From IMG/VR virus record IMGVR_UViG_3300037502_003770, positions 117,643 through 181,642 of that record: 64,000 bases of DNA; one strand, 5' to 3'. Below are positions 1 through 64,000 of this stretch, one piece after another. This stretch comes from a virus. The notes beneath the pieces are model-generated. The model ran no database searches, was not told the origin of the DNA, and worked only from the letters and a program-made list of their open reading frames with translations. The first letter of the stretch is position 1. Every line of letters starts with the position of its first letter. Position numbers and translations under genes: made by a program.

Positions 1-62
1 AATATATTATTCAAATAATTACGCAAATCATTAATAAAATTATTTGGCATTTACCACTATAA
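1..62 (+). CDS. 3' end of an upstream gene (partial)
   Basis: The third reading frame is open from the window edge to a TAA at 60-62, giving about 19 residues ending WHLPL. It sits 37 bases before the next small gene on the same strand, as the genes of this operon do. Too short to identify; it could also be chance in AT-rich DNA. Confidence 0.35.
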   Translation, partial: YIIQIITQIINKIIWHLPL

Positions 63-99
63 AATTAAACAAAACATTTCTCTAAAAAACAAAACTTAA

Positions 100-264
100 A
101 TGAAAATAAATAAGATTTTATTAATAATACTACTTCTAATAGTAAGTATATTTCTTATAGTAAAAGTATTTTCTTTACTATTATACATTATTTCAAGTAT
201 ATTTCTTATTGCAATGTTAATTTTTATCTATGAAACAATAACAGATTTTTTTAAAGAAAAATAA
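100..264 (+). CDS. Small membrane protein, 54 aa
   Basis: ATG at 100, TAA at 262. The protein is almost wholly hydrophobic (runs of L, I, V, F from residue 6 to 45), compatible with one long or two short membrane helices, with lysines at both ends. Function unknown. It is the last gene before the phage-type promoter at 271, so it belongs to the transcript entering from the left. Small holin-like or superinfection-type membrane proteins look like this, but nothing specific supports either. Confidence 0.55.
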   Translation: MKINKILLIILLLIVSIFLIVKVFSLLLYIISSIFLIAMLIFIYETITDFFKEK

Positions 265-270
265 TCTTCT

Positions 271-304
271 TTAACAAAAGACATTCTTTTCTGTAATATA
301 AATC
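271..304 (+). promoter_or_regulatory. Phage-type promoter, copy 1
   Basis: TTAACA at 271, TTTTCTG ending at 293 (23 bases from first T), then TAATATAAAT. Drives the zinc-ribbon gene at 348. Confidence 0.7.
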
Positions 305-347
305 AATTATTAAAGTAAAATCATTCTTTCAAACAAAACTAATTCTT

Positions 348-494
348 ATGGCTGGAACAGTAGTAAAACAATGCAACAATTGCGGTGGAAAACATCATGA
401 ACAAGATAAAATCTATGGTAAGGGTAATCGTTTACATAATTTAACAGGCGATGGTAAAGGTTCAAAATGTACCGTTTGTGGTGCTAAAAAATAG
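348..494 (+). CDS. Zinc-ribbon mini-protein, 48 aa
   Basis: ATG at 348, TAG at 492. Two Cys pairs, CNNC at residues 9-12 and CTVC near the C-terminus, form a typical four-Cys zinc ribbon; between them lie GGKHHEQD and a basic, Gly-rich stretch. Such ribbons bind nucleic acid or RNA polymerase in many phages, but no specific family is recognised. It is the only gene between a phage-type promoter (271) and a terminator (538), so it is a monocistronic unit. Confidence 0.75.
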   Translation: MAGTVVKQCNNCGGKHHEQDKIYGKGNRLHNLTGDGKGSKCTVCGAKK

Positions 495-537
495 TATTTA
501 GTTTGTTTCCCCTTTTGAAAAAAAAATTAGAATTTTA

Positions 538-567
538 AAACCTATTCTTTTTAAGAATAGGTTTTTT
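538..567 (+). terminator. Intrinsic terminator after zinc-ribbon gene
   Basis: Arms AAACCTATTCTT and AAGAATAGGTTT with a 3-base loop, followed by a T run. The next promoter starts 3 bases downstream. Confidence 0.85.
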
Positions 568-569
568 CT

Positions 570-603
570 TTAACAAAATATATGTTTTTTTGTAATATAA
601 ATC
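570..603 (+). promoter_or_regulatory. Phage-type promoter, copy 2
   Basis: TTAACA at 570, T-run and G at 592 (23-base spacing), then TAATATAAAT. Drives the gene at 626. Confidence 0.75.
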
Positions 604-625
604 AAACCTTAAAAAAAGAATCGTT

Positions 626-1609
626 ATGTTAACAGCTACAGAAACTTTAAAAAAAGCATCTTTCCTTGATGTACAAAATAGTATTAATGAATCAGTAAAT
701 GAAATAAATAATTTTAATGTTTCTGAATCAATAGATTCTTTAAAAGATAGTTTTTATAAACAAGAATTTTTAGATGCTAAACCCTATATTGATTTATATA
801 ATACAAATTATGTAAATTGCAAATTTTTATTACCGCATCAAGTTCAAAAAATTTGTGTTGAATACGATTTATATCAAAGGTCTGTTACTGATTATATAGG
901 AAAAATACCTAAGAAAAACGCTAAAGATATTAAACAATTTAAAATTAATATAAATGATATTGATGAAGAAATATTACTTAAATCAATAAAATATTGTCCT
1001 ACGGCTGGGTATAAATTTGGAATATTGAAACATATTATAAATTTTTTTAGTACAAAATGTATTTCCGATATTAAAAATATAAAATATTATGATAAACTAT
1101 ATTATGGAAGTGAAAAAGAAATAGAAGAGAGATTAAGATTATTAAATTTTAATCAACCAGAAATCTTTTCAAATTACTTAGTTAATGATAAACTGAAAAC
1201 TATTATAGAAGATAGACATAGAATGTATAAATCACTTGCGCTTGGTATTCATATTAAAAATGATATTAATTTTTATATTAACTCATATTTATCTTTATTA
1301 AATAAATATGAGTTAATTCATAAGGGTTTATTATCTTTGAATAATTGGTATCGTATTTTTCTTTTTGAGTTAACAGAACCTTTATTTACCATATGTGCAA
1401 CTAAAGATTGTTTCACAAATGATAGTATGATTGACCCAAATAGGTTTTTAAATTATGATTCTGAACAAAAGAAAACCAATTTTGTTGGTAGTATTAAATA
1501 TGTTCTTGATTATGACCCTATTGTACTTTTTAAAGTAAATGGTGGTTATTTAGTTATTACAGCTTGGGGTGAAGAAAGTAAATCAGTAATTAACGAAAAA
1601 TTAAACTAA
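626..1609 (+). CDS. Conserved phage protein, 327 aa, copy 1 of a tandem pair
   Basis: Paralogue of the 1782 gene. Shared blocks: MLTATE at the N-terminus, DAKPYIDLYNTNYVN at about residue 50, the VQKIC..YDLY..S..DYIGKIPKKNAKDI segment, CATKDCF....DPNRFLNY, and the C-terminal DPIVLFKVNGGYLVITAWG. From memory, similar blocks (a Cys-containing helix followed by YIG-x-IP-x-KN, and DPI..WG at the end) recur in hypothetical proteins of Bacteroidetes phages and mobile elements; the role is unknown. No membrane segment or catalytic motif is visible. The start is fixed by the promoter at 570 and by identity with the second copy. Confidence 0.9.
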   Translation: MLTATETLKKASFLDVQNSINESVNEINNFNVSESIDSLKDSFYKQEFLDAKPYIDLYNTNYVNCKFLLPHQVQKICVEYDLYQRSVTDYIGKIPKKNAKDIKQFKININDIDEEILLKSIKYCPTAGYKFGILKHIINFFSTKCISDIKNIKYYDKLYYGSEKEIEERLRLLNFNQPEIFSNYLVNDKLKTIIEDRHRMYKSLALGIHIKNDINFYINSYLSLLNKYELIHKGLLSLNNWYRIFLFELTEPLFTICATKDCFTNDSMIDPNRFLNYDSEQKKTNFVGSIKYVLDYDPIVLFKVNGGYLVITAWGEESKSVINEKLN

Positions 1610-1615
1610 ATAATC

Positions 1616-1729
1616 ATGTCCATTTCAGAGCATTACAAAGGCTTTGTTACAACATCAAAAGCTTTAGATAACGGTAAATTTCTTATTAGTTTAAAACCTA
1701 TTCTTTTTAAGAGTAGGTTTTTTCTTTAA
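1616..1729 (+). pseudogene. Truncated copy of the 3018 gene
   Basis: The first 25 codons (HYKGFVTTSKALDNGKFLI region) match the N-terminus of the 3018 protein (HYRGFVTTSKVLENGKFLI), also at the DNA level. After codon 25 the frame runs into the terminator of the repeat at 1693 and ends at a TAA at 1727. The gene was cut when the 108-bp repeat unit was joined here. Confidence 0.8.
1694..1724 (+). terminator. Intrinsic terminator
   Basis: Arms AAACCTATTCTT and AAGAGTAGGTTT (one G-T wobble relative to copy 1), then a T run. Confidence 0.8.
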
Positions 1730-1759
1730 CAAAATATATGTTTTTTTGTAATATAAATC
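1726..1759 (+). promoter_or_regulatory. Phage-type promoter, copy 3
   Basis: TTAACA at 1726, G of the TTTG box at 1748, then TAATATAAAT. Drives the operon 1782-4995. Confidence 0.75.
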
Positions 1760-1781
1760 AAACCTTAAAAAAAGAATCGTT

Positions 1782-2726
1782 ATGTTAACAGCTACAGAAA
1801 ATACAAATACAGTAAGAAAAGTTTCTTTTACTGAAGTACATAAATCTATTATGGATTCAGCTGAACAATTAAGTAAGCTTGAATTTAATGAAAATGAGTT
1901 TATTAAGAAAGGTAATTTCTTAGAAAAAATAGGTTTTAAAAATAGTTTAGCAACATATTCTTATAAAGAATATTCAGATGCAAAACCTTTTATTGATTTA
2001 TATTCCACAAGGTATGTAAATAATAAATTCATTTTATCTTTGCAAATTCAAAGAGTTTGTGAAGACTATGATTTATATGAAAGACCTTTAGAAGATTACG
2101 TTTCTGATATTCCTATTAAAAATATTAATGATATTGAAAACTTTAAAGTTCATATCAATGATATTGATGAGAAGTTTCTTCATATTAGCGCTAATTATAG
2201 TAAAACTTTGCTAAGAAATTTTTGTATATTTAAACATATATTGAATACTCGTTCAAAAGATTTTCAAAATCCAAATAAAACAAAATCAAATTTTTCTGAG
2301 TATGCTTTAAAAGAGTTAGGTGTTAAGTATCTTGAAGGTTCATACTATCATAGTCAAGAGATTTTTGATGAAATATTTTTAATTATTAGTAAAGATTTAT
2401 CGATACAAGAGAGAAACGATAAACTAGAATATATCAATCAAGGATATTTAAAATTAGAAGATTTACCTAAATTAGGTTGGCTAAACGCCCCTTTATTAAA
2501 AATCTGTGCTACTAAAAATATGTTTAGTTTTGAAAGTATGCAAGATTCTAGTAGGTTCTTAAATTATGAAAGAAATAAAGAATCTATTAAAAGGGATGAA
2601 CAATCTAAGTTTCAAGTTGAAACAGACCCTATAGTACTTTTTAAAGTAAATGGTGGTTATTTAATTGTAACAGCTTGGGGTGATGAAGCAAATCACGATT
2701 TTGTAGTTAACAATAAATTAAACTAA
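1782..2726 (+). CDS. Conserved phage protein, 314 aa, copy 2 of a tandem pair
   Basis: Paralogue of the 626 protein with an extra N-terminal insert (FTEVHKSI..., FNENEFIKKGNF) and the same conserved ends: DAKPFIDLYSTRYVNNKF, YDLYERPLEDYVSDIP, CATKNMF...SRFLNY and DPIVLFKVNGGYLIVTAWG. First gene of a tight run (next ATG 1 base after its stop). The two copies have diverged throughout except in the first codons and the last 25 residues, so the duplication is old or both are under diversifying change. Function unknown. Confidence 0.9.
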   Translation: MLTATENTNTVRKVSFTEVHKSIMDSAEQLSKLEFNENEFIKKGNFLEKIGFKNSLATYSYKEYSDAKPFIDLYSTRYVNNKFILSLQIQRVCEDYDLYERPLEDYVSDIPIKNINDIENFKVHINDIDEKFLHISANYSKTLLRNFCIFKHILNTRSKDFQNPNKTKSNFSEYALKELGVKYLEGSYYHSQEIFDEIFLIISKDLSIQERNDKLEYINQGYLKLEDLPKLGWLNAPLLKICATKNMFSFESMQDSSRFLNYERNKESIKRDEQSKFQVETDPIVLFKVNGGYLIVTAWGDEANHDFVVNNKLN

Positions 2727-2727
2727 T

Positions 2728-3015
2728 ATGTTTAATATCTCAGAAAATAATTTGTTAAGTACTGATGTTTTAATAAAAGAAGCATCAGTACTTACAAATT
2801 TTACTTTAATAAGTAAAGATGGTATTATTACAATTAAATTTGATAATGATATAGAATTTAATTTAAATAATTCTATTGATTTAGATAAAATTAAATTGAA
2901 TCCTTCTCTTGACCTTAATATAAGTAAAATAAAAACAAATCTATTTGAATTGGATAATAATTTATTTAATCTGATTTTCTTAGAAAAAAATAGTTTACCT
3001 AATAATAATAAATAA
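2728..3015 (+). CDS. Unknown protein, 95 aa
   Basis: Starts 1 base after the preceding stop. Acidic/Asn-rich, alternating hydrophobic pattern (TLISKDGIITIKFDNDIEFNL) typical of a small beta-rich domain. No family recognised. There is no counterpart after the 626 copy, so this gene was either inserted after, or lost from, the duplicated unit. Confidence 0.7.
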   Translation: MFNISENNLLSTDVLIKEASVLTNFTLISKDGIITIKFDNDIEFNLNNSIDLDKIKLNPSLDLNISKIKTNLFELDNNLFNLIFLEKNSLPNNNK

Positions 3016-3017
3016 TC

Positions 3018-3380
3018 ATGATTACTTCACAACACTATAGAGGGTTTGTTACCACATCAAAAGTTTTAGAGAACGGTAAATTTCTTATTACTGTAATAGC
3101 TGTTTCAACAAAAGAACTTATTAAAAACTCTGTTGATTATAATAGTAAATCCGTTCTTTCAATAGATGAAAATGATAAATGGTTTTCAATTAGTATGAGA
3201 AATTTTATATTTAAATCTGATACAAGAATGAGATTTATTTTTGAAAATGATGCACCTTTTACATTAAAAAGTATTATTGATTTTGAAGAATCAACAAGGT
3301 TTAATATCTTGGATAATATCTATTCTATAAAAGGTTATCATAATGAAAACGAACCAACTTTAATAAATATAACTTTATGA
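3018..3380 (+). CDS. Unknown protein, 120 aa (intact partner of the 1616 remnant)
   Basis: N-terminus HYRGFVTTSKVLENGKFLITVIAVSTKEL is what survives in the truncated copy at 1616. The rest alternates beta-like strands (WFSISMRNFIFKS, MRFIFENDAPFTL). Overlaps the next gene by ATGA (3377-3380), so translation is probably coupled. Function unknown. Confidence 0.8.
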   Translation: MITSQHYRGFVTTSKVLENGKFLITVIAVSTKELIKNSVDYNSKSVLSIDENDKWFSISMRNFIFKSDTRMRFIFENDAPFTLKSIIDFEESTRFNILDNIYSIKGYHNENEPTLINITL

Positions 3381-3658
3381 ATGAAGTAGAAAAAAATCTT
3401 TATACTATGAAAATAGATGTCATACATGAAGTTTATGAACTTTATTGTTTATGTCCTGATTTAAAAGTTTCTTATTTTTGTAATGGAGAAGATTTAGGTG
3501 AAGTAAAATTAAAAGAAATTCATCCTTTAGATTTTGGTTTCTTTAATGAAGAAACTCAATATATTCTAATAACTGAAAAACATTTTAATATAATAAATGA
3601 ATATAAGAAAAAACAAGTTTTATTAAAAGAAGAATTTATTAAACAAATGAAAGAATAA
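3377..3658 (+). CDS. Unknown protein, 93 aa
   Basis: ATG overlaps the preceding TGA. Two Cys close together (YCLCPD, YFCNGED) and a Lys/Glu-rich C-terminal helix. No family recognised; sits in the middle of the 1782-4995 operon. Confidence 0.7.
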   Translation: MNEVEKNLYTMKIDVIHEVYELYCLCPDLKVSYFCNGEDLGEVKLKEIHPLDFGFFNEETQYILITEKHFNIINEYKKKQVLLKEEFIKQMKE

Positions 3659-3663
3659 CTTTT

Positions 3664-3933
3664 ATGAAAATAGAAATTTTTAATAATAACTTTCTTTATT
3701 TAGAATTAGCTTATTTTGGTGAACAATGTTTATCTAAAGTAAAATTTTTTTATTATAATAAAAATGTTTTTGATATAGAAAAAATGTTAAGTCATGGGAA
3801 ATCTTTTTTTGCTGGCTTTAGAATTCATATTAAATATAGTACAAAACATAAAGAACAAAGAAAGAAAAATCAAAAGTTTTTTAATGAAATTAATGAAATA
3901 TTAGATAATTACCATTACAGAAATTCGCTATGA
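3664..3933 (+). CDS. MKIEIF-family protein 1, 89 aa
   Basis: First of four adjacent paralogues that begin M-K/S-I-E-I-F-x-[DN]-x-F-[LI]-Y-[LC]-E. This one continues FFYYNKNVFDIEKMLSHGKSFFAGFRIHI and ends ILDNYHYRNSL. Overlaps the next by ATGA. The family's constant part is only the first 15 or so residues plus a FYYN-I-FDI block. Role unknown. Confidence 0.75.
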   Translation: MKIEIFNNNFLYLELAYFGEQCLSKVKFFYYNKNVFDIEKMLSHGKSFFAGFRIHIKYSTKHKEQRKKNQKFFNEINEILDNYHYRNSL

Positions 3934-4181
3934 GTATTGAAATTTTTAATGATAACTTTCTTTATTTGGAAATTGTTGCTTTTAAATTAAATTCTAAAAC
4001 AAAAATGCAATCTTTTTATTATAATATAAATATTTTTGATATTAAAACAATGTTATCTGAAACAATGTTTTTCGTTATATTTAGATTTACTATTACAGGT
4101 AATTCATCTTATAGTAAAAAAAGATTTTATAATAAACTTATTAAAATACTAGATGATTACGAAACTGATAATTTTTTATGA
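3930..4181 (+). CDS. MKIEIF-family protein 2, 83 aa
   Basis: Closest to copy 1: IEIFNDNFLYLEI, then SFYYNINIFDIKTMLS and a C-terminal KLIKILDDYETDNFL that parallels EINEILDNYHY of copy 1. ATGA overlaps on both sides (3930-3933, 4178-4181). Confidence 0.75.
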   Translation: MSIEIFNDNFLYLEIVAFKLNSKTKMQSFYYNINIFDIKTMLSETMFFVIFRFTITGNSSYSKKRFYNKLIKILDDYETDNFL

Positions 4182-4543
4182 AAATAGAAATTTTTACAGA
4201 TAGTTTTATTTACTTAGAAGATGAACATTTTAATCCCTTTTATTTTAATATAAATATTATTTTTGAATTTCATCATATTACCAATCAAGTATTTTTAAGA
4301 ATATTATCTAATATTAAATATATTAATTTTAGTTTTTATGATATACTAGTCAATAGAATTATATATCTACACCCAAATACAATATTTAATGTGCATGATG
4401 ACTATCCTAATTTAAAAGGTTTATTAAAAAACGTATTACTATATTCAAAATTAAATAAAGCAACAAAAAAATATATTTTTAATTACTATCAAAATATATT
4501 TGAACAAAAAGCTATAACTTTAGAAAATTTTTCTTTCTTATGA
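4178..4543 (+). CDS. MKIEIF-family protein 3, 121 aa
   Basis: Keeps MKIEIFTDSFIYLED and FYFNINIIFEF, then diverges and is longer (FYDILVNRIIYLHPNTIFNVH in the middle). ATGA overlap with its neighbours. No function can be assigned. Confidence 0.75.
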   Translation: MKIEIFTDSFIYLEDEHFNPFYFNINIIFEFHHITNQVFLRILSNIKYINFSFYDILVNRIIYLHPNTIFNVHDDYPNLKGLLKNVLLYSKLNKATKKYIFNYYQNIFEQKAITLENFSFL

Positions 4544-4995
4544 AAATTTTAATTATAAATCAAAACTTTATTTATTGTGAAGATAGTGATTATACAAGTA
4601 AAGTTTGTTTGTATTGCAATATCTTTAGTAAAGATATTGATTCTGATATAGTTCCTAATTATTTATTTAAAAATAATTCTTTATTAGAAAGTAATTTCAT
4701 AGATAATTTTTTTACTGTTGCAATAAAAACAGACCCTATTAATATTTGTTATATTAATATAGATAATATAAGTATTGAATTAGCTGTTCTTGCTGTAAGT
4801 TTAAGACCTGCTAGTTTGGTTTATATATATCCATTACAATTTAATATAAATCTTTATTATTTTTTATTTAAAACAGCATATTTAAATGATAACGATGTAT
4901 TAAATAGAAACTGGTTCAACCTTTGGCAATATCGTGATGCTCCGATGGTTCAGAAATGTATTAAAGCGTTAAAAGGATACTACAACATTTCTTAA
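4540..4995 (+). CDS. MKIEIF-family protein 4, 151 aa (divergent)
   Basis: N-terminus MKILIINQNFIYCEDSDY aligns with the family; CLYCNIF replaces the FYYN block. The remainder (TDPINICYINIDNISIELAVLAV..., then NRNWFNLWQYRDAPMVQKC) is unrelated in sequence to copies 1-3. Ends right at the promoter at 4992, whose TTAACA overlaps its stop codon. Confidence 0.75.
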   Translation: MKILIINQNFIYCEDSDYTSKVCLYCNIFSKDIDSDIVPNYLFKNNSLLESNFIDNFFTVAIKTDPINICYINIDNISIELAVLAVSLRPASLVYIYPLQFNINLYYFLFKTAYLNDNDVLNRNWFNLWQYRDAPMVQKCIKALKGYYNIS

Positions 4996-5025
4996 CAAAA
5001 AAGAATCTTTTCTGTAATATAAATC
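4992..5025 (+). promoter_or_regulatory. Phage-type promoter, copy 4
   Basis: TTAACA at 4992 (overlapping the upstream stop), TTTTCTG ending at 5014, TAATATAAAT. Drives 5048-6791. Confidence 0.75.
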
Positions 5026-5047
5026 AAACCTTAAAACAGAAATAAAA

Positions 5048-5206
5048 ATGGAACAAATAGTTTTACCTTTAATTATAGGTATATCACTAGTTTTAATATT
5101 AATACTATTTCAACTACCTAATCAGTTACATAATTTACATAAAGAAGTTATTTCTTTAAAAGAAGAGATTATTTCCTTAAAAAAAGAACTATTAAACAAA
5201 AAATAA
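5048..5206 (+). CDS. Small membrane protein with coiled-coil tail, 52 aa
   Basis: One hydrophobic segment (residues 4-21, VLPLIIGISLVLILILF) followed by a Lys/Glu heptad-like tail with the repeat SLKEEIISLKKEL. No cytoplasmic domain. The next gene has the same plan. Pairs of small membrane-anchored coiled coils occur among phage lysis (spanin-like) and membrane-scaffold proteins, but no endolysin is adjacent. Confidence 0.7.
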   Translation: MEQIVLPLIIGISLVLILILFQLPNQLHNLHKEVISLKEEIISLKKELLNKK

Positions 5207-5208
5207 TT

Positions 5209-5352
5209 ATGTCTTTATTTAGTCTAATTTGTTTCGGTCTTGGATATATTGGACTTATTGTTCAAGTATTCTTTATCGATAGTAATAAAATCTCTTCTCT
5301 TGAGAAAAAAGTATCTTCTTTAGAGGAAGAAATTTCTAAACTAAAAAAATAA
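5209..5352 (+). CDS. Small membrane protein with coiled-coil tail, 47 aa
   Basis: Hydrophobic residues 3-22 (LFSLICFGLGYIGLIVQVFF) then heptads SSLEKKVSSLEEEISKLKK. Two bases after the 5048 stop. Likely a partner or diverged duplicate of the 5048 protein, given the same one-helix-plus-coil architecture. Confidence 0.7.
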   Translation: MSLFSLICFGLGYIGLIVQVFFIDSNKISSLEKKVSSLEEEISKLKK

Positions 5353-5358
5353 ACCGCT

Positions 5359-5637
5359 ATGAAAAACCTTTCACATGAAACAAAAGTAAATATCATAAAA
5401 CTAGTTTTTATTATAATTACTTTTCTTATAATAAGCTTCTTTGCTTTTTCGTGTAGTTCATCTTGTCAAAGTTGTAAAGAATCTTATTATGAAATAAATA
5501 TTTATAATGAGAGTTCTACTCAACCAATAGAAACTTATCGAGCCGAAAGAATTCAATCATCTGATGGATATTTAGTTTTTTGGTGCGAGGGTGTTCAGTA
5601 TAGAACTAACAGAAAATATCTTATAAGAAAAAAATAA
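5359..5637 (+). CDS. Probable lipoprotein, 92 aa, copy 1 of a pair
   Basis: N-terminal hydrophobic helix ending in FAFSC (residues 28-32), a plausible lipobox, then SSSCQSC. The mature part shares YYEI..YN.....IETY.A and the end GVQYRTNRKYLIRKK with the 6193 protein. Probably exported and anchored to a membrane. Function unknown; phage lipoproteins often act in superinfection exclusion or lysis, which is only a possibility here. Confidence 0.75.
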   Translation: MKNLSHETKVNIIKLVFIIITFLIISFFAFSCSSSCQSCKESYYEINIYNESSTQPIETYRAERIQSSDGYLVFWCEGVQYRTNRKYLIRKK

Positions 5638-5645
5638 ACAAACTT

Positions 5646-6191
5646 ATGTTACAGATAAGACTTGAAGATAATATTATTTCTACAATAAAAAGTAGGAATA
5701 TTTTTAAATTATATAACTCTTTAGAAAGTATTTATTCTTCAGTAAACATTTTAAATAAGTGGACTATCAATTATTTAAAAACCGCTGAAAACGAAGATAA
5801 ATATATCGCATCTAATGATACATATAAAGATTTAAAAATTATTCTTCTTAATAAAAAATTAATTCTTCAAATAGAAGATATTGGAATGTTGATAGATTCT
5901 GAGGTACAAAAATATTTACTTGAGAATCCTAAATCTTTTAAAATATCATTATTAGTAAGCGATTATAATAATAATAATGATGATATTGAGTATAAAACAT
6001 TTTCTTCTTTTAAAAGAATGTTGTTTCAAAGTTTAACAATTTTTAATGAAGAAAATTTTGAAACCCAATTAATTCATGTTTTAGAAACTGCTTTTGATTT
6101 TGAAGAATTTTTTTCTGAAAAAGAAAGAAATAAACTTTACAAAATTCAAGAAAAACTAGAAAACCAATTAACAAAACTTTTAGGTAAATAA
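5646..6191 (+). CDS. Unknown helical protein, 181 aa
   Basis: No signal peptide. Mainly helical and charged (SEKERNKLYKIQEKLENQLTKLL at the C-terminus is a likely coiled coil). Lies between the two lipoprotein paralogues and starts 8 bases after the first. No family recognised. Confidence 0.75.
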   Translation: MLQIRLEDNIISTIKSRNIFKLYNSLESIYSSVNILNKWTINYLKTAENEDKYIASNDTYKDLKIILLNKKLILQIEDIGMLIDSEVQKYLLENPKSFKISLLVSDYNNNNDDIEYKTFSSFKRMLFQSLTIFNEENFETQLIHVLETAFDFEEFFSEKERNKLYKIQEKLENQLTKLLGK

Positions 6192-6192
6192 T

Positions 6193-6474
6193 ATGGAACA
6201 TACTAAACTTGCACCAAAAGGAATAATTTTTCGTTTAATATTAGTTTCTTCAATTGTATTTGGTTGTTATAGTTGTGATAATAAAGATAATAATCAAACA
6301 GTTCAAAATAATTATTACTATGAGATAAAAGTATTTAATGATAAATTACCTACCGAAATATATATTGCAGATGATTTTGAAACATATAATCATGGCAGCC
6401 TTTTATATTTTGAATCTAATGGTTTAAAATATTATACCAATCAAAAATTTTTAATTACTAAAAAAAGAAAATAA
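6193..6474 (+). CDS. Probable lipoprotein, 93 aa, copy 2 of a pair
   Basis: Signal-like helix with VFGC (residues 22-25, followed by YSC) as lipobox. Mature part YYYEIKVFND...TEIYIADD...GLKYYTNQKFLITKK aligns with the 5359 protein. Very little sequence apart from the scaffold positions is kept, so the duplication is old. Confidence 0.75.
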   Translation: MEHTKLAPKGIIFRLILVSSIVFGCYSCDNKDNNQTVQNNYYYEIKVFNDKLPTEIYIADDFETYNHGSLLYFESNGLKYYTNQKFLITKKRK

Positions 6475-6476
6475 TA

Positions 6477-6791
6477 ATGAAATACATTTGTTCAGAAACA
6501 ACTACAGTTTTAGAAAGTCTTCCTTTAATAAAAACAAGGCTTCATATTAATAATGAAAATGTTGAACATATTTGGATTAAATATGATAAGGCAACAAATA
6601 AAATGTGGTTACAAAATAACGCTATTAATTTATATCCTTTTCATAGTTGGGGAATGGAGTTAGATTATTCTTCAAGTTTTGATTTAAACGATACTTTAAA
6701 TCAAACAGAAATTAAAATTCATCCTGAAACTTTTAAATCAATGATTGTTAAAAATATTATTGATAATGAAGGAAATCTTATTAAAGAATAA
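6477..6791 (+). CDS. Unknown protein, 104 aa
   Basis: Begins 2 bases after the 6193 stop; last gene of the 5048 operon, followed by a terminator. Contains ESLPLIKTRLHINNENVEHIWIKYDK, alternating strand pattern, no membrane segment. The 12107 protein has a loosely similar block (LEIQTRLHKNNSSEI...VFFRYKNE), suggesting a distant paralogue. Confidence 0.7.
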   Translation: MKYICSETTTVLESLPLIKTRLHINNENVEHIWIKYDKATNKMWLQNNAINLYPFHSWGMELDYSSSFDLNDTLNQTEIKIHPETFKSMIVKNIIDNEGNLIKE

Positions 6792-6807
6792 AATGATTAA
6801 ACCCTTT

Positions 6808-6838
6808 AAAACTTATTTCTTTTAGAAATAAGTTTTTT
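6808..6838 (+). terminator. Intrinsic terminator
   Basis: AAAACTTATTTCT / AGAAATAAGTTTT hairpin with a T run; ends the 5048-6791 operon. Confidence 0.85.
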
Positions 6839-6839
6839 C

Positions 6840-7115
6840 TTTTATATAACACCTTTCCGTTTATAGGTAGGAAACCTAACTAAGTCCGTTTAAGTGGTTG
6901 GAGGCTTTGAGGTAGTCCGAAAAAAAGTTCACTTTTTTCAGGTTTTTGAATAGATTATTCAATTTTGAAATTTTGAGTATATGAATCTAAGGTAAGGATA
7001 GTTTCATATAGAGGCTAGATTTTGGCTACATTATGTTAAGTAGAGGGTTAAAAAACCTTAAAAACAGGCTCTTTCTTTAAAAGATTAAAAATTTCTTAAA
7101 GAAAGAGGGTTTTTA
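6840..7115 (+). ncRNA. Candidate structured non-coding RNA with its own terminator
   Basis: No convincing ORF lies between the terminator at 6808 and the one at 7069. The stretch has higher G than its surroundings and a series of hairpins: TAGGT/ACCTA (6864-6878), GAAAAAA/CTTTTTTC (about 6919-6939), TTGAAT/ATTCAA (6946-6962), TATATGAA/TTCATATA (6978-7010), CTAC/GTAG (7027-7044), and a perfect 12-bp terminator stem (7069-7107). AGTCCG occurs twice (about 6883 and 6914). Not recognised as tmRNA, RNase P RNA, 6S RNA or a riboswitch. The strand is inferred from the terminator. Confidence 0.5.
7069..7115 (+). terminator. Strong intrinsic terminator (12-bp stem)
   Basis: CTCTTTCTTTAA pairs perfectly with TTAAAGAAAGAG (7096-7107), followed by GGTTTTTATT. 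Confidence 0.85.
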
Positions 7116-7208
7116 TTAACAAAATAGTAGTAGCAAAGGTAGTATCTATATCAATGAAACAACGGTAGTACGGAGTTTTTCAGAGAGTAAAAAAAGTTTA
7201 AAAAAAGC

Positions 7209-7239
7209 TTGCATACCTCAAAACGATTAACTACCTTTG
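7209..7239 (+). promoter_or_regulatory. Host-type promoter, first of a tandem pair
   Basis: TTGCAT at 7209 and TACCTTTG at 7232-7239, the Bacteroidetes -33/-7 arrangement. A near copy follows about 91 bases downstream. Confidence 0.8.
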
Positions 7240-7299
7240 TAATGTTGAAACAACAAACGGCAGACGGTCTGAAATAGCGAAAAAAATTAATAAAAAAAC

Positions 7300-7330
7300 T
7301 TGCATACCTCAAAAACAATCACTACCTTTG
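7300..7330 (+). promoter_or_regulatory. Host-type promoter, second of a tandem pair
   Basis: TTGCATACCTC element repeated at 7300 with TACCTTTG at 7323-7330. The leader from here to the ATG at 7438 is about 100 bases. Together the two promoters suggest high expression of the ParB-like gene. Confidence 0.8.
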
Positions 7331-7437
7331 TATGGTAGTAATCAAAGTAAGCAAAGCTTAACCATTAATAATAATAAAGCTATTCTTATTGAAAGCTACA
7401 AACAGTATTAACCTTTATAACATTTTAAACAAGTCTT

Positions 7438-8970
7438 ATGGGACAAAACACAAACAACACAGTAGCAAAAGCTACAAGTAATGCAGATGAAACTATTGCT
7501 GCATTTCAAAATGAATCAACACCTACTCAAGAAGTAGAAACTACCGAAACTCAAGAGGTAGAGGAAACTGAAACCAACAGGGATGAGGTTTTAAATGAAT
7601 TAAAATCTAAGGCAGTTTCTATGCAATCGCACTTAGGTATCAATGCAGAAGAGCAAGAAATTGTTTCTAACATCATTAACGAAGCTTTCCCTGACCCAAC
7701 TCAATATGGTTTAAAACAATACCAAGGTGGTAGCGAAGCAGCCAAAAAAGGTGATAAAGTTGGTTCAATCGCTCTTAGAATGTTAAAAACCACAGGTGAA
7801 AATCCTAGGTTTGGTACAAAAGATGCTTATGATGTTGAAACGTTGGCAGAACAAATTTTAACAATGAAAAGGTTAACCTCACCTATTCATGTTATTGAAA
7901 ACAATCCAGAAATCACTGGGATTCAAAATCCTGGTTCAAAAGCAATTTATTATATTGTACTAGATGGTCACCGCAGAATTAGTGCAATAGAATTATTATT
8001 AGCACAAGGTAAAATTGATGCTACTAGTAGTTTAGTAATGAATGTTCCAATTGTTAAAGTTCCGTTATCGTGGACTAAAGAAAATTGGAGAGAGCGTGTA
8101 ACTGAATATATGTTAAAACAAAGTGGTTCAGTAAAACCTTTACATTTTGTAGAATTTACTAACGCTCTTTTAAAGGTCACAAGATTAGCCAATAAAACAG
8201 CTGGCGAATGGTCTAAAACTTTATTAGTACCTATTACCAAAATGAAACAATACTTAGATTTAGTTAAGTTTGTTGATTTTACTGGCGATTCTCAAGAAGA
8301 AGCACTAGAAATTGAAAAAACTAGAAGTGCATTATTCTTAATCATTCAAGAAAAAGAATATACTTTAACTGATGTTTTAAATAAATTAAAAGAATTTAAA
8401 ACATCTTTCACAAAGGAGAATAACATTGCTCCTGATTTAAATGATATTCTTATCTTCTTATCTGAAGCAAAAGTATCAAAAAGAGGTCGTATTTCTGAAA
8501 AGAATATGACTGAGGCAGAAAAAGAGCAATTTGAAAAAGACCGTTTGGCTAAGGCTCAGGCTGAAGCTCAAGAGGCTAATGCAAAAGTGGCAGCTTTAAG
8601 TGGCAATGCTTCTCAAGCTTCACAAAATTCATTATCAGAAAGTACAAACTCTACTTCTGAAAATGAAGGTAGTGCTGAAAGTGATGTTGCTCTAACTATG
8701 GAACAAAAACATAATAGAGCGAAAATTGAAGGTCGTATGGCATTATTTAGTGAAAATGCACCTACAATTTTAAACGAGAAATTAAGTCAAAACTTAATTA
8801 CTCAAGAACAATATGACGCTGCAATTGTTGCACTTAATGTTGTTTCTAATTTGAATATATTAGTAACAACTGTCCTTACAAAAGGTAAGACTTTTGAAGA
8901 ACAAGTTTTAGATGTTTTAGGAATTACTTTGCCAGTTCAAAGTGATACTGAAAACCCTGATACTATCTAA
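7438..8970 (+). CDS. ParB/Srx-fold protein, 510 aa
   Basis: Residues about 100-200 form a ParB N-terminal (ParB/sulfiredoxin fold) domain: NPRFGTKDAYDVETLAEQI, a PIHV strand, and the signature LDGHRRISAIELL with G-H-R-R at 177-180, matching the GxRR nucleotide-binding box of ParB-type CTPases/nucleases. The N-terminal 60 residues are Thr/Glu-rich and disordered; the C-terminal part has a Ser/Glu-rich linker (about 395-415) and a final helical domain. No ParA is in the window. Monocistronic, with tandem strong promoters and a terminator at 8984. Possible roles are segregation, DNA binding or transcription control; the parS-like site at 38717 favours DNA binding but does not prove it. Confidence 0.85.
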   Translation: MGQNTNNTVAKATSNADETIAAFQNESTPTQEVETTETQEVEETETNRDEVLNELKSKAVSMQSHLGINAEEQEIVSNIINEAFPDPTQYGLKQYQGGSEAAKKGDKVGSIALRMLKTTGENPRFGTKDAYDVETLAEQILTMKRLTSPIHVIENNPEITGIQNPGSKAIYYIVLDGHRRISAIELLLAQGKIDATSSLVMNVPIVKVPLSWTKENWRERVTEYMLKQSGSVKPLHFVEFTNALLKVTRLANKTAGEWSKTLLVPITKMKQYLDLVKFVDFTGDSQEEALEIEKTRSALFLIIQEKEYTLTDVLNKLKEFKTSFTKENNIAPDLNDILIFLSEAKVSKRGRISEKNMTEAEKEQFEKDRLAKAQAEAQEANAKVAALSGNASQASQNSLSESTNSTSENEGSAESDVALTMEQKHNRAKIEGRMALFSENAPTILNEKLSQNLITQEQYDAAIVALNVVSNLNILVTTVLTKGKTFEEQVLDVLGITLPVQSDTENPDTI

Positions 8971-8983
8971 TATAATTAAATTT

Positions 8984-9025
8984 ACCTTGCTAAGTATTTA
9001 ATTATATTTAGCAAGGTATTTTTTC
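8984..9025 (+). terminator. Intrinsic terminator after ParB-like gene
   Basis: ACCTTGCTAA / TTAGCAAGGT (9009-9018), 15-base loop, then a T run. Confidence 0.8.
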
Positions 9026-9046
9026 TTTAAGAAAGGAATAGTTATA

Positions 9047-9247
9047 ATGGCAGCAAAAAAAATATGTAAACCAATTTTTCATGGTTGGTTTATCAATAGT
9101 ACTGATGGTACTTTAGAGGTAGTTAAAGTTAGAAGTAATAATTTATCTAACGCTAGAATTCTAGCTATAAATAAATTTGAAAATCTCTTTAAATTTGAAT
9201 CATCTGATTTTTATTTATCTAATGTAGTTCAGGCTACTTTAGGTTAA
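9047..9247 (+). CDS. Unknown small protein, 66 aa
   Basis: Begins 22 bases after the terminator T run, so it is reached by read-through or by an unseen promoter. Contains GWFINSTDGTLEVVKVRSNNLSNARILAINKF, a strand-strand-helix pattern seen in small phage proteins. Followed by its own terminator at 9263. Confidence 0.65.
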   Translation: MAAKKICKPIFHGWFINSTDGTLEVVKVRSNNLSNARILAINKFENLFKFESSDFYLSNVVQATLG

Positions 9248-9262
9248 CCCTTACCAATATTA

Positions 9263-9291
9263 AGCCTATATTAAGTTATAGGTTTTTTTTC
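9263..9291 (+). terminator. Intrinsic terminator
   Basis: CCTATA/TATAGG stem with a 6-base loop and eight T residues. Confidence 0.7.
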
Positions 9292-9325
9292 TTAACATAA
9301 AGATAACATTGCAGGTATTGATTTA

Positions 9326-9359
9326 TTAACAAAAAACCCTTATCTTTGTAGTATAAATA
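9326..9359 (+). promoter_or_regulatory. Phage-type promoter, copy 5 (hybrid)
   Basis: TTAACA at 9326, TATCTTTG ending at 9348, then TAGTATAAAT. This copy carries both the phage TTAACA box and a perfect host -7 element. It is preceded by a TTAACATAAAGATAACATTG block (9293-9312) that also precedes several host-type promoters. Confidence 0.75.
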
Positions 9360-9377
9360 CCTTAAATCAGTTAAACG

Positions 9378-10625
9378 ATGTTAACACAGACCCAATTTGA
9401 AGAGCAGTTCAGAAATTTAGTAGCTATCATAGATATAGCAAAAACTAAGTTTCCATCATATATTAATAATCCTTTCAAATTAAATATAATTGATGGTTTA
9501 TTAAGTTTATCTTTTTATAAAATTTCTTTTTCAAAAGAAAAGACAATCACCAAATTTTCTCAAAAGATAAATAAAACTTTAACAAAAAAAGTTGTTGAAG
9601 ATACTATTGATGTTATAAAAACTGTTCCTATAAATAGTTTTATTCTTTCAGAAGAATTTCTTTCTTATTTAGATAATAATCTTTTAATAAAGACTTCTGA
9701 AAAAAGTAATAAACTTTACTTTTTTAAATCATTAAATGAAGTAAAGCTTAATGATATTGATTTTACTTTTGATGGTAAAATTCTTAAAAAGAATAAGACT
9801 GGCAGTCTTTCAGAAAGAAACAGAAAACTATTTCTTTTAAATTATTTTTATGCTACATCGAGCAATAAAACAATAAATAAAAAATATCTTCTTTCAAAGA
9901 CAGATATTTCTCATATTGAAAATATTGCTTACAGGAAGTATTTTAAAAACAGAAGTAAAATTGAAATAGAAGATTTTATTTCTGATACTCAAGTAAGAGT
10001 ATTTCAATATATTTGTTATTTTGATATAACAAAAGCCAATTTTAAAGCTTTCTTTATTTTTGTAATGAAAAATATTATTAACAGTAATAATGTTAATGAT
10101 TATAAGAAAGGGAACTTTAGGCAAGTTTCAATTGAAATAGAAAATGAACAAGGCGATTTTTCACAAAATACAGCTTTAAATTCTTTATCAAGTGAAACTT
10201 TTAATTCTGATTTTGATAGGAATTTTAGTAATTCTTCTCAAAAGAATAAAAGGATGTTTGATTTAATAATAAATTTACCTTTAAGTAACCAAAGTAGAAT
10301 TATTCTTAGGTCAATATATAACGTAGCTTTAATTGGTAATACTTCTATTCAACAAGAAGATAAAAGGAAAAAAAATCAGTTCAAAATATCCGTAATGGAT
10401 GAGTTAAGAAAAACATTTAGAAAAGATATTAGCGATGATTCATATCGTGTATATCTTACTAATATGAATAAATATCTTAAACAAATAGGTATTATTGAAC
10501 CTGATAAGGAAACCCAACATATTCTAAATGAATATAAAAATGGTGAACTTGATATTAAGATTGCTTATGAATATATGGAGAACAAAATCAAAAACAGTCT
10601 TATTTCAGAACCTTGCATTTCTTAA
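9378..10625 (+). CDS. Divergent sigma-70-like protein, 415 aa
   Basis: Residues about 178-238 (ENIAYRKYFKNRSKIEIEDF, DTQVRVFQYICYFDITKANF, KAFFIFVMKNIINS) match the layout of sigma region 2: a helix with D/E-D-x-x-x-x-T/A, a ..F..FD..K..F segment, then a helix ending ..ki.n... A C-terminal helical stretch (about 295-365, RMFDLIINLPLSNQSRIIL onward) may be a region-4-like HTH. The N-terminal 150 residues are not recognised. It is the only transcription-initiation candidate seen in the window and could read the 12-copy phage promoter. Identification rests on pattern, not on a profile search. Confidence 0.55.
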   Translation: MLTQTQFEEQFRNLVAIIDIAKTKFPSYINNPFKLNIIDGLLSLSFYKISFSKEKTITKFSQKINKTLTKKVVEDTIDVIKTVPINSFILSEEFLSYLDNNLLIKTSEKSNKLYFFKSLNEVKLNDIDFTFDGKILKKNKTGSLSERNRKLFLLNYFYATSSNKTINKKYLLSKTDISHIENIAYRKYFKNRSKIEIEDFISDTQVRVFQYICYFDITKANFKAFFIFVMKNIINSNNVNDYKKGNFRQVSIEIENEQGDFSQNTALNSLSSETFNSDFDRNFSNSSQKNKRMFDLIINLPLSNQSRIILRSIYNVALIGNTSIQQEDKRKKNQFKISVMDELRKTFRKDISDDSYRVYLTNMNKYLKQIGIIEPDKETQHILNEYKNGELDIKIAYEYMENKIKNSLISEPCIS

Positions 10626-10646
10626 CAATAAGATAATATTCAAGGC

Positions 10647-10677
10647 TTGCGAGTAACAGTAATAACCATTATCTTTG
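10647..10677 (+). promoter_or_regulatory. Host-type promoter
   Basis: TTGCGA at 10647 and TATCTTTG at 10670-10677, after a TTAACAATAAGATAATATT block. Drives 10699. Confidence 0.7.
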
Positions 10678-10698
10678 TAAACATTTTAATCTTTATAT

Positions 10699-11091
10699 AT
10701 GGAGCGTTATAGTTTCACAATTTCAAAATTTTCTGTAATTGTACAGAAATTAGTTAATCCAAAATCTGTATTATTATGCAGGGAAGAGAAATCTTCTGAT
10801 AGTAATGCAGTAAATTTCATAACAGCATTAATTGATGTTTGTTATGACGAAATAAAAGATTTTTTAGAAAATAATAATGACCTTTTCTTAAAAGACTTAT
10901 TTCTATTAGAAAATAATATTCTTTCTTGCAATCAAAGCAAAGTAAAAGAATTATTTTCAGTAGATAGTAACGATATTTTAGAGCCGTTTGGTAAAGGAAA
11001 TATTACTGAGGTTTTAATTAAAAAGCTAGACTTTACTTTAACGATGATAAGTAAAACTAAATCTTCAGTTGTAATTCTTTTAAACAAATAA
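10699..11091 (+). CDS. Unknown protein, 130 aa
   Basis: Begins MERYSFTISKFSVIVQKLV; helical middle (FITALIDVCYDEIKDFLENNNDLFLKDLFLL). No family recognised. Has its own host-type promoter and is followed by a 41-aa basic protein. Confidence 0.75.
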   Translation: MERYSFTISKFSVIVQKLVNPKSVLLCREEKSSDSNAVNFITALIDVCYDEIKDFLENNNDLFLKDLFLLENNILSCNQSKVKELFSVDSNDILEPFGKGNITEVLIKKLDFTLTMISKTKSSVVILLNK

Positions 11092-11098
11092 TTTTCTT

Positions 11099-11224
11099 AT
11101 GGGAAAATCATATAATTCCAAAATTGAATCTTCTTCTAAAAGAAGTAGTGAGAACTCTAAAAAAAGAGATGAACAAAGAAAGATTCAAGAAAAAAGACAG
11201 TTAAAGAAAATGTTATATCAATAA
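11099..11224 (+). CDS. Basic 41-aa protein
   Basis: ATG at 11099, TAA at 11222. MGKSYNSKIESSSKRSSENS then KKRDEQRKIQEKRQLKKM: Ser-rich head and a Lys/Arg/Glu helix. Possible nucleic-acid or protein-binding peptide; real status depends on position 8 bases after the 10699 stop. Confidence 0.5.
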   Translation: MGKSYNSKIESSSKRSSENSKKRDEQRKIQEKRQLKKMLYQ

Positions 11225-11281
11225 TATTCTTTAACAAAAGAACGTGATTTAGGTTACGGTTTAAGGTTGTATATAAGGAAA

Positions 11282-11312
11282 AAACCTATTTCTTTTAGAG
11301 ATAGGTTTTTTA
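11282..11312 (+). terminator. Intrinsic terminator
   Basis: AAACCTATTTCT / AGAGATAGGTTT and a T run; phage-type promoter begins 3 bases later. Confidence 0.85.
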
Positions 11313-11314
11313 TT

Positions 11315-11348
11315 TTAACAAAAAAGCTTTATTTCTGTAATATAAATA
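11315..11348 (+). promoter_or_regulatory. Phage-type promoter, copy 6
   Basis: TTAACA at 11315, TTTCTG ending at 11337, TAATATAAAT. Drives 11370. Confidence 0.75.
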
Positions 11349-11369
11349 GTTCACTTAAACAACTAAATC

Positions 11370-11747
11370 ATGTTAAACTATATCTTACTTTATATTTTCT
11401 TTACTTATGGTATTTCTTTTGCATACCATTTCTTATTGTTGATAACTCTTTTCTTTAAAAAAGATATTTTCCCTAAGATATATAATTTATATTATGGGAG
11501 AGAAACTGAAGAATTAAAATTAGAACAGCTAAGTAATAAAAGATATTATAAAAATGAACTATTTAGTAGAGGTTATACCACTAAGAATAAAGAACTAACT
11601 TGGTTTATTGTAAGTACTTTATTATTTCCTATGTTACCTATAAGTGTTTTTATTATTTTAATAATACCTACTACTTTAATTTCTTTAATAGAAAAAGAAT
11701 TTAAAAAATATAGGGATTCAACTAAGAATGGCAGTAACGAAAATTAA
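11370..11747 (+). CDS. Membrane protein, 125 aa
   Basis: Two hydrophobic regions: residues 4-28 (YILLYIFFTYGISFAYHFLL, then LITLFF) and about 78-105 (TWFIVSTLLFPMLPISVFII). The charged stretch between them (RETEELKLEQLSNKRYYKNE) and the C-terminal EKEFKKYRDSTK face one side. Start chosen because it lies 20 bases after the promoter; a longer upstream frame runs through the terminator and promoter. Function unknown. Confidence 0.75.
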   Translation: MLNYILLYIFFTYGISFAYHFLLLITLFFKKDIFPKIYNLYYGRETEELKLEQLSNKRYYKNELFSRGYTTKNKELTWFIVSTLLFPMLPISVFIILIIPTTLISLIEKEFKKYRDSTKNGSNEN

Positions 11748-11769
11748 CAGAATAGTAACATTGCAGGTA

Positions 11770-11799
11770 TTGACAAGTTCAAAAATAGTAGTACCTTTG
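11770..11799 (+). promoter_or_regulatory. Host-type promoter (TTGACA / TACCTTTG)
   Basis: TTGACA at 11770 and TACCTTTG at 11792-11799, with AACATTGCAGGTA immediately upstream; the same block recurs at 15856 and, with one change, at 24381. Drives 11853-12501. Confidence 0.85.
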
Positions 11800-11852
11800 T
11801 AATGTAATCAATCACAATCGAGTTCTAAACAACCCTTAACCTTAATCATAGT

Positions 11853-12110
11853 ATGGCAACTAAAATAGACAAAAACCTCAATACAGAGAAAGTAGGCACG
11901 TTTTTCGTTATGTATGATACAGACGTTAGACAAGCTATTCAGTTCAACCTTGAAGATAATAATCTTGTGGAAATTAATAGTGCTGAAGTACAAAACTTTC
12001 TAGTAAAAAATATTTCAGAAGCCGAATTAGATGCTCTTTTGGAAAATCTAGTTGATACCAAAAAAATCAATTGCTATTGTTATCATGAAGTTCAAGCTAA
12101 TATGTTATGA
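11853..12110 (+). CDS. Unknown protein, 85 aa
   Basis: KVGTFFVMYDTDVRQAIQFNLEDNNLVEI suggests a small strand-rich start, then a helix (SEAELDALLENLVDT) and a Cys/His end (NCYCYHEVQ). ATGA overlap with the next gene. No family recognised. Confidence 0.7.
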   Translation: MATKIDKNLNTEKVGTFFVMYDTDVRQAIQFNLEDNNLVEINSAEVQNFLVKNISEAELDALLENLVDTKKINCYCYHEVQANML

Positions 12111-12343
12111 GAAAGCCTTTCTTTAACAAATGGTGCTGGTGTTTTAATGATATTTTAATTAATAAATATCATAAAACTAATAGTTCTAAAACTCTTGAAA
12201 TTCAAACTAGGTTACATAAAAATAATTCTAGTGAAATAGTAAAATGTTCAGAAGTTTTCTTTCGTTATAAAAATGAAAAACCTAATGAACAAGGTCAGGC
12301 AATCTTTCGTTTAAAAACGTTAAACCTCAAAAATCTCAAATGA
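12107..12343 (+). CDS. Unknown protein, 78 aa
   Basis: MRKPFFNKWCWCFND start, then EIQTRLHKNNSSEIVKCSEVFFRY, loosely like the 6477 protein. Coupled by ATGA overlaps to 11853 and 12340. Confidence 0.65.
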   Translation: MRKPFFNKWCWCFNDILINKYHKTNSSKTLEIQTRLHKNNSSEIVKCSEVFFRYKNEKPNEQGQAIFRLKTLNLKNLK

Positions 12344-12501
12344 AAAATCAAACTCTTTCAATAATTTGTTTTATTTATATAGTGCTAAATATTAGTATTA
12401 TATTTATTAAACAAAATGAAGAATCAATTCTATTATTTCTACCTATCTTAGTATCTTTCTTTCTTGGCGCAAAGAGTCTTTCTTTAAAAAAGAGATATTA
12501 A
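12340..12501 (+). CDS. Small membrane protein, 53 aa
   Basis: ATG overlaps the 12107 stop (12340-12343). Two hydrophobic helices (IICFIYIVLNISIIFI and ILLFLPILVSFFLGA) joined by KQNEES, basic C-terminus SLKKRY: a helical hairpin. Function unknown. Confidence 0.65.
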   Translation: MKNQTLSIICFIYIVLNISIIFIKQNEESILLFLPILVSFFLGAKSLSLKKRY

Positions 12502-12541
12502 AATAAAAAAAACAGCCTTTCACCCTTAAACACATACCGTA

Positions 12542-12853
12542 ATGGCAGGAGAACCTAGTATAGTAAATAAAATCAAAGATATTATTTCTCACAAAGAAGC
12601 TGAATACTCATTAAGTATTTTAAATGATGTAATAGAAATTATATCAGAAATACTTTCTATTACAGGAAAAGATTTTATCTTTATAAATGAAGATAATTTG
12701 AAAGATACCTCATTTGGAATGGATAAAGTAACAAGACCAATTAAAGTAAATAAAGATGTTATTATCTTTAAAAATACTTATCTTGGTGAGTTTACGCTTT
12801 TTTTAGATGAGTTACCTTTGCCAGTTTTGATAGAGTTATCAAAAGTGATTTAA
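12542..12853 (+). CDS. Unknown protein, 103 aa, possible distant relative of the SLLDLQ family
   Basis: N-terminal helix (SIVNKIKDIISHKEAEYSL), then strands, then the end FLDELPLPVLIELSKVI. Length, order and the L-P-L-x-x-L-I-x-L ending parallel the array genes downstream (for example the LPLLDLQFI ending at 21872), but the match is weak. Last gene before the array, with a terminator right after it. Confidence 0.7.
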   Translation: MAGEPSIVNKIKDIISHKEAEYSLSILNDVIEIISEILSITGKDFIFINEDNLKDTSFGMDKVTRPIKVNKDVIIFKNTYLGEFTLFLDELPLPVLIELSKVI

Positions 12854-12878
12854 AACTTTTTGTTTTATTTTGAATATT

Positions 12879-12910
12879 AAAACCTACTTTCTTTGAAGGT
12901 AGGTTTTTTT
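12879..12910 (+). terminator. Intrinsic terminator abutting a promoter
   Basis: AACCTACTTTC / GAAGGTAGGTT hairpin with T run; the TTAAC of the next promoter starts inside the T run (12909). Confidence 0.8.
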
Positions 12911-12942
12911 AACTTTATAAATATTTTTTTGTATTATAAATA
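12909..12942 (+). promoter_or_regulatory. Phage-type promoter, copy 7, at the head of the array
   Basis: TTAACT at 12909, T run and G at 12931, TATTATAAAT; the ATG of the first array gene is 12 bases past the G, so the leader is very short. Confidence 0.7.
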
Positions 12943-13263
12943 ATGGAAGGTATTAAACTAAAAGTAATTAATGAAATTATTGACTTAATAATATCTTGTA
13001 ATAGAGGTAAGATTTATCATTTTGATAAATCATTTTTAACATATAATAAAATTAATAATATTTATATTGAACATAAAATTATTGCTTTCTTAACAGGTGA
13101 AAATATGATTCGTTTTTATGATAATGGTAGTTTAATAGCAAGTGCGATATATTTTAGAAAATCTAATCAAAATTTAATTATTTATTTAAGTAAATTTACT
13201 TTACTTGATTTACAGTATTTAAAATTAATAATGAAACAAGCAAAAAATAGACCTTTTCAATGA
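12943..13263 (+). CDS. SLLDLQ-array protein 1, 106 aa
   Basis: First clear member. N-terminal helix KLKVINEIIDLI, a strand-rich middle (NNIYIEHKIIAFLTGENMIRFY) and the family ending TLLDLQYLKLIMKQ with LLDLQ at residues 87-91. Stop overlaps the next start (ATGA). The family plan, seen in all members, is: K/E-rich N-terminal helix, variable strands, then a C-terminal helix opened by S/P/N-L-L-[DE]-L-Q-[FY]-I. No known domain recognised. Confidence 0.8.
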   Translation: MEGIKLKVINEIIDLIISCNRGKIYHFDKSFLTYNKINNIYIEHKIIAFLTGENMIRFYDNGSLIASAIYFRKSNQNLIIYLSKFTLLDLQYLKLIMKQAKNRPFQ

Positions 13264-13619
13264 CAGATATTAAAACAAAACAAATAGACATATTCATAAA
13301 AAATATTGAACTTTTAAGAAAAAGTCAAGAAAGAAAATATTCCGTAATTACATTTGAATTAGATAATATTTATTTTAAATTTAGAGGTGAGAACAGAAAA
13401 AATAAGAATATATTAAAGAGAATAACTTACAATTTAAAAACATATAAATATCGAATTATATATGGTGATAAAAATTGTATAACAAGTGATTTAATTATAA
13501 AAAAAGACTTTTTCTATATATTAGAAAATCTTTCAGTATTAGATTTATTTTATGTAAATAACTGTTTAAAACAGGCTTTAATTAAAAAATTTAATTTTTC
13601 TTATGAAACCCTTGCTTGA
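13260..13619 (+). CDS. SLLDLQ-array protein 2, 119 aa
   Basis: Motif is SVLDLFYVNN (VLDLF at 93-97), so the Gln is replaced by Phe. Basic throughout. Its last codons overlap, in another frame, a 17-codon remnant that still encodes LLDLQYI (13603-13656). Confidence 0.8.
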   Translation: MTDIKTKQIDIFIKNIELLRKSQERKYSVITFELDNIYFKFRGENRKNKNILKRITYNLKTYKYRIIYGDKNCITSDLIIKKDFFYILENLSVLDLFYVNNCLKQALIKKFNFSYETLA

Positions 13620-13656
13620 CCTCCAATACATACATTTAAAATTAACACAAAGTTAA
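13603..13656 (+). pseudogene. Mini remnant of an SLLDLQ gene, 17 codons
   Basis: ATG AAA CCC then LLDLQYIHLKLTQS and TAA: a start joined directly to a family C-terminus. The TTGCTTGACCTCCAATACAT core is identical to the end of the 15242 gene (about 15813-15832), which points to deletion of the middle of a duplicated copy. Confidence 0.6.
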
Positions 13657-13666
13657 CATTGAAAGC

Positions 13667-13697
13667 TTGACAAAGTGCAAAATTCTTTATACCTTTG
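13667..13697 (+). promoter_or_regulatory. Host-type promoter (TTGACA / TACCTTTG)
   Basis: TTGACA at 13667, TACCTTTG at 13690-13697, preceded by a TTAACATTGAAAGC block. Drives 13715. Confidence 0.8.
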
Positions 13698-13714
13698 TAA
13701 TAGGTAATTAAACT

Positions 13715-13972
13715 ATGGAAGACTATAAATTTGAGCCGATAATGATAGGAATACATGACCGAATGTATCATAATTTGCTTGTTTCTACAATTATCCCTGA
13801 AATATATTCTAGTAAATTACCGATATTTATTCCATCGCCACCTGAAAAGATAAAACCTAATATTCCAAAAATAAAGCTTTCTGATATACTTTACTATCCA
13901 AAAATAAGTATAAAAGAACTAGTCTTACCTTACCACAAAACAAGCGAATTTAAAAACTTCTTTTTAACATAA
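13715..13972 (+). CDS. Unknown Pro-rich protein, 85 aa
   Basis: Not an array member. Contains repeated P-x-I-P/KI blocks (PIFIPSPPEKIKPNIPKIKL). Its own strong promoter and a fused terminator-promoter behind it make it a separate transcript inside the array. Function unknown; its 3' end forms one arm of the terminator. Confidence 0.65.
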   Translation: MEDYKFEPIMIGIHDRMYHNLLVSTIIPEIYSSKLPIFIPSPPEKIKPNIPKIKLSDILYYPKISIKELVLPYHKTSEFKNFFLT

Positions 13973-13998
13973 AGAAGTCTTTTTTTGTAATATAAGTA
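13956..13998 (+). promoter_or_regulatory. Fused terminator-promoter element (phage-type promoter copy 8)
   Basis: ACTTCTTT / AAAGAAGT hairpin (13956-13978) whose loop is the promoter's TTAAC box (13964); the T run is the promoter's TTTG box, followed by TAATATAAG. Spacing here is 24 bases, one more than usual. Confidence 0.7.
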
Positions 13999-14015
13999 AC
14001 TTTTATTTTTAATAT

Positions 14016-14318
14016 ATGATTATGTCTTTAAAAGAAAAGATAATTAATAAAATAATATCTTACATAAATAAGGTTGATAATTACATAAGATTAGTTTACT
14101 ATATACCTGATTATTGTTATGATGAAAATATTTTATTGAGAACAGAAATTTTTATTTCTTTAATAGATGAATTTAGCTATTATTATAGTTTGTATCGTAC
14201 TGAAGATAATAGAGAATTTGAAATTACTTTAACATATAAAGAACTTATTTCTTTATTAAATAAACTTTCTTTGTTGGAACTACAATTTATTTTAATAAAA
14301 ACAAATGAAAAAAACTAA
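14016..14318 (+). CDS. SLLDLQ-array protein 3, 100 aa
   Basis: Start M-I-M-SLKEKIINKIISYI; ending LSLLELQFILIKTNEKN (LLELQ 86-90). A second ATG at 14022 is equally possible. Overlaps the next gene by 14 bases. Confidence 0.75.
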   Translation: MIMSLKEKIINKIISYINKVDNYIRLVYYIPDYCYDENILLRTEIFISLIDEFSYYYSLYRTEDNREFEITLTYKELISLLNKLSLLELQFILIKTNEKN

Positions 14319-14607
14319 ATTTTCTTTAAAAAAAGAACTTTCTTTGAAAATATATAAATCTCTTTTTTCTCTTTTCGATTGTCAGAAAGATTATGCTATT
14401 GAAATTTTAGTTTTTAGTAAATTCTATATAAAAAGAAATAAATTTAATAGTATAGTACTTTCTGGTGATAAAAAATTTGGTTTTTCATCTTTTTGTTATT
14501 CGTTTGCATATAATGAAAAAAAACAATTTTTAGATTTTATGGTTAAAGAATTTCATTTACTTGAATTACAAGTTATATTAAGAACAGTAAAAAAATACGT
14601 ATGGTGA
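14305..14607 (+). CDS. SLLDLQ-array protein 4, 100 aa
   Basis: KKELSLKIYKSLFSLFDC start shared with the next gene (KKQLSLKIITILNKLF), so these two are a recent pair by their N-termini. Ending FHLLELQVILRTVKK (LLELQ 85-89). Confidence 0.75.
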   Translation: MKKTKFSLKKELSLKIYKSLFSLFDCQKDYAIEILVFSKFYIKRNKFNSIVLSGDKKFGFSSFCYSFAYNEKKQFLDFMVKEFHLLELQVILRTVKKYVW

Positions 14608-14888
14608 AAAAAACTAAATCTTATCTTAAAAAACAACTTTCTTTGAAAATAATTACTATTTTGAATAAATTATTTTTAACAACTTCATTTCCTAAATATG
14701 TTGGTTTTAAATCTTTTAAAAATTATATATCTATTACTTACATAAGATTTAATTATTTAAAAATTGATATTGGTAATAACACAAGATATATGAGTAAAAC
14801 CGAATTTATTTATACATTTATGACTGAATTTTCTTTAATTGAACTTCAATATATAAAAAATTATGTTAAAATATATTTTTCTTTTTGA
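14601..14888 (+). CDS. SLLDLQ-array protein 5, 95 aa
   Basis: Ending FSLIELQYIKNYVKIYF (LIELQ 79-83). N-terminus nearly repeats that of 14305 while the middle differs completely, which suggests cassette-like change of the central part. Confidence 0.75.
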   Translation: MVKKTKSYLKKQLSLKIITILNKLFLTTSFPKYVGFKSFKNYISITYIRFNYLKIDIGNNTRYMSKTEFIYTFMTEFSLIELQYIKNYVKIYFSF

Positions 14889-15261
14889 AATAAAAACTTT
14901 TCCAATTATAGATTTTAATAAAAGAAATATTGATATTTTAAAAAAATCTCTTACTAAAGAAATATTATCATCTTTAAAAAAAGGTATTAAATATAAGTTT
15001 GCGATTTCTTATGCTTTAATATTTATTTTAGAAGAAAGAATACTCAGGGAATATCCTAAGTATTTATATGGCTTATTTAATGGTATATACCCTCCATCTC
15101 AACCACCAATATTAGATGAACATGGAAAAGAAGAAAAATATTATAATGAAATTAATACTTTAGAAACATTTAAAAAAGACTTTTTAATAAATCAATCATT
15201 ACTTGATTTACAATTTATTTTGAAAATAATTAAACAAACAAATGAAAAACATCTTAATTGA
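14863..15261 (+). CDS. SLLDLQ-array protein 6, 132 aa
   Basis: Longer than average, with an EYPKYLYGLFNGIYPPSQPP insert. Ending QSLLDLQFILKIIKQ (LLDLQ 113-117). Overlaps the previous gene by 26 bases if the first ATG is used; no other ATG precedes the helix KKSLTKEILSSL, so the long overlap is probably real. Confidence 0.7.
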   Translation: MLKYIFLFEIKTFPIIDFNKRNIDILKKSLTKEILSSLKKGIKYKFAISYALIFILEERILREYPKYLYGLFNGIYPPSQPPILDEHGKEEKYYNEINTLETFKKDFLINQSLLDLQFILKIIKQTNEKHLN

Positions 15262-15856
15262 AAAGATTAAATATCTTTTAGAAGTAATTAAACTTAAAGA
15301 AATAACTATTTCTAATTGTAATTTTGTTTTAGATTTTTATAATATAAGTGGTTTTGATTATAGATGTCCAAAATGGTATGATTTTTTTAATCATAATTAT
15401 TATAGAAAATCTAACCCTGTTCTTGAAATAAAAATATTTACATCAAAAAAAGAAGTACGTTTTAGAATAAAAGATTTACCAAGTATTTTTCGTAATGAAG
15501 TAATTACTTGTTATGTTTCTTTTGAAGCATTTTACAAAATCATGGAAAATATGTCTTTACTTGATTTACAATTTATTAAAAGAAATCTTTCCAAAATAAA
15601 AAATCAACAGATTAAAAAAGATAAAAATAAAATAGTTAACAATATTATAGAAAAAATTAAATCATATAAAACTTATTTTTGTGTAAATAATGTTTATAAT
15701 TCAACATTTGAATTTTATGTAAATAAAATTACTGTATTATCAATATCTTTATACATAAATGATATACCATATAATTTTAAAGAATTAAAATGGGAACTAA
15801 AGAGGTTTCCGTTGCTTGACCTCCAATACATTGATAAAAGATTAACAATTTCTTAA
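15242..15856 (+). CDS. SLLDLQ double-domain protein, 204 aa
   Basis: Two complete family units in one frame: the first ends MSLLDLQFIKRNL (LLDLQ 106-110), then KKDKNKIVNNIIEKIKSYK restarts the N-terminal helix pattern and the second ends FPLLDLQYIDKRL (191-195). This is a natural fusion produced by loss of a stop/start between neighbours and shows the unit tolerates tandem linkage. The final codons (GAC CTC CAA) differ from the usual GAT TTA CAA. Confidence 0.8.
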   Translation: MKNILIEKIKYLLEVIKLKEITISNCNFVLDFYNISGFDYRCPKWYDFFNHNYYRKSNPVLEIKIFTSKKEVRFRIKDLPSIFRNEVITCYVSFEAFYKIMENMSLLDLQFIKRNLSKIKNQQIKKDKNKIVNNIIEKIKSYKTYFCVNNVYNSTFEFYVNKITVLSISLYINDIPYNFKELKWELKRFPLLDLQYIDKRLTIS

Positions 15857-15867
15857 CATTGCAGGTA

Positions 15868-15898
15868 TTGACAAACCGAAAAATAGGTTGTACCTTTG
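15868..15898 (+). promoter_or_regulatory. Host-type promoter (TTGACA / TACCTTTG)
   Basis: TTGACA at 15868, TACCTTTG at 15891-15898, with the AACATTGCAGGTA block upstream as at 11757. Drives 15937. Confidence 0.85.
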
Positions 15899-15936
15899 TA
15901 ATGTAATCAATCACGAACCCTTAAACACATACCGAA

Positions 15937-16404
15937 ATGGCAGTAGGAAAAACTTTTGTCGAAAGTTTAATACATGAACAAAAAGACCTCAGACATAAAA
16001 TTATATATTCGATAATTGGATATATAAATGATTCACCTCAAAAAAGGATTGAATTTTATGGTACAGACCATGATATTAGGTTGAATATTAATCACCCTAA
16101 TTATACTTCAGCAGTTCACGTAAAATTGCTGGAAATCTCAATGAATCCTAACTATGTAGTTACTACTAACTTATTTAGTGATTTAGATACTGATAGATAT
16201 GATTTAGCTGATATTCATCACATTGATAATATTTTATCATTTAAAGTTAAAACTTTAGATGATTTAAATCATTATTTAGTTTCTGATGAAGAATTTAGTA
16301 ATGATTGGGAGAATGAAGATTCACCTTTAAGTTTCAATGATATATTCACAGATGATTTAATGGAGATATTAAATCGTTTGAGTTTATTAAACGAAACAGA
16401 ATAA
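15937..16404 (+). CDS. Divergent array-type protein, 155 aa
   Basis: Acidic, unlike the basic array genes. Ends DDLMEILNRLSLLNETE: it reaches L-S-L-L at the place where others read SLLDLQ, then stops. Middle has HHIDNILSFKVKTLDDLNHYL. Either a distant relative lacking the last helix or chance similarity. Own promoter and a fused terminator behind it. Confidence 0.7.
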   Translation: MAVGKTFVESLIHEQKDLRHKIIYSIIGYINDSPQKRIEFYGTDHDIRLNINHPNYTSAVHVKLLEISMNPNYVVTTNLFSDLDTDRYDLADIHHIDNILSFKVKTLDDLNHYLVSDEEFSNDWENEDSPLSFNDIFTDDLMEILNRLSLLNETE

Positions 16405-16420
16405 ATATCTCTTTCAAAAG

Positions 16421-16463
16421 AAAATCCCTTTAACAAATAAAGGGATTTTTTATAATATAAATA
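16421..16463 (+). promoter_or_regulatory. Fused terminator-promoter element (phage-type promoter copy 9)
   Basis: AAAATCCCTTT / AAAGGGATTTT hairpin with the TTAACAAAT box in its loop (16430); T run, then TATAATATAAAT. The usual G of the TTTG box is an A here (16452). Confidence 0.7.
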
Positions 16464-16470
16464 ATATATC

Positions 16471-16914
16471 ATGAAAACAACACTTTCCGAAAGAAAAGAA
16501 TTACTTATTAAAGAAATAATATCTTTAATAAAAAACTTTGATTATTCAAAAATACATAATTCAAGATGGAAGGGTATTCATTTTGTTGAAATTGATTATA
16601 ATTTATCCGAAAGAGATACGTTTAAAATAAAATTAAATGATTTATTTAATATTCGTTATAATTATTTTGAAAGAGAATATTATTTATATTGTATTGAATG
16701 TAAAGAAGATTTTTCATTTTTCATGAAGGAAAATAAATATAGAGAAGAAAGAAAATATAAAATTTGGTACTACACTATAGAACCATATAAATCTGGAGAA
16801 GAACATCATTCAACCACTCTAACAATAAGACAATTTAAAAAGTTATTTAATAAAATGTGTTTACTTGAGTTATTTAGTATTAAGTTAAAAATAAAAAAAT
16901 TAGGAAGTAAATAA
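16471..16914 (+). CDS. SLLDLQ-array protein 8, 147 aa
   Basis: Start ERKELLIKEIISLIKNF; long charged middle (EREYYLYCIECKEDFSFFMK); ending MCLLELFSIKLKIKKL (LLELF 131-135), again with Phe for Gln. Confidence 0.75.
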   Translation: MKTTLSERKELLIKEIISLIKNFDYSKIHNSRWKGIHFVEIDYNLSERDTFKIKLNDLFNIRYNYFEREYYLYCIECKEDFSFFMKENKYREERKYKIWYYTIEPYKSGEEHHSTTLTIRQFKKLFNKMCLLELFSIKLKIKKLGSK

Positions 16915-16921
16915 TTTTACA

Positions 16922-17284
16922 ATGAAAAAAACTTTAGTTAAAATAAAACTAATTTTGAAAATTCTATTCTCAAGAATGGATAATACAAAAAGATTTATTA
17001 TTGTAAGAATTAAACCTTACGATAATAATGTTTTTATTGTTAATGAAATACATATTGTTGAGAATTATGGTCGACATAAAGAAAAATATTTTAGATTTAG
17101 ATTAACTTGTACCGATAATAATTACGATGAAATTTATCGTACCAATAATAGATTTAGAATGTTTCCATATTTATATGATTTATCATTATCAGATTTACAG
17201 TTTATTAAAAAAAATATTGAATATGCTTATAGTAAAGATTATCTATCACCTAAAATTAATGATTTCTTAACATTGAAACCTTGA
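16922..17284 (+). CDS. SLLDLQ-array protein 9, 120 aa
   Basis: Motif LSLSDLQFIKKNI (LSDLQ 89-93) followed by a 27-residue tail. Its last codons run into the TTGACA box of the next promoter (17281). Confidence 0.75.
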   Translation: MKKTLVKIKLILKILFSRMDNTKRFIIVRIKPYDNNVFIVNEIHIVENYGRHKEKYFRFRLTCTDNNYDEIYRTNNRFRMFPYLYDLSLSDLQFIKKNIEYAYSKDYLSPKINDFLTLKP

Positions 17285-17311
17285 CATTCTCAAGTAGATG
17301 TATTACCTTTA
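17281..17311 (+). promoter_or_regulatory. Host-type promoter (TTGACA / TACCTTTA)
   Basis: TTGACA at 17281 and TACCTTTA at 17304-17311, with TTAACATTGAAACC upstream. It decides the start of the next gene. Confidence 0.75.
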
Positions 17312-17346
17312 CAGAAGTAATACAACCACTCAAACCCTTAATTCGT

Positions 17347-18099
17347 ATGTTAACCACAATTGCACAGCCAAGCTTCTTAAAACTAGATTCTGACCTATTC
17401 TTGCCAGTATTTTATGTTAGTACTGAAGCAAATCCTACATATATGGATTTTTATCCTGAAATAATTAATTTCTTTTCAAGAAAATTACTTTTCTCAAAAA
17501 AAGAATTATTAAATCATATTGATTATGAAGATAATTATAAACTTCATAATCAAGATATTCCTTTAGATAATAAAGGTTTCAGGAAACTTATTCTGAAAGG
17601 AATAAGAGAAGCTAGGGAATTAGAATCATATCAAAATCATATTTTCTATATTCATTTGAGAATAAAAGATGAAAGTTTTGAACCGAATCCTATACCTCAT
17701 AAATTGTATATTGAAAATTTTGGCAACGAAAATATTGGTAATCGTTATGAAGTAACCTTTAATTTAACTTATCAAGATAGAGATATTAGTGAAGATATTT
17801 CTATTGTAAGAGCAGCTTTTCATAATATTGAAAACAATGAAAGAGTTACTAAAATTAAAGTTGTTAAACACTTTGATTTACCAATTAAATCACAAAAGTT
17901 TTTAATTTCAACAGAAAATAAAAATACAGGTTTAGTTCTTTATGTAGCTGGTAGTGATAAACATAAATTCTTTCACTCAAGCAGTATAGACCAAGCAAGA
18001 AGATATACTCAAAAAGAAATAGATAAATTTCTCGATAAAGATATTCACTTTAAAGAAAAGTTTACTATTACAAAAGATTTCAACTCAATAAAATTTTAA
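17347..18099 (+). CDS. Unknown protein, 250 aa
   Basis: The frame is open from 17281, but that start lies on the promoter; the ATG at 17347 after a CCCTTAATTCGT leader is preferred. Not an array gene: DSDLFLPVFYVSTEANPTY..., EIINFFSRKLLFSKKELL, then a strand-rich second half (YEVTFNLTYQDRDISEDISI, TGLVLYVAGSDKHKFFHSSS). No family recognised. Confidence 0.75.
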   Translation: MLTTIAQPSFLKLDSDLFLPVFYVSTEANPTYMDFYPEIINFFSRKLLFSKKELLNHIDYEDNYKLHNQDIPLDNKGFRKLILKGIREARELESYQNHIFYIHLRIKDESFEPNPIPHKLYIENFGNENIGNRYEVTFNLTYQDRDISEDISIVRAAFHNIENNERVTKIKVVKHFDLPIKSQKFLISTENKNTGLVLYVAGSDKHKFFHSSSIDQARRYTQKEIDKFLDKDIHFKEKFTITKDFNSIKF

Positions 18100-18103
18100 C
18101 CTT

Positions 18104-18280
18104 ATGGCAGAATTCCCTGAACACTTAATTAAATGGTTTAATAAAATAGATAGAGAAAATAAACTTCATATTGAAATGAAGAATAAAAAATATGTGTTGT
18201 ATTTTAATCGAAAAGATAAAAAACTTCAACCGATAACTCAATTTATTAAACTAACCAAAAAACACAGACGTAAATACTAA
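18104..18280 (+). CDS. Basic 58-aa protein
   Basis: ATG at 18104, four bases after the preceding stop; TAA at 18278. EFPEHLIKWFNKIDRENKLH, MKNKKYVLYFNRKDKK, ending KKHRRKY. Possibly RNA- or DNA-binding by charge. Part of the 17347-18748 operon. Confidence 0.55.
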   Translation: MAEFPEHLIKWFNKIDRENKLHIEMKNKKYVLYFNRKDKKLQPITQFIKLTKKHRRKY

Positions 18281-18298
18281 ACAAAACATCTTTCAAAC

Positions 18299-18748
18299 AT
18301 GAAAAAATTAAAAAAAGAACTAATCTCTTCTTTAAATAATGATTTTACTTTAAAGGTAGTAGATTTTCTACAAGATGATGTAAATAAGATTTCTTTTTTA
18401 AGAAATTCTTTAAACTTAGATAAACTTGAATCTTACAAGTTTTGCAATACCCATCGAGGTTTAACATTATCTTTTCAAAAAAGACTTAATGATTTACCGA
18501 TGACAATTCATATTGGAGTTAAAAGAATAGGTAAACCAAAACAATATGAACCTAATAATTTTCATTATGAATTGAGGATTTATCATCGACATTTACATTT
18601 TGAAGATGAAAGATTAATCGAAACTTGTAAAAGAATTAAACGTTCTAAACATAGTCCGTATCATTATTATACAGTAAAAAAGCACCCTTATCTTGGTGCA
18701 ACTCTTGAATCTTCAATAGAACGATTCTTAACTGAGTTAATAAAGTAA
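18299..18748 (+). CDS. Unknown protein, 149 aa
   Basis: His-rich middle (FHYELRIYHRHLHFEDERL, SKHSPYHYYTVKKHPYLG) and C-terminal helix SSIERFLTELIK. Starts like an array protein (KKLKKELISSL) but lacks the SLLDLQ ending. Ends before the terminator at 18765. Confidence 0.7.
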   Translation: MKKLKKELISSLNNDFTLKVVDFLQDDVNKISFLRNSLNLDKLESYKFCNTHRGLTLSFQKRLNDLPMTIHIGVKRIGKPKQYEPNNFHYELRIYHRHLHFEDERLIETCKRIKRSKHSPYHYYTVKKHPYLGATLESSIERFLTELIK

Positions 18749-18753
18749 AATAA

Positions 18754-18808
18754 TTCTTTCCTTAAAAACCTTTCATTCTTAACAAATGAAAGGTTTTTTT
18801 GTATATAA
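18754..18808 (+). repeat. 55-bp exact direct repeat, copy 1 (terminator-promoter)
   Basis: Identical to 25840-25894. It carries the whole fused terminator-promoter element, so regulatory cassettes have been copied within the array. Confidence 0.85.
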
Positions 18809-18812
18809 TAGT
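18765..18812 (+). promoter_or_regulatory. Fused terminator-promoter element (phage-type promoter copy 10)
   Basis: ACCTTTCATT / AATGAAAGGT stem with CTTAACA in the loop (TTAAC at 18779), T run ending in G at 18801, then TATATAAT. Starts the long run 18813-24358. Confidence 0.8.
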
Positions 18813-19100
18813 ATGGAGGAGGTAAGACTTAATTTAATAAAAGAAATTGTAGAAAAAAATAAATTATGTTATGTTTCTAATTTAGATTTATTTTATTTTT
18901 ACAATATTAAATATAAAAATTCTTTAGTTATTGATATTAATAATCGTATTAATGAAATAAAAAATATTTTTTATTTTAATGATTATTTTAAATCTTTTGA
19001 TGATGAAAAAAATAACTTTAATAATATAAAATTATATCAGATATTAGAAACATTACCTTTATTAAAATTACAATTTATTAACCATTGTCTTTATGAGTAA
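18813..19100 (+). CDS. SLLDLQ-array protein 10, 95 aa
   Basis: ATG at 18813 is chosen because the in-frame ATG at 18786 lies in the terminator arm. MEEVRLNLIKEIVEKN start; ending LPLLKLQFINHCLYE (LLKLQ 83-87). ATG of the next gene overlaps the end. Confidence 0.75.
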   Translation: MEEVRLNLIKEIVEKNKLCYVSNLDLFYFYNIKYKNSLVIDINNRINEIKNIFYFNDYFKSFDDEKNNFNNIKLYQILETLPLLKLQFINHCLYE

Positions 19101-19521
19101 AGAACAACTTAAAACTAAAGAAATAGATTTAATAATTGATTTCTTTCTGAAAGAAAATAGAAAGCTAGATATTATTAATAGACATACAAGCGCAAGTGGT
19201 CATGAATTTAAAGTAAAAAATCCTTTTAATCATAATAAATCAAATATATATAAACATTTTCTTTTTTCAATTAAATCAAAAGAACTACCGTATGATTTTG
19301 ATGAAAGAAATATAAATGGTTTTATTTTTACTAAATTTAAAACTAGAAAAATATTTGTGTTAGAAATATGTTTAGTTAATGATAAAAATGAAAATATTGG
19401 AATTGATGATTATAATTATATAGAACTAGAAGTAAAAAAATATTTAAAATCAATGAGTTTACTTGATTTACAGTTCATTAAAAATAAATCTTTAAATGAA
19501 AATAACCCCTTACAAAAATAA
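19093..19521 (+). CDS. SLLDLQ-array protein 11, 142 aa
   Basis: Start KEQLKTKEIDLIIDFFLKEN like 13260 (DIKTKQIDIFIKNIELL). Ending MSLLDLQFIKNKSL (LLDLQ 123-127). Overlaps the next gene by 26 bases. Confidence 0.75.
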   Translation: MSKEQLKTKEIDLIIDFFLKENRKLDIINRHTSASGHEFKVKNPFNHNKSNIYKHFLFSIKSKELPYDFDERNINGFIFTKFKTRKIFVLEICLVNDKNENIGIDDYNYIELEVKKYLKSMSLLDLQFIKNKSLNENNPLQK

Positions 19522-19888
19522 TAAATTTCTTTTAAAGAAAAGAATTGTCAATCAAATAGTAAAACTTCTTGATGTTGTTTCTTTTGATAATAGAAAAAAT
19601 AATTATAATTTATGGTTTAAGAGTACTATTATAAATGTTGAAGCTAAATTTGATTATATATTACTTAATTATGTAGTAAATACTTACTTAAATGAAAAAA
19701 AAGTTGAATATACTTTTGTTGTTGAAGGTAAAAATGGTCAGTTTTTTGGTATGGAAAATTATAAATACGTTACAATTTCTCAACTGAAAAAAATATTTAA
19801 TTCCTTTAGTTTACTCATGTTACAAAAAATAAAAACAATTCTTCAAAATAAAAAAATACAATATGAAAAAACTTCTTACTTAAAGTAA
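19496..19888 (+). CDS. SLLDLQ-array protein 12, 130 aa
   Basis: Motif FSLLMLQKIKTIL (LLMLQ 106-110). Middle contains ...KVEYTFVVEGKNGQFFG. Its tail overlaps the start of the frameshifted gene at 19863. Confidence 0.75.
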   Translation: MKITPYKNNKFLLKKRIVNQIVKLLDVVSFDNRKNNYNLWFKSTIINVEAKFDYILLNYVVNTYLNEKKVEYTFVVEGKNGQFFGMENYKYVTISQLKKIFNSFSLLMLQKIKTILQNKKIQYEKTSYLK

Positions 19889-20196
19889 AACTTATAATAG
19901 AAATAAATAATTCTATTCAAAAATTTAAATCTGTTAATTATAAACTTGATATATTATTAAATTCAAATATAAAAATATCTAAAATATATTATAATCATGA
20001 TAATAGCAGGAAAAGGAAGTTTGAATTTTATTACTCATATAGAAATAATTATGAACAAAATATGTGTTATTCAAAATTTGATTTTTTAAATTTTTTATTT
20101 AAATTAAAATTACAAGATTTACAATACATTCATAATATAATTACATCTGAAAAAGATTTAAGTGATTTACGTATTCAATTAAGAAAATTATTATGA
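19863..20196 (+). pseudogene. Frameshifted SLLDLQ-array gene
   Basis: ATG AAA AAA CTT CTT ACT TAA stops at once, but dropping one A of the A6 run gives MKNFLLKVKLIIEINNS and an open frame to TGA at 20194-20196, with the ending KLKLQDLQYIHNIITS. The corrected N-terminus matches the next gene (MIKNLFLKVKE). A single-base insertion, a sequencing error in the homopolymer, or a slippage site could explain it. Confidence 0.75.
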
Positions 20197-20594
20197 TAAA
20201 AAACCTCTTTCTTAAAGTAAAGGAATATTTTCTTAAAAAGAAATCAATTAAAGAAAATATAAAACTAAAAAATAAATTAGTTAAAGAAATAATAAACTTC
20301 TTAGATAAGTTTCAAGATATTAATTATTCAACTTTTGAAATTAAAATTAATGATAGATTAACTATTACTAAATTAAAATTACAGTATAGTGGAATTACTG
20401 AAACAACAAAATATGATTTATTTTATACTGCTCTAAACAGTAAACAAGAAGAACATAATTTAGATAAATATACATTTAAACGTTTTTTGTTTACTTTAAA
20501 TTTATTAGATTTACAAAGGTTTCATAAACATATTTTAGATGTAGAAAATATTTATTATCATAAAGTTAAATTTAATAGATTGCTTGATATATGA
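20193..20594 (+). CDS. SLLDLQ-array protein 14, 133 aa
   Basis: Very basic N-terminus (KVKEYFLKKKSIKENIKLKN). Ending LNLLDLQRFHKHIL (LLDLQ 104-108). ATG overlaps the stop of the frameshifted gene, so expression may depend on translation of that frame. Confidence 0.75.
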   Translation: MIKNLFLKVKEYFLKKKSIKENIKLKNKLVKEIINFLDKFQDINYSTFEIKINDRLTITKLKLQYSGITETTKYDLFYTALNSKQEEHNLDKYTFKRFLFTLNLLDLQRFHKHILDVENIYYHKVKFNRLLDI

Positions 20595-20950
20595 AAAAAC
20601 TTTTTATTAAAGTAAGACTGATTTATCAAATAGTCATTTCTCAAAGTGAAAGCTTTAAGAAAAATAATATCTGTTTAAATGAAGAAGATTATTCTTTTGC
20701 AAGTAAAAAACTAATTGAAACAAGGTATTTAAATAGATTTAATAATCCCTCATTTTATGGTGGAATTCAAACATTTACTATACATAAATTTACAGGTGCT
20801 TTAAAACCTTTAATATTAGTTACACATGAAAAGAATATTGGTTCAAGTGATTATATTACAATTTTTAAATTCTTATTAAAATTAAATATTTTAACCTTAC
20901 AAAAAATAAAAATGGTTTTAAAAAATGTTACAGAAACAAAAACTAATTGA
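20591..20950 (+). CDS. SLLDLQ-array protein 15, 119 aa
   Basis: MKKLFIKVRLIYQIV start related to 19863/20193. Motif drifted to LNILTLQKIKMVL (ILTLQ 100-104). ATGA overlap with the previous gene, 26-base overlap with the next. Confidence 0.75.
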   Translation: MKKLFIKVRLIYQIVISQSESFKKNNICLNEEDYSFASKKLIETRYLNRFNNPSFYGGIQTFTIHKFTGALKPLILVTHEKNIGSSDYITIFKFLLKLNILTLQKIKMVLKNVTETKTN

Positions 20951-21215
20951 AGAAATATATTATTATTCAATATATAATGAAGATGTGATTGAACTTAATT
21001 TTAAATTTAATAATTTTGTATTATATAAAATTGAAGATAGAAAACTTCATTATCATAAAGAAACAAAGATTCATTCATTATTTTATTTTGAAATAAATAA
21101 CTATCTTTATCTTAAAGATATACCTACTTTGACTATGTTCTTTAGCGAAAATAAAATCTCTTTACTTGATTTACAGTTTTTAACAAATAAAATTAGAAAT
21201 AATGCAAACAATTAA
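20925..21215 (+). CDS. SLLDLQ-array protein 16, 96 aa
   Basis: Ending ISLLDLQFLTNKIRNN (LLDLQ 80-84). Short N-terminal helix (LQKQKLIEEIYYYSI). Confidence 0.75.
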   Translation: MLQKQKLIEEIYYYSIYNEDVIELNFKFNNFVLYKIEDRKLHYHKETKIHSLFYFEINNYLYLKDIPTLTMFFSENKISLLDLQFLTNKIRNNANN

Positions 21216-21510
21216 AGAAAATTTTATTGAACAAATTGAATCCATTCTTTTAGAAAAGAATATTTCTCATTATAATAATTTATATAATATTTATATTAAT
21301 AATTATTCTTCAAAAATATTAGAAATAGGTGTTCATTCCAGTAAATATATATTTGTTATGTATTCTTTAAATGAAAATACAGATGAAGATACTAATATTA
21401 ATAGTTTTGATGTTCAATTTTCTTTTGATAAAAATTTTTTATTAAACATTAACCTTCTTGATTTACAATATATTAAAAATAAATTATGTACATACAGCAA
21501 TCACCATTAG
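21202..21510 (+). CDS. SLLDLQ-array protein 17, 102 aa
   Basis: Ending INLLDLQYIKNKL (LLDLQ 85-89). Its segment 21271-21307 is 36/37 identical to DNA left of the TnpB gene, where a copy of this type of gene was broken. Confidence 0.75.
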   Translation: MQTIKENFIEQIESILLEKNISHYNNLYNIYINNYSSKILEIGVHSSKYIFVMYSLNENTDEDTNINSFDVQFSFDKNFLLNINLLDLQYIKNKLCTYSNHH

Positions 21511-21827
21511 AAAAACTAAAATTAAAACTTATTGAAGAAATCTATCAAAAGATATTATTTATATTAAATAATACTTCTAAGACTGTAAATTTTATTATTT
21601 TTAATTATGTTTTTAATAAAAAAACAATTAAAGGTGAATTTAAAACTATTCAATTAACCAAAAATTGTATTGTTTTTTTATCACCATTAGGATATATTAA
21701 ACATACTTCTGATATAAAACTTACTAAAAATTCATTTATTAAACTAAATTTATCTCTTCTTGAACTACAATATATTAAAATAAATATGAACTCGAGTCTA
21801 ATCAATCCCGACTTTTGTAATTATTAA
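21486..21827 (+). CDS. SLLDLQ-array protein 18, 113 aa
   Basis: Ending LSLLELQYIKINM (LLELQ 91-95). Last gene before a terminator-promoter at 21833. Confidence 0.75.
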   Translation: MYIQQSPLEKLKLKLIEEIYQKILFILNNTSKTVNFIIFNYVFNKKTIKGEFKTIQLTKNCIVFLSPLGYIKHTSDIKLTKNSFIKLNLSLLELQYIKINMNSSLINPDFCNY

Positions 21828-21832
21828 AAAAT

Positions 21833-21874
21833 AACCATCTTTAACAAAAGATATGGTTTTTTGTATTATATATG
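21833..21874 (+). promoter_or_regulatory. Fused terminator-promoter element (phage-type promoter copy 11)
   Basis: ACCATCTTT pairs with AAAGATATGGT with a 2-base bulge; loop holds TTAACA (21841). T run to G at 21863, then TATTATATA. Confidence 0.65.
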
Positions 21875-22159
21875 ATGAATGAAATAAAAGAAAGCTTAAT
21901 AAATAGAATTATATTAGAAGGTAAATTATATCATGCAGATACAGGTCATTTCGCTCTTAATATATTTTATTTTTATAATAAAAAAATTAAAATGTCAATT
22001 ATTATTAACCCTAGTAAATATATTAATAATAAACCGTACATTTATACATACAATCATAATTATCATTTTATGACAGAAATTCATAATGAAAAATTATATA
22101 AACTATTAAAACAATTACCTTTATTAGATTTACAATTTATCTTGTACTTTATTTTATGA
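21872..22159 (+). CDS. SLLDLQ-array protein 19, 95 aa
   Basis: Leader is only about 9 bases from the TTTG box; ATG 21872 or 21875. Ending LPLLDLQFILYFIL (LLDLQ 84-88), a fully hydrophobic last helix. ATGA overlap with the next. Confidence 0.75.
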   Translation: MMNEIKESLINRIILEGKLYHADTGHFALNIFYFYNKKIKMSIIINPSKYINNKPYIYTYNHNYHFMTEIHNEKLYKLLKQLPLLDLQFILYFIL

Positions 22160-22572
22160 AAGAAAACTTAATTAAAGAAATAATTGATAACCTTAGTTCA
22201 ATAAAAGAATATTTTAATATAGGAAACGTAGATACAGTTATTAGAAGTATTTTATTTGAAAATAAAATCTTTTTTTCAAAAAAGAAATACTTTGATTATA
22301 TAGAACTTGAATTTGGGGATGGCGTATATTCACATAATTTATTAGAGATAAGGTTTGGTGAACGTGAATCAAAATATGGTTTTTATATACATAAAGAAAT
22401 TTATTTCTTAAATCCAAATAAAGTAAATAAATTTTTTAATAAACTAACAATTCTTCAATTACAATCATTTCTTATTGAAATAAAACATTTTATTAAATAT
22501 AATGAGTATTCAATTTATCGCTCTAAATATAGAAAAACAGGAAGAAAAACAAAAGCGATTACATATTATTAA
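22156..22572 (+). CDS. SLLDLQ-array protein 20, 138 aa
   Basis: First of a subgroup with the variant LTILQLQ (ILQLQ 99-103). 35-residue basic tail (YRSKYRKTGRKTK) produced by overlap with the next gene in another frame. Confidence 0.75.
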   Translation: MKENLIKEIIDNLSSIKEYFNIGNVDTVIRSILFENKIFFSKKKYFDYIELEFGDGVYSHNLLEIRFGERESKYGFYIHKEIYFLNPNKVNKFFNKLTILQLQSFLIEIKHFIKYNEYSIYRSKYRKTGRKTKAITYY

Positions 22573-22876
22573 AAAGCAGTTAATTAAAAAAATAAAGAAA
22601 TCTATTTTTAAAAGTAAAACCGTTGACCCTTCAGTTATTATTATTTCAAATAAAATATCTTTATTAAGAAATAAAGATTTAACATATTTTAATATGCTTT
22701 CAATAGAAAGAAATATTTCAAATAAAATAACTTATATTAATTTTTTTAAATGGTTAAATGATAATAGTTTAATTAGAATAACATATCTAAAATATCCAAG
22801 TTTAAATTATTTTCTTAATAAATTAACGATTCTTCAATTACAATCAATTCTAATAAATTTAAAAAATGATGACTAA
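22502..22876 (+). CDS. SLLDLQ-array protein 21, 124 aa
   Basis: LTILQLQSILINL ending (ILQLQ 110-114). Overlaps 22156 by 71 bases, the longest overlap in the array; both frames look coding there. Confidence 0.7.
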   Translation: MSIQFIALNIEKQEEKQKRLHIIKKQLIKKIKKSIFKSKTVDPSVIIISNKISLLRNKDLTYFNMLSIERNISNKITYINFFKWLNDNSLIRITYLKYPSLNYFLNKLTILQLQSILINLKNDD

Positions 22877-23177
22877 AGAAGAACTAAAAACTAAACTTAT
22901 TTTAGATATTTATTATAATTTAAGATGTTGCTATGATTTTCATTTAAATTCAATTTGTTTATATAATAATATTAATTATAAAGGTGTTAATTTTAATAAA
23001 TTGTTTTTAACAGTTAGAGAAGATATTAAATTAAAATATACTACTTATGAACATGATTATACAATTAGTGAGATATATAATAAATGTATTTTCTTCAATG
23101 AACTAACAATACTTCAATTACAATTGATTTTAGTACATTTTAAACGAGTGGTCAATGAAAGAAGAGATAAAAAATAA
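22866..23177 (+). CDS. SLLDLQ-array protein 22, 103 aa
   Basis: LTILQLQLILVHF ending (ILQLQ 82-86). Start TKEELKTKLILDIYY. Third adjacent gene of the ILQLQ subgroup, so this subgroup arose by local duplication. Confidence 0.75.
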   Translation: MMTKEELKTKLILDIYYNLRCCYDFHLNSICLYNNINYKGVNFNKLFLTVREDIKLKYTTYEHDYTISEIYNKCIFFNELTILQLQLILVHFKRVVNERRDKK

Positions 23178-23541
23178 CATTATCAATAAAATAATGTATA
23201 TAATAGAAAAAGTATATCTTTATTCAAAAGGAAATGATTATATAAATATTCCTTTAAATAAAAATCATTTTATTTCTATCAATAATAAAATTTTTAACCA
23301 TATTATTATAGACCCTGAAGACTTTGAAATATTATTGGTGAACATATTTGACGGTTTATACAAAACAAAACGTAATGAAGTTATTCTTAAATCCAATTAC
23401 TCAACATTTAATGAACATTTATTTAAACAATTTACTTTACTCCAGTTACAATACATATTAATTGATTTAATTTCAAAAGAAAATAATCCTTCATTATTAA
23501 AAAATAGAATCAATCAGATATGGGAAAAGTATCCACAATAA
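23155..23541 (+). CDS. SLLDLQ-array protein 23, 128 aa
   Basis: FTLLQLQYILIDL ending (LLQLQ 95-99), intermediate between ILQLQ and LLDLQ forms. Tail of 29 residues overlaps the next gene. Confidence 0.75.
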   Translation: MKEEIKNNIINKIMYIIEKVYLYSKGNDYINIPLNKNHFISINNKIFNHIIIDPEDFEILLVNIFDGLYKTKRNEVILKSNYSTFNEHLFKQFTLLQLQYILIDLISKENNPSLLKNRINQIWEKYPQ

Positions 23542-24011
23542 AGAAAAATTTAATAAAAGAAGTTATAATTAAGGAAGCAACTTATTTTGTTGAAGAATTT
23601 TTATTAAAAAGAAAAATAAAAAAATTTAGTTTTATTAGAAATCATGAATTACTTTTAAATTGTAAAAATTTTAAAAGTAAGTTAATTGGTGCTTATGATT
23701 ATTCATATAACTTTTGTGAATACATACCTAAATATAATAAAACTTTATATTATTTAGATGATATAAATATTAATTATTCTCATCGTAATCTTGGTGATAT
23801 TTTTGAAGTTAAATTAAGATGTTTACCTTTTAATATAAAACATTTCTCTAATGATAGATTTAATATGGATAAAGACACCTTTATAGAATTATTATCCACA
23901 ACAAAAAATTTATTATATTTACAATATATAAATAAGAAAATACAAAGTATCGAACAAAATTCTAATTTAATTAATAAACATTATGAGTCTGAGTTCTATT
24001 TTAATTGGTAA
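23520..24011 (+). CDS. SLLDLQ-array protein 24, 163 aa
   Basis: Longest single-domain member. Motif KNLLYLQYINKKI (LLYLQ 131-135). Middle has a Tyr-rich stretch (AYDYSYNFCEYIPKYNKTLY). Confidence 0.75.
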   Translation: MGKVSTIKKNLIKEVIIKEATYFVEEFLLKRKIKKFSFIRNHELLLNCKNFKSKLIGAYDYSYNFCEYIPKYNKTLYYLDDININYSHRNLGDIFEVKLRCLPFNIKHFSNDRFNMDKDTFIELLSTTKNLLYLQYINKKIQSIEQNSNLINKHYESEFYFNW

Positions 24012-24016
24012 TAAAA

Positions 24017-24358
24017 ATGATTTTAATTTCTATTCTTAAAATAAAAACTATTTTTCTAATAATATATCTTTTATTAAAGAAAAATATTCATACTTACTTT
24101 AAAGTAATTAAAATAAATAAAGAATACACATATAGATATATTATTATAGGTAATTTTTATTTTGTTAAAAATATTATTTACCTTACTAGAGAAGAATTTT
24201 TAAGTATAAAATTTTTGCCTATATTATTTAGTTTACCCTTATCTGATTTACATTATATAAAAATTAAATTATCATTAGAAAAACCATATAAAGTAAAAAA
24301 TTTACCAACAAATAAAACAGTCACCTTTATTCAAGGAAGACGCTTTTTTGCAAAATAG
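24017..24358 (+). CDS. SLLDLQ-array protein 25, 113 aa
   Basis: ATG at 24017 preferred over an upstream TTG. Hydrophobic N-terminus (ILISILKIKTIFLIIYLLL) that could be a membrane helix, unusual in the array. Motif LPLSDLHYIKIKL (LSDLH 75-79). Confidence 0.7.
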   Translation: MILISILKIKTIFLIIYLLLKKNIHTYFKVIKINKEYTYRYIIIGNFYFVKNIIYLTREEFLSIKFLPILFSLPLSDLHYIKIKLSLEKPYKVKNLPTNKTVTFIQGRRFFAK

Positions 24359-24392
24359 ACCATTTCTTAACAAAAAGATAACATTGTAGGTA

Positions 24393-24423
24393 TTGACAAA
24401 TCCAAAAATAGGTCGTATCTTTG
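24393..24423 (+). promoter_or_regulatory. Host-type promoter (TTGACA / TATCTTTG)
   Basis: TTGACA at 24393, TATCTTTG at 24416-24423, with AACATTGTAGGTA upstream. It now drives only a broken gene and possibly the TnpB gene. Confidence 0.8.
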
Positions 24424-24456
24424 TAAGGTATTCAGAAACAACCTTAACCGAGCCTT

Positions 24457-24583
24457 ATGCTAAAAGGAAGAACAATAACCAAAGAAAGATTCAATCTTAT
24501 TGAAGAAATTATTGAATTATAATAAATTATATAATATTTATATTAATAATTATTTTTTACTATTTAATAATATACATTTAAAT
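24457..24583 (+). pseudogene. Broken SLLDLQ-type gene left of TnpB
   Basis: ATG at 24457 after a normal leader encodes MLKGRTITKERFNLIEEIIEL then stops. Shifting by one base gives YNKLYNIYINNY, the same as in the 21202 protein; the DNA 24518-24554 is 36/37 identical to 21271-21307. The C-terminal half with SLLDLQ is missing. Confidence 0.65.
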
Positions 24584-25800
24584 TAATGAAATTAATTCAC
24601 AAAGGTTATAAATATAGAATCTACCCAAATAAAGAACAAACTGAATTGTTAAATAAACATTTTGGTTCTTGTAGATTTGTATTTAATTATTTCCTTAATT
24701 TAAAAATGAATACCTATAAACAAGAAAAGAAAAATCTAAATAATAATTATCTATCTTCATTATTAACCCTTCTTAAAAAAGAACAGAATTATTCTTGGTT
24801 AAATGAAATTAATTCTCAAAGTTTGCAAGCTTCTTTAAAAAATGTTGACGTTGCTTATGATAGGTTTTTTAAAAAGATAAGTCAATATCCAAAATTTAAA
24901 AGTAAAAATGATAAACAAAGTTTTAAAGTACCACAGTTTTTAACTATTGAAAATGATTTATTATATTTGCCTAAATTTAAGAAAGGAATTAAAATAAATA
25001 TTCATAGAGATTTTAAAGGAAAGATTTTATATGGAACTGTATCAAAAACACCAACAGGTAAATATTATGTATCTATCACTTGTAAACAAGAATATATTCC
25101 TTTTGAAAAGACAGGTTCTATTATAGGAATTGATACTGGTATTAAAGATTTAGCTATCCTTTCAGATAAAACTGTTTATGAAAATAAAAAGGTTTTAAAG
25201 AAGAGGATAAAGAAAATAAAATATAAACAAAGGCAATTAAGTAAGAAAGTAAAAGGTAGCAAGAGTAGGATAAAACAAAGGAATAAACTTGCAATAGAAC
25301 ATGAGAAAGTAGTAAATATTAGAAAAGATTATTTACATAAAGTAAGTACAGAAATTATCAAAAACCACGATATTATATGTATTGAAGACCTTTCAATAAA
25401 AAACATGATGAAGAACCATAAATTAGCGCAAGCATTTTCTGATGCAAGTTTAGGTACATTCTATGATATGTTAGAATATAAAGCTTCTTTTAATGAGAAG
25501 AAAATTATTAAGATAGGAAGATTTTTTGCAAGTAGTAAAACTTGTTCAAAATGTAATTATATTAATGAGGAATTAACATTAAAGGATAGGGAATGGACTT
25601 GCAAAGGTTGTGGCACGTTGCATGATAGAGATTATAATGCAAGTATAAATATTAAAAACGAAGGTTTAAAGATATTATCTGGTTTGGGTTGCAAGTCGGA
25701 TATAAAACAAAAAGTGATGGAGGCGTTTCCGTTAGGAGAGTCAATGAAATCATATATTTAGAAATAAATACAACATGGAGAAAATCCTGATTTTAATATC
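24518..25800 (+). mobile_element. TnpB-only (IS1341-like) element, boundaries approximate
   Basis: The left side abuts array-derived DNA; the right side lies somewhere between the TnpB stop (25761) and the 55-bp repeat at 25840. The 3' part of tnpB is G-richer than its surroundings (25680-25745), consistent with an overlapping omega RNA. Exact ends cannot be set from one sequence. Confidence 0.55.
24586..25761 (+). CDS. tnpB: TnpB, IS200/IS605-type RNA-guided nuclease, 391 aa
   Basis: Full-length TnpB/OrfB: N-terminal KGYKYRIYPNKEQTELLNKH and FGSCRFVFNYFL, RuvC Asp183 in IGIDTGIKDLA, Glu267 in CIEDLSIKNM, zinc ribbon CSKC...CKGC, and Asp349 in HDRDYNAS. All three catalytic acidic residues and four Cys are present, so it should be active. 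No TnpA transposase is nearby. Family knowledge: TnpB is guided by an omega RNA overlapping its 3' end and the element's right end, and cuts next to a short TAM. Its location inside a phage gene array suggests a homing-like or domesticated role, or simple insertion. Confidence 0.95.
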   Translation: MKLIHKGYKYRIYPNKEQTELLNKHFGSCRFVFNYFLNLKMNTYKQEKKNLNNNYLSSLLTLLKKEQNYSWLNEINSQSLQASLKNVDVAYDRFFKKISQYPKFKSKNDKQSFKVPQFLTIENDLLYLPKFKKGIKINIHRDFKGKILYGTVSKTPTGKYYVSITCKQEYIPFEKTGSIIGIDTGIKDLAILSDKTVYENKKVLKKRIKKIKYKQRQLSKKVKGSKSRIKQRNKLAIEHEKVVNIRKDYLHKVSTEIIKNHDIICIEDLSIKNMMKNHKLAQAFSDASLGTFYDMLEYKASFNEKKIIKIGRFFASSKTCSKCNYINEELTLKDREWTCKGCGTLHDRDYNASINIKNEGLKILSGLGCKSDIKQKVMEAFPLGESMKSYI

Positions 25801-25839
25801 AATAAAATAAGCCTTGAATTGAACCCTCAATAAAACAAT

Positions 25840-25894
25840 TTCTTTCCTTAAAAACCTTTCATTCTTAACAAATGAAAGGTTTTTTTGTATATAA
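25840..25894 (+). repeat. 55-bp exact direct repeat, copy 2
   Basis: Identical to 18754-18808; see that entry. Confidence 0.85.
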
Positions 25895-25900
25895 AATAGT
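25854..25900 (+). promoter_or_regulatory. Fused terminator-promoter element (phage-type promoter copy 12)
   Basis: ACCTTTCATT / AATGAAAGGT hairpin with TTAACA in the loop (25865), T run and G at 25887. Starts the second run of array genes (25901-29436). Confidence 0.8.
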
Positions 25901-26146
25901 ATGGTAAAGGAAAAATCCGATTTATTGAAAGAAAATCTTATTAAAGAAATAATATTGATTAAGTCCGAATCTGAATCAAAAAATATTCCGTCAGGTTCTA
26001 TTTTAAAACTTATTATTTTTTATAATCCAACTTATAATTTAACTGTTATAAAATTTAAAAATAAAAGTATTAAAATTATTAAAAATAAATTATTTACATA
26101 TAATTATGGTCATAGTAGTTCAATACATAAAACAATCTATCATTAA
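25901..26146 (+). CDS. C-terminally truncated array protein, 81 aa
   Basis: N-terminus KSDLLKENLIKEIILIK is typical, but the protein ends HSSSIHKTIYH without the SLLDLQ helix; 24 noncoding bases follow. Probably a decayed member. Confidence 0.6.
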   Translation: MVKEKSDLLKENLIKEIILIKSESESKNIPSGSILKLIIFYNPTYNLTVIKFKNKSIKIIKNKLFTYNYGHSSSIHKTIYH

Positions 26147-26170
26147 AGAAAATAAACTTTTGAATTCGTA

Positions 26171-26494
26171 ATGAAAGAAAATCTTATTGAAAAAATATTT
26201 TCCCTTGAATGGAAAATACCTAAAAATAATTATGTATATCTTAATAAAGGAAATTTTCGTTCAAACAAATATTCACTAAATGCAATAAAAATAGAAAATA
26301 AAGAAATACTCATACACTATAAAAATAAATATTATGATATATATTTTTATGATGAAGTAACAACATTAGAAAAAAAGAATGTTCTTAAATCTTTATCTAT
26401 TTTAGATTTACAATTTATTTTTCTATTTCTAAATTCAGAAAAAAATCAAAAACCTATTAATATGAAATTAAATTTTGATTCCATACCTAGATAA
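26171..26494 (+). CDS. SLLDLQ-array protein 27, 107 aa
   Basis: MKENLIEKIFSLEW start; LSILDLQFIFLFL ending (ILDLQ 77-81) plus a 26-residue tail. From here to 29436 the coding strand becomes clearly C-rich and G-poor. Confidence 0.75.
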   Translation: MKENLIEKIFSLEWKIPKNNYVYLNKGNFRSNKYSLNAIKIENKEILIHYKNKYYDIYFYDEVTTLEKKNVLKSLSILDLQFIFLFLNSEKNQKPINMKLNFDSIPR

Positions 26495-26505
26495 AATATA
26501 TTCTT

Positions 26506-26811
26506 ATGAAAGAAAAATTAATTCAAGAAATATTGAATCTTGTTAAAAATACAAGAAAAGATTTTATTAACGATATTACTAACCCTTTTATCACTAATAT
26601 CTATTATATAGACCCTGTATATGGCACTCGTAAAATATATTTAATGGATATAGTTGATATAGATATATACCAAATTATTACTGTAAAAAATTTAAATCTA
26701 GGTGATGATTATCGTAGTATAATTAATAAAACAGAAATAATAAGAATATTAAACCTTGTTTCATTATTAGACCTGCAATATATTCTATTATTATTAAAAA
26801 AATTTTTATGA
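26506..26811 (+). CDS. SLLDLQ-array protein 28, 101 aa
   Basis: MKEKLIQEILNLVKN start, VSLLDLQYILLLLKK ending (LLDLQ 87-91). ATGA overlap with the next. Confidence 0.75.
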   Translation: MKEKLIQEILNLVKNTRKDFINDITNPFITNIYYIDPVYGTRKIYLMDIVDIDIYQIITVKNLNLGDDYRSIINKTEIIRILNLVSLLDLQYILLLLKKFL

Positions 26812-27110
26812 AAGAAATACTCCTTAAAGAAATAACCTCACTCCTTAAAGAAAAAGATTTTACTTTAAAAAGTAACAATTATTATACTATTAATCTAAAC
26901 CTTAAAAAAATACAAAATAAAGAATATTATTATTTCCTAAGAAATATACATTATAATAAAAATAATAATTCCTATATTCTAACATACAGTTTTAAAAATC
27001 AAACTCATCTAACAGATGATTATATCACACTTAAAAATAAAAATATAACCAAATATATAAAACATATTTCCCTTCTTGATTTGCAATTTATAAAATTATC
27101 TCTTTTATGA
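26808..27110 (+). CDS. SLLDLQ-array protein 29, 100 aa
   Basis: MKEILLKEITSLLKEKDF start, ISLLDLQFIKLSLL at the extreme C-terminus (LLDLQ 89-93). ATGA overlap with the next. Confidence 0.75.
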   Translation: MKEILLKEITSLLKEKDFTLKSNNYYTINLNLKKIQNKEYYYFLRNIHYNKNNNSYILTYSFKNQTHLTDDYITLKNKNITKYIKHISLLDLQFIKLSLL

Positions 27111-27340
27111 AAGAAAAACTTATTCAAGAAATAAAAGATATTATTGAAAAATATGACCTTCATTATATGACAATATATACAGATATATATAAATTATCAA
27201 ACCATATAAAAACTAATCGTACTCTAATGAAAGAAGTTTTCCTTTCTGATTTAAAAGAATTTAACTTACTTGAATTGCAATTTACTTCTATAAAAATAAA
27301 AAATGATGCAAATAAACAAAGAAAAAATATCTTTTCTTAA
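27107..27340 (+). CDS. SLLDLQ-array protein 30, 77 aa (short form)
   Basis: Short variable part: only about 35 residues separate MKEKLIQEIKDII from FNLLELQFTSIKIK (LLELQ 54-58). Shows the two conserved ends can be joined with little between them. Confidence 0.75.
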   Translation: MKEKLIQEIKDIIEKYDLHYMTIYTDIYKLSNHIKTNRTLMKEVFLSDLKEFNLLELQFTSIKIKNDANKQRKNIFS

Positions 27341-27653
27341 AGAAAAATCTTTACTTAAATTTAAAAACCTTTTGGAATCACATAATAATTATGAAAATAT
27401 CCTTAATTTTAGATATTATGTAAAACAAAAACATGGAGAAATTATAGGATATCCAAAACCAATTTTAATAAATAATTATTATACTATACTTGAACTAAGA
27501 AAAAAACATTATACCTTATATACCCTACTTTATAAAACCACAAAAGAAAATAAATATATATTCAAAGATTATAACCTTAATAAAATTATGAAAATATTTA
27601 AAAATATATCACTTCTTGACCTCCAATTTATTCTAATTCATATCAAAAAATAA
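27303..27653 (+). CDS. SLLDLQ-array protein 31, 116 aa
   Basis: ISLLDLQFILIHIKK ending (LLDLQ 104-108), identical in 14 residues to the next protein's ending although the rest differs. Overlaps 27107 by 38 bases. Confidence 0.75.
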   Translation: MMQINKEKISFLKEKSLLKFKNLLESHNNYENILNFRYYVKQKHGEIIGYPKPILINNYYTILELRKKHYTLYTLLYKTTKENKYIFKDYNLNKIMKIFKNISLLDLQFILIHIKK

Positions 27654-27664
27654 AACTTAATTAT

Positions 27665-28009
27665 ATGGATATATCACTTCTTAAAGAAAACCTTTTTAAT
27701 CAAATATATAACATACTTGAAAAACAAAAAGAATTAGAATTAACAACACCCAATATTTATATAAAATTTTTAGATGCTCATTCTATACATAATAAAAACC
27801 TATACCTACTAAAACTAAAATATCTAAATTCAAATAAAAAATATGAACTCCATTATAAATATGATTATGATGGTAGTAATTTAAACCATTATAGAGTAAA
27901 TTATTTAACAATTCAAGGAAAAGATATTTTATTGAAATCTATATCCTTACTTGACTTGCAATTTATTCTAATTCATATCAAAAACCGCTCACAATCAATT
28001 CAAATTTAA
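27665..28009 (+). CDS. SLLDLQ-array protein 32, 114 aa
   Basis: ISLLDLQFILIHIKN ending (LLDLQ 95-99). Middle LNSNKKYELHYKYDYDGSNL. Confidence 0.75.
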   Translation: MDISLLKENLFNQIYNILEKQKELELTTPNIYIKFLDAHSIHNKNLYLLKLKYLNSNKKYELHYKYDYDGSNLNHYRVNYLTIQGKDILLKSISLLDLQFILIHIKNRSQSIQI

Positions 28010-28060
28010 AAAGGATATTCCACTACCAAAATATATTCTTCTCTTAAAATAACCATTTTT

Positions 28061-28339
28061 ATGAAAGAAAAAGATTTTATTAAAGAAAAACTCTTTAAAC
28101 AAATAAAATACTATATTAAAAAATATCAACTTTGTTATATCCCATACACAGGTATTAATGATTTACATAATATAAATAAAAACTCACCAACATATAAAAT
28201 GTTTATTCATAATATAAATGAACTCCTTTCAAAAATAAAAACATTCCCACTATCAGATTTAATCTTTCTAAAAAACCAAATTAAAAATGATGCACTCAAA
28301 AATAAAACAAAAACTAATAAATCAAATTCTTTCACCTAA
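28061..28339 (+). CDS. SLLDLQ-array protein 33, 92 aa (short form)
   Basis: Related to 27107 by its middle (KYQLCYIPYTGINDLHNIN). Motif degenerated to FPLSDLIFLKNQIKND (LSDLI 64-68). Confidence 0.75.
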   Translation: MKEKDFIKEKLFKQIKYYIKKYQLCYIPYTGINDLHNINKNSPTYKMFIHNINELLSKIKTFPLSDLIFLKNQIKNDALKNKTKTNKSNSFT

Positions 28340-28703
28340 TAATAATCTAGTTGATAATAAACATAATGTAGTAATAAGATATACCTCCGTTAATAACCCT
28401 AAACTCTATAATATAAAATTCTTTAATAAAGAAAAAACAACACATTACTCACTAAATGAACTCTCAATTAATAAACTCTTTATTAATACAAAAAAAATTA
28501 AAAGACATATAATAATTTATCAAAATAATTACCACCTTAAACCAATAACAATATCTCATAAAAAATATATACACTCTTACCTAAACCTTATCCCACTACT
28601 TGACCTGCTCTTTATTAAAAATCTAATAATAAAAGAAAATAATAGAATAAAAAATTCTATATTAAGAAATACTTTACTACTAGATAAACTTAAAAATGAA
28701 TAA
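28287..28703 (+). CDS. SLLDLQ-array protein 34, 138 aa
   Basis: IPLLDLLFIKNLIIKEN (LLDLL 104-108) and a long basic tail. Overlaps 28061 by 53 bases. Confidence 0.7.
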   Translation: MMHSKIKQKLINQILSPNNNLVDNKHNVVIRYTSVNNPKLYNIKFFNKEKTTHYSLNELSINKLFINTKKIKRHIIIYQNNYHLKPITISHKKYIHSYLNLIPLLDLLFIKNLIIKENNRIKNSILRNTLLLDKLKNE

Positions 28704-28953
28704 AATAACCTTTATTAAAAATACTCTTATTAAAGATATAAATAATTATAAAAATAAATCACTTTCTCTTAATATAGAAAATTGTACATTTAAAATAAAT
28801 AATACCTTATATAAATTAGAATTTTTTCAATATGGTGAAATATGTTATAGTACAAATGGTTGCTATACTTTCTTAAAAGATGATATTTTTTTATCTAAAA
28901 TATCTTTACTCGACTTGCAATATATCCTTTTAAAAATGAAATCTTCTTTATGA
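28696..28953 (+). CDS. SLLDLQ-array protein 35, 85 aa
   Basis: FIKNTLIKDINNYKN start; ISLLDLQYILLKMKSSL end (LLDLQ 71-75). ATGA overlap with the next. Confidence 0.75.
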   Translation: MNKITFIKNTLIKDINNYKNKSLSLNIENCTFKINNTLYKLEFFQYGEICYSTNGCYTFLKDDIFLSKISLLDLQYILLKMKSSL

Positions 28954-29183
28954 AAGAAAAACTTGCCCTAAATATCCTACATACTATAAATCATTATAAC
29001 CTTTTAAATAAAAAAATCCTTTATAATAATTTAATTTATGATTTTAAATCTTTTTATACCATACTAGATTTTCAAGACCTACCCTTACTTGAACTACAAT
29101 ATTTGAAAATATTCCTTAAAACGATTGCAACCTATGGAAAAAATTACTCTTATTGGAAAAATTCTATCCCTTCTGAAAAATAA
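28950..29183 (+). CDS. SLLDLQ-array protein 36, 77 aa (short form)
   Basis: MKEKLALNILHTI start; LPLLELQYLKIFLK (LLELQ 46-50). One of three short forms (with 27107 and 28061). Confidence 0.75.
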   Translation: MKEKLALNILHTINHYNLLNKKILYNNLIYDFKSFYTILDFQDLPLLELQYLKIFLKTIATYGKNYSYWKNSIPSEK

Positions 29184-29436
29184 AAACTTCTCACTAATAA
29201 AAAATAATAACCTAAAATTTATTTTAACTAATCAATATAATGGCTCATTATATTTCATCTCTTATAATAATGTAAACAGTTATTATTATATACATTATTT
29301 TTACAATAATGACACCCATTTAACTACTGACTCTATTACAGAAAAAGAACTTTATTCATACCTACTCTCTATGAATCTACTTGATATTCTCTTTATAAAA
29401 TCTTATCTTATTAAAAATTCTATATATTACAGTTAG
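29125..29436 (+). CDS. SLLDLQ-array protein 37, 103 aa (last member)
   Basis: MNLLDILFIKSYLIKN ending (LLDIL 85-89). Overlaps 28950 by 59 bases. No terminator hairpin was seen after it; the T-rich repeat region starts at once. Confidence 0.75.
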   Translation: MQPMEKITLIGKILSLLKNKNFSLIKNNNLKFILTNQYNGSLYFISYNNVNSYYYIHYFYNNDTHLTTDSITEKELYSYLLSMNLLDILFIKSYLIKNSIYYS

Positions 29437-29645
29437 TAACCTAAAACATTTATAACATTCTTTTAAATAAAACAATGTTTCCAAAACATAAATAGTTAAA
29501 TATCAAAGAGTTATGAAAAATAATGGTATGTAATAATCACAAAGATTGTTTATTGAAAAGAATGTTTATACAAAACATTCTTTACTTAATAAAAAGAATC
29601 TTCTTAATAAAAACATTGTTCCTGATGAAAACATTGTTTTTTTTT

Positions 29646-30392
29646 AACAGCACTTTTTTTTAATAAAACATTCTTTCTAATAAAAACATTCTTCCCTTAT
29701 ATATTACATACATTGTATATAAAACATTGTTCTTAATAAGTAATATATTCTATTACAATTACTTATATATAATAAAATAAACTTTTCTTGAATAAAAAGT
29801 TGTTTTTATATAGTACTTTTTTTATTGAAACCTATTTTTTCTATAGCACTTTTTTTCTTTTATATTATAGTTTTTATCTAAAAAAGGTTATTTTACTTGA
29901 AAACCTAATTTTTTCTACAGTACTTTTTCTTTAAAGAAGATACTTTTTTAATAAAAGTTGTTTTTTTCTATAGTACTTTTTTTCTTTTAAAAAAGATTAT
30001 TTTACTTGAAAACCTAATTTTTTCTATAGTACTTTTTTTCTTTAAGTAAGGTTATTTCTTTCAGAAGGGAAGCTGTTTATCCCCTCGCCCATCGAGACAC
30101 TCTAATTTTTTGAAATAAGTTTTCTTAAAGAAGACTTTTTTTCAAAAAACATATATTTCTTTAAGAAAACTTATTTTTTTATACAGCACTTTTTTTCAGA
30201 AAGTAAGTTTTTTATACAGCACTTTTTTTCTAAAACATATTCTTTTTTAAAGGGATAAATTTTTCTTAGTAATTATTTCTTTTACAAAGGTAAAACTTTT
30301 TTCTTTAAAAACAAAATATTTCTTTAAAGTTTTATTTTTTCCTACAGCACTTTTTTTCTAAAAGTAAGTTTTTTTCTATAGTACTTTTTTTC
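29646..30392 (+). repeat. Ten copies of the CTAYAGYACTTTTTTTC repeat
   Basis: Copies begin at about 29646, 29809, 29841, 29915, 29968, 30024, 30181, 30214, 30342 and 30376. Variation is confined to the two Y positions, the first bases and T-run length. Spacing is irregular (30-150 bases). Confidence 0.85.
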
Positions 30393-30523
30393 TTTTACAA
30401 AGATAGATATAATTTTTATATATACAAAATATTTCTTTAAAAAATTTCTTACCTTATATATAGGTATGTTATACCGCTATGTTCCTGATGCCTGAAAAAA
30501 AACTTAAAAAACTTTAAGAAAAA

Positions 30524-30562
30524 TTTGGTGGTATGAAAAATTGCCTTTATCTTTGCAGTAGA
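30524..30562 (+). promoter_or_regulatory. Host-type promoter
   Basis: TTTG at 30524 and TATCTTTG at 30548-30555, preceded by TTCCTGATGCC and a poly-A tract. Drives 30595. Confidence 0.8.
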
Positions 30563-30594
30563 TAAACAACCCAATAACCTTAACCGCTACTAAT

Positions 30595-31275
30595 ATGGCA
30601 AGTGAACTTAAAAGAGTACTGCACAAAGAAAGTAAAATTTTGTTTGTTGCAACCTATTCTGAGGATGCAGAAAGTCCTCGCACAATGTATGACAACTTAT
30701 GCACTATGTTATGTTTTCATAATAGGTATAATTTAGGTGATACTGATTCACTTTTAAGAAAAAAAGGTTTCAACTATGATAGTGATGATTATGATAGTTG
30801 GGAAGAGATGGAGAAAGCTATCATAAAGGAGAATGATATTGCAATAATATTGCCTTTATGGTTATACGACCACAGTGGATTAACAATTTCTTTTGGTAGA
30901 ACTTGCAGCTGGGATAGTGGACAGGTAGGTTTTATACTTGTTGATAAAGCAACTATAAGAAAAGAATATAGTTGTAAGAGAATAAGTAAGAAACTTTTAC
31001 TTAAAGTAGAAGAAATTCTAAAAAATGAAGTAAAAGAGTACGATTCATATTTAAGAGGTGATGTATATGACCTTAACCAATATACAATTTCTGATGAATA
31101 TATGTCAGAAATAGAATCTGAAAATATCGATATTGATGAAATAGATATTGATATGTTAGAAGAGGTTGAATCTTGTTCCAATTATATTGGAGAAAGTTGG
31201 TTAGATGATGCTATAAATAATAGTATATCTTATCTAAATAAAAAATATCTTTCTCAAAAAGCTGAAACAATTTAA
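30595..31275 (+). CDS. Conserved phage protein, 226 aa
   Basis: Contains blocks that I recall from many phage genomes: ESPRTMYDNLCTMLCFHNRYNLGD, IILPLWLYDHSGLTIS, WDSGQVGFILVDKATIRKEY and EVKEYDSYLRGDVYDL. These are diagnostic of a widespread phage/plasmid hypothetical family without assigned function. The C-terminus has an acidic stretch (ESENIDIDEIDIDMLEEVES). Own promoter and terminator: monocistronic. Confidence 0.9.
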   Translation: MASELKRVLHKESKILFVATYSEDAESPRTMYDNLCTMLCFHNRYNLGDTDSLLRKKGFNYDSDDYDSWEEMEKAIIKENDIAIILPLWLYDHSGLTISFGRTCSWDSGQVGFILVDKATIRKEYSCKRISKKLLLKVEEILKNEVKEYDSYLRGDVYDLNQYTISDEYMSEIESENIDIDEIDIDMLEEVESCSNYIGESWLDDAINNSISYLNKKYLSQKAETI

Positions 31276-31296
31276 AATAGGGTTATATTGAACTTT

Positions 31297-31329
31297 AAAG
31301 CCTATCTTTTTTAAAGGTAGGTTTTTTTT
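31297..31329 (+). terminator. Intrinsic terminator
   Basis: GCCTATCTTT / AAAGGTAGGTT hairpin (G-T wobble) and T run. Confidence 0.85.
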
Positions 31330-31339
31330 CTTAAAGGTA

Positions 31340-31370
31340 TTGTTTTATTCAGAAAAAAGGTTTATCTTTG
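31340..31370 (+). promoter_or_regulatory. Host-type promoter
   Basis: TTG at 31340, TATCTTTG at 31363-31370. Part of a 56-bp sequence (31344-31399) found again at 32750-32805. Confidence 0.8.
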
Positions 31371-31399
31371 TAATAAGTAAAACGAACTAATAACCTTTA
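31344..31399 (+). repeat. 56-bp direct repeat, copy 1 (promoter and leader)
   Basis: Identical to 32750-32805; carries the -7 box and leader of the 31415 gene. Confidence 0.85.
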
Positions 31400-31414
31400 A
31401 CCCTTAGAAAAGCT

Positions 31415-31774
31415 ATGTTAAACCATATAGGCGTAAGAGTAAAAAATTTGAGTGAACTTGTAGGTATATTTTTTACCACAGGTGAGCAGGTACAAAGTAT
31501 TTCTAATACTTGTACTTTACATGATAATCATTTTTATCCTGATTCAAGGATTGAATTATGGTTATACAGAACTTGCATAGCAAGGATAACAAAAGATGGT
31601 AAGTTATTTATTACTTATGGTGAGTATGGTAATAGTATGACTACTTCCAAAAGATTAAATACTATTTTAAAAGATAGTAGTTTGAACTTGAGTAGAGAAA
31701 AAATTGCTCATTACACTAAATTGGCAAGGGAAAAAAAGCCTAATGAAGTGGAAATAATAGAGTACAAAAAATAG
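31415..31774 (+). CDS. Conserved phage protein, 119 aa
   Basis: SRIELWLYRTCIARITKDGKLFITYGEYG followed by TTSKRLNTILKDS: the pattern of small phage proteins in which a short beta-sheet precedes S/T-x-T-x-x-R-L-N-x-[IL]. Function unknown. Monocistronic with its own promoter and terminator. Confidence 0.8.
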   Translation: MLNHIGVRVKNLSELVGIFFTTGEQVQSISNTCTLHDNHFYPDSRIELWLYRTCIARITKDGKLFITYGEYGNSMTTSKRLNTILKDSSLNLSREKIAHYTKLAREKKPNEVEIIEYKK

Positions 31775-31802
31775 TATTAATGATTGGGATTTTGGTTTAT
31801 TT

Positions 31803-31834
31803 AAAGCCTACTTTTTTTAAAGGTAGGTTTTTTT
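31803..31834 (+). terminator. Intrinsic terminator
   Basis: AAAGCCTACTTT / AAAGGTAGGTTT hairpin and T run. Confidence 0.85.
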
Positions 31835-31848
31835 CTTATATACTGATT

Positions 31849-31884
31849 CTTACTTAACATAATGAAAGCCTTTAGAATTGAATA
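31849..31884 (+). repeat. 36-bp direct repeat, copy 1
   Basis: CTTACTTAACATAATGAAAG... identical at 32640-32675. Both lie between a terminator and a promoter; contains a start-like ATGAAAGCC but no lasting frame. Confidence 0.8.
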
Positions 31885-31963
31885 AAAACTTTTATCCTGA
31901 AAGAAAGGTCGAATACTTAAAAATTTTACTTATTAAAAAAAGTTAAGTTTTTTGGTAAGAGTA

Positions 31964-32199
31964 TTGTTTATTGAAAAAAATATGTTTATCTTTGTAATAA
32001 GTAAAGCAGTTCAAAAGAAAGAGCCTTTACCCAAGATTAAAACTTTTTTTCTTAAAGAAGTAGGATATATCAAAAATAGTCCTTATCTTTACAGAAAGAA
32101 AAGTACCACAAAGAAAGAGGCTTTCCTCAAGGAACAAAAAAACTTTAAAAATATTTCGCTTAAAGTTTGGAAGTATCAAAATAAAGTCTTAACTTTGTA
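31964..32199 (+). promoter_or_regulatory. Cluster of three promoter-like sites
   Basis: TATCTTTG at 31987 (TTG at 31964), TATCTTTA at 32084, and TAACTTTG at 32190 (TTTGG at 32166). The stretch is an open frame from 31952, but that frame covers the promoters and is not believed. The last site is the best promoter for 32264. Confidence 0.55.
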
Positions 32200-32263
32200 T
32201 AAGTAAAAACAATCAACCCAACCAATTTACCTTATGGTGTAGAGGCTAACCAAAATACATATT

Positions 32264-32515
32264 ATGAAAAAGTACACAATCGAGTTTTCAGTAACTTCAA
32301 AGAAGTTAAACACTACTTTAAATTCCGAGATGGAAATGCAAAGTAGTTCTGAAAATATGGTACAAGCTTTTAAAGAAGCTACCATATTAGTAAATAAGTT
32401 AGCACCTATGTTTTCTGGTGAGGTCGAGTTCGATGTTACCAACGTGAAAATGAATAAGGTACATACTAAACCACGTAAAAGCAAAAATGAACCAGCAGCA
32501 CCAGTAACCGCTTAA
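32264..32515 (+). CDS. Unknown protein, 83 aa
   Basis: MKKYTIEFSVTSKKLNTTLNSE then a helix SENMVQAFKEATILVNKLA and a strand SGEVEFDVTNVKM: a compact alpha/beta domain; basic Pro/Ala-rich tail. No family recognised. Confidence 0.75.
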   Translation: MKKYTIEFSVTSKKLNTTLNSEMEMQSSSENMVQAFKEATILVNKLAPMFSGEVEFDVTNVKMNKVHTKPRKSKNEPAAPVTA

Positions 32516-32580
32516 TATGTCCTGAGTACCTTGTAAACTACTCACTTCATATATACAAGTCAATAATATTTTACTTTCAA

Positions 32581-32612
32581 AAAACCTATCTTTCTTTAAG
32601 GATAGGTTTTTT
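32581..32612 (+). terminator. Intrinsic terminator
   Basis: AAAACCTATCTTT / AAGGATAGGTTTT hairpin and T run. Confidence 0.85.
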
Positions 32613-32639
32613 CTTATATAATTAATTTTATCCTGATAC

Positions 32640-32675
32640 CTTACTTAACATAATGAAAGCCTTTAGAATTGAATA
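32640..32675 (+). repeat. 36-bp direct repeat, copy 2
   Basis: Second copy of 31849-31884, preceded by TATCCTGATAC. Confidence 0.8.
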
Positions 32676-32746
32676 GATTTTTATTAGTAGGATATTTCCT
32701 TGAATAAAGAAATTTTATATAAGGAAAAAATATTTTCAGAAAGTTA

Positions 32747-32776
32747 TTGTTTATTCAGAAAAAAGGTTTATCTTTG
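32747..32776 (+). promoter_or_regulatory. Host-type promoter
   Basis: TTG at 32747, TATCTTTG at 32769-32776. Drives 32812. Confidence 0.8.
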
Positions 32777-32805
32777 TAATAAGTAAAACGAACTAATAAC
32801 CTTTA
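32750..32805 (+). repeat. 56-bp direct repeat, copy 2
   Basis: Second copy of 31344-31399. Confidence 0.85.
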
Positions 32806-32811
32806 GAAAAT

Positions 32812-33045
32812 ATGAGAAAAAACTCAACCCTTAGCAGAATAATTACTAAAGTAAATTGTTTTTATGGTGCACCTATGGGAAGGCAAAATGTAGGTAATTT
32901 ACCTGATAATAAAACTATCTTTGATTGTAAAGTACCTATGAATGGTGCTTATGACGTTGGTGGCGTTTATTGGGGTTTAGGTTCTGAATTAAGGGTGTCT
33001 TATACAAAAGATTTAACCTTTATACATTTTTACAGAAAAGAATAA
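32812..33045 (+). CDS. Conserved phage protein, 77 aa
   Basis: YGAPMGRQNVG and GAYDVGGVYWGLGSELRVSYTK then LTFIHFYRKE: a pattern I recall from short hypothetical proteins of many tailed phages (D-x-G-G-x-Y-W-G). Function unknown. Confidence 0.8.
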   Translation: MRKNSTLSRIITKVNCFYGAPMGRQNVGNLPDNKTIFDCKVPMNGAYDVGGVYWGLGSELRVSYTKDLTFIHFYRKE

Positions 33046-33066
33046 AAATATTTCCTTAAAGATTAG

Positions 33067-33094
33067 GTTTATTCAAAAAAATACCTTATCTTTA
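33067..33094 (+). promoter_or_regulatory. Host-type promoter, weaker
   Basis: TATCTTTA at 33087-33094 with GGTTTATTC upstream; no exact TTG. Drives 33130-33631. Confidence 0.6.
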
Positions 33095-33129
33095 CAGTAA
33101 GTTAAAACCTCAAAAAACCCTTATTCCTT

Positions 33130-33297
33130 ATGAAAAAATTCCTTTCCATTATCCTGATTGCAGTTGTACTTTCAAGTTGTGCAACTTATCAATATCAACA
33201 ACCTTGCCCACCTACCTATAAAGGTACGAGCAAAAAACGTACTAAATATATTAGTACTGAAAAGAATTGTTTAACCTATAAAAGAAATTCTAACTAA
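33130..33297 (+). CDS. Small lipoprotein, 55 aa
   Basis: ATG at 33130, TAA at 33295. Signal peptide MKKFLSIILIAVVLSSC with lipobox LSSC (Cys17), then ATYQYQQPCPPTYKG and a basic tail. Bacterial-type exported lipoprotein, probably anchored in a host membrane. Followed at once by a two-helix membrane protein. Confidence 0.75.
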   Translation: MKKFLSIILIAVVLSSCATYQYQQPCPPTYKGTSKKRTKYISTEKNCLTYKRNSN

Positions 33298-33298
33298 T

Positions 33299-33631
33299 AT
33301 GAGAAAGTTCTTGCAAAATTGTTATTACAATATAGGTGGAATTATCCTTTCAAAAGGTGTTTCTATCTTAAATAAGATTCCTTTTTTTAAGAAAAGAGTT
33401 TCTTATATGGTTAAGCAAACAATAGTAGCTATCATATTTGATAATATGGTGTTACTTGTTAGTACAATAATATTTATTAGAATAACTAATTTGATAGTTT
33501 CTAATAATATTGTTAGTCAATATGCTGAATATGTTATATTGTCTTTAATGGTAATATATTTTGTACCTGCAATGTATATACTTTGGAGACGTATGGAAAG
33601 GCATAGATTAGCATCAAAAGAACTAGAATAG
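33299..33631 (+). CDS. Two-helix membrane protein, 110 aa
   Basis: Hydrophobic stretches around residues 41-62 (TIVAIIFDNMVLLVSTIIFI) and 78-96 (YVILSLMVIYFVPAMYIL), basic ends. Starts 1 base after the lipoprotein stop, so the two are co-expressed. Function unknown. Confidence 0.75.
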   Translation: MRKFLQNCYYNIGGIILSKGVSILNKIPFFKKRVSYMVKQTIVAIIFDNMVLLVSTIIFIRITNLIVSNNIVSQYAEYVILSLMVIYFVPAMYILWRRMERHRLASKELE

Positions 33632-33673
33632 AATTAAGGTATTTGGTTAAATTTGGTTTAAGTAAAACGTTAT

Positions 33674-33705
33674 TAAAGCCTATCTTTTTTAAAGGTAGGT
33701 TTTTT
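33674..33705 (+). terminator. Intrinsic terminator
   Basis: AAAGCCTATCTTT / AAAGGTAGGTTTT hairpin and T run. Confidence 0.85.
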
Positions 33706-33734
33706 CTTATATAAAATTTTTTTTCTTAAAGGTA

Positions 33735-33765
33735 TTGTTTTATTCAGAAATTATGTTTACCTTTA
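33735..33765 (+). promoter_or_regulatory. Host-type promoter
   Basis: TTG at 33735, TACCTTTA at 33758-33765. Drives 33809. Confidence 0.75.
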
Positions 33766-33808
33766 CACTAGGTAATTAAACCAATAACCTTTAACCCTTT
33801 GGCAGTCT

Positions 33809-34261
33809 ATGAATACAGAAGTGGCAACCCTAACCAACAAAGAACGTATCAAAAAACATTTCTTTCAGATAATGAAGGATGTAAAATTTGTAAATACTTC
33901 TGATAATTTTTTAGAAGTATTAAACAATTATGATACAGTAGATATTGAAGAAATATCAAAAAAGTTATTAAAAGAATTATCAAAAGTTAGTGATTTTCTA
34001 AGAAAAGAGAATATACATTTATTAGATTATGATATAAGTTTAAAAATTTATGAACTAATAATTCAACATTCGTTAGTTTATTGTATTTTAAGAGAAAGTA
34101 TATATCTTGACGTTTCAATTGCTAGATATTTTGCTAGTATTGCTAGATTAAATTATAGAAAAGAAAATAATTTAAGTGACACTTTTATTACTACTGAACA
34201 AACTAGAATAGAAGGTAAAGCTTATTTAGATGCAATTTCTAAATTTAAGTATAAAGAATAA
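33809..34261 (+). CDS. Unknown helical protein, 150 aa
   Basis: All-helical look: EISKKLLKELSKVSDFLRKEN, SLKIYELIIQHSLVYCILRES, YFASIARLNYRKENN. No motif recognised. Own promoter and terminator. Confidence 0.75.
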   Translation: MNTEVATLTNKERIKKHFFQIMKDVKFVNTSDNFLEVLNNYDTVDIEEISKKLLKELSKVSDFLRKENIHLLDYDISLKIYELIIQHSLVYCILRESIYLDVSIARYFASIARLNYRKENNLSDTFITTEQTRIEGKAYLDAISKFKYKE

Positions 34262-34285
34262 CCTAGAAGAATCTTTTATTTGAGA

Positions 34286-34318
34286 AAAACCTATTTCTTT
34301 TAGAAGTAGGTTTTTTTG
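34286..34318 (+). terminator. Intrinsic terminator
   Basis: AAAACCTATTTCT / AGAAGTAGGTTTT hairpin and T run. Confidence 0.85.
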
Positions 34319-34342
34319 TATATGAGAATTTTTCTATTATAT

Positions 34343-34770
34343 GAAAAAAAGTGCTGTTGAAAAAAATAGAATTTTATTAAATAAAACAATCTTTTTAATA
34401 AAACATTGTCTCAAATAAAAGAATCTTTATCTTAAAAGAATGTTTTTATAAAGAATGTTTATATATTTTAAGAGAAAATCTTCTTTTATTAGAAAAAAGT
34501 ACCGTTGTAAATGGAGTTTCTTTTAGAAACTACAATACAAAAAGTATAATATTCAAAAAAAGTGCTGTACTAAAAATAGAATTTTACTTAAAAAGATACC
34601 AATTTTCAAAAAAAGTGCTATACAAAAAGTATAATTATATCATAATGTATGTATATATTTTAATAAAAAAGAGTTTTATTAAAAAAAAGTACAGTACTAA
34701 AAATAGAAAATTCTTATATAATGGAATATTTTGCTATACAAAAAGTGTAAAATTAAAAAAAGTACTGTAG
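34343..34770 (-). repeat. Six inverted copies of the CTAYAGYACTTTTTTTC repeat
   Basis: Read on the plus strand as GAAAAAAAGTRCTRTAG at about 34343, 34492, 34554, 34608, 34681 and 34755. Orientation is opposite to the set at 29646-30392, so the two sets face each other across 30.6-34.3 kb. Confidence 0.8.
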
Positions 34771-35049
34771 TATTTTTTACTTTTAAAGAATTTTAGTCCA
34801 ATATAAGAGAAAAATTCCCTTATTAGAGAATAGTTTTTCTTTAATAAGAGAATTTTTTTGCTGTAGTATTTTTCTATATGAGAATTTTTTTCTTATGGTA
34901 GATTTTTTTTCTCAAAAAGTATTTTCTCATTTAGTAGAATTTTTCTCCTATTGTATATTTCTTATTGTAGAAAAGAGGTTTTCTCAAAAAGTAGTATCAT
35001 TTCTAGCAAAGTATATCATTTCTTTGAGAAAAAAATAATTAAAAAAAAG

Positions 35050-35090
35050 TTTGGATATATGAAAAATAGATGTTTACTTTGTCTTGTTAT
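35050..35090 (+). promoter_or_regulatory. Host-type promoter
   Basis: TTTGGATATATGAAAA at 35050 and TTTACTTTG ending at 35081. The TTTGGATATATGAAAA block recurs at 38213. Drives 35125. Confidence 0.65.
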
Positions 35091-35124
35091 TGCAATGGTG
35101 CTTTAACATTAACCCTTAAACCGT

Positions 35125-35625
35125 ATGGCAACTGCATTGTTAACCTTAGAAAATTGTATTTACGAAATTGTAAACAATGGAAAAAATATAATTTTCCCTA
35201 AAGAAATTGAATCATTCAGTAATATTCTGATTGATAAAGAAAAAATATTAAATGAATATGATTTTAATAAATTTGGATATATTCCTAGTTTAGAAAATCA
35301 ATCTTTAAAAACAATTATTCAACATAATACAGAATTCAATGAATATCCGAATTATTGTTTACGTTCAATAATTGCAAACTTAATTCAAAATGAATTTAGT
35401 AATTATTATCAAAGTATATTTGATAAAAATATTAATGACCATAAATACATACCTGATGCAGAATATTTAGGTACACAATATCATAATTTCGTTTACAATA
35501 AAACGATGTTAGAAGTAATACAACACTTCAAACTAAATTTTAACTATAATCATTATATAAATGATTTAGTTTTTCTTACTGATTTATTATACAAATATTC
35601 AGATTATGAAAAAGTAAATAATTAA
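35125..35625 (+). CDS. Unknown protein, 166 aa
   Basis: MATALLTLENCIYEIVNNGKN start, then helical Tyr/Asn-rich sequence (LGTQYHNFVYNKTMLEVIQHF). No family recognised. Monocistronic, with terminator at 35633. Confidence 0.75.
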   Translation: MATALLTLENCIYEIVNNGKNIIFPKEIESFSNILIDKEKILNEYDFNKFGYIPSLENQSLKTIIQHNTEFNEYPNYCLRSIIANLIQNEFSNYYQSIFDKNINDHKYIPDAEYLGTQYHNFVYNKTMLEVIQHFKLNFNYNHYINDLVFLTDLLYKYSDYEKVNN

Positions 35626-35632
35626 TTGAAAG

Positions 35633-35667
35633 TAAAGCCTATTTCTTAATGAAGTAGGCTTTTTTTA
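35633..35667 (+). terminator. Intrinsic terminator
   Basis: AAAGCCTATTTC / GAAGTAGGCTTT hairpin and T run. Confidence 0.85.
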
Positions 35668-35710
35668 TATCCTTACTTTTTCTTAATGGTTACTACTTGT
35701 TTAGGTAGTC

Positions 35711-35748
35711 TTATTTCTTTAAGTAAAGCAGTTTTAAAGGTTCCTGAT
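35711..35748 (+). repeat. 38-bp direct repeat, copy 1 (helicase leader)
   Basis: TTATTTCTTTAAGTAAAGCA... identical at 38080-38117. Confidence 0.85.
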
Positions 35749-35806
35749 ACTGCAAAGGTAGTTTGATACCTTTAAACTTTACAGTTGCTTAGATAGTCTT
35801 TCTAGT

Positions 35807-35850
35807 GGTTCCTGATACCCTAGAAAAAAAGTTTACTGAAAATTTGGATA
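35807..35850 (+). repeat. 44-bp direct repeat, copy 1 (helicase leader)
   Basis: GGTTCCTGATACCCTAG... to TTTGGATA, identical at 38177-38220. Ends in the -33 region of the promoter. Confidence 0.85.
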
Positions 35851-35874
35851 ACTCAAAGTAAGGTTATATCTTTG
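35843..35874 (+). promoter_or_regulatory. Host-type promoter of the helicase gene
   Basis: TTTGG at 35843 and TATCTTTG at 35867-35874; leader ends CTGATTCCCTTATG. Confidence 0.8.
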
Positions 35875-35923
35875 CAAGTGAATAGTAATAAAGCTATTCA
35901 ATAACCTTAAACCTGATTCCCTT

Positions 35924-37819
35924 ATGAAGTACCAACTTAACCCAAGATTAGATAGCTGCCAACTTAATGCAGTTAATACAGTTGCTCAAGCTACTGAAAA
36001 TGAAGTTGTAAAAGTTGAGGCTGTTGCTGGTTCAGGCAAAACTACTACAATCATTGAATCTATTAAGGAACTTGTAAATAGGGACTTAATACAATACAAT
36101 AATAATGTATTGGTTCAGTTTAATAAAAATATTGCAACTGAAACAAAAGAGAAAATTATGTTCAATAAATTAGATAAGTTTATTGATTGCAGAACTATTC
36201 ATTCTGTATTTTTTCCTGCATTAAATGTAGTAAAAAAGTTCTTTGGAAAATTGCAAGTTAAATTAGTTGAGGATAATTTTAAAGCTACCTCAATTGTGAA
36301 TAAGTATGTAGATGCTTATTGTGAAAATAATAATATTGATTCAGAAAAATCAATTGAATTATTTAATCTTTCTGATATGTCAAGATTATTCGATTTAATC
36401 CGTTTATTTGCAATTACTGATTATTCAGATGTGGATGCAATTAACGAAATAATAGAACGTTACAGTTTAAATATTTCACCGATTGCATTACAATTAATGC
36501 AAAATATCTTTGAACTGCAATATCCAAGTAGATATAAAGATATTGAAGTATTTACTAGTGGTGCTTTTAAATATAGTTTCTATTCACGTTCTGATAAAAA
36601 AACTGTAACCGTTTTTGAAAAGAACTTAAATAATAATATTCCTTATATGTATTTTGATTTTACCGATATGCTTTATATTGCATATAAGTATTATTCAAGC
36701 TTACAAAACGAGCTACCTAGTTTTGAATACATATTTATAGATGAGGCTCAAGACTTATCTAAATTGGATTATTGTTTAATTCAATTGATTAAACAAAAAA
36801 ATTCAAAACTTATTTATGTTGGAGACCACCTGCAAGCTATTAATATGTTTAAAGGTGCTTTACCTGAATTGTATAAAAATTTCGATGCTACATACAATTG
36901 TGAATTAAATTACAATTACCGTAGTGGTTCCGAAATAATTCAGTATGTAAATGAAAATACAGTATGTAAAAATATTGTAAGTGGTTTAAATACTCAAGGT
37001 ATAATTAATACCGATTATTTAACTACTTCTGAAAATAAAAACAAACTAATATCTTTTGTAAATGAATTAAAATCATTTTCCGAAGATAAAAGTAATAAAG
37101 AAAAACATTTAATACTTTCTGAAAAAAACGATATTTTAATTTCGTTGTATATTCAGTTAGCAAAAAATAATGTTTCTGATATTACTTTAAAAGGTGTAGC
37201 CGAATTATTAACAAGTTACAATACTTGTTTAAACTTTCAGAATGATAAAATGAAAGTAAAAGCAGTTAAAGATACTGATTCAATCGATACCGTTTTAAAT
37301 GCAATACAATTGCAATTAAATATGAAAAGAAAAACTTTGCAGTCTTTGTATAATTTCGATAATGAAAACGATTATCTAAAAGATACTGATTACTTCAATT
37401 TTAGTATCATTGAATATTTAGTAAAAGAACTTACTTCAATGAAGGAATATAATTCTGTAAAAGAATTAAGTTTGCAAGTAAATAAAATATTGAATAGTTA
37501 TGATAGTGGTAAGCTTAGTAATAAAATTACCCTAATGACTGTTCATAAAGCCAAAGGTTTAGAAAGTGATATTGTAACTATCGTTAATTCAGATTTTAAA
37601 CCTAAAGAAAAATTAAATAAAAATACAGGCAAACCTTATCCAATACCTAACTGGTTAGTTGAACAGTTTGAAAATTTAAAATATGTTGCTTTTACTCGTG
37701 CAGTAAAACAATTAAATATTTTAACATTGCCACAAACTGAAAATGAAAAAACAGGTTTTAAAAATAGTGGTAGGATGTATAAGGAAAATAACAAAGGTCA
37801 AACAGTAAGGAATTTTTAA
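35924..37819 (+). CDS. SF1 (UvrD/Rep-like) DNA helicase, 631 aa
   Basis: All core motifs are visible: Walker A GSGKT (36-40), Walker B DEAQD (273-277), motif III VGDHLQAINMFKGA, motif IV YNYRSGSEII, motif V MTVHKAKGLE and motif VI YVAFTRA (587-593). An ATP-driven 3'-5' helicase of the UvrD family, presumably used in phage DNA replication or recombination. The 2B-type insert between motifs IV and V is short compared with cellular UvrD (about 720 aa). Monocistronic. Lies 5.4 kb from the skew flip. Confidence 0.95.
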   Translation: MKYQLNPRLDSCQLNAVNTVAQATENEVVKVEAVAGSGKTTTIIESIKELVNRDLIQYNNNVLVQFNKNIATETKEKIMFNKLDKFIDCRTIHSVFFPALNVVKKFFGKLQVKLVEDNFKATSIVNKYVDAYCENNNIDSEKSIELFNLSDMSRLFDLIRLFAITDYSDVDAINEIIERYSLNISPIALQLMQNIFELQYPSRYKDIEVFTSGAFKYSFYSRSDKKTVTVFEKNLNNNIPYMYFDFTDMLYIAYKYYSSLQNELPSFEYIFIDEAQDLSKLDYCLIQLIKQKNSKLIYVGDHLQAINMFKGALPELYKNFDATYNCELNYNYRSGSEIIQYVNENTVCKNIVSGLNTQGIINTDYLTTSENKNKLISFVNELKSFSEDKSNKEKHLILSEKNDILISLYIQLAKNNVSDITLKGVAELLTSYNTCLNFQNDKMKVKAVKDTDSIDTVLNAIQLQLNMKRKTLQSLYNFDNENDYLKDTDYFNFSIIEYLVKELTSMKEYNSVKELSLQVNKILNSYDSGKLSNKITLMTVHKAKGLESDIVTIVNSDFKPKEKLNKNTGKPYPIPNWLVEQFENLKYVAFTRAVKQLNILTLPQTENEKTGFKNSGRMYKENNKGQTVRNF

Positions 37820-37839
37820 AATATCCTTACCTCAATATA

Positions 37840-37871
37840 AAACCTATCTTTTTTAAAGATAGGTTTTTTTA
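37840..37871 (+). terminator. Intrinsic terminator
   Basis: AAAACCTATCTTT / AAAGATAGGTTTT hairpin and T run. Confidence 0.85.
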
Positions 37872-38079
37872 TATCCTTACTTTATCCTGATACCTACCTT
37901 AGTTCTCTATATAGTCTTATTAACGTTTTAAAGCCTCGTTAAGCTACTCTAAATACTAAATGATAGTTTGATACCTTTATACTATCCTGATGCCTTAAAG
38001 ATACCTTTATGTAAGGAATAGAACTACCTACCTAGATAACCTTACTTAGTTGTGAAGTAGTAACCCTATATAAATAGCT

Positions 38080-38117
38080 TTATTTCTTTAAGTAAAGCAG
38101 TTTTAAAGGTTCCTGAT
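38080..38117 (+). repeat. 38-bp direct repeat, copy 2
   Basis: Second copy of 35711-35748. Confidence 0.85.
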
Positions 38118-38176
38118 TAGTGGTAAAGTAATTTACTATTAAAATAGCTTAGGTTCGCTTAGAGAGGCTTTATATA

Positions 38177-38220
38177 GGTTCCTGATACCCTAGAAAAAAA
38201 GTTTACTGAAAATTTGGATA
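38177..38220 (+). repeat. 44-bp direct repeat, copy 2
   Basis: Second copy of 35807-35850. Confidence 0.85.
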
Positions 38221-38244
38221 TATGAAAATAAAGTATTAACTTTG
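38213..38244 (+). promoter_or_regulatory. Host-type promoter
   Basis: TTTGG at 38213, TAACTTTG at 38237-38244. Drives 38297-38683. Confidence 0.75.
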
Positions 38245-38296
38245 CAGTAGTTAAAGCAATCAAGCTTTAATCATAACCAATAAACCTGATTCCCTT

Positions 38297-38482
38297 ATGA
38301 AAAATTTAATCTATGTAACTAATTTCCTGATAGGTGCTTTAACCTTATTATTACCTATTACTTTATATCGTTTTGGTTTAGGAAATAATAATGCAATAAT
38401 AGTAACTATTTTCTTACTGATTGAATTATTCTTATTAGTAAGATTAAATATTATATTCAGAAAATTAAATACAACTAAATAA
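38297..38482 (+). CDS. Two-helix membrane protein, 61 aa
   Basis: Hydrophobic residues 3-23 and 32-50 with a GLGNNNA turn between; basic C-terminus IIFRKLNTTK. Same design as the next gene. A small holin-like or membrane-remodelling role is possible but unsupported. Confidence 0.7.
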   Translation: MKNLIYVTNFLIGALTLLLPITLYRFGLGNNNAIIVTIFLLIELFLLVRLNIIFRKLNTTK

Positions 38483-38512
38483 ACCTATTCACTTAAAAAC
38501 AATTTAATCCTT

Positions 38513-38683
38513 ATGGAAAAGACTTTCAGAAAATCAATTGCCTTAATAATTGATTCATTATTGTATTTAATACTTTTATTAGTATTGAATTATTCAATTG
38601 AAAACATATTTCTTTTAATAGGAAGTGTTTTATTAGGAACATATATATATTTAATTCATATAATTAAAAAATATCCTGATTGA
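38513..38683 (+). CDS. Two-helix membrane protein, 56 aa
   Basis: ATG at 38513 after CCTT, TGA at 38681. Helices at about 8-24 (IALIIDSLLYLILLLVL) and 31-47 (NIFLLIGSVLLGTYIYL). Last gene of the left half; the parS-like site follows 34 bases later. Confidence 0.65.
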   Translation: MEKTFRKSIALIIDSLLYLILLLVLNYSIENIFLLIGSVLLGTYIYLIHIIKKYPD

Positions 38684-38716
38684 ACGATGTCGCAAATAGT
38701 ATTCTCATATATGGGA

Positions 38717-38730
38717 GTTCCACGTGGAAC
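38717..38730. promoter_or_regulatory. parS-like palindrome
   Basis: GTTCCACGTGGAAC, a perfect 14-bp palindrome. It matches the core of the bacterial parS consensus TGTTTCACGTGAAACA at all positions except the two symmetric T/C and A/G changes. A ParB-fold protein is encoded at 7438. Confidence 0.6.
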
Positions 38731-38732
38731 AG

Positions 38733-38796
38733 TAGGGGTGGGGGTGGGTATCCCCTAGGGGGAGGGGAGGGGAGGTGGGGAGGACAGGGGTGGGGA
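38733..38796 (+). other. G-rich tract, potential G-quadruplex
   Basis: At least eight runs of three to five G separated by one to three bases, with a CCCCTAGGGG palindrome inside (38752-38761). Extreme contrast with the surrounding AT-rich sequence. Confidence 0.75.
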
Positions 38797-39086
38797 CTAC
38801 ATCGAAACATTTTTTCCAAAAAAACAGAATTTTTCTAAGGAACTTTTTTTTAAAGAAAATAACCCTTTCTTAAAGGAAGAAATTGATTTACAGATACTTA
38901 TGTTTTATTTAAAAGACTTTTTTTTAAAGAAAATAAGCTTTCTTTAAGAAAGAAATTGATTTAGAGATAGTTATGTTTTATTCTAAATAAATCTTTTTCA
39001 GAAGGTTATAAAATTTTAAGAAAACAGAATTTTTCTAAAGTACTTTTTCTTTACAAGAATATTCTTTATGTGTAGATTTTCTAATA

Positions 39087-39101
39087 GGGGAAGGGGGGGG
39101 G
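39087..39101 (+). other. Second G run
   Basis: GGGG AA then nine G in a row, about 95 bases before the first virion-module gene. Confidence 0.7.
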
Positions 39102-39194
39102 TATTTTTATGAGTGGTCAATAAAATTTTTTTGTGGAAAAATTATGATTTTATAAAGAGAGCTATTTATTTAGAAAGGCGAATAATATTTAAAG

Positions 39195-40703
39195 ATGAGA
39201 GATATTAAGAACATTGATAAGCTGAGTGATAATAATCATAAGATAGATATTTTATCTTTAAATAAATTTTTAATTGAGAGGGGAGATAATTTTTTAGAAA
39301 CTATTATTACAAACAATTATACCTTTATTAAGAGGGAAGATATTACAAAAGAATTTTTTCAATTAAATTATAAAAAGATTTTTCATGGTGAAAGTATTGA
39401 TGATTTGGATTTTCTTGGTAAAGATTTTCCTATTGAGTGGTATAATGTGGATATTTTTAAATATATTCTTGATACATATTTTATTTTATTTCCAGCTTTT
39501 AAAACAATAAAATTATTTCCAAAGGAGATATTCTATATTTATAATTATTGCGAATTATTTATTAAATATAATACAGTATTTTTAGAATATATACCAAAAG
39601 ATATTGAGAATTATTATGAACTTGTTAAACAAGCTTTTATCAAATATGATGAGATAATATGGAAAAATTGGTTTCCAAAGGAATATATTCCTCAATTAAG
39701 AAAAGACTTTCCTGATAATTTAACTGTTAAAGCTTATATTCAATTAAAAAATTTATCAGAAAATAAAAATTCTTTATTAAGGGAAGATTATCGTTATGTA
39801 TTAACTAATAGTGATGTATATCTTACTAAGAAGATAGAAGCTGTAAGTGATAAAAATAAGTTTGATGCTATTGCTTTTGATAAGTATTTACTTTCTTTTG
39901 GAAATAATGATTTACACAAGATATTATTTAATAAAAGGTATATTATTCCTAGTAAGGAGAGATTTCAAAAAAATTACATGAATATTTTAAGAAAGAATAA
40001 TACTGTTAAAAATATTCATGGTTATGATGATGAGAAATATGGTTATTTAAGTTCTTTAATACCTAAAGAGTATTATACTAAAGAAATGGTAGATAAGATA
40101 GTTGAACATTTTGGTTTATTTACTGTGGTAAAAAAGAGTCTAATAAATCAAAATGTTGATGGGTTTGCTAATTTGGTTAAGGAGTATATTACGAATAGGG
40201 CTGTTTATTCAATACTTGCCAACATTAATCCTTATATTGAGGGTTATTATGATTTATTTAAATATGCAATTGAGAAAAATCCTTTTTCGATTAAATATTT
40301 AAATACTGAATTTGATAGGTATGAAGAGCTTGCTTTATTTGCTGTTTCTATTAGTGCTGGTGTCTTATTTTATATACCAGAATATAAAAGAAGTTATTAT
40401 GTTTGTTTAAAAGCTGTTTCTGAAAATGGTTTTTTAATAAAAAGAGTACCAGAAGATGTTGAAAACTATTATTCTTTAGTAAAAGTTGCTTATTTACAGA
40501 ATAAAGATAGTATTAATGAAATTAATTTAAATCCTTATTATATTGATATGTTAAAAAAGGATTTTCCTGAAGACGAGGAGCTTCAAAAAAAGAAAGGTTT
40601 TGATGATGTATTTGATGACCCTTATAATTTTCTTAAAGAACATATTTCAAAACAGGTAAGAAAGTTATTAAAAGAAGCTATTTATAAGAAAGGAAATTTT
40701 TAA
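39195..40703 (+). CDS. Two-module DUF4116-like protein with LLKE tags, 502 aa
   Basis: Each module starts with the signature (D)K-x-S-D-x-x-x-K-[IF]-D...SLNKFLIERGDNFLE and continues with YFLCxxA-type helix pairs (for example YYVCLKAVSENGFLIKRVPED, DUF4116-like). The modules are separated by NSLLRED (LLRE 194-197), and the protein ends EHISKQVRKLLKEAIYKKGNF (LLKE 491-494). Known: DUF4116 is a helical repeat of unknown function in bacteria and large viruses. Inference: a virion or capsid-internal protein with protease sites at the tags. First gene of the late module; overlaps the next by one base. Confidence 0.8.
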   Translation: MRDIKNIDKLSDNNHKIDILSLNKFLIERGDNFLETIITNNYTFIKREDITKEFFQLNYKKIFHGESIDDLDFLGKDFPIEWYNVDIFKYILDTYFILFPAFKTIKLFPKEIFYIYNYCELFIKYNTVFLEYIPKDIENYYELVKQAFIKYDEIIWKNWFPKEYIPQLRKDFPDNLTVKAYIQLKNLSENKNSLLREDYRYVLTNSDVYLTKKIEAVSDKNKFDAIAFDKYLLSFGNNDLHKILFNKRYIIPSKERFQKNYMNILRKNNTVKNIHGYDDEKYGYLSSLIPKEYYTKEMVDKIVEHFGLFTVVKKSLINQNVDGFANLVKEYITNRAVYSILANINPYIEGYYDLFKYAIEKNPFSIKYLNTEFDRYEELALFAVSISAGVLFYIPEYKRSYYVCLKAVSENGFLIKRVPEDVENYYSLVKVAYLQNKDSINEINLNPYYIDMLKKDFPEDEELQKKKGFDDVFDDPYNFLKEHISKQVRKLLKEAIYKKGNF

Positions 40704-41302
40704 TGAAGAATTTTAATAAATTAAATGATACTAAACATGAGATAGATTTAATTTCTTTAAGTGATTTTTTACTTGAGAAGGATGATGATTATTTAGATAA
40801 GTTTATAAAAAAAGAATTTAAAAAACCTGAAGATATAACAGAGACATATCTTAAATTATGGTATAAGTATATATTTAATATAGATAGTTATTTTGGTGTA
40901 TCATACACTGAGTTTGATTTTACTGGTGATGATTTTCCTATTGAGTGGTATATGGATGCAAAATTTTTAGATACTTTATTTGAAGAATCTGGTATTAAGT
41001 TTTTAATGTGTGTACCAAAAGTATTAAGATATGATTATGAAGTTTGTGAACGTTCTATTAATAAAAACCCTATTTCTTTAAAGTATGTCCCAAAAGATAT
41101 TGAGAATTATTATGGTTTAGTAAAGCTTGCTTTTAAGAAAAAACAAAATTTAATTGGACAAAAATGGTTTCCAAAGGAATATATTCCTCAATTAAAGAAT
41201 GATTTGGATGATGAATTATCTCAACATTATTTAAATCTTCAGGAGCATATTTCAAAAGAAGTGAGGAAACTTTTAAAAGAATACTATTTAAAGAAAATAT
41301 AG
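40703..41302 (+). CDS. Single-module DUF4116-like protein with C-terminal LLKE tag, 199 aa
   Basis: Starts NFNKLNDTKHEIDLISLSDFLLEKDDDYLD; the segment IENYYGLVKLAFKKK...WFPKEYIPQLKND is shared with 39195 and 59559. Ends EHISKEVRKLLKEYYLKKI (LLKE 190-193). Nearest relative is the first module of 39195 (GDDFPIEWY in both), so a local duplication. Confidence 0.8.
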   Translation: MKNFNKLNDTKHEIDLISLSDFLLEKDDDYLDKFIKKEFKKPEDITETYLKLWYKYIFNIDSYFGVSYTEFDFTGDDFPIEWYMDAKFLDTLFEESGIKFLMCVPKVLRYDYEVCERSINKNPISLKYVPKDIENYYGLVKLAFKKKQNLIGQKWFPKEYIPQLKNDLDDELSQHYLNLQEHISKEVRKLLKEYYLKKI

Positions 41303-41306
41303 TTAG

Positions 41307-42869
41307 ATGGGATTAGTGTATAATAATAAGAGGATTAAAAAAGATATAAGTGATATTCACAATATTGATATTATTTCTTTAAATAAATTTCTTCTTGATA
41401 AGGGTGATAAATTTTTTGGAAAGTTATTATATTACAATTGGTGTTTACTTCCTGATAAGGAGACTTTTCAAAAGAATTGGATGTATTATATTGAAAAGTA
41501 CGATAAATACAATGAAGATGGTTTTGGTAAAAAATCAAATTTAATACCAAAAGAATATTATACAAAAGAGATAATTAATTCTATATTAAAAACTGATTTT
41601 GATAGTAATCATAGTTTTACTTTAATTAATCAATATGCTGATGGTTTTGCTGAAAGTGTTAAGGGTTATTTATTAGATAGAGTTATGTATACAAATTTGT
41701 TATATTTTATTAAATCTGATATACCTGGTTATTTTGAGTTATGTAAATCTTTAATAAAAAAGAACCCATCATATATTGACTATGTACCTAAGACTTATGA
41801 TAATCAAAAATTAGTTGAGCTTTGTGCGTTAGCTGTTTCTATTGATGGTATGATTTTAAGATATGTTAGAGATAAAATTGATTTATTTTCAAATCCAAAT
41901 GTTATATATACGGCAATTAAAAATAATACAATAGCTTTAAGATTTGTACCTACTAGTATAGAAAATTATTATTCTTTTCTTAAAACAGCTTATACATTAA
42001 ATAAAAGAATAATTTCAATAGATAGTGCAAAAGAATATCTTGATGATTTAAAAAGAGATTTTCCTGAAGATATAGATTTTATTGAGAAGCGAATTAATCT
42101 TCAAGAAAATAAATCTTTATTAAAGGAAGAGAATTTTAATGAGGAGTCTTTTGTTTTTACTTCAGATAGACATAAGATAGATATTAAATCTTTAAGCAAT
42201 TTCTTAATTGAGAAGGGTGACAGGGTTTTAGATACATTATTATATGCTCGTGGTTATAAGGAAATAGATTATTATTCAGATTTTTTTAGGGAAGAGATTA
42301 TAAAATATGTTAATTCTGATATTATTAAAAAGATTCCAAAAGAATTGTGGGATGATTATTCTTTTTGTTTAACAGTTTCTTCAAGAAATGGTTATTATGC
42401 AATTGATTTTATTAATGAAGATTTTTTAAATGATTATAATATTGTAAAAAATCTTTTAACTCAACAAGGTGAATTAATAAATAAAGTTAATCCTGATATT
42501 TTGGATGAGAAATTAATTAGATTAGCGAATAAAACAAATACTAGTGGAAAAGATTTAACTGATACTTGTTATTTTTGGGAACATTATGATGGGAGGTATG
42601 AATTATTAAAGAAAATTATTTCTGTATACCCTGATAAAATAAGGTTTATTAGACCTAGTGATAGTAGATTTGCTGTTGATAAAAAATATTATGAATTATT
42701 AAAAATAGCTTACTTAAAGAATAAGAATATTTTAAGATATAAAGATATTAAATACAAGTATACACCTTATTATGAAAAATTAAAAAATGAGTTTGGTATT
42801 AAATTTTATTTAAAAGAGTATATTTCAAAACAGGTAAGAAAGTTATTAAAAGAAAAAATCTCCTTATAA
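41307..42869 (+). CDS. Two-module DUF4116-like protein with LLKE tags, 520 aa
   Basis: Module 1 (SDIHNIDIISLNKFLLDKGD) ends with LQENKSLLKEEN (LLKE 271-274); module 2 (SDRHKIDIKSLSNFLIEKGD) ends EYISKQVRKLLKEKISL (513-516). ALAVSIDGMILRYVRDK and SFCLTVSSRNGYYAIDFINED are DUF4116-like helices. Its stop lies inside the bidirectional terminator shared with the convergent 42864 gene. Confidence 0.8.
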   Translation: MGLVYNNKRIKKDISDIHNIDIISLNKFLLDKGDKFFGKLLYYNWCLLPDKETFQKNWMYYIEKYDKYNEDGFGKKSNLIPKEYYTKEIINSILKTDFDSNHSFTLINQYADGFAESVKGYLLDRVMYTNLLYFIKSDIPGYFELCKSLIKKNPSYIDYVPKTYDNQKLVELCALAVSIDGMILRYVRDKIDLFSNPNVIYTAIKNNTIALRFVPTSIENYYSFLKTAYTLNKRIISIDSAKEYLDDLKRDFPEDIDFIEKRINLQENKSLLKEENFNEESFVFTSDRHKIDIKSLSNFLIEKGDRVLDTLLYARGYKEIDYYSDFFREEIIKYVNSDIIKKIPKELWDDYSFCLTVSSRNGYYAIDFINEDFLNDYNIVKNLLTQQGELINKVNPDILDEKLIRLANKTNTSGKDLTDTCYFWEHYDGRYELLKKIISVYPDKIRFIRPSDSRFAVDKKYYELLKIAYLKNKNILRYKDIKYKYTPYYEKLKNEFGIKFYLKEYISKQVRKLLKEKISL

Positions 42870-42878
42870 AAGGAGATT
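42857..42878. terminator. Bidirectional terminator between convergent genes
   Basis: AATCTCCTT / AAGGAGATT with a 4-base loop; A run on the left and T run on the right, so it can end both transcripts. The two genes' last codons overlap within it. Confidence 0.8.
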
Positions 42879-43523
42879 AATTTTTATTTGTTTAATTTCT
42901 TCTTTAAGAATTTTCTTTACTTGTTTTTGTATATATTCTTCAAGATAATTTCTATCGATTTTATTTGGATTAACAATATTTAGTTTAATATTTCTTTGAT
43001 TACAAAGGTTTTGTAGTTCATCTATAATTTCTTGAGGGTCACGATAATCCACATCCTCATAATAATTATCTACTTTTTTTATATCTATTTGAATAATGTA
43101 TTTTGAAAAATTTTCAATTCTATCTTTATTTGATAAAATCCTATCTTCATACTCAAAATTCCTATCATCTTTATTAGCAAATTTAAAATGGTTAAATGGT
43201 TGACCTTTATAAGTTTGTGAAAGTTTTCTACCATCTAATTTTAATCTAACAATAAAATCTAAATCATATAATTCTTTTTCATTCCAATCATTATTTAATT
43301 TATAAAAACCAGTTTTTGATGATTTAGTTCTACTTAGTGATAAATAATTATATCCATTTATATAATCATCATCTTCACCATATTTTAAATAAAAAATATC
43401 ATCTTTTAAAATACTTATAATACTACTTAACGTTGTAAAATGATATACTTCATCAGTTACAGATTCTTTTAATAAACTCTTTACTTGTTTTTGTATATAT
43501 TCTTTTAATAATTGATTTTCCAT
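42864..43523 (-). CDS. Stand-alone ART-like protein with tags at both ends, 219 aa
   Basis: N-terminus LLKEYIQKQVKSLLKES (LLKE 5-8 and 17-20), then the domain TDEVYHFTTLSSIISIL...YLSLSRTKSSKTGF...IVRLKLDGRKLSQTYKGQPFN...FEYEDRILSN...YIIQIDI, then a C-terminal copy EEYIQKQVKKILKEE (ILKE 205-208). The H in YHFT, the S-L-S-R-T strand and the E of EYEDR resemble the H-Y/S-E plan of ADP-ribosyltransferase folds (DarT-like YHIT). Three copies of this domain occur in the next gene. Activity not proven; could be an unrelated small fold. Confidence 0.7.
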   Translation of the reverse strand: MENQLLKEYIQKQVKSLLKESVTDEVYHFTTLSSIISILKDDIFYLKYGEDDDYINGYNYLSLSRTKSSKTGFYKLNNDWNEKELYDLDFIVRLKLDGRKLSQTYKGQPFNHFKFANKDDRNFEYEDRILSNKDRIENFSKYIIQIDIKKVDNYYEDVDYRDPQEIIDELQNLCNQRNIKLNIVNPNKIDRNYLEEYIQKQVKKILKEEIKQIKINLLL

Positions 43524-43540
43524 TAAAAATAACTCTTTTA

Positions 43541-43548
43541 TATAAATA
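43541..43548 (+). promoter_or_regulatory. T4-late-like TATAAATA box
   Basis: Exact TATAAATA 46 bases before the 43595 start, in the short gap between divergent genes. T4 late promoters consist of this octamer. In AT-rich DNA it could be chance. Confidence 0.35.
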
Positions 43549-43594
43549 GGTTTTATTTTAAAATTACTATTTAAGAAAAAGATGATTATTTTTA

Positions 43595-46500
43595 ATGAAA
43601 GATATTAATGTAATAAATGATAATAATAAGATAGATTTAAGTTCTTTGAATAAATTTCTTATTAGTAAAGGTGATGAGTATTTAGAATATTTATTAATTA
43701 GTAATGTTTATAATAAAAATATTACAGAAGACAAAATTAGAGAATATGTTTTAAAAGGTTATAATATTAAAGAAGAATTATTAAAGTTTGTTACAAAAGA
43801 TAAAGAATTATATTCATATATTAGTTTAATGAATAAAGTACTTGAAGAAATATATAAAGAAAATTCAAGCGAAGAAGATACTGAGTTTTATATATTACCT
43901 TTAGATTTTATTAAAAGTAATAAATATTTTTCAATAGATAAATTTTTTAGTGTATATGGTGGGTATGCTATTAGATTTATACCATATGAATTACAAACAA
44001 AAGAATTATGGGAATTTTCAGCTTTAAAATCACCTTATTTTATAAGTGATGATAGTTTTCCTCAAGAGTATAAAAGTTATAATTTATTTTTAAAATTAAT
44101 TGAGATTGAATCATCTCTTATTTATGATGCAGCTGATAGTAATATTTTTAATAAAGATGAGATTTATAATTTATTCGAGTTTACATACAAAAAATATATT
44201 AAAGAAAATAATGTATCTGAATTTTGGAAAACACATAGATATAACCCATTAGATTTTAAAGATATATATCTTAAATTAGCAAGTAATTTTAAACATGAAT
44301 CATATTTAAAAAAATATGGGATTCCTGATATTCATGATGTACCTAGATTTGCATTTAATGAAAGTAAGTCTTTATTAAAAGAAGAAACTTTATTGGATAA
44401 ATTTAAATTAATGGATGAAAATAAGATTGATTTATTTTCTTTAAATAAATTTCTTCTTTCAAAAGAAGATAATTTATTAGAATATTTATTATTAGAGAAT
44501 AATTTAATTTTTGGTTTAGATGAAAATAAAATTAGAAACTTTATATTAAAAGGTTATAAACCGTTAGAAACATTTCCTAATAATATAAAAATTGATATGG
44601 ATTTAAAGGAGTATGTTAATGTATTATTAACTTTTGAATCTATTAAATATATTCCTAATGAGAAATATACTGTTTCGTATGCTAAATTAAAAGATAATAA
44701 ATATATTTCAATAGAAGGTCTTTTAAAATATAATTCTTTATTTATTAGGTATATCCCTGAAAATTTATTAACACAAGAAATATGTAATAATGTATATAAT
44801 AAAAATTACAGAATTTTTAGAGAAATTCCAAATAGGTTTAAAACATATGAAATGTGTGAAAATGTTATAGGTAAAAACGCATATTTTTTTGTTTATTTAC
44901 CTGACCCTTTGGATAATGGTACTTTAATTACGGTTCAGGAATGTTATAAATTATTAAAACTTGCTCATACTTATTATATTGATAAAGATAAATTTTCAAA
45001 TGGTGTTGAACAATTTTGGAGTGATGCTATTGTTTCAAAATTAGATAGAGATTATTTTGTTAGATTAATGTATGAAGTAAATGCACAAGAATATGTAGGA
45101 AAATACGGTCAGGGTGGTATTAAGAAAAATAATAATCTTCAAGAAAGTAACTCTTTATTAAAGGAAGAAGAATTCTTTAATGTAGAACAACTAGAATATG
45201 ATTCAGATAAAAATAAAATAGATTTACAAGAATTAAGTGAATTTTTATATAATAACGGAGATGATTATTTAGAATATTTATTAGCCAATAAAGAATATAT
45301 TAAAGTTGATAGTAAAAATGTTTTTAGATTATATAAAAATAAAAATTTTAAAGATGTAACTGAATTTTTAAATATTGGTTATGATTTTTTAAATGTAATA
45401 TTAACTGACCCTATTGAAAAAAACAAAATAGAACAATTTTATTTAAAAAACCGATACCCTCATGATTATCCAGATATTTTATGGGAAAGTCGTGCATTTT
45501 GTGAGGCTGCTTTAATTAAACAAAAGAGTTGTTTATATAAAGTACCACTTAAATTTAGAGATTATAAAATGTGTAAGCTTGCTGTTAGTTTTGATGGTGA
45601 TAATATAAAAAGTGTACCTGAAAATATTGAGAATTATTATTCTCTTTGTGAAATGGCTGTTTCTCAAAGGGCTTGGTCTTTGATGTTAATTGATAAGAAT
45701 AAATGGGATTATAATTTATATGAAAAAGCTGTTTCTCAGAATGGTGGTGTTTTATTTTATATACCTGAAAAATATAGAGACTATAATTTATGTGAAAAAG
45801 CTGTATCTAGTGAACCTAGTTCAATATATGATGTACCTAAAAATATTGAGAATTACTATTCTTTAATAAAACTTGCTTACTCAAAGGATAAAACAGTTAT
45901 ATTAGATATGAATTTACCAAAAGAGTATTTTGATAAATTAAAAAATGATTTTCCTAAAGACTTTAATCTTCAAGAAAGTAAGTCTTTGTTAAAGGAAGGA
46001 ATTACTGATGAGGTATATCATTTTACAACATATCAATCAGCTGCTGAAATATTACAATATAATAGATTTAAATTTTCTATTGAGACTGAAGGTGATTCTT
46101 TATCAAGGATGAATAATTACAAAAATTATATGTCTGTAAGTAGGACTAAGTCTTTAAATAAAGGTTTTTTTAATACAATAAAGAATGGTGTTAATTTAGT
46201 TATTAGATTTAAACTTGATGGTAGAAAATTAGCTCAAAAATATAAAGGTATTCCATTTAATTATTTCCCTGCTTGGGGTAAAGAAAATTATGCTTTTGAA
46301 TATGAGGATAGATTGCTTTCAAATGATGAATATATTGAAAATTTTTCAAAATATCTTTTATCTGTAGATATTATTGATTTAACTATTGGAAATAATATAA
46401 ATAAAACAAAAATCCATACAATAAAAGAATTATCTCAAAAATTAAATCTTGTTTGCAATGTTTATAAACATGATGATAATAATATTGTAAGAAAACAATT

Positions 46501-48574
46501 TCAATCCGACCCGATTAATTTTATTAAAAATAAAGGAACTTTTGTTTTAAATGATTCTTTTTTTACAAAAGAAATTGTTGATGAAATATATAATCATTTT
46601 AAAGAAAATATTTATACATATATTCGTTTATCTCAAATACCAGCTGAATTTAGAAATTATGAGCTTTGTGAATTATATATAAAAAAGAACCCTATTAATA
46701 TTATAGGAGTACCTTCACCAAATAATACTTTAATAAAAAACAATTTAATATCAAGAGAAGAATATATGTCTTTGGTAAGGATAGCTTTTTCTTTAGATAA
46801 AAATATAATAGATTATATCCCAGATGAATTTGAGAAAATATTAAGAGATGAAATTAATAAAGCAAGTAATAATAATCTTCAAGAAAGTAAATCTTTATTA
46901 AAGGAAGGTATTACTGATGAGGTGTATCATTTTACAAGTTTAGAAAATTTTATTAAAATAATGAATACAAATACATTTAGATTTTCAGATTTATTATATG
47001 ATTTAAGTGATGTTATTCATAATACACCTTTAAAAAAATATAAATATTATATGTCTTTAAGTAGGACTGGTTCAATAAAAACAGGTTATGGTAACTATCA
47101 AAGTGATAATAGTAATTTTATTGTTAGATTAAAAATAGATGGTAGAAAACTTTCGCAAAGTTATAAAGGTCAACCAATAAATTATCATAATTATGGTAGA
47201 AAACAAAAATCTAGTAAAAAAACTAGTTTTAGATTTGAATATGAGGATAGAATATTATCCAATAAACCAACTATTGAGAATTTTTCAAATTATGTTTTAA
47301 GTGTTGATATTATTAAAATTACTAATTCATCTAATAATTTTTTATTAGATGATGATATGAAATCATTAGAATATATATTAAAAAATAAAGAAAATTATAA
47401 CGCACCAATAAATTTCACAAATGAAAAAAATTCACCTCTTAATGAAAATAAATCTTTATTAAAGGAAGGTATTACTGATGAGGTGTATCATTTTACAAGT
47501 TTAGAGAATTTAATTAGAATATTAAAAAGTAATTCTTTAAATTTAAGTTTTATGGATAATGATATTAATCAGACTTGGAATAGGAAAGATAGCAATATAC
47601 ATAAAACTTTAAATAAATATATGTATTTTTTATCATTAAGTAGAACAAAGAGTATTGATAAAGGTTATGCTCAAGTATTAAAATCACAAAATATACCTGT
47701 CATTACCAGAATTAAACTTGATGGTAGAAAACTTTCTTTTAATAATAAAATTATACCTTTTGATTATAATCAAACTATTAGCCGAAATGTTAATAAAAAT
47801 GATAAATATTTTGAATACGAAGATAGATTAGTTAGTGATAAATCTTCAATTAAAAATATAAATAATTATATTTTAGAGATTGATATTTTTATGTATTATA
47901 ATTATGATTTTCAAAAAGATAGTTTTTTATTCTTAAAAGAATATCAAAATACCACAAATATACCGATAAAAGTTTTTAATAAAGTAAAAAATAATTCTTT
48001 AAATGAAAGTAAATTATTATTAAAGGAAGATTATACAGAGGAAGAAGTTTTAGAAGAAATAAGTGATAAAAATAAAATAGATTTAATTTCTTTAAATAAA
48101 TTTCTAAAAGAAAATAATGATGATTATTTAGAATATTTATTATTTTATAATGATTTTTTAAATATAGAAAGAAATATTATAAAAATAGTAAAAAATAAAT
48201 ACATTACAGGTTTTGGTAGTTTCCCAATAAAATATTTATATCAACCAAAAGTAATAAGAGAAATAGTATTAAGAAATCCTGAATTATTAGAAAGATTGAA
48301 TTTATATTACTTAGAAAGAATGGAAGATAGTAAACAGGAAATGAAAGATATTTACAAATACGCTGTAATAAATAAACCAAATATGTTATCACGTATACCA
48401 ACTAATCTACCTTATTATGATGAACTGCTTGAGGTGATGTTTCAAAAAGATAGAGGTAACTTATTTGATTTATTAATTATTCAACCAAAATCTATTCAAC
48501 AAAGTAATATGTTAAATAAAGTAATATCTTTTTTACAAAATAAAGGTTATACTTTAGGAAAAAATCCTTCTTAA
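43595..48574 (+). CDS. Seven-segment polyprotein with DUF4116-like and ART-like modules, 1659 aa
   Basis: Six LLKE linkers, at residues 260-263, 521-524, 798-801, 1101-1104, 1288-1291 and 1475-1478, usually inside LQESKSLLKE, divide it into segments of 263, 261, 277, 303, 187, 187 and 181 residues. Segments 1-3 and 7 begin with the DKNKIDLxSLNKFL signature (DUF4116-like helices clear in segment 3). Segments 4, 5 and 6 begin ITDEVYHFT and carry SLSRT (SVSRT in segment 4), LDGRKL (IDGRKL in segment 5) and FEYEDR, as in 42864; segment 4 adds DUF4116-like helices. Inference: an injected internal protein cut at L-K-E by a prohead protease. Confidence 0.85.
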   Translation: MKDINVINDNNKIDLSSLNKFLISKGDEYLEYLLISNVYNKNITEDKIREYVLKGYNIKEELLKFVTKDKELYSYISLMNKVLEEIYKENSSEEDTEFYILPLDFIKSNKYFSIDKFFSVYGGYAIRFIPYELQTKELWEFSALKSPYFISDDSFPQEYKSYNLFLKLIEIESSLIYDAADSNIFNKDEIYNLFEFTYKKYIKENNVSEFWKTHRYNPLDFKDIYLKLASNFKHESYLKKYGIPDIHDVPRFAFNESKSLLKEETLLDKFKLMDENKIDLFSLNKFLLSKEDNLLEYLLLENNLIFGLDENKIRNFILKGYKPLETFPNNIKIDMDLKEYVNVLLTFESIKYIPNEKYTVSYAKLKDNKYISIEGLLKYNSLFIRYIPENLLTQEICNNVYNKNYRIFREIPNRFKTYEMCENVIGKNAYFFVYLPDPLDNGTLITVQECYKLLKLAHTYYIDKDKFSNGVEQFWSDAIVSKLDRDYFVRLMYEVNAQEYVGKYGQGGIKKNNNLQESNSLLKEEEFFNVEQLEYDSDKNKIDLQELSEFLYNNGDDYLEYLLANKEYIKVDSKNVFRLYKNKNFKDVTEFLNIGYDFLNVILTDPIEKNKIEQFYLKNRYPHDYPDILWESRAFCEAALIKQKSCLYKVPLKFRDYKMCKLAVSFDGDNIKSVPENIENYYSLCEMAVSQRAWSLMLIDKNKWDYNLYEKAVSQNGGVLFYIPEKYRDYNLCEKAVSSEPSSIYDVPKNIENYYSLIKLAYSKDKTVILDMNLPKEYFDKLKNDFPKDFNLQESKSLLKEGITDEVYHFTTYQSAAEILQYNRFKFSIETEGDSLSRMNNYKNYMSVSRTKSLNKGFFNTIKNGVNLVIRFKLDGRKLAQKYKGIPFNYFPAWGKENYAFEYEDRLLSNDEYIENFSKYLLSVDIIDLTIGNNINKTKIHTIKELSQKLNLVCNVYKHDDNNIVRKQFQSDPINFIKNKGTFVLNDSFFTKEIVDEIYNHFKENIYTYIRLSQIPAEFRNYELCELYIKKNPINIIGVPSPNNTLIKNNLISREEYMSLVRIAFSLDKNIIDYIPDEFEKILRDEINKASNNNLQESKSLLKEGITDEVYHFTSLENFIKIMNTNTFRFSDLLYDLSDVIHNTPLKKYKYYMSLSRTGSIKTGYGNYQSDNSNFIVRLKIDGRKLSQSYKGQPINYHNYGRKQKSSKKTSFRFEYEDRILSNKPTIENFSNYVLSVDIIKITNSSNNFLLDDDMKSLEYILKNKENYNAPINFTNEKNSPLNENKSLLKEGITDEVYHFTSLENLIRILKSNSLNLSFMDNDINQTWNRKDSNIHKTLNKYMYFLSLSRTKSIDKGYAQVLKSQNIPVITRIKLDGRKLSFNNKIIPFDYNQTISRNVNKNDKYFEYEDRLVSDKSSIKNINNYILEIDIFMYYNYDFQKDSFLFLKEYQNTTNIPIKVFNKVKNNSLNESKLLLKEDYTEEEVLEEISDKNKIDLISLNKFLKENNDDYLEYLLFYNDFLNIERNIIKIVKNKYITGFGSFPIKYLYQPKVIREIVLRNPELLERLNLYYLERMEDSKQEMKDIYKYAVINKPNMLSRIPTNLPYYDELLEVMFQKDRGNLFDLLIIQPKSIQQSNMLNKVISFLQNKGYTLGKNPS
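45964..46024 (+). repeat. Linker-to-domain DNA repeat, copy 1
   Basis: Encodes NLQESKSLLKEGITDEVYHF; near-identical DNA at 46874-46935 and, slightly shorter, 47441-47500. The DNA similarity exceeds that of the flanking modules. Confidence 0.7.
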
Positions 48575-48586
48575 TTAGAAGGATTT
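48562..48586. terminator. Bidirectional terminator between convergent genes
   Basis: AAATCCTTCT / AGAAGGATTT hairpin with a 5-base loop, flanked by A and T runs. Confidence 0.8.
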
Positions 48587-48616
48587 ATTTTTTTATAATA
48601 AGATACCTCGTTTATT

Positions 48617-49579
48617 TTATTTAAATTTTTCATTTTTTATACCCATTTTATAATATTTTTCAAAAGTAAATTTTGCTTTAGTTAGTTGTATTTTTAAAAA
48701 TTCCCAATACTTTTTAAAAATCTTTTTTAATATAAAAGAAATTCTTTTATAATGTTTTAATTCCACATAAGAATATAGTTTATTAAAATCATTAGTTATT
48801 TGATTATCTTTAATATTATTAAATATTGGTTTTAAACTATCCAATAGATATCTTGTAATACCATCATCATATACAACATCATCAATATTTTTATATAATT
48901 CATATTCATTATTTGTTAAAATATTTTCAATATCTTGATAATATATTTTATATATCTTTGTTTTAGTTTTATCAGCTTTACATCTACCAAATACATAAAA
49001 ATTAATAGTATTTGCTCTAATTTCTTGGTCGGACAAATAATAAATCATCCTTTTATCTATTACAAGTGTTAATTCTTGAATAATTTCTTTTTCATTATTA
49101 TAAGATTTGTATAAGTTATTTAAATATTTATTAGATGTATTATTAATGTTTTCGATTTCATCAAAATAATGTCTTAATTCATGAAAAACTGTTCTATATA
49201 ATCTTTTTAGATAAGCGTGTTTATAATTTATCTTATCATCAATATCTAAATCTATCGCATCATTAATATAATAATTATTAATTATAATTTCATGTATCCT
49301 AGAGTTTTTAAAATAATTACCTAATAACTCTTCTTTTTTATCAGATATTACATTTATTCGTAAATCTTTTTCTTTATTAAATTTTATATTAAAAAAATCA
49401 GAGTTAAAATCATATATATTATTATTATCAAAATTATAATATAACGACAACCGTTTATTTAATTCAAAAGTTTTTAAATTAATAACAGAAAATATTTTTT
49501 TTGTTATATTAAAAGCAAGTTCTTTAATTCTTTTATTTATAATATTTTCTGATACTTTATATTCGTTTAATTTTTTCAT
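48617..49579 (-). CDS. HExxH metallopeptidase-like protein, 320 aa
   Basis: HELRH at residues 133-137 in the helix TVFHELRHYFDE, with the downstream acidic helix YYLSDQEIRANTINFYVFG offering a third zinc ligand (gluzincin-like spacing, about 50 residues). The N-terminal 120 and C-terminal 100 residues are unrecognised and basic. A protease role in virion maturation or host entry is possible. Last gene of the four-gene minus-strand run 53323-48617. Confidence 0.7.
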   Translation of the reverse strand: MKKLNEYKVSENIINKRIKELAFNITKKIFSVINLKTFELNKRLSLYYNFDNNNIYDFNSDFFNIKFNKEKDLRINVISDKKEELLGNYFKNSRIHEIIINNYYINDAIDLDIDDKINYKHAYLKRLYRTVFHELRHYFDEIENINNTSNKYLNNLYKSYNNEKEIIQELTLVIDKRMIYYLSDQEIRANTINFYVFGRCKADKTKTKIYKIYYQDIENILTNNEYELYKNIDDVVYDDGITRYLLDSLKPIFNNIKDNQITNDFNKLYSYVELKHYKRISFILKKIFKKYWEFLKIQLTKAKFTFEKYYKMGIKNEKFK

Positions 49580-49582
49580 GTT

Positions 49583-51769
49583 TTATCTACGTTTAACTAC
49601 ATAATAAGTATTATTTTCAAATTCAAAATCACCTAAAATAGTTTCATAAGCTAATATATCATGTGCGCTGTATTCATATATAGTATTACTTACTAATTCT
49701 GTAATATAATCACTATACTTAGAACTATTACCAGTAAAATCAATATATTGTATTAGATTTGAATAGCCATATAATTCAGTTACATAATCATTTATTATAT
49801 TAATCATTTTTCCTTGTAATACTTTTTCTTTTACTTTTTCTTTTAACAAATTTATATAGTCTTCATCTAATATATCAGAATTATTATTGTTATATGATAA
49901 ATAAAAAGCAATAGGATATTTATATTTTTTTCTTTTACTATAAAGATAAAGGTTTAATCGATAAATATAATTTGATAGATTATTACCTTTTGGTACAACA
50001 AGAATATTAGCTTTTTCAAAATAAAATGTACTCTTATATAATTTTTTTATTTTATCACATAATTCAATTATCTCAGAATTATTTTCTTTTTTAGCTATTG
50101 CTTTTACTGTATATAATAAATTTTTTATGAAAAAATCATTATTAGGTCCAGGTAGTCTTATTTCATAAAACATGTTTTCTTTTTGATTTAAATAAAATTC
50201 ATTTTCTTTTTCATTATTATTTGAATAATTTAAATAATGTCTATTTAAAAGTTCGTATAATTTATATGGTTTACTTTGATAATAATTTAAATATTCAAAC
50301 GGAAAAATATTTCTATCTAATTCAAGAAATTCTGTATATTTTTTTAAATCATTAATAAAATTTTGTCTATTACCGTTATATAAATTTTTTATTATACCAT
50401 TTATATTAAATATTTTTTCATTATAGAATATATCAGTAAATAAATTTAAATCATTAAAACTATATTCTAAATTATCAATAATATACTGACGAATTTCATC
50501 TGAGTCAAAATTATCATTTATATTATCCTCATTCCATTCTAATTTATCTAAAAATTGGTTAATATATTTTTTATTTTCAGCAAAGTCATCATAATAAGAA
50601 CCAAAATTATCACGATAGAAAGAATCATATAAACTATCATGTTCATATACTTCATATTTATCACCGTCATTATCTATATAAACATTAGGTTCTGGTTCAT
50701 CTACGATTTTAACTCCTAGGAAATCAGCTAAAGCTTCTTCAAAAGTTTCACTTTCTACTTCTAACCCATCTGGTGTTAAAAACTTAGCTTTTAAACCATT
50801 ATCAAGATATGGTAAAGATAACCCTTTAACGGCTGTACCATGATATGTTTCAGTAGTATTTGTTGTTACTTTAAAACCTAGATTATTATTAATATAATTT
50901 TTTATTAAGTCACTATCTAAAACACCGTAAGTTCTATCTAAATAAAATTCACCTTTTTCTTTATAAAGAGTTTCTATATAACGAATAATATTTCTACTTA
51001 AAGGTGTATAATTAACTTTATTACCAGCTTGGTCAATAAAAGGTTCATCATATATCATATAACAGACTTTCATATTTTTATCAAAAACATTATTAAGAAG
51101 TTTTTGATTATGTGAACCATTATATAAATTTTGACAACTATTAAAAAAACAACTTACTGACATATTTAATACGTCAATAGGTTTATCACTTATATAAATA
51201 TAAGCTTTCTTTAATTTATTATTATTTACAATTAAAGTTAAATTTGTTATACCATTAATAATACCGTTAATTGTTTTTTCTTCAGATTTTAAATCTTGTG
51301 AAGTATATGATAAATTAAAATTATTTTTTTCACAATGGGTTAAAAAATTATAAAGAGATGTTTTATTATTAGATATCTCTAATGTTTGAAAATTCTTTAT
51401 TAAATAATATTCTTTACTTAGTATTTTTCTAATTTCATCTACCATTAAATAATCATCTTCATCACTAACATTATGATTAATATTTTTTAAAACATTAATT
51501 TTTGTTAGATAATCAACCAATTCAGATTTAGCAAATTTAGTTTTACGCAATTGTTTAATTATATTTTTACTATTCTGTTTAATAATCTGTTCTTTAATAA
51601 CTGATAATAATTTTTGGTCAGTTATTTCTTTTTTAATATTAGGTATTATAGGATTTTTTTCAGGAACTTCTAAATCAAGAGCTTTATCACCATGTTTTAC
51701 AGCTTTTTGCATGTATTGAGGTACTACATCTCTAAACTTTGCTTCATCTATATATTTTCTTTTCATCAT
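49583..51769 (-). CDS. Large unknown phage protein, 728 aa
   Basis: N-terminal RKYIDEAKFRDVVPQYMQKA; central block DVLNMSVSCFFNSCQNLYNG...KVCYMIYDEPFIDQ...LSRNIIRYIETLYKE...LDRTYGVLDSDLIKNYIN, whose S-x-S..F-x-S-C-x-N-L and later R-x-Y-G positions I recall from proteins of large T4-like phages (function unknown). The second half is acidic and then Tyr/Asn-rich. Begins at the last base of the 51769 gene, so translation is coupled. Confidence 0.75.
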   Translation of the reverse strand: MMKRKYIDEAKFRDVVPQYMQKAVKHGDKALDLEVPEKNPIIPNIKKEITDQKLLSVIKEQIIKQNSKNIIKQLRKTKFAKSELVDYLTKINVLKNINHNVSDEDDYLMVDEIRKILSKEYYLIKNFQTLEISNNKTSLYNFLTHCEKNNFNLSYTSQDLKSEEKTINGIINGITNLTLIVNNNKLKKAYIYISDKPIDVLNMSVSCFFNSCQNLYNGSHNQKLLNNVFDKNMKVCYMIYDEPFIDQAGNKVNYTPLSRNIIRYIETLYKEKGEFYLDRTYGVLDSDLIKNYINNNLGFKVTTNTTETYHGTAVKGLSLPYLDNGLKAKFLTPDGLEVESETFEEALADFLGVKIVDEPEPNVYIDNDGDKYEVYEHDSLYDSFYRDNFGSYYDDFAENKKYINQFLDKLEWNEDNINDNFDSDEIRQYIIDNLEYSFNDLNLFTDIFYNEKIFNINGIIKNLYNGNRQNFINDLKKYTEFLELDRNIFPFEYLNYYQSKPYKLYELLNRHYLNYSNNNEKENEFYLNQKENMFYEIRLPGPNNDFFIKNLLYTVKAIAKKENNSEIIELCDKIKKLYKSTFYFEKANILVVPKGNNLSNYIYRLNLYLYSKRKKYKYPIAFYLSYNNNNSDILDEDYINLLKEKVKEKVLQGKMINIINDYVTELYGYSNLIQYIDFTGNSSKYSDYITELVSNTIYEYSAHDILAYETILGDFEFENNTYYVVKRR

Positions 51770-52569
51770 TATTCAGGTTTATTAATATTATTTTTGATAC
51801 TAAATAATTCTTGGTTATTAACACTATATTTATTAATAATTGAAGTTGGTGCTTTCACTATTTGGAAATCTGATTTCTTAATAAGATAACCTCTTAAAAC
51901 AACTTTAAATACTTTTACATAATATCTTTTTCCTTCAAGGTCATTTAATGTTCCATCGGAACTAACATCTTCAAGATTTAAAGGCATGTAATGACCGTTT
52001 ACATTAATATATAATTGTCTTTCATTAAACTTATTTAAATAAAGTTCAACCATTTCATTTACATCGGTTATAAAAGCTGATATTAATCTTATTTCATATT
52101 CAATATCTATTGGAGTTGGTTGAGTTATTTTATAATGAATATATGTTAACATATCATTTTCAATAACAGGCATTTTATAATAACTAAAAGCTTTTTTATT
52201 AGGAATATTAAATTTCTCTCCGTAGATAGTTCCTTTAAGAATATTGGTTCTTTCCATTGTTATAAATGGAGGAACAAGGTTTTTATTATCATCTTGCAAG
52301 TGCCAAGTTTTTTGAAATTCACCCCATCTTTCATTATTCATAAAAATTGTATCAACTTTAACTCTTTCATCATTTTCACTAAGAATTGATAATGATAAAT
52401 CACCTTCATTTGTACAATTAAATACAGCAATATCCAAATCGGCAATATCAATACTTTGAGGTAAAAAAGTAGAGTTTTCATCTGTTTGATTTAACAGTTC
52501 TTCAACACGAACAATTCCAACATTTGTAGGGTATGTATTTCTTAAAGAAGTTTTTTTAGGTAGAGCCAT
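51769..52569 (-). CDS. Virion structural protein, 266 aa
   Basis: VPPFITMERTNILKGTIYG, YYKMPVIENDMLTYIHYKITQPTPIDIEYEIRLIS (a strand pair), FNERQLYINVNGHYMPLNLEDVSSDGTLNDLEGKRYYVKVFKVVLRGYLI: arrangement seen in tail/neck structural proteins of large phages. No enzyme motif. Start overlaps the 52556 stop by 14 bases. Structural role is inferred from pattern and position among virion genes. Confidence 0.7.
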   Translation of the reverse strand: MALPKKTSLRNTYPTNVGIVRVEELLNQTDENSTFLPQSIDIADLDIAVFNCTNEGDLSLSILSENDERVKVDTIFMNNERWGEFQKTWHLQDDNKNLVPPFITMERTNILKGTIYGEKFNIPNKKAFSYYKMPVIENDMLTYIHYKITQPTPIDIEYEIRLISAFITDVNEMVELYLNKFNERQLYINVNGHYMPLNLEDVSSDGTLNDLEGKRYYVKVFKVVLRGYLIKKSDFQIVKAPTSIINKYSVNNQELFSIKNNINKPE

Positions 52570-53323
52570 TTACTTTTCTTTTAAATAGTAATTCTTTTAA
52601 AAGTTTTTTTACCTCTCTTGAAATATATTCTCTTAAATTAAACTTCTCTTTTATTTGTTTTAATATCAAAGGGTCTTCTATATAGTAAATAAGGGTTTTA
52701 TCATTAGAAACAACTATTTCCCAAAGGTGAAAATCTTGTAAATGTTTAGGTACATGAAATATTGAATCAGAAAAACTTAAAACAGCTTTTTCACAAAGAG
52801 AGTAATCTATAATTTTTTTAGATACATATGGTAAACAACCATATTGAGACGTAACAGCTTTTTCACAAAGAGAGTAATAATTTTCAATATTATCAGGTAC
52901 AAATTGTAAAGCTGTGCCATCTTGAGAAATAGCTTTCTCGCAAAGAGAATAATCTCTTAATTCTTCTGGCACAAATTCTAAAGCTGTTCCATTTGTAAAA
53001 ACAGCTTTCTCACAAATAGAATAATCTCTTAAATGTTTAGATACAAATTCTAAAATCCAACCATTTTTAGAAACAGCTTTTTCACGAAAAGAATATATAT
53101 TCCATAATTCTTTTGGTATACGTTTAATATCATCTTCTTCATTGCTGTATATTATACTTATATAATAATTTAGTAATCTTTTATTAGAAAGGTTTTTTTC
53201 TTTAAAACCATTTACTTGCAATAATATATCTATTAAATCATCTCCTTTCTCAAGTAAAAAATTATTTAAAGAAAGTAAATCTATTTTATGTTTATCACTT
53301 ATATTTTCTAACTTATTATTCAT
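52556..53323 (-). CDS. DUF4116 repeat protein with C-terminal LLKE tag, 255 aa
   Basis: Starts NISDKHKIDLLSLNNFLLEKGDDLID, then at least five DUF4116 repeats of the form DYSLCEKAVSxNGxALxFVPExL (residues about 75-215). Ends LREYISREVKKLLKELLFKR (LLKE 241-244). Clearest DUF4116 member of the window. First gene of the minus-strand run, divergent from 53384. Confidence 0.85.
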   Translation of the reverse strand: MNNKLENISDKHKIDLLSLNNFLLEKGDDLIDILLQVNGFKEKNLSNKRLLNYYISIIYSNEEDDIKRIPKELWNIYSFREKAVSKNGWILEFVSKHLRDYSICEKAVFTNGTALEFVPEELRDYSLCEKAISQDGTALQFVPDNIENYYSLCEKAVTSQYGCLPYVSKKIIDYSLCEKAVLSFSDSIFHVPKHLQDFHLWEIVVSNDKTLIYYIEDPLILKQIKEKFNLREYISREVKKLLKELLFKRKVNGST

Positions 53324-53383
53324 TATAAAAAATTACTTTTCTTTTAAATAGTAATTCTTTACTATTTACAATAAACAATATTT

Positions 53384-53860
53384 ATGGAAATTTATTTCAA
53401 AATAAATTATGACAAAAATTTTGATTTTACTTTAGAAAATAAACAAGATAAAATGGATTTCATAATAAGAAAAAACTCAACTTTACCAATATTAAGATTA
53501 GAACCAATTAGAGTTTTAGATTATAAAGATTTAGTTGAAAATATTGAGAACGCAGCTGTAACATTTTCTATGATTGATATAGAAAATGGTTCATATAGAA
53601 TAGCAAATAAGGCTGGTTATATTGAAATAAATGAAAGAGATAATGATACAAAAGTTAAAACAGGTAATGGTGATATGAAACCTGATTTTTATATATGTTA
53701 TAAATTTACTGAATTTGATACAAGAGTTAATGGAGTATTTAGAGGTGAATTTAAAATAGATTTTATTAAAGATAATTGTGTTAATTCTTTAATTGCTCCC
53801 ATTAAAAATGATTTATATATTCATATATTAGATTCTATTACAAAAACAAGTTTTATTTAA
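53384..53860 (+). CDS. Tail/baseplate structural protein, 158 aa
   Basis: Beta-rich. VNGVFRGEFKIDFI then LIAPIKNDLYIHILDSITKTSFI: the pattern G-x-Y/F-x-G-E-F-K-I-x-F ... L-x-x-P...L-x-I-x-I-x-D-S, found in small baseplate or tail proteins of large phages. Immediately followed by 53865. Confidence 0.65.
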   Translation: MEIYFKINYDKNFDFTLENKQDKMDFIIRKNSTLPILRLEPIRVLDYKDLVENIENAAVTFSMIDIENGSYRIANKAGYIEINERDNDTKVKTGNGDMKPDFYICYKFTEFDTRVNGVFRGEFKIDFIKDNCVNSLIAPIKNDLYIHILDSITKTSFI

Positions 53861-53864
53861 GAAA

Positions 53865-55349
53865 ATGAAAATTAAAAATATAAAAAGAATTTTAAAGGAA
53901 GAAACCAAAGGTGAAAGATATTTGAATAGTAAACTATCTAATATGGGTCCTATGGGTATATCAAGACAGATTAGTAATCTTGGTGGTTACGGTCAAATAG
54001 ATACTTTAAAGAAAGCTGAAGAAGAATTTTATAAATTACATAGAGTAGAATTTAAATTAAATAATCAAAAATATGAGGGTTATTTTATTGTATATCCTCA
54101 AAGTGATAATACTCTTATTTTTTATGATGGTTTACCCTTTGCAAAAAAGAGAGATACGATGTATACAGGCGGTGAATTAAATAAAGATAAATCTGTAATA
54201 TTTACAGGTTCAAGAGTAGATTTACAACTTTTAAAAACATATCAAAACTTTCTAAAAAGATTTAATTTAAAAAGTATAGTGTTAAAAGGATTTCCTGATA
54301 TTACTGAACAAATTAAAAAAAATATAATTGTTGATGTAAAATTATTTTTTGAACAATTATATAATCTTTTTATTATAAAAAATGAATTTTATAAAGAAAT
54401 AGATGATTTTATAAATATATTTACTCAATTAAAAAAATACCCAAAAAATAGTAGATTGAATCGTAATGTAATTGATAAATATACTAATTTTAGAAATAAT
54501 TTTGTTAATAGTAATGTATTGGAAAATAATATATTTAATGTCTTTAATAGTTATAATGTTGATGAAGCTTTTAATACTAGTGATATATCTGGTTTGTATA
54601 TATATTTTAATTTTATAAAAAATAATATCGAAGAAATAAGAAATTCATCATCACAAATAATTAAATTTTTAGAAAATTTATCTAATAAAAATAGTACCAG
54701 AATTAGTCAACCGTTTATCAGTAGTGATAAATATGATGTTAGTTATATTGTTAACGTAAAAAATAATTTATTACCAGGTGTTAAATCAGAATTAAAAAAT
54801 CAAATACTTGAATTTACCTATATTAGTGAAAACTTAATAGATAAATCTAACTATAAAATGGGTAAATCTTTGGGTGTTATGAAAATTAATGGTATATCTT
54901 TGAATATGAGGGATAAAAATGATAAATATGAAATAATATTTGATGCTGAAAAAAGTATTATTTCATTAACTATTAACGGTAATAAACAATCTGGTAGTGA
55001 TAGGGATAATAGTCTTAAAAAAATATTAGATAATATTTTTATTCAAAAATTTAATGGTGAATTTAATTATATAAATACTAAATTAATAAATGATGCTATA
55101 AATAATAAAATGTATAATTTTAATTATATTGAAAATAATAATAGACATTATCGTTTAGGTAGGTCAGGCGCACCTTTTAAATTTGATATTCTTTTCTATA
55201 ATGACTTAGATGGTACAATGTTTAAAGGTAAATTACCTAACATTAATATTATATCCTTACAAATAAATGATTTTAAAATATTAAAAGAACAGACAACATA
55301 TATAGATGAAATAAAAATAAATATTGAATTTATATCAACAAATAATTAA
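53865..55349 (+). CDS. Virion-module protein with N-terminal ILKE tag, 494 aa
   Basis: MKIKNIKRILKEETKG is the tag placed at the N-terminus (ILKE 9-12), as in T4-type capsid-targeting peptides that end at the cleavage site. Then GPMGISRQISNLGGYGQID, an alpha/beta part (VEFKLNNQKYEGYFIVYPQS, LKSIVLKGFPDIT), a long helical middle and a C-terminal beta part (RAPFKFDILFYNDLDGTMF-like). No family recognised. Confidence 0.65.
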   Translation: MKIKNIKRILKEETKGERYLNSKLSNMGPMGISRQISNLGGYGQIDTLKKAEEEFYKLHRVEFKLNNQKYEGYFIVYPQSDNTLIFYDGLPFAKKRDTMYTGGELNKDKSVIFTGSRVDLQLLKTYQNFLKRFNLKSIVLKGFPDITEQIKKNIIVDVKLFFEQLYNLFIIKNEFYKEIDDFINIFTQLKKYPKNSRLNRNVIDKYTNFRNNFVNSNVLENNIFNVFNSYNVDEAFNTSDISGLYIYFNFIKNNIEEIRNSSSQIIKFLENLSNKNSTRISQPFISSDKYDVSYIVNVKNNLLPGVKSELKNQILEFTYISENLIDKSNYKMGKSLGVMKINGISLNMRDKNDKYEIIFDAEKSIISLTINGNKQSGSDRDNSLKKILDNIFIQKFNGEFNYINTKLINDAINNKMYNFNYIENNNRHYRLGRSGAPFKFDILFYNDLDGTMFKGKLPNINIISLQINDFKILKEQTTYIDEIKINIEFISTNN

Positions 55350-55351
55350 AT

Positions 55352-57841
55352 ATGAGTATATCAAAAAAAGAAATAGCTGATGCTTTAGCTAGAAGTAATG
55401 CTGAAATGGAAAAGTATTCACAAAGTCTGAATACTCAAATGGATATACACGAAAAAATTGCTAATTTAATTGATAAATCTAATAGTTCAATAGCTTCTTA
55501 TTTTAAAACTTCTAAGGATATTAATAATCTTGAAAAAAAGAATCTTCAATTAGCTAATGAAAGAAAAAAACTTGAAGAACAATTAAATACTTTAAGAGAA
55601 GCTCAAAGTAAAATTGAAAAGAAGATATTAAAAACTGTTGATGAAGAAAAAGAAAAAGCACTTAAATCTCAATTAGAATTACTAACAAAAAATCTAACAG
55701 CTTTAGAAAAACAATCTCTTCAACTAGAAAATAATATAGACGCAAATAATGAAATAGTAAGAGGATTTAAAGAACAAACATCATTACTTGGAACAATTGG
55801 TCAATCTATTCAGGATAATCTAGTTAATAGAATGGTTAATTTTAGTAAATCTATTTATGGTTATTTTAATGAAGCTGATAGAGCTATAAAAGACTTAAAT
55901 TTATCATTAGGTAAATCAGGAGCTAATTCTGCTATGCTTAGAGATAATATGACTGATGTTGCTATGCAAGCAGCTTATTTTGGTTTAAGTGTTAAAGATT
56001 TAGCAAGTATTCAAGAAAGATATGCTGAGGCAACAGGTAAAGCTAACGGTTTAAGAAGAGATGAATTAAATTCAGTAATGTTAATTGCTAAAGGTACTTC
56101 TTTAGGAAGTGAGGCTGCTGGTGAAATGGTAGGTAATTTTGAAACTATTGGATTGTCTGCTGTTCAAACAAAAAACTTTGTAGAAAAAACTGTTAACTTA
56201 AATGAAAAATTTGGTGTTAATTCAGGAAAAGTTTTAAAAACCATTAATCAAAATTTTAGTAAATTAAATGAATATAGATTTCAAAATGGTGTAGAAGGTC
56301 TTGCAAAAATGAGTAGACTTGCAGAAATAACTAAAATTTCAATAGAAAGTACTTTTTCCGCAATAGATAAATTTAGAACATTACAAGGTACATTAGAAGC
56401 TTCTGCAAGACTTATGACTATGGGTGGTAAGTTTGCTCAAGCTGACCCTTTTAAACTATCTTTCTTATCAAGAAATCAACCTGAAAAGTTTGCTCAATCA
56501 ATAGCTGATATGACTAGAGGAATAGCTACTTTTAATAAAGAAACTAGGGAATTTGAATTGTCAGCTTTAGATATGGATAGATTAAGAGAAGTATCAGAAG
56601 CTACAGGTATTTCAGTTAAAGAATTAGCTGCTTCAGCAAAAGAAGTTTCAAAAATAGATTTAGCTAAGAAAAGTATATTTATTGGAACTAAAGAAGATAG
56701 AGATTTTCTTGGTAGAATGGCTAAGTTTGGTGATAATGGTAGAATGGTTGTTGAAATTGATGGTCAAAATGTTGATTTACAAAATGTTACTAAATCACAA
56801 TTAGATGTTTTAAAAGGTTCAGCTAAAAATTTAAAAGAAAGAGCTGATGCTGCAAAAACATTTGATGAAATTTTTGTAAATACTGTAAATGAATTAAAAG
56901 CTTCTTTATTACCTTTCTTAAAACAATTTAATGCGTTAGCAACAAGTTTAAATAGTTTTATAGATGGTATAGATAATAATAAAGGTGTTTGGCAAATTAT
57001 GGGTTCTATTGCTGTTATTGCAGGTGCAACATTACCATTTATTGCTGCTGCTGGCGGTATAAAATCTATTCTTGGTGGAATAGGTGATATGATAAGTAAT
57101 ACAAAAGATAAAATAGTTGATAAATTAATAGATAAAAGTGTTGATACCGCTGTTAATAGAGGAGGTTCTTTATTAAATTCAGGTGCTAGTGCAGGAGCAA
57201 CTGCAAGTAATTATAGTTTTGCAGCATCACTCGCTGCTGTTGGTGTAGCTGCTGCTGGTATTGGTTTTGGTATTAAACAAGCAACAGAAGGATTTGCAAG
57301 TTTGGCTACAGCTATGAAAGGTTTAACTGGTTCAGAAATGGAAGGTTTAAAAGATATATTATTAGGTGTAGGTATTGGTATTGTTGCAATTGGAGGTGGA
57401 TTAGCTGCTTTAGCTTATAGTCCTGCTGGACCTGGAGCTTTACTTATGTTAGGCGGTATAACAGCTTCATTTATGGGTATTAGTTGGGCAACAAGAAATG
57501 TATTAGATGGTATTACAGATGTTGTAACAGGAATAGGTAAATTATCAAATGTAAATTACGCAGGTATATTAAGACCTATTAATGATTTAATAAATGTTGA
57601 TTTAGGTAAATTACAAAAATTAGAAGATTTCTTCACTAATTTAAGTCAAATCAAATATAATAATTTTGCTACATTAGAACAAATATCTAAAGATGGTATT
57701 AAATTAGTTTTACCTGATAAAGTACCATTTAATATAGAAATAGATTTTACTGCGACATTAGATAAAACTCAATTATCTAAACAATTAGCAAAACAAATAC
57801 AAGTAGAAATATATAAAGGAAAAACAGGAAAAAGTAGTTAA
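55352..57841 (+). CDS. Tail tape-measure-like protein, 829 aa
   Basis: Residues 1-150 are coiled coil (NNLEKKNLQLANERKKLEEQ, LEKQSLQLENNIDANNEIV); the middle is Ala/Ser-rich helical (LSVKDLASIQERYAEATGKA, LTMGGKFAQADPFK); residues about 545-735 contain hydrophobic Gly/Ala segments (GSIAVIAGATLPFIAAAGGI, GIGIVAIGGGLAALAYSPAG), as in tape-measure proteins that insert in the membrane during DNA injection. Codon usage richer in G/C third positions than its neighbours. Followed by the baseplate spike-like gene, a usual order. Confidence 0.8.
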   Translation: MSISKKEIADALARSNAEMEKYSQSLNTQMDIHEKIANLIDKSNSSIASYFKTSKDINNLEKKNLQLANERKKLEEQLNTLREAQSKIEKKILKTVDEEKEKALKSQLELLTKNLTALEKQSLQLENNIDANNEIVRGFKEQTSLLGTIGQSIQDNLVNRMVNFSKSIYGYFNEADRAIKDLNLSLGKSGANSAMLRDNMTDVAMQAAYFGLSVKDLASIQERYAEATGKANGLRRDELNSVMLIAKGTSLGSEAAGEMVGNFETIGLSAVQTKNFVEKTVNLNEKFGVNSGKVLKTINQNFSKLNEYRFQNGVEGLAKMSRLAEITKISIESTFSAIDKFRTLQGTLEASARLMTMGGKFAQADPFKLSFLSRNQPEKFAQSIADMTRGIATFNKETREFELSALDMDRLREVSEATGISVKELAASAKEVSKIDLAKKSIFIGTKEDRDFLGRMAKFGDNGRMVVEIDGQNVDLQNVTKSQLDVLKGSAKNLKERADAAKTFDEIFVNTVNELKASLLPFLKQFNALATSLNSFIDGIDNNKGVWQIMGSIAVIAGATLPFIAAAGGIKSILGGIGDMISNTKDKIVDKLIDKSVDTAVNRGGSLLNSGASAGATASNYSFAASLAAVGVAAAGIGFGIKQATEGFASLATAMKGLTGSEMEGLKDILLGVGIGIVAIGGGLAALAYSPAGPGALLMLGGITASFMGISWATRNVLDGITDVVTGIGKLSNVNYAGILRPINDLINVDLGKLQKLEDFFTNLSQIKYNNFATLEQISKDGIKLVLPDKVPFNIEIDFTATLDKTQLSKQLAKQIQVEIYKGKTGKSS

Positions 57842-57846
57842 TTAAT

Positions 57847-58776
57847 ATGGATTTATTTTTTGATAAACAAACATTATTGGATAGAGAAACTAGTAATCCT
57901 ACTAGTTCAAACCCTACTGGTCTTAGAAGTACTAAGACTATACATAAGGGTATTGTTGTTAGTGTAGATGATAGTGAGAATGGTAAAAGAATTAAAGTTC
58001 GTTTAACTGGTTTTGATGATGGCGTTACTGATGAAAATTTACCTTATTGTTATCCTTTACTTCCTTTTAATATTACAATTACACCAACAGAAAAGAGTAT
58101 TGTAAGAGTAATTATTTCTGATATTTCAGCTCCTTATCAAGATAGATTATATATTTCAGAAGTTATTTCACAATTTCAAAATTTAAATGGTCAACCGTTT
58201 TTTATTGATACTAAAAATAAATATAGTGAAGAAGCTTTATTTAATCAAAATAAAAATCAACCAATAAAAAATATACCAACAGTAGGTGATTTATACCCTA
58301 AAAATAAAAAAGAATTATTAGATACAATTTCATTTAATAGTAAAAACGGTAAAACCGATTTATTATTAAATGAAAACTATTATTCTTTAAGGACAAATAA
58401 ATTTAAAGTAAGTAATACTGAAAAGAATTTAACTAACCCTTGTTATATAAACGGTTTTTTAGAACCAAAGAAAAATGTTAACTATAATATAATTAATTCT
58501 GATAAGATATTTTTACTTTCAAATAAAACCAATCTTAATTATAATAAGAATTTAATAGAAAGTAAAGACTCTCAAGAAATAGATAATTTATTAAAACAAG
58601 TTCATAATGTTGGTTATGGTGATACCATTGCAGAGTTTTTAGATTTATTTAGAAAGGCTTTTACAAACCACGTTCATTCTTATGATGGTAAAGAACCAAT
58701 TAATAGTGATTTTATTAAAAAATTAAATGAATTTGATTTATCAAGAATATTCTCAAAAGATATACATATTAATTAA
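57847..58776 (+). CDS. Baseplate spike/hub protein (gp5/VgrG OB-fold-like), 309 aa
   Basis: HKGIVVSVDDSENGKRIKVR then LTGFDDG...LPYCYPLLPFNITITPTEKSIVRVI resembles the OB domain of gp5/VgrG-type spikes. C-terminal half contains FRKAFTNHVHSYDGKEPIN, a H-x-H segment like those seen near the tip or end of baseplate proteins. Likely punctures or organises the centre of the baseplate. Confidence 0.65.
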   Translation: MDLFFDKQTLLDRETSNPTSSNPTGLRSTKTIHKGIVVSVDDSENGKRIKVRLTGFDDGVTDENLPYCYPLLPFNITITPTEKSIVRVIISDISAPYQDRLYISEVISQFQNLNGQPFFIDTKNKYSEEALFNQNKNQPIKNIPTVGDLYPKNKKELLDTISFNSKNGKTDLLLNENYYSLRTNKFKVSNTEKNLTNPCYINGFLEPKKNVNYNIINSDKIFLLSNKTNLNYNKNLIESKDSQEIDNLLKQVHNVGYGDTIAEFLDLFRKAFTNHVHSYDGKEPINSDFIKKLNEFDLSRIFSKDIHIN

Positions 58777-58813
58777 AATAATATACTATTTATAATTAAA
58801 ATAATTAATAATT

Positions 58814-59569
58814 ATGATTAATTTAGGTATTATAAAAACAAATCTGAGTAGAGTTGTAGCTGAGAATCTATTATCTGAAAATAAAGATATTAATAAAGTT
58901 GATTTATATAAAAATTTTTTAAATATTCTTAAAACATCAGATATTCTTATGTTGGAATATAATATATTTAAAAATTTTGAACAAAAGAATCATTCTATTG
59001 AATCAGCTTATAATTTAATATCTGAAAATTTAAGACCGATAAAGTCTTTTACAAAGAAAGAAATTATTAATGAGAATAAAAAAATAAAAGATTTTAATTT
59101 AAAAAATAATCTTTCTCAAAAAGAAAACACTTTTTATAATGCTATTCATAATTTAATTATGGAATCAACAGCTAAATATCCTGATATTAATCTTTTACAT
59201 GAATCACATGAAATTATATTAAATTCTTTACTTGAAAAAAAATCTCTTATTAAAGAAGAAAGACAAATTAATAAAGTAAATAATGCTGTTATAAATTTGG
59301 CTACTAAAAAAATTAATGAAGAGATAGGTAAATTCTCTTCTAAAGAAAAAGATATATTGCAAACTTTATCTAAAGGAACTTTTAATGATAAAGTAATGTT
59401 GCTTGAAAATATTAAAGGTGAGTGTAAGATATTAATAGAAGATTCTAAATCTTTAATAGAAGATTATGTTTATGAAAATACTATTAATAAAATAAATAAT
59501 ATTGATGCAACGCCTGAAACTATAAATGAATCAATACTTGATTTATATTCTTTGTTAAGTGATGAATAA
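58814..59569 (+). CDS. Helical virion-module protein, 251 aa
   Basis: Entirely helical and charged; residues 139-147 LLEKKSLIKEE contain an IKE site like the other tags. SLLSDE at the end overlaps the next start (59559). Looks like a scaffold or core protein, but no family is recognised. Confidence 0.6.
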   Translation: MINLGIIKTNLSRVVAENLLSENKDINKVDLYKNFLNILKTSDILMLEYNIFKNFEQKNHSIESAYNLISENLRPIKSFTKKEIINENKKIKDFNLKNNLSQKENTFYNAIHNLIMESTAKYPDINLLHESHEIILNSLLEKKSLIKEERQINKVNNAVINLATKKINEEIGKFSSKEKDILQTLSKGTFNDKVMLLENIKGECKILIEDSKSLIEDYVYENTINKINNIDATPETINESILDLYSLLSDE

Positions 59570-60365
59570 ATTAAAAGTAATTAATGATAATAATCAAATA
59601 GATTTACTTTCTTTAAGTAATTTTTTATTAAGAAAAAAAGATGATTATCTTGAAGCTTTATTAAAAATAAATGGTTATAAAAAATTAATTATTGATTATA
59701 ATAGTGATTTCTTTTTTGATAGAATTTTACCATACGGAGAATCAAAATATTTTAATGTAAATATAATACCAGACCAATATTGGTATAATTATGATTTTTG
59801 TATGAGAGCCATTTCGTCTAATGGCTGTGGTTATTTATTATCTTATGTACCGAAAGAATTAAGAGATTATAAACTTTGTAAGAAAGCTGTATCTGATAAA
59901 AATAGTGCTGGTATTATTTTAGGTTTTGTTCCAAAAAAATTAAGAGATTATTCTCTTTGTGAAATAGCTGTTTATAGTGATTGGATGAATTTAGAATATG
60001 TACCAGAAAATTTAATAGATTCTTCTTTATGTGAAATAGCTATCACTCAAAATGGTTATTCTTTAAAATTTGTACCGAAAGAATTAAGAGATTATTCTCT
60101 TTGTGAGAAAGCTGTTAATAATAATGCTTTCGCTTTACAGTTTGTTCCTAAAAATATTGAAAATTATTATTCTTTACTAAAAATAGGTTTTAAACAATAC
60201 GATTCAGCTTTAGTTAGTAATGAATGGTTTCCAATAAACTATATTCCTCAATTAATCAAAGATTTTCCACAATATAAAGAATCACTTGAATCGTATCTTC
60301 TTCAAGAATATATTAAAAAAGAAGTAAAGAAATTATTAAGGGAGTACTATTTAAAAGAAAAATAG
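59559..60365 (+). CDS. DUF4116 repeat protein with C-terminal LLRE tag, 268 aa
   Basis: NDNNQIDLLSLSNFLLRKKDDYLE start; four to five DUF4116 repeats (YVPKELRDYKLCKKAVSD, FVPKKLRDYSLCEIAVYS, FVPKELRDYSLCEKAVNN); then IENYYSLLKIGFKQYD and WFPINYIPQLIKDFP as in 39195. Ends EYIKKEVKKLLREYYLKEK (LLRE 259-262). Overlaps 58814 by 11 bases. Confidence 0.85.
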   Translation: MMNKLKVINDNNQIDLLSLSNFLLRKKDDYLEALLKINGYKKLIIDYNSDFFFDRILPYGESKYFNVNIIPDQYWYNYDFCMRAISSNGCGYLLSYVPKELRDYKLCKKAVSDKNSAGIILGFVPKKLRDYSLCEIAVYSDWMNLEYVPENLIDSSLCEIAITQNGYSLKFVPKELRDYSLCEKAVNNNAFALQFVPKNIENYYSLLKIGFKQYDSALVSNEWFPINYIPQLIKDFPQYKESLESYLLQEYIKKEVKKLLREYYLKEK

Positions 60366-60366
60366 T

Positions 60367-61608
60367 ATGTCGTTTTTCAATTGTAACCTTGATGAAATCA
60401 ATAAATATAAGATAGTAGATATTGATATATCAGATAATAAATCATGGAATTTAAATACTGGTTTAACTATTAATTCATTAAAAAAATATAATGATGCAAT
60501 AACATCTACTTTTGAATTACCTACTTATGGATTAACAGCGTTTGATTATGGTTTAGTTAATTCATTAACAGCAACAACTACCATCAATTATACAGATAAT
60601 AAATTAAAATTACAAAGAGTAGGAGAAAATGATTTTACTGGTAATACAAGTTATACTGGGTATAGTATTACACCTGTAACAACAGCTACTACTGTAGGGA
60701 ATTATTTTCTTTTAGAAGGAGGATATTTTACAGGGTTTTATAAACTTCATGATTATGAATATGAAATATTACCTTATAGATATAACGAAGGTTTAACTAT
60801 TTCAACATGGATTAATGTACAATCAGGTATTACTTTTGAAAATATTTTATCTGAAAAAGATGGTTTCTTTTTTTATATGGGTGCTTTAGCTGAGAATAAA
60901 TATTCATTAGCTTATTCAGGTGATACAATATATTCTTCTTTTACTGGAACAAATATCACAAAAAATGTAGATTTATCAGGAAATACAACAGGTTTAACAA
61001 ATATTTTTTTAAATGACCATACTGATTTAGAATCAGGTATTACTAAAAATATAATAGCTTTTAGAATAAATCAAAATAAACAGATAGGTTATAGATTTTT
61101 AGATTATACTGGAAATACAATAGAAAATTATTCTGATAAAGAAATTTCTTATGGATGGAATAATATTACAATAACATTTAAACCAAAAGAATTAATTAAA
61201 GATAAAGATTTATTAAATTGTTATAAAGATAGGGATATGGTATTGACAATTTATTTAAATGGGATTATTATTTATGAAGAAATAGATTTTAAAGAAATAT
61301 GGTTTAAAGAAATGTTTACTGAAAGAGAAAAACAATTACATATACCATATGTTATTAATTGGGGTGGAGGTAGTTTTGGTTTAAAACATTCTTGGCATTT
61401 CAATAATTCATTAAATGAGTTTATTCAAGATGAAAGAAAAAAAGATTTATTAATTGAGAAAAATTTTGATGGTTCTTTTTATGGTGGTATTCAAAAATTG
61501 GAATTATATAATAAAGCGTTAAATTTTATTGAGGTAAGAAAAATTATTGAATATTATTCAAAATATAATATAAATAATTTTAAAGGCGGAAGATTGATTA
61601 ATATATAA
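60367..61608 (+). CDS. Structural protein with LamG/ConA-like fold, 413 aa
   Basis: LEGGYFTGFYKLHDYEYEILPYRYNEGLTISTWINVQSG (about 118-156) is the first strand pair of a jelly-roll LamG domain; VLTIYLNGIIIYEE and FDGSFYGGIQKLELYNKALNFIEVRKI (near the end) close it, as in LamG_3 proteins. Probably a tail fibre, decoration or adsorption-related protein binding glycans. Flanked by two tag-bearing DUF4116-type genes. Confidence 0.7.
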   Translation: MSFFNCNLDEINKYKIVDIDISDNKSWNLNTGLTINSLKKYNDAITSTFELPTYGLTAFDYGLVNSLTATTTINYTDNKLKLQRVGENDFTGNTSYTGYSITPVTTATTVGNYFLLEGGYFTGFYKLHDYEYEILPYRYNEGLTISTWINVQSGITFENILSEKDGFFFYMGALAENKYSLAYSGDTIYSSFTGTNITKNVDLSGNTTGLTNIFLNDHTDLESGITKNIIAFRINQNKQIGYRFLDYTGNTIENYSDKEISYGWNNITITFKPKELIKDKDLLNCYKDRDMVLTIYLNGIIIYEEIDFKEIWFKEMFTEREKQLHIPYVINWGGGSFGLKHSWHFNNSLNEFIQDERKKDLLIEKNFDGSFYGGIQKLELYNKALNFIEVRKIIEYYSKYNINNFKGGRLINI

Positions 61609-62195
61609 TGAAGAATATTGATAAGGTTAGTGATAGAAATCAAATAGATTTACTTTCTTTAAATAAATTCTTTATTGAGAAAGGGGATGATGAATTAGAA
61701 TATTTATTATGGAATAATCAACTTATAGATACTAATTATTCAAATGAACGTATACAAAATTATATTATAAAAAGATTTCAACCTAATGAAATAAAGAATG
61801 AGTTTTATTTATCATATAAATTTTGTGAAAAAATAGTTACTAAAGATGGTATGGCTTTAATGTATGTACCCGAACATTTAAAAGATTATAATCTTTGTGA
61901 GAAAGCTGTTAATAATGAACCATATGCTATACATTTTATACCAAAAACAATAGAAAATTACTATGAATTAGTAAAAATTGTTTTTAAATTAGCAGTTAAA
62001 TGGAAATTAAAAGAGTCTGAAATTTTTAAATATATATCAAGAGATGATTTAATACAATTAAAAAAAGATTTTCCAGAACATATAGATTTTTTTGATGAGC
62101 TTAACTTAAAAGAATATATTTCCAAAGAAGTAAGAAAATTATTAAAAGAACAAATTTTTAAAAATAAAAACTATTTAATTAAAAATATAAAATAA
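61608..62195 (+). CDS. Short DUF4116-like protein with C-terminal LLKE tag, 195 aa
   Basis: KVSDRNQIDLLSLNKFFIEKGDDELE start, two DUF4116-like repeats (FCEKIVTKDGMALMYVPEHLKDYNLCEKAVNNEPYAIHFIP), end EYISKEVRKLLKEQIFKNKN (LLKE 178-181). Stop overlaps the next ATG. Confidence 0.8.
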   Translation: MKNIDKVSDRNQIDLLSLNKFFIEKGDDELEYLLWNNQLIDTNYSNERIQNYIIKRFQPNEIKNEFYLSYKFCEKIVTKDGMALMYVPEHLKDYNLCEKAVNNEPYAIHFIPKTIENYYELVKIVFKLAVKWKLKESEIFKYISRDDLIQLKKDFPEHIDFFDELNLKEYISKEVRKLLKEQIFKNKNYLIKNIK

Positions 62196-64000
62196 TGAAT
62201 ATTAAGAAATATTTAGAAGGTAAATCAATTACAGAAGCCGAATATAAAGGAAGAAAAGTAAGTTTAAATAAACCTTTCAGAACACCAGGCGGACCTAAGA
62301 AATTTAGTGTGTATGTTAAAAATGAAAAAGATAATGTAGTTAAAGTTAATTTTGGAGACCCAAATATGAGGATTAAAAGAAATTCCCCTGAAAGAAGAAA
62401 AAGTTTTAGAGCAAGACACAAATGTGATACACCAGGTCCAAAAACAAAAGCAAGATATTGGAGTTGTCAAGCAGGTTGGAATAAAACAAAATCTGTAAAG
62501 GATTTAATTAAGGAAGAATATAAAAGTAAATCATCTCATTTTAGATGGGAAGATACTTATAAGAGTGAAGAACAGGCTTGTAGTGATTATATGGCTGGTG
62601 TTAATTCTTCAAGTGGGACTATACAAATAGTAGACCCAAAAATTTCTTGTTATTATGAATTATGTAAAATATCAGTTTCAAAAAATTGGTCAAATTTAAA
62701 ATTTATATCAGGTGCTTATCTTGAAAATTATGATGATATATGTTTAATTGCTATTAAACAAGATGAGAGTGCTTTTCGTTTTATTGAAATTAAATTTGTT
62801 AAATCTAATAATTTAAAACAAATGTATAACGAATATCATCAGAAATATTTAGATAGAGAAACAACTTGGGATAATAGTACTAAAGAAGATTATAGGAATT
62901 ATTACGGATTAAATAATATTAATGAAAGTAAAACTTCAATTAAAAAAATAATTACTGAAGAAATACTAAAACAATTAAAAGAAAATACTCAAACAAAAGA
63001 ATATGAAAATCATTTAAAAGATAAATTAAGAAAAAATGGTTTAGCTTTACAGGATGTACCAAAAGATATTATTAATTATGATTTATTATGTAAGATAGCT
63101 CTTACACAAAATGGTCATGCTATTCAATTTATAGACCCTTCAAACGAATCATATTATCAGTTTTGTCAAATTGCAATTAGACAAAATCCTTATTCAATAT
63201 CTTTAATTGATGAAAATAGTTTTTCTGAAAAAGAACTTTATTTCCGTCTTTGTGAAAGAGCTTATTTAATTAATCCTGATGTAATTAAATCTATTCCGCA
63301 AGAATATCAAGAGAAATTAAAAACTTCTTTTAATAATCCAGAATATAGAAAAGAAAAAGAAAATCAATTTCCTCAATCTGGTGATATTATGGAATCAGAT
63401 GACCTTCAAGAAGGTTGGAGAGATAATATAACAAAAGTATTAGCTGGTTTGTCTTTAATTACAACTTTAAATACAGGTGTTTCTTTTGCAAAAGGTGGTG
63501 AAAAAGATAGGGCTGTTAAAGAATATATTTCAAAGAAATTTACTGGGAATATTGAAGATGTTGCTGGCTATACAAAAGGTGGTTATCCTGTTTATAAAAA
63601 AGATTCTCCTTCAGCAAAAGAATTCAATGCTAAATATAATAATGCTATTGAAAATAAAATTCCTTCTTTTGAATATAACGGTTTTACTTATCAAGTAAAT
63701 AATAATAGTAGGGAAAAATTAGATATTTTAGGTATTGCTCAATTAGGTCTTAAAACCGATTTAAAACAACCTGAAATTAGTAATAAGCGTTATGATGTAC
63801 CAGCTGTTAAAAGTGTCTCTGAGCCTGAAAGTGGGGGTAATTCAGTAGATAATAGTAAGAGTACAAACATATCCAAATTTAATAAGAATAAAATTTATGA
63901 TTTATCGGCAGAAATAAATAATAATATTCGTAATAGTGATAATGAATGGTTTGAATTACCTGATGATTATATGAAGTATTTAAAATCGTATGGTAAAGAA
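62195..64000 (+). CDS. T4-type head-core-like multidomain protein, partial (602 aa in window)
   Basis: ATG at 62195 overlaps the preceding TAA; open to the window end. Residues 24-90 (RTPGGPKKFSVYVKNEKDNV, VNFGDPNMRIKR, SPERRKSFRARHKCDTPGPK, ARYWSC) match a Cys-containing domain that I recall in core/scaffold or protease-adjacent proteins of large T4-like phages. It is followed by DLIKEE (104-107), DUF4116-like helices, KIITEEILKQLKEN (LKE 261-263), more DUF4116-like repeats, and after residue 400 a hydrophobic segment (TKVLAGLSLITTLNTGVSFA) and a new domain. Another candidate polyprotein, since L/I-x-E sites fall between its domains. Confidence 0.75.
   Translation, partial: MNIKKYLEGKSITEAEYKGRKVSLNKPFRTPGGPKKFSVYVKNEKDNVVKVNFGDPNMRIKRNSPERRKSFRARHKCDTPGPKTKARYWSCQAGWNKTKSVKDLIKEEYKSKSSHFRWEDTYKSEEQACSDYMAGVNSSSGTIQIVDPKISCYYELCKISVSKNWSNLKFISGAYLENYDDICLIAIKQDESAFRFIEIKFVKSNNLKQMYNEYHQKYLDRETTWDNSTKEDYRNYYGLNNINESKTSIKKIITEEILKQLKENTQTKEYENHLKDKLRKNGLALQDVPKDIINYDLLCKIALTQNGHAIQFIDPSNESYYQFCQIAIRQNPYSISLIDENSFSEKELYFRLCERAYLINPDVIKSIPQEYQEKLKTSFNNPEYRKEKENQFPQSGDIMESDDLQEGWRDNITKVLAGLSLITTLNTGVSFAKGGEKDRAVKEYISKKFTGNIEDVAGYTKGGYPVYKKDSPSAKEFNAKYNNAIENKIPSFEYNGFTYQVNNNSREKLDILGIAQLGLKTDLKQPEISNKRYDVPAVKSVSEPESGGNSVDNSKSTNISKFNKNKIYDLSAEINNNIRNSDNEWFELPDDYMKYLKSYGKE

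What the first reader, a model, noticed from the sequence alone, without database searches (positions are those of the whole stretch)
39195..64000. A shared helical tag (EYISKEVRKLLKE and variants) on at least eight virion-module proteins
Seen: C-terminal tags at 39195, 40703, 41307, 42864, 52556, 59559 and 61608; N-terminal tags at 42864 (LLKEYIQKQVKSLLKE) and 53865 (IKRILKEE); internal ones at 62195 (IITEEILKQLKEN). The proteins carrying them are otherwise of different types. Known: T4 uses short capsid-targeting sequences ending in a protease site. Inference: this is a capsid- or core-targeting address that can sit at either end.
Basis: partly seen in the sequence, partly recalled or inferred. 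Interest (0 to 1): 0.82.

Follow-up and report, generated by a model that had tools for sequence, protein, structure and literature searches.

The report
Capsid address tags on phage cargo
A giant bacteriophage appears to label many proteins, at their front, back or between domains, with a short helix bounded by probable cutting sites for its head-maturation protease, which would load them into the virus head for delivery to the host; the front-end version is known from phage T4, whereas a shared back-end and between-domain version is not described in the papers searched.

Summary
In a 312.7-kb T4-type phage record, a 16-residue helical tag, LxE-[YH]ISKEVRKL-LKE, ends ten DUF4116 proteins (six in the window; those six are one paralogous family, not "different types"). 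It is also internal in another. It sits at both ends of an unrelated protein (42864, minus strand), which folds like an ADP-ribosyltransferase, and inside two further virion-region proteins. A profile built only from DUF4116 tags scores these four sites at 34, 30, 23 and 18 bits; the best of 20 shuffled proteomes is 14.6. None of 313 non-virion ORFs carries it. The "tags" at 53865 and 62195 are not significant. The strongest addition is the 1659-aa ORF (43595-48574): all six LLKE linkers lie 3-16 residues before a DUF4116-type or ART module, the layout of a cleavable polyprotein. The phage has a T4 gp21-type prohead protease, and its capsid protein carries the matching LNE|S site. ART relatives in four other phages with the T4-type head genes start just after short N-terminal tags; in Alishewanella phage Slickus01 nine genes of several folds share one. 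Best reading: a T4-like capsid-targeting/propeptide system extended to C-terminal and inter-module positions. No virion proteomics exists here.

The parts
39195..40703 (+). Two-unit DUF4116 protein; internal linker LSENKNSLLRE (39753-39785) and C-terminal tag FLKEHISKQVRKLLKE (40629-40676)
40703..41302 (+). DUF4116-type protein (below Pfam cut-off on its own, aligns with the family); C-terminal tag NLQEHISKEVRKLLKE (41234-41281)
41307..42869 (+). Two-unit DUF4116 protein; internal linker LQENKSLLKE (42099-42128) and C-terminal tag YLKEYISKQVRKLLKE (42807-42854)
42864..43523 (-). ADP-ribosyltransferase-fold protein (KptA/DarT-like) tagged at both ends: LLKEYIQKQVKSLLKE (N, 43464-43511) and YLEEYIQKQVKKILKE (C, 42900-42947)
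   Evidence: tag helices H2-20 and H191-218 flank the core; core confidence modest; Tpt1 Z 9.9, DarT Z 8.2-8.5
43595..48574 (+). 1659-aa candidate polyprotein: three DUF4116-type units, then three ART modules (the first followed by a DUF4116-like stretch), then one DUF4116-type unit. Linkers end at residues 263, 524, 801, 1104, 1291 and 1478 (FNESKSLLKE 44354-44383; LQESNSLLKE 45137-45166; LQESKSLLKE 45968-45997; LQESKSLLKE 46877-46906; LNENKSLLKE 47438-47467; LNESKLLLKE 47999-48028)
   Evidence: every LLKE in this ORF is 3-16 residues before a module start
52556..53323 (-). DUF4116 protein; C-terminal tag NLREYISREVKKLLKE (52592-52639)
53865..55349 (+). Unrelated 494-aa protein with LxE-ended N-terminus MKIKNIKRILKE (53865-53900); not significant as the same tag
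59559..60365 (+). DUF4116 protein; C-terminal tag LLQEYIKKEVKKLLRE (60297-60344), inside one confident C-terminal helix (residues 237-267)
61608..62195 (+). DUF4116 protein; C-terminal tag NLKEYISKEVRKLLKE (62103-62150)
62195..64000 (+). Multidomain ORF with DUF4116 repeats, running past the window end; weak internal tag-like NESKTSIKKIITEEILKQLKE (62921-62983, not significant) and LQE|GW before a signal-peptide-like stretch (63398-63418)

Best explanation
The tag is a capsid-targeting propeptide module of the T4 kind, used here at the N-terminus, at the C-terminus and between fused domains. Proposed working: (1) late-expressed DUF4116 and ART proteins are recruited into the prohead core by the amphipathic helix (EYISKEVRKLL). 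(2) The gp21-type prohead protease cuts after LxE at the tag borders, freeing each protein from the core. (3) In the 1659-aa ORF and other fused ORFs the same LxE-bounded linkers are cut, giving about seven separate proteins of 22-36 kDa. (4) The freed cargo stays in the mature head and is ejected with the DNA, as T4 Alt, also an ADP-ribosyltransferase, is. Shown here: tag, LxE borders, module layout, protease, capsid-protein site, confinement to virion regions, ART fold. Inferred: steps 1, 2, 3 and 4 themselves.
For: gp21-type protease, gp23 and gp20. Capsid protein LNE|S at residue 60; 38 of 39 related capsid proteins read INE|A there and the 39th also reads INEA. The protease's own N-terminus has LLKE|S. 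Invariant tag residues include both LxE borders. Tag on non-homologous proteins above any shuffle. 14/129 virion-region against 0/313 other ORFs. DUF4116-like proteins at 61-66 kb of the record lack the tag, so it is not an obligate part of that fold. Six of six polyprotein LLKE sites at module borders; 0 of 200,000 random placements. ART modules start just after short Glu-ended N-terminal tags in Slickus01, Mel-JY01, K566 and SCTP-2, and all four have gp21- and gp23-type head genes. In Slickus01 nine genes of several kinds (DEVYHF-type ART relatives, ART-PolyVal, a kinase-like protein, others) share MKIDxLYESLLEE-type starts. The Slickus01 kinase-like gene matches module 1 of our fused ORF 309832 (1e-6). 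ART fold. Literature: T4 IPs and Alt carry N-terminal CTSs cut by gp21, and Alt is also cut at its C-terminus (PMC9026906); the SPN3US protease has a C-terminal propeptide proposed to target it to the prohead core (PMC7411985).
Against: No virion proteomics or cleavage data. The residue after LxE at the C-tags is mostly Y, H, Q, K or T, unlike S or A after the capsid-protein site, so the C-terminal sites may be cut poorly or not at all. AlphaFold2 places the whole C-tag in one stable helix, a poor protease substrate unless it unfolds. Paralogy explains most C-tag sharing, and the region test counts paralogues separately and rests on regions I assigned partly by eye. LxE is a weak motif (40 instances in the polyprotein, only about 11 at borders), so only the longer context is informative. 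No other record with this exact tag was found.
Confidence: 0.68

Rival explanations
1. Paralogy plus docking: the C-tag is the terminal helix of the DUF4116 family, a permanent dimerisation or docking helix for a virion (perhaps tail or baseplate) structure, never cleaved and not a targeting address.
For: Six of the tagged window proteins are one family; the tag is a confident continuous helix and strongly amphipathic (moment 99.7th percentile); several tagged genes sit between baseplate-type genes.
Against: The same tag is on both ends of an ART and inside 192127 and 229576. DUF4116-like proteins outside virion regions lack it. It is bracketed by invariant LxE. Linkers of the polyprotein keep the LxE pair but not the helix core.
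Confidence: 0.2
2. The long ORFs are uncleaved multidomain 'polyvalent' proteins packaged and injected whole; the LLKE linkers are only spacers spread by duplication.
For: Phage-encoded polyvalent proteins with ART domains are described (PMC5512222). Linkers between duplicated units could be copied with the units.
Against: Linkers are alike before DUF4116-type units and before ART modules, which are unrelated. The same ART module, alone in other phages, follows a short Glu-ended tag at its N-terminus. A matching protease is encoded.
Confidence: 0.25
3. Compositional artefact: a K/L/E/I-rich proteome yields LLKE-like helices everywhere.
For: K, I, N and L are each about 10% of residues; scattered single LLKE occur in early genes.
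Against: 46 against 8.8 expected; PSSM hits far above shuffled and reversed controls.
Confidence: 0.03

Closest known systems
T4 capsid-targeting sequence (CTS) of IPI-III and Alt, cut by gp21
   Same: Short tag on ejected head proteins bounded by a gp21-type site; includes an ADP-ribosyltransferase cargo; Alt is processed at both ends (PMC9026906), as 42864 would be
   Different: T4 CTSs are N-terminal; here one related tag is shared by many C-termini and by inter-module positions, bounded by LxE on both sides
phiKZ-type head propeptides (SPN3US, 201phi2-1, phiKZ)
   Same: Many head proteins cut after Glu by a gp21-related protease; the SPN3US protease has a C-terminal propeptide proposed to target it (PMC7411985)
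   Different: SPN3US uses AXE and mostly long N-terminal propeptides without a shared short tag (PMC5694885)
P1 DarB N-terminal packaging signal
   Same: A short segment sufficient to bring a reporter into the capsid (PMC9024508)
   Different: N-terminal, a single very large protein, no paired LxE-bounded helix reported in the passages read
Polyvalent proteins of phages and conjugative elements
   Same: Multidomain, probably injected proteins that can contain ARTs (PMC5512222)
   Different: Here modules are joined by repeated protease-site-like linkers; the T4 Alt-type ARTs are stated there not to be in genuine polyvalent proteins

Membership tests
T4-type capsid-targeting sequence | gp21-type prohead protease encoded by the same phage | tested here: met
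   PF03420 1.2e-27; PHROG head maturation protease 8e-48
T4-type capsid-targeting sequence | Tag ends in a site matching the phage's own maturation site (LxE) | tested here: met
   LLKE/LLRE in most tags and linkers (FLKE, ILKE or HLKE in a few); capsid protein LNE|S at residue 60, INE|A in 38 of 39 relatives with the last also INEA. Residue after the site differs at C-tags
T4-type capsid-targeting sequence | N-terminal position | tested here: not met
   Met for 42864 and for the ART relatives in four other phages, not met for the DUF4116 carriers, whose tag is C-terminal or internal
T4-type capsid-targeting sequence | Carried by proteins of unrelated folds | tested here: met
   DUF4116 repeat proteins, an ART, 229576, 192127
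T4-type capsid-targeting sequence | Sufficient for packaging and removed in the virion | not testable with these tools
   needs virion proteomics and reporter fusion
ADP-ribosyltransferase (42864 and polyprotein modules) | ART fold | tested here: met
   Foldseek 4e-4 to Tpt1; VIA Z 9.9 Tpt1, 8.2-8.5 DarT, most next rows also ARTs; model mean pLDDT 58
ADP-ribosyltransferase (42864 and polyprotein modules) | Enzyme activity and catalytic residues | not tested
   Conserved H, S/R and E residues seen but not assigned
DUF4116 (PF13475) | Score above Pfam cut-off | tested here: met
   most tagged proteins; 35 matches in the record; 40703 is below the cut-off on its own (20.1 against 24.9)

The most novel reading that the evidence does not exclude
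A phage packages effectors as a polyprotein: several ADP-ribosyltransferases and DUF4116-type units are made as one chain, carried into the prohead by shared address tags at either end, and cut apart inside the capsid by the maturation protease before injection.
Probability: 0.45. Interest if true: 0.8.

Novelty: new variant of a known kind. Interest (0 to 1): 0.62.

Why it matters
A tag with readable borders gives a sequence-only way to list the injected cargo of giant phages, most of which is unannotated. It points to a large set of probable host-takeover proteins (DUF4116-type units, KptA/DarT-like ARTs), and to C-terminal and inter-domain targeting, which would widen the T4 rules and offer a C-terminal handle for loading proteins into phage heads.

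Tried and rejected
Searches for close relatives of the tagged proteins in IMG/VR gave none: 42864, the DUF4116 alignment A2 and 192127; DUF4116 had no match in isolate phages by tblastn. DUF4116-like proteins of Salicola phage SCTP-2 do not share a visible tag. Foldseek gave no meaningful PDB match for the DUF4116 model. A first regular expression for the capsid-protein site was wrong and was redone. Slickus01 ParB-like and ART-PolyVal genes have no detectable counterpart in this phage. The LxE|GW plus hydrophobic pattern was not found in the related head loci. 53865 and 62195 rejected as members of the tag.
Full report
SETTING. The window is bases 117643-181642 of a 312,694-base virus record, G+C about 0.22. 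The record encodes a T4-type head: prohead protease (Peptidase_S77/gp21, 1.2e-27), major capsid protein (Gp23, 1.5e-67) and portal (gp20, 2.3e-66), about 8-23 kb beyond the window. A baseplate-hub-type gene lies in the window (57847), and sheath, baseplate-wedge and baseplate genes lie elsewhere in the record.

THE OBSERVATION. The tag was read in six DUF4116 proteins of the window (39195, 40703, 41307, 52556 minus, 59559, 61608) and at both ends of 42864 (minus). A 16-column profile made only from DUF4116-family tags scores 34.1 and 30.1 bits on the two ends of 42864, which has no DUF4116 repeat. It scores 22.7 inside record ORF 192127 (between a nucleotidyltransferase-like domain and a DUF4116-type unit) and 18.3 inside 229576. 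The best value in 20 shuffled proteomes was 14.6, and the reversed profile reached 11.5. LL[KR]E occurs 46 times, 8.8 expected. The items at 53865 and 62195 fail this test.

WHERE IT OCCURS. Fourteen ORFs carry the strict tag, all in the virion-gene regions as I assigned them (14 of 129 ORFs), and none of 313 ORFs elsewhere does (Fisher p about 2e-8; paralogues counted separately, so this overstates the strength). DUF4116-like proteins at 61-66 kb of the record, outside those regions, lack the tag, so the tag is not simply part of that fold.

THE POLYPROTEIN. ORF 43595-48574 (1659 aa) holds four copies of the N-terminal motif of the DUF4116 units (residues 11, 276, 540, 1493) and three TDEVYHFT starts of ART modules (804, 1107, 1294). 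All six LLKE in it end at 263, 524, 801, 1104, 1291 and 1478, that is 3-16 residues before a module, in linkers of the form L[NQ]E[SN]xxLLKE (the first reads FNESKSLLKE). No random placement of six sites in 200,000 gave this. 39195 and 41307 have one such linker each, between their two units. Cutting would give pieces of 31.6, 31.0, 33.1, 35.7, 21.9, 22.3 and 21.7 kDa. Other fused ORFs show the same idea: 188157, 229576 and 309832 have an internal Met followed by a tag-like helix ending in LxE. Module 1 of 309832 matches a separate, tagged kinase-like gene of Alishewanella phage Slickus01 (E about 1e-6).

WHAT 42864 IS. AlphaFold2 on four window sequences gives a modest model (mean pLDDT 58, pTM 0.58) with tag helices at 2-20 and 191-218 around an alpha/beta core. 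Its best solved matches are tRNA 2'-phosphotransferase (Z 9.9, 110 residues, 3.2 A) and DarT (Z 8.2-8.5), and most further rows are ADP-ribosyltransferases. Catalysis was not tested. Pfam and PHROGs have no family for it.

INDEPENDENT PHAGES. tblastn finds the ART family in 22 annotated phages. In each of four examined, the domain starts just after a short N-terminus ending in LxE or a T4-CTS-like sequence: MIKLKSLLQE|I (Microcystis phage Mel-JY01), MKIEQLYESILEE|G and similar (Slickus01), MKKFNEFANELAEA (Vibrio phage K566), MNLNE|S (Salicola phage SCTP-2). In Slickus01 nine genes in a row, covering ART-like, ART-PolyVal (PF18760, 4.4e-11), kinase-like and other proteins, share the MKIDxLYESLLEE-type start. 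A degenerate pattern for it hits six times in that record, all in this cluster, with no control hits there. All four phages encode gp21- and gp23-type proteins, with [LI]xE or similar sites at the expected place in the capsid protein. This is what a capsid-targeting sequence should look like, and it does not depend on DUF4116 paralogy.

SITE LOGIC. This phage's capsid protein reads LNE|S at residue 60. Of 39 related capsid proteins 38 read INE|A at residue 60, and the one the pattern missed also reads INEA. T4 gp21 and its relatives cut after Glu in a short motif (PMC9026906, PMC5694885). In T4, IPs and Alt have 7-20 residue N-terminal propeptides that target them to the core and are removed, and Alt is now known to be cut at its C-terminus as well (PMC9026906). 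The doubly tagged ART 42864 would be a close functional parallel. SPN3US protease carries a C-terminal propeptide proposed to target it (PMC7411985).

WEAK POINTS. Nothing here shows packaging or cleavage. LxE alone is common. At the C-tags the residue after LxE is often Y or H, and the tag lies in one continuous predicted helix; cutting there may be slow, or the C-tag may stay on. Regions called virion were assigned partly by eye. No second record with the same tag was found.

VERDICT. The most likely account is a T4-type capsid-targeting and propeptide system, extended to C-terminal and inter-module positions and used on an expanded cargo set. That is a new variant of a known kind. The polyprotein reading is the most novel part and is directly testable.

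Noticed in passing
window 63398-63500 (ORF 62195) and record ORF 229576 (L003, minus strand): LQE|GW and LNE|GW are each followed by a signal-peptide-like hydrophobic stretch (...SFAKGG, ...QANAQS); a cut at LxE would expose a possible export signal on an injected protein.
   Followed up: partly
L001:8611-11013 (minus), portal gene: The portal gene carries an intein-like insertion (PF14890, 2.9e-9, residues 366-595; score 37.4 against cut-off 35.8).
   Followed up: no
window 12943-29436: Long run of about 30 small ORFs (roughly 85-200 aa), many ending in a shared 'SLLDLQFI' segment: a large tandem family of unknown function.
   Followed up: no
window 24586-25761; record 216501, 299232 and others: Several TnpB-like ORFs scattered through the phage genome (identified by eye only).
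   Followed up: no
window 48617-51769 (minus): Two minus-strand ORFs (320 and 728 aa) interrupt the plus-strand late genes right after the polyprotein; the first contains an HELRH metallopeptidase-like motif.
   Followed up: no
L095:10028-16630 (Alishewanella phage Slickus01): Cluster of nine genes with a common N-terminal tag; a ready list of candidate injected proteins in a cultured phage.
   Followed up: partly

Follow-up and report, generated by a model that had tools for sequence, protein, structure and literature searches.

The window analysed here, a stretch of 64,000 nucleotides, corresponds to positions 117643-181642 of a viral record of 312,694 bases (G000), the genome of a T4-like jumbo phage (312.7 kb) in which portal and large terminase genes were also found. 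At 43595-48574 on the plus strand lies an open reading frame (ORF) whose translation is free of stops over 1659 residues, and which six LLKE linkers (LLKE ending at residues 263, 524, 801, 1104, 1291 and 1478) divide into seven segments of 263, 261, 277, 303, 187, 187 and 181 residues. The segments open with one of two signatures, NKIDLxxLxxFL in segments 1, 2, 3 and 7 and GITDEVYHFT in segments 4, 5 and 6; the corresponding modules are named D and A. The intact frame, the linkers and both signatures had been described in an earlier note on this DNA and were recovered here, the segment lengths matching exactly. The features are as follows:

43567-43573, plus strand: CTATTTA, putative late-promoter-like element, 28 nt upstream of the polyprotein start codon
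43595-48574, plus strand: polyprotein gene, 1659 aa, D1-tag-D2-tag-D3-tag-A1(+D fragment)-tag-A2-tag-A3-tag-D4
43595-44383, plus strand: segment 1, D module
44354-44383, plus strand: linker 1, FNESKSLLKE
44384-45166, plus strand: segment 2, D module
45137-45166, plus strand: linker 2, LQESNSLLKE
45167-45997, plus strand: segment 3, D module with DUF4116 repeats (Pfam E 2.9e-8), predicted helical solenoid
45968-45997, plus strand: linker 3, LQESKSLLKE, connecting two folded modules at pLDDT <50 in the AF2 prediction
45998-46906, plus strand: segment 4, module of predicted ADP-ribosyltransferase (ART) fold plus D-like fragment
46877-46906, plus strand: linker 4, LQESKSLLKE
46907-47467, plus strand: segment 5, module of predicted ART fold (modelled)
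47438-47467, plus strand: linker 5, LNENKSLLKE
47468-48028, plus strand: segment 6, module of predicted ART fold
47999-48028, plus strand: linker 6, LNESKLLLKE
48029-48571, plus strand: segment 7, D module without C-terminal tag

The D modules share a layout in which an IDL-type N-terminal signature is followed by DUF4116 repeats (PF13475; cut-off 24.9 bits), scoring 33.6 bits in the polyprotein and 81.2 and 76.4 bits in stand-alone D proteins; comparison of the D module with solved structures yielded no clear relative. Segment 4 is a composite of an A module and a D-like fragment (profile match at G000 164192-164554, E 5.8e-8). A match of the polyprotein to PF21318 (BRCA2 OB2) scored under its cut-off and was discarded. 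A D-profile search combined with direct reading gave 15 D/A-family ORFs and about 20 D modules in the genome. Its stand-alone D proteins carry a C-terminal tag, xEYISKEVRKLLKE, a few residues from the stop codon, and linker 3 occupies the columns of this tag when segment 3 is aligned with them. Besides the polyprotein, four ORFs of the genome link two modules via an internal tag, so that the polyprotein is the extreme case of a local module-joining habit. The relatives bearing on this comparison are:

39195-40703, plus strand: two-module D chain, internal tag ENKNSLLRE, C-terminal tag HISKQVRKLLKE
40703-41302, plus strand: stand-alone D protein, C-terminal tag HISKEVRKLLKE
41307-42869, plus strand: two-module D chain, internal tag LQENKSLLKE, C-terminal tag YISKQVRKLLKE
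42864-43523, minus strand: stand-alone A module, 219 aa, N-terminal tag MENQLLKEYIQKQVKSLLKE, C-terminal tag EEYIQKQVKKILKE
52556-53323, minus strand: stand-alone D protein, DUF4116 E 3.8e-23, C-terminal tag YISREVKKLLKE
59559-60365, plus strand: stand-alone D protein, DUF4116 E 1.2e-21, C-terminal tag YIKKEVKKLLRE
61608-62195, plus strand: stand-alone D protein, C-terminal tag YISKEVRKLLKE, alignable with the linker
G000 6449-7915: two-module chain with internal tag
G000 192127-193398 (L009:12127-13398): nucleotidyltransferase-like domain, internal LKE tag, D module

A separate gene for a similar nucleotidyltransferase was seen at L021:8521-9378.

The six LLKE occurrences compare with a mean of 0.17 and a maximum of 3 in composition shuffles of the polyprotein (n = 5000), and a second L-x-E (LQE or LNE) lies seven residues upstream in five of the six linkers, linker 1 having FNE. 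At the DNA level, linkers 2-5 are 83-97% identical among themselves, whereas the A modules reach only 57-65%. The repetition within the ORF is therefore partly attributable to recent duplication or gene conversion, and it was rejected as stand-alone proof of function. The polyprotein holds 40 [LI]xE sites against 25 expected, some of them inside modules; the motif alone thus cannot confine cutting to the linkers, and exposure or context would have to do so. In an AF2 model of D3-linker-A1, a helical solenoid (pLDDT about 95 over most repeats) is joined to an ART fold through residues 266-276, the LQESKSLLKE stretch, at pLDDT <50 with a shallow alignment underlying it; the linker is predicted to form an exposed, low-confidence joint between two folded modules.

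The genome contains four A copies, namely segments 4, 5 and 6 and the stand-alone protein at 42864-43523. Among PDB entries, the AF2 model of the A module (pTM 0.75) matched DarT first (probability 0.99, E 2e-3, TM about 0.5), then KptA/Tpt1 and other ART folds, a level of similarity that indicates fold class rather than close kinship; matches in BFVD comprised many uncharacterized phage proteins (E down to 1e-13). No ART model rose above its cut-off in a Pfam search of the polyprotein. Six residues (H22, T24, S64, R67, E125 and E127), putatively NAD-binding or catalytic, are invariant in 12 A homologs. Judged from the structural model, the A module is very probably an ADP-ribosyltransferase-fold enzyme; the assignment of this fold to three polyprotein segments, like the two-module ORFs above, was absent from the earlier note. 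The chain might instead be scaffold-like and belong to the prohead core, as do gp67/gp68 of T4, its cut fragments leaving the head and its modules not being delivered effectors. About 20 modules in 15 D/A-family ORFs, together with a late-type promoter (below), would suit a core protein, but the modules have predicted folds, and a discarded scaffold would have no need of the putative active-site H, S/R and E conserved in all A copies. We regard a scaffold role as distinctly unlikely.

The earlier note had suggested looking for a gp21-like protease outside the window, and a Peptidase_S77 ORF was indeed found at G000 199874-200542 (Pfam E 1.7e-28; PHROG head maturation protease E 8e-48), about 34 kb downstream of the polyprotein and ~3 kb upstream of the capsid gene, whose product belongs to the T4 gp23 family of major capsid proteins (PHROG E 1.6e-66). 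The protease is 35% identical to T4 gp21 and keeps the motifs GE-x-x-HP and SSRGLGS, the catalytic His and Ser motifs of S77 peptidases. In all 81 clade capsid proteins considered (this phage plus 80 matches, 44-51% identical; 55 sites located by pattern and 26 by eye), [LI]xE followed by A or S precedes the mature capsid region, at the position of the T4 gp23 maturation site; it reads LINE/A in most members and MLNE/S in this phage, the slash here and below marking the border after the motif. The N-terminus of the protease itself has the form [IL][LV][IV]E/xDAG in nearly all relatives and reads LLKE/SDAG here, identical to the linker motif. T4 gp24 and IPIII are cut at MAKINELLRE/S and MKTYQEFIAE/A, respectively, and both starts are close to the linker form. 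The proposal that the linkers fit the form of a prohead-protease substrate is supported in part, in that they match the tags ending the stand-alone relatives, which resemble T4 capsid-targeting/cleavage sequences.

The A module stands as a gene of its own, with a short N-terminal L-x-E tag, in phages of Alishewanella, Microcystis and Vibrio and in several uncultured T4-like phages; examples are MKIEQLYESILEE/GISPIVYHST, MIKLKSLLQE/IISDRVWHLT, MKKFNEFANELAE/AVNDTVYHGT, MTKLKILLEQVLKE/RITDKVYHIT and MLLIDLFE/SVSSIVYHST. The tags at A modules are mostly N-terminal and 5-20 residues long. Across 28 A modules from T4-like phages or contig fragments, including the four of this phage, [L/I/V]-x-E has its Glu exactly eight residues before a conserved His in every case, with L or I at P3 in 27 and V in one. 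Loci L024-L027 had been retrieved with patterns that could contain the tag; without them, 25 of 25 are still in register. An additional A relative beyond the 28, MIKLKNIVESILKE/RISDIVYHAT, also fits. By contrast, the tag is present in none of eight A modules from phages without an S77 match (Dickeya JA33, Pseudomonas Lu11, HRDY3 and Salmonella Sen-NF). Counted by record, it occurs in 11 of 11 with an S77 match versus 0 of 4 without (Fisher p 7e-4, kinship between records uncorrected); short fragments without an S77 match were excluded from this count. One uncultured-contig ORF, L022:6995-8092, combines an N-terminal tag, a cut-short A module, the tag LIREILKE and an ART-PolyVal domain (Pfam E 2.8e-14), and is the only relative elsewhere in which an N-terminal and an internal tag were seen together. 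This cross-phage evidence is independent of linker repetition within the ORF. As far as sequence can tell, the linkers are the counterparts of the tags on stand-alone relatives, in T4 capsid-targeting/cleavage form. They probably double as capsid-targeting signals, a point that the earlier note did not contain.

The linkers might be no more than spacers left behind when genes fused in tandem, with no part in processing; the 83-97% DNA identity of linkers 2-5 fits a recent duplication. Yet distant phages whose tags otherwise differ preserve the L-x-E register, the phages without S77 lack it, and the linkers are far more alike than the modules they join, which renders a fusion remnant very improbable. 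More improbable still is a role late in infection within the cell that makes the protein, or a role in the tail, instead of one inside the head: a nearby gene (57847-58776) has a weak baseplate-hub match, but the N-terminal tags on stand-alone relatives are of T4 internal-protein type and co-occur with the head protease. The tags could also target the capsid and stay uncut, functioning solely as repeats that bind the core; the 1659-aa chain would then enter the head whole and leave it as a single polyvalent protein. Targeting and processing are separable in T4 IPIII, the former depending mainly on residues 4 and 7 and the latter on residues 8 and 10, and an Asp at position 10 stops cutting but not packaging (PMC9026906); the virion RNA polymerase of N4 is packaged as an unprocessed multidomain protein (PMC5512222). 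However, in the A modules it is the processing residues that are conserved (P1 Glu and mostly L/I at P3, 28 of 28), whereas upstream tag residues vary between phages, and we consider an uncut chain unlikely.

Several further observations concern tags in other contexts. In Alishewanella phages, the tag MKIxxLYESLLxE is common to a row of unrelated neighbouring proteins. At L016, L022, L024 and L042, small genes stand in rows that share an N-terminal L-x-E tag while their bodies are unrelated (ART-PolyVal, GNAT acetyltransferase and others); these rows are probable injected-effector islands. The A modules of Lu11 and HRDY3 (L039 and L040), which lack S77, share another start, MKIQLAVA or MEMMLALA, which may be a targeting signal belonging to some other prohead protease; those of Dickeya JA33 and Salmonella Sen-NF have no shared start. 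In the present genome, generic N-terminal [LI][LIV][KR]E tags occur in 22 genes outside the D/A families versus 7.8 expected from shuffles. A looser N-terminal tag is only modestly commoner in late genes (7 of 50) than in others (30 of 377), and generic N-terminal tags were for this reason dropped as evidence. The region 10699-34300 is densely packed with about 50 small ORFs (80-150 aa) on one strand, several of which open with a similar IKEIIxLI-type helix; they are possibly a paralogous family.

The CTATTTA element upstream of the polyprotein recurs throughout the genome. It is found ≤45 nt upstream of the start in 61 of 442 genes (4.2 expected), usually at a spacing of 20-30 nt, and the 61 sites in the 312.7-kb record give a consensus of about TACTATTTAWAANAAA. 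All six annotated virion or lysis genes (capsid, portal, protease, sheath, baseplate-wedge and endolysin) carry it, as opposed to none of eight early or metabolic genes (including annotated ribonucleotide reductase, helicase, exonuclease, glycosyltransferase and endonuclease), and it lies directly upstream of 11 of the 15 D/A-family ORFs. CTATTTA is the probable late promoter of this phage, unlike the TATAAATA of T4, a search for which was uninformative in this AT-rich genome (41 of 442 genes, many not late). ORFs that by eye resemble TnpB/OrfB were noted at 24586-25761 and at G000 69747-71072, 76259-77581, 86891-88219, 216501-217736 and 299232-300485; three of these ORFs start almost identically and share the same upstream element.

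Neither D relatives nor a second seven-part chain emerged when the whole protein and D modules were searched against viral contigs, bacterial genomes and named phages, and both the D and the A family were absent from the searched records of the phages with the closest capsid proteins; the seven-part polyprotein therefore looks like a lineage-specific expansion, as judged from these records. No match came from scanning GTDB genomes with the A profile, nor from a degenerate DNA pattern that combined the tag with GITDEVYHFT.

We think it fairly probable that the gene encodes a capsid-targeted effector polyprotein which the prohead protease would cut into its modules. Packaging, cutting and ejection we infer from the correspondence of tags, protease, fold and promoter; activity and targets, too, we infer. 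The chain would be synthesized late and enter the prohead core through one or more of its tags, which, as equivalents of the T4 capsid-targeting sequence, would hold it there. The activated gp21-type protease would then cut after L-K-E in the exposed linkers, with a second cut after the upstream L-Q/N-E being probable. Cleavage would release about seven folded D and A proteins of 20-35 kDa, kept in the head and later ejected with the DNA, whereupon the A modules might act on host molecules as T4 Alt does. The seven modules are probable injected host-takeover proteins. With somewhat more reserve, we also favour a general reading, that of a tailed-phage polyprotein strategy in which effectors are injected in fixed ratio and the linkers serve both as packaging signals and as head-protease sites.

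The capsid-targeting sequences known from T4 are single N-terminal signals. If internal, repeated tags work, an effector set can be packed as one chain and split by the head protease, and it could grow by tandem duplication, needing no new promoters or tags. Because tag and S77 protease occur together, the L/I-x-E border in phages with S77 also offers a simple sequence rule for finding injected effectors in the very large T4-like clade, many of them probably anti-defence or host-takeover proteins. A design for delivery is suggested as well, with a single fusion loading several cargos.

No phage chain with internal capsid-targeting tags was reported in the literature searched, which covered few subscription papers and does not establish priority. 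Among the closest precedents is SPN3US, in which long propeptides are cleaved at multiple places (PMC10052503). The polyvalent proteins that Iyer et al. (2017) describe from phages and plasmids are large, multidomain, contain ART domains and are thought to be packaged and injected, and some are self-processed by built-in peptidases (PMC5512222). The present protein is likewise a large multidomain phage protein with predicted ART-fold domains, but it has two module types only, and its cutting would fall to a separate prohead protease; no peptidase family appeared among the Pfam and PHROG matches in the chain. T4 Alt, an injected ADP-ribosyltransferase, undergoes gp21 processing at both ends (PMC9026906). 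The A modules are comparable in their predicted fold and in having prohead-protease-type sites at one or both ends (both in 42864-43523), whereas they lack detectable sequence kinship with Alt, have DarT/KptA as nearest folds and include three tandem-fused copies; with the Alt family absent among Pfam and PHROG matches, A is Alt-like only in its proposed way of working. With IPI, IPII, IPIII and gp24 of T4, the system has in common a short [L/I]xE tag, an S77 protease, putative late expression (here judged by promoter) and diverse cargo following a single conserved tag, but the tags here are internal and separate seven modules, and the D proteins are tagged C-terminally. The stand-alone A genes of Alishewanella, Vibrio, Microcystis and uncultured T4-like phages encode a homologous module with the identical L-x-E register, and differ in having one module per gene and the tag at the N-terminus.
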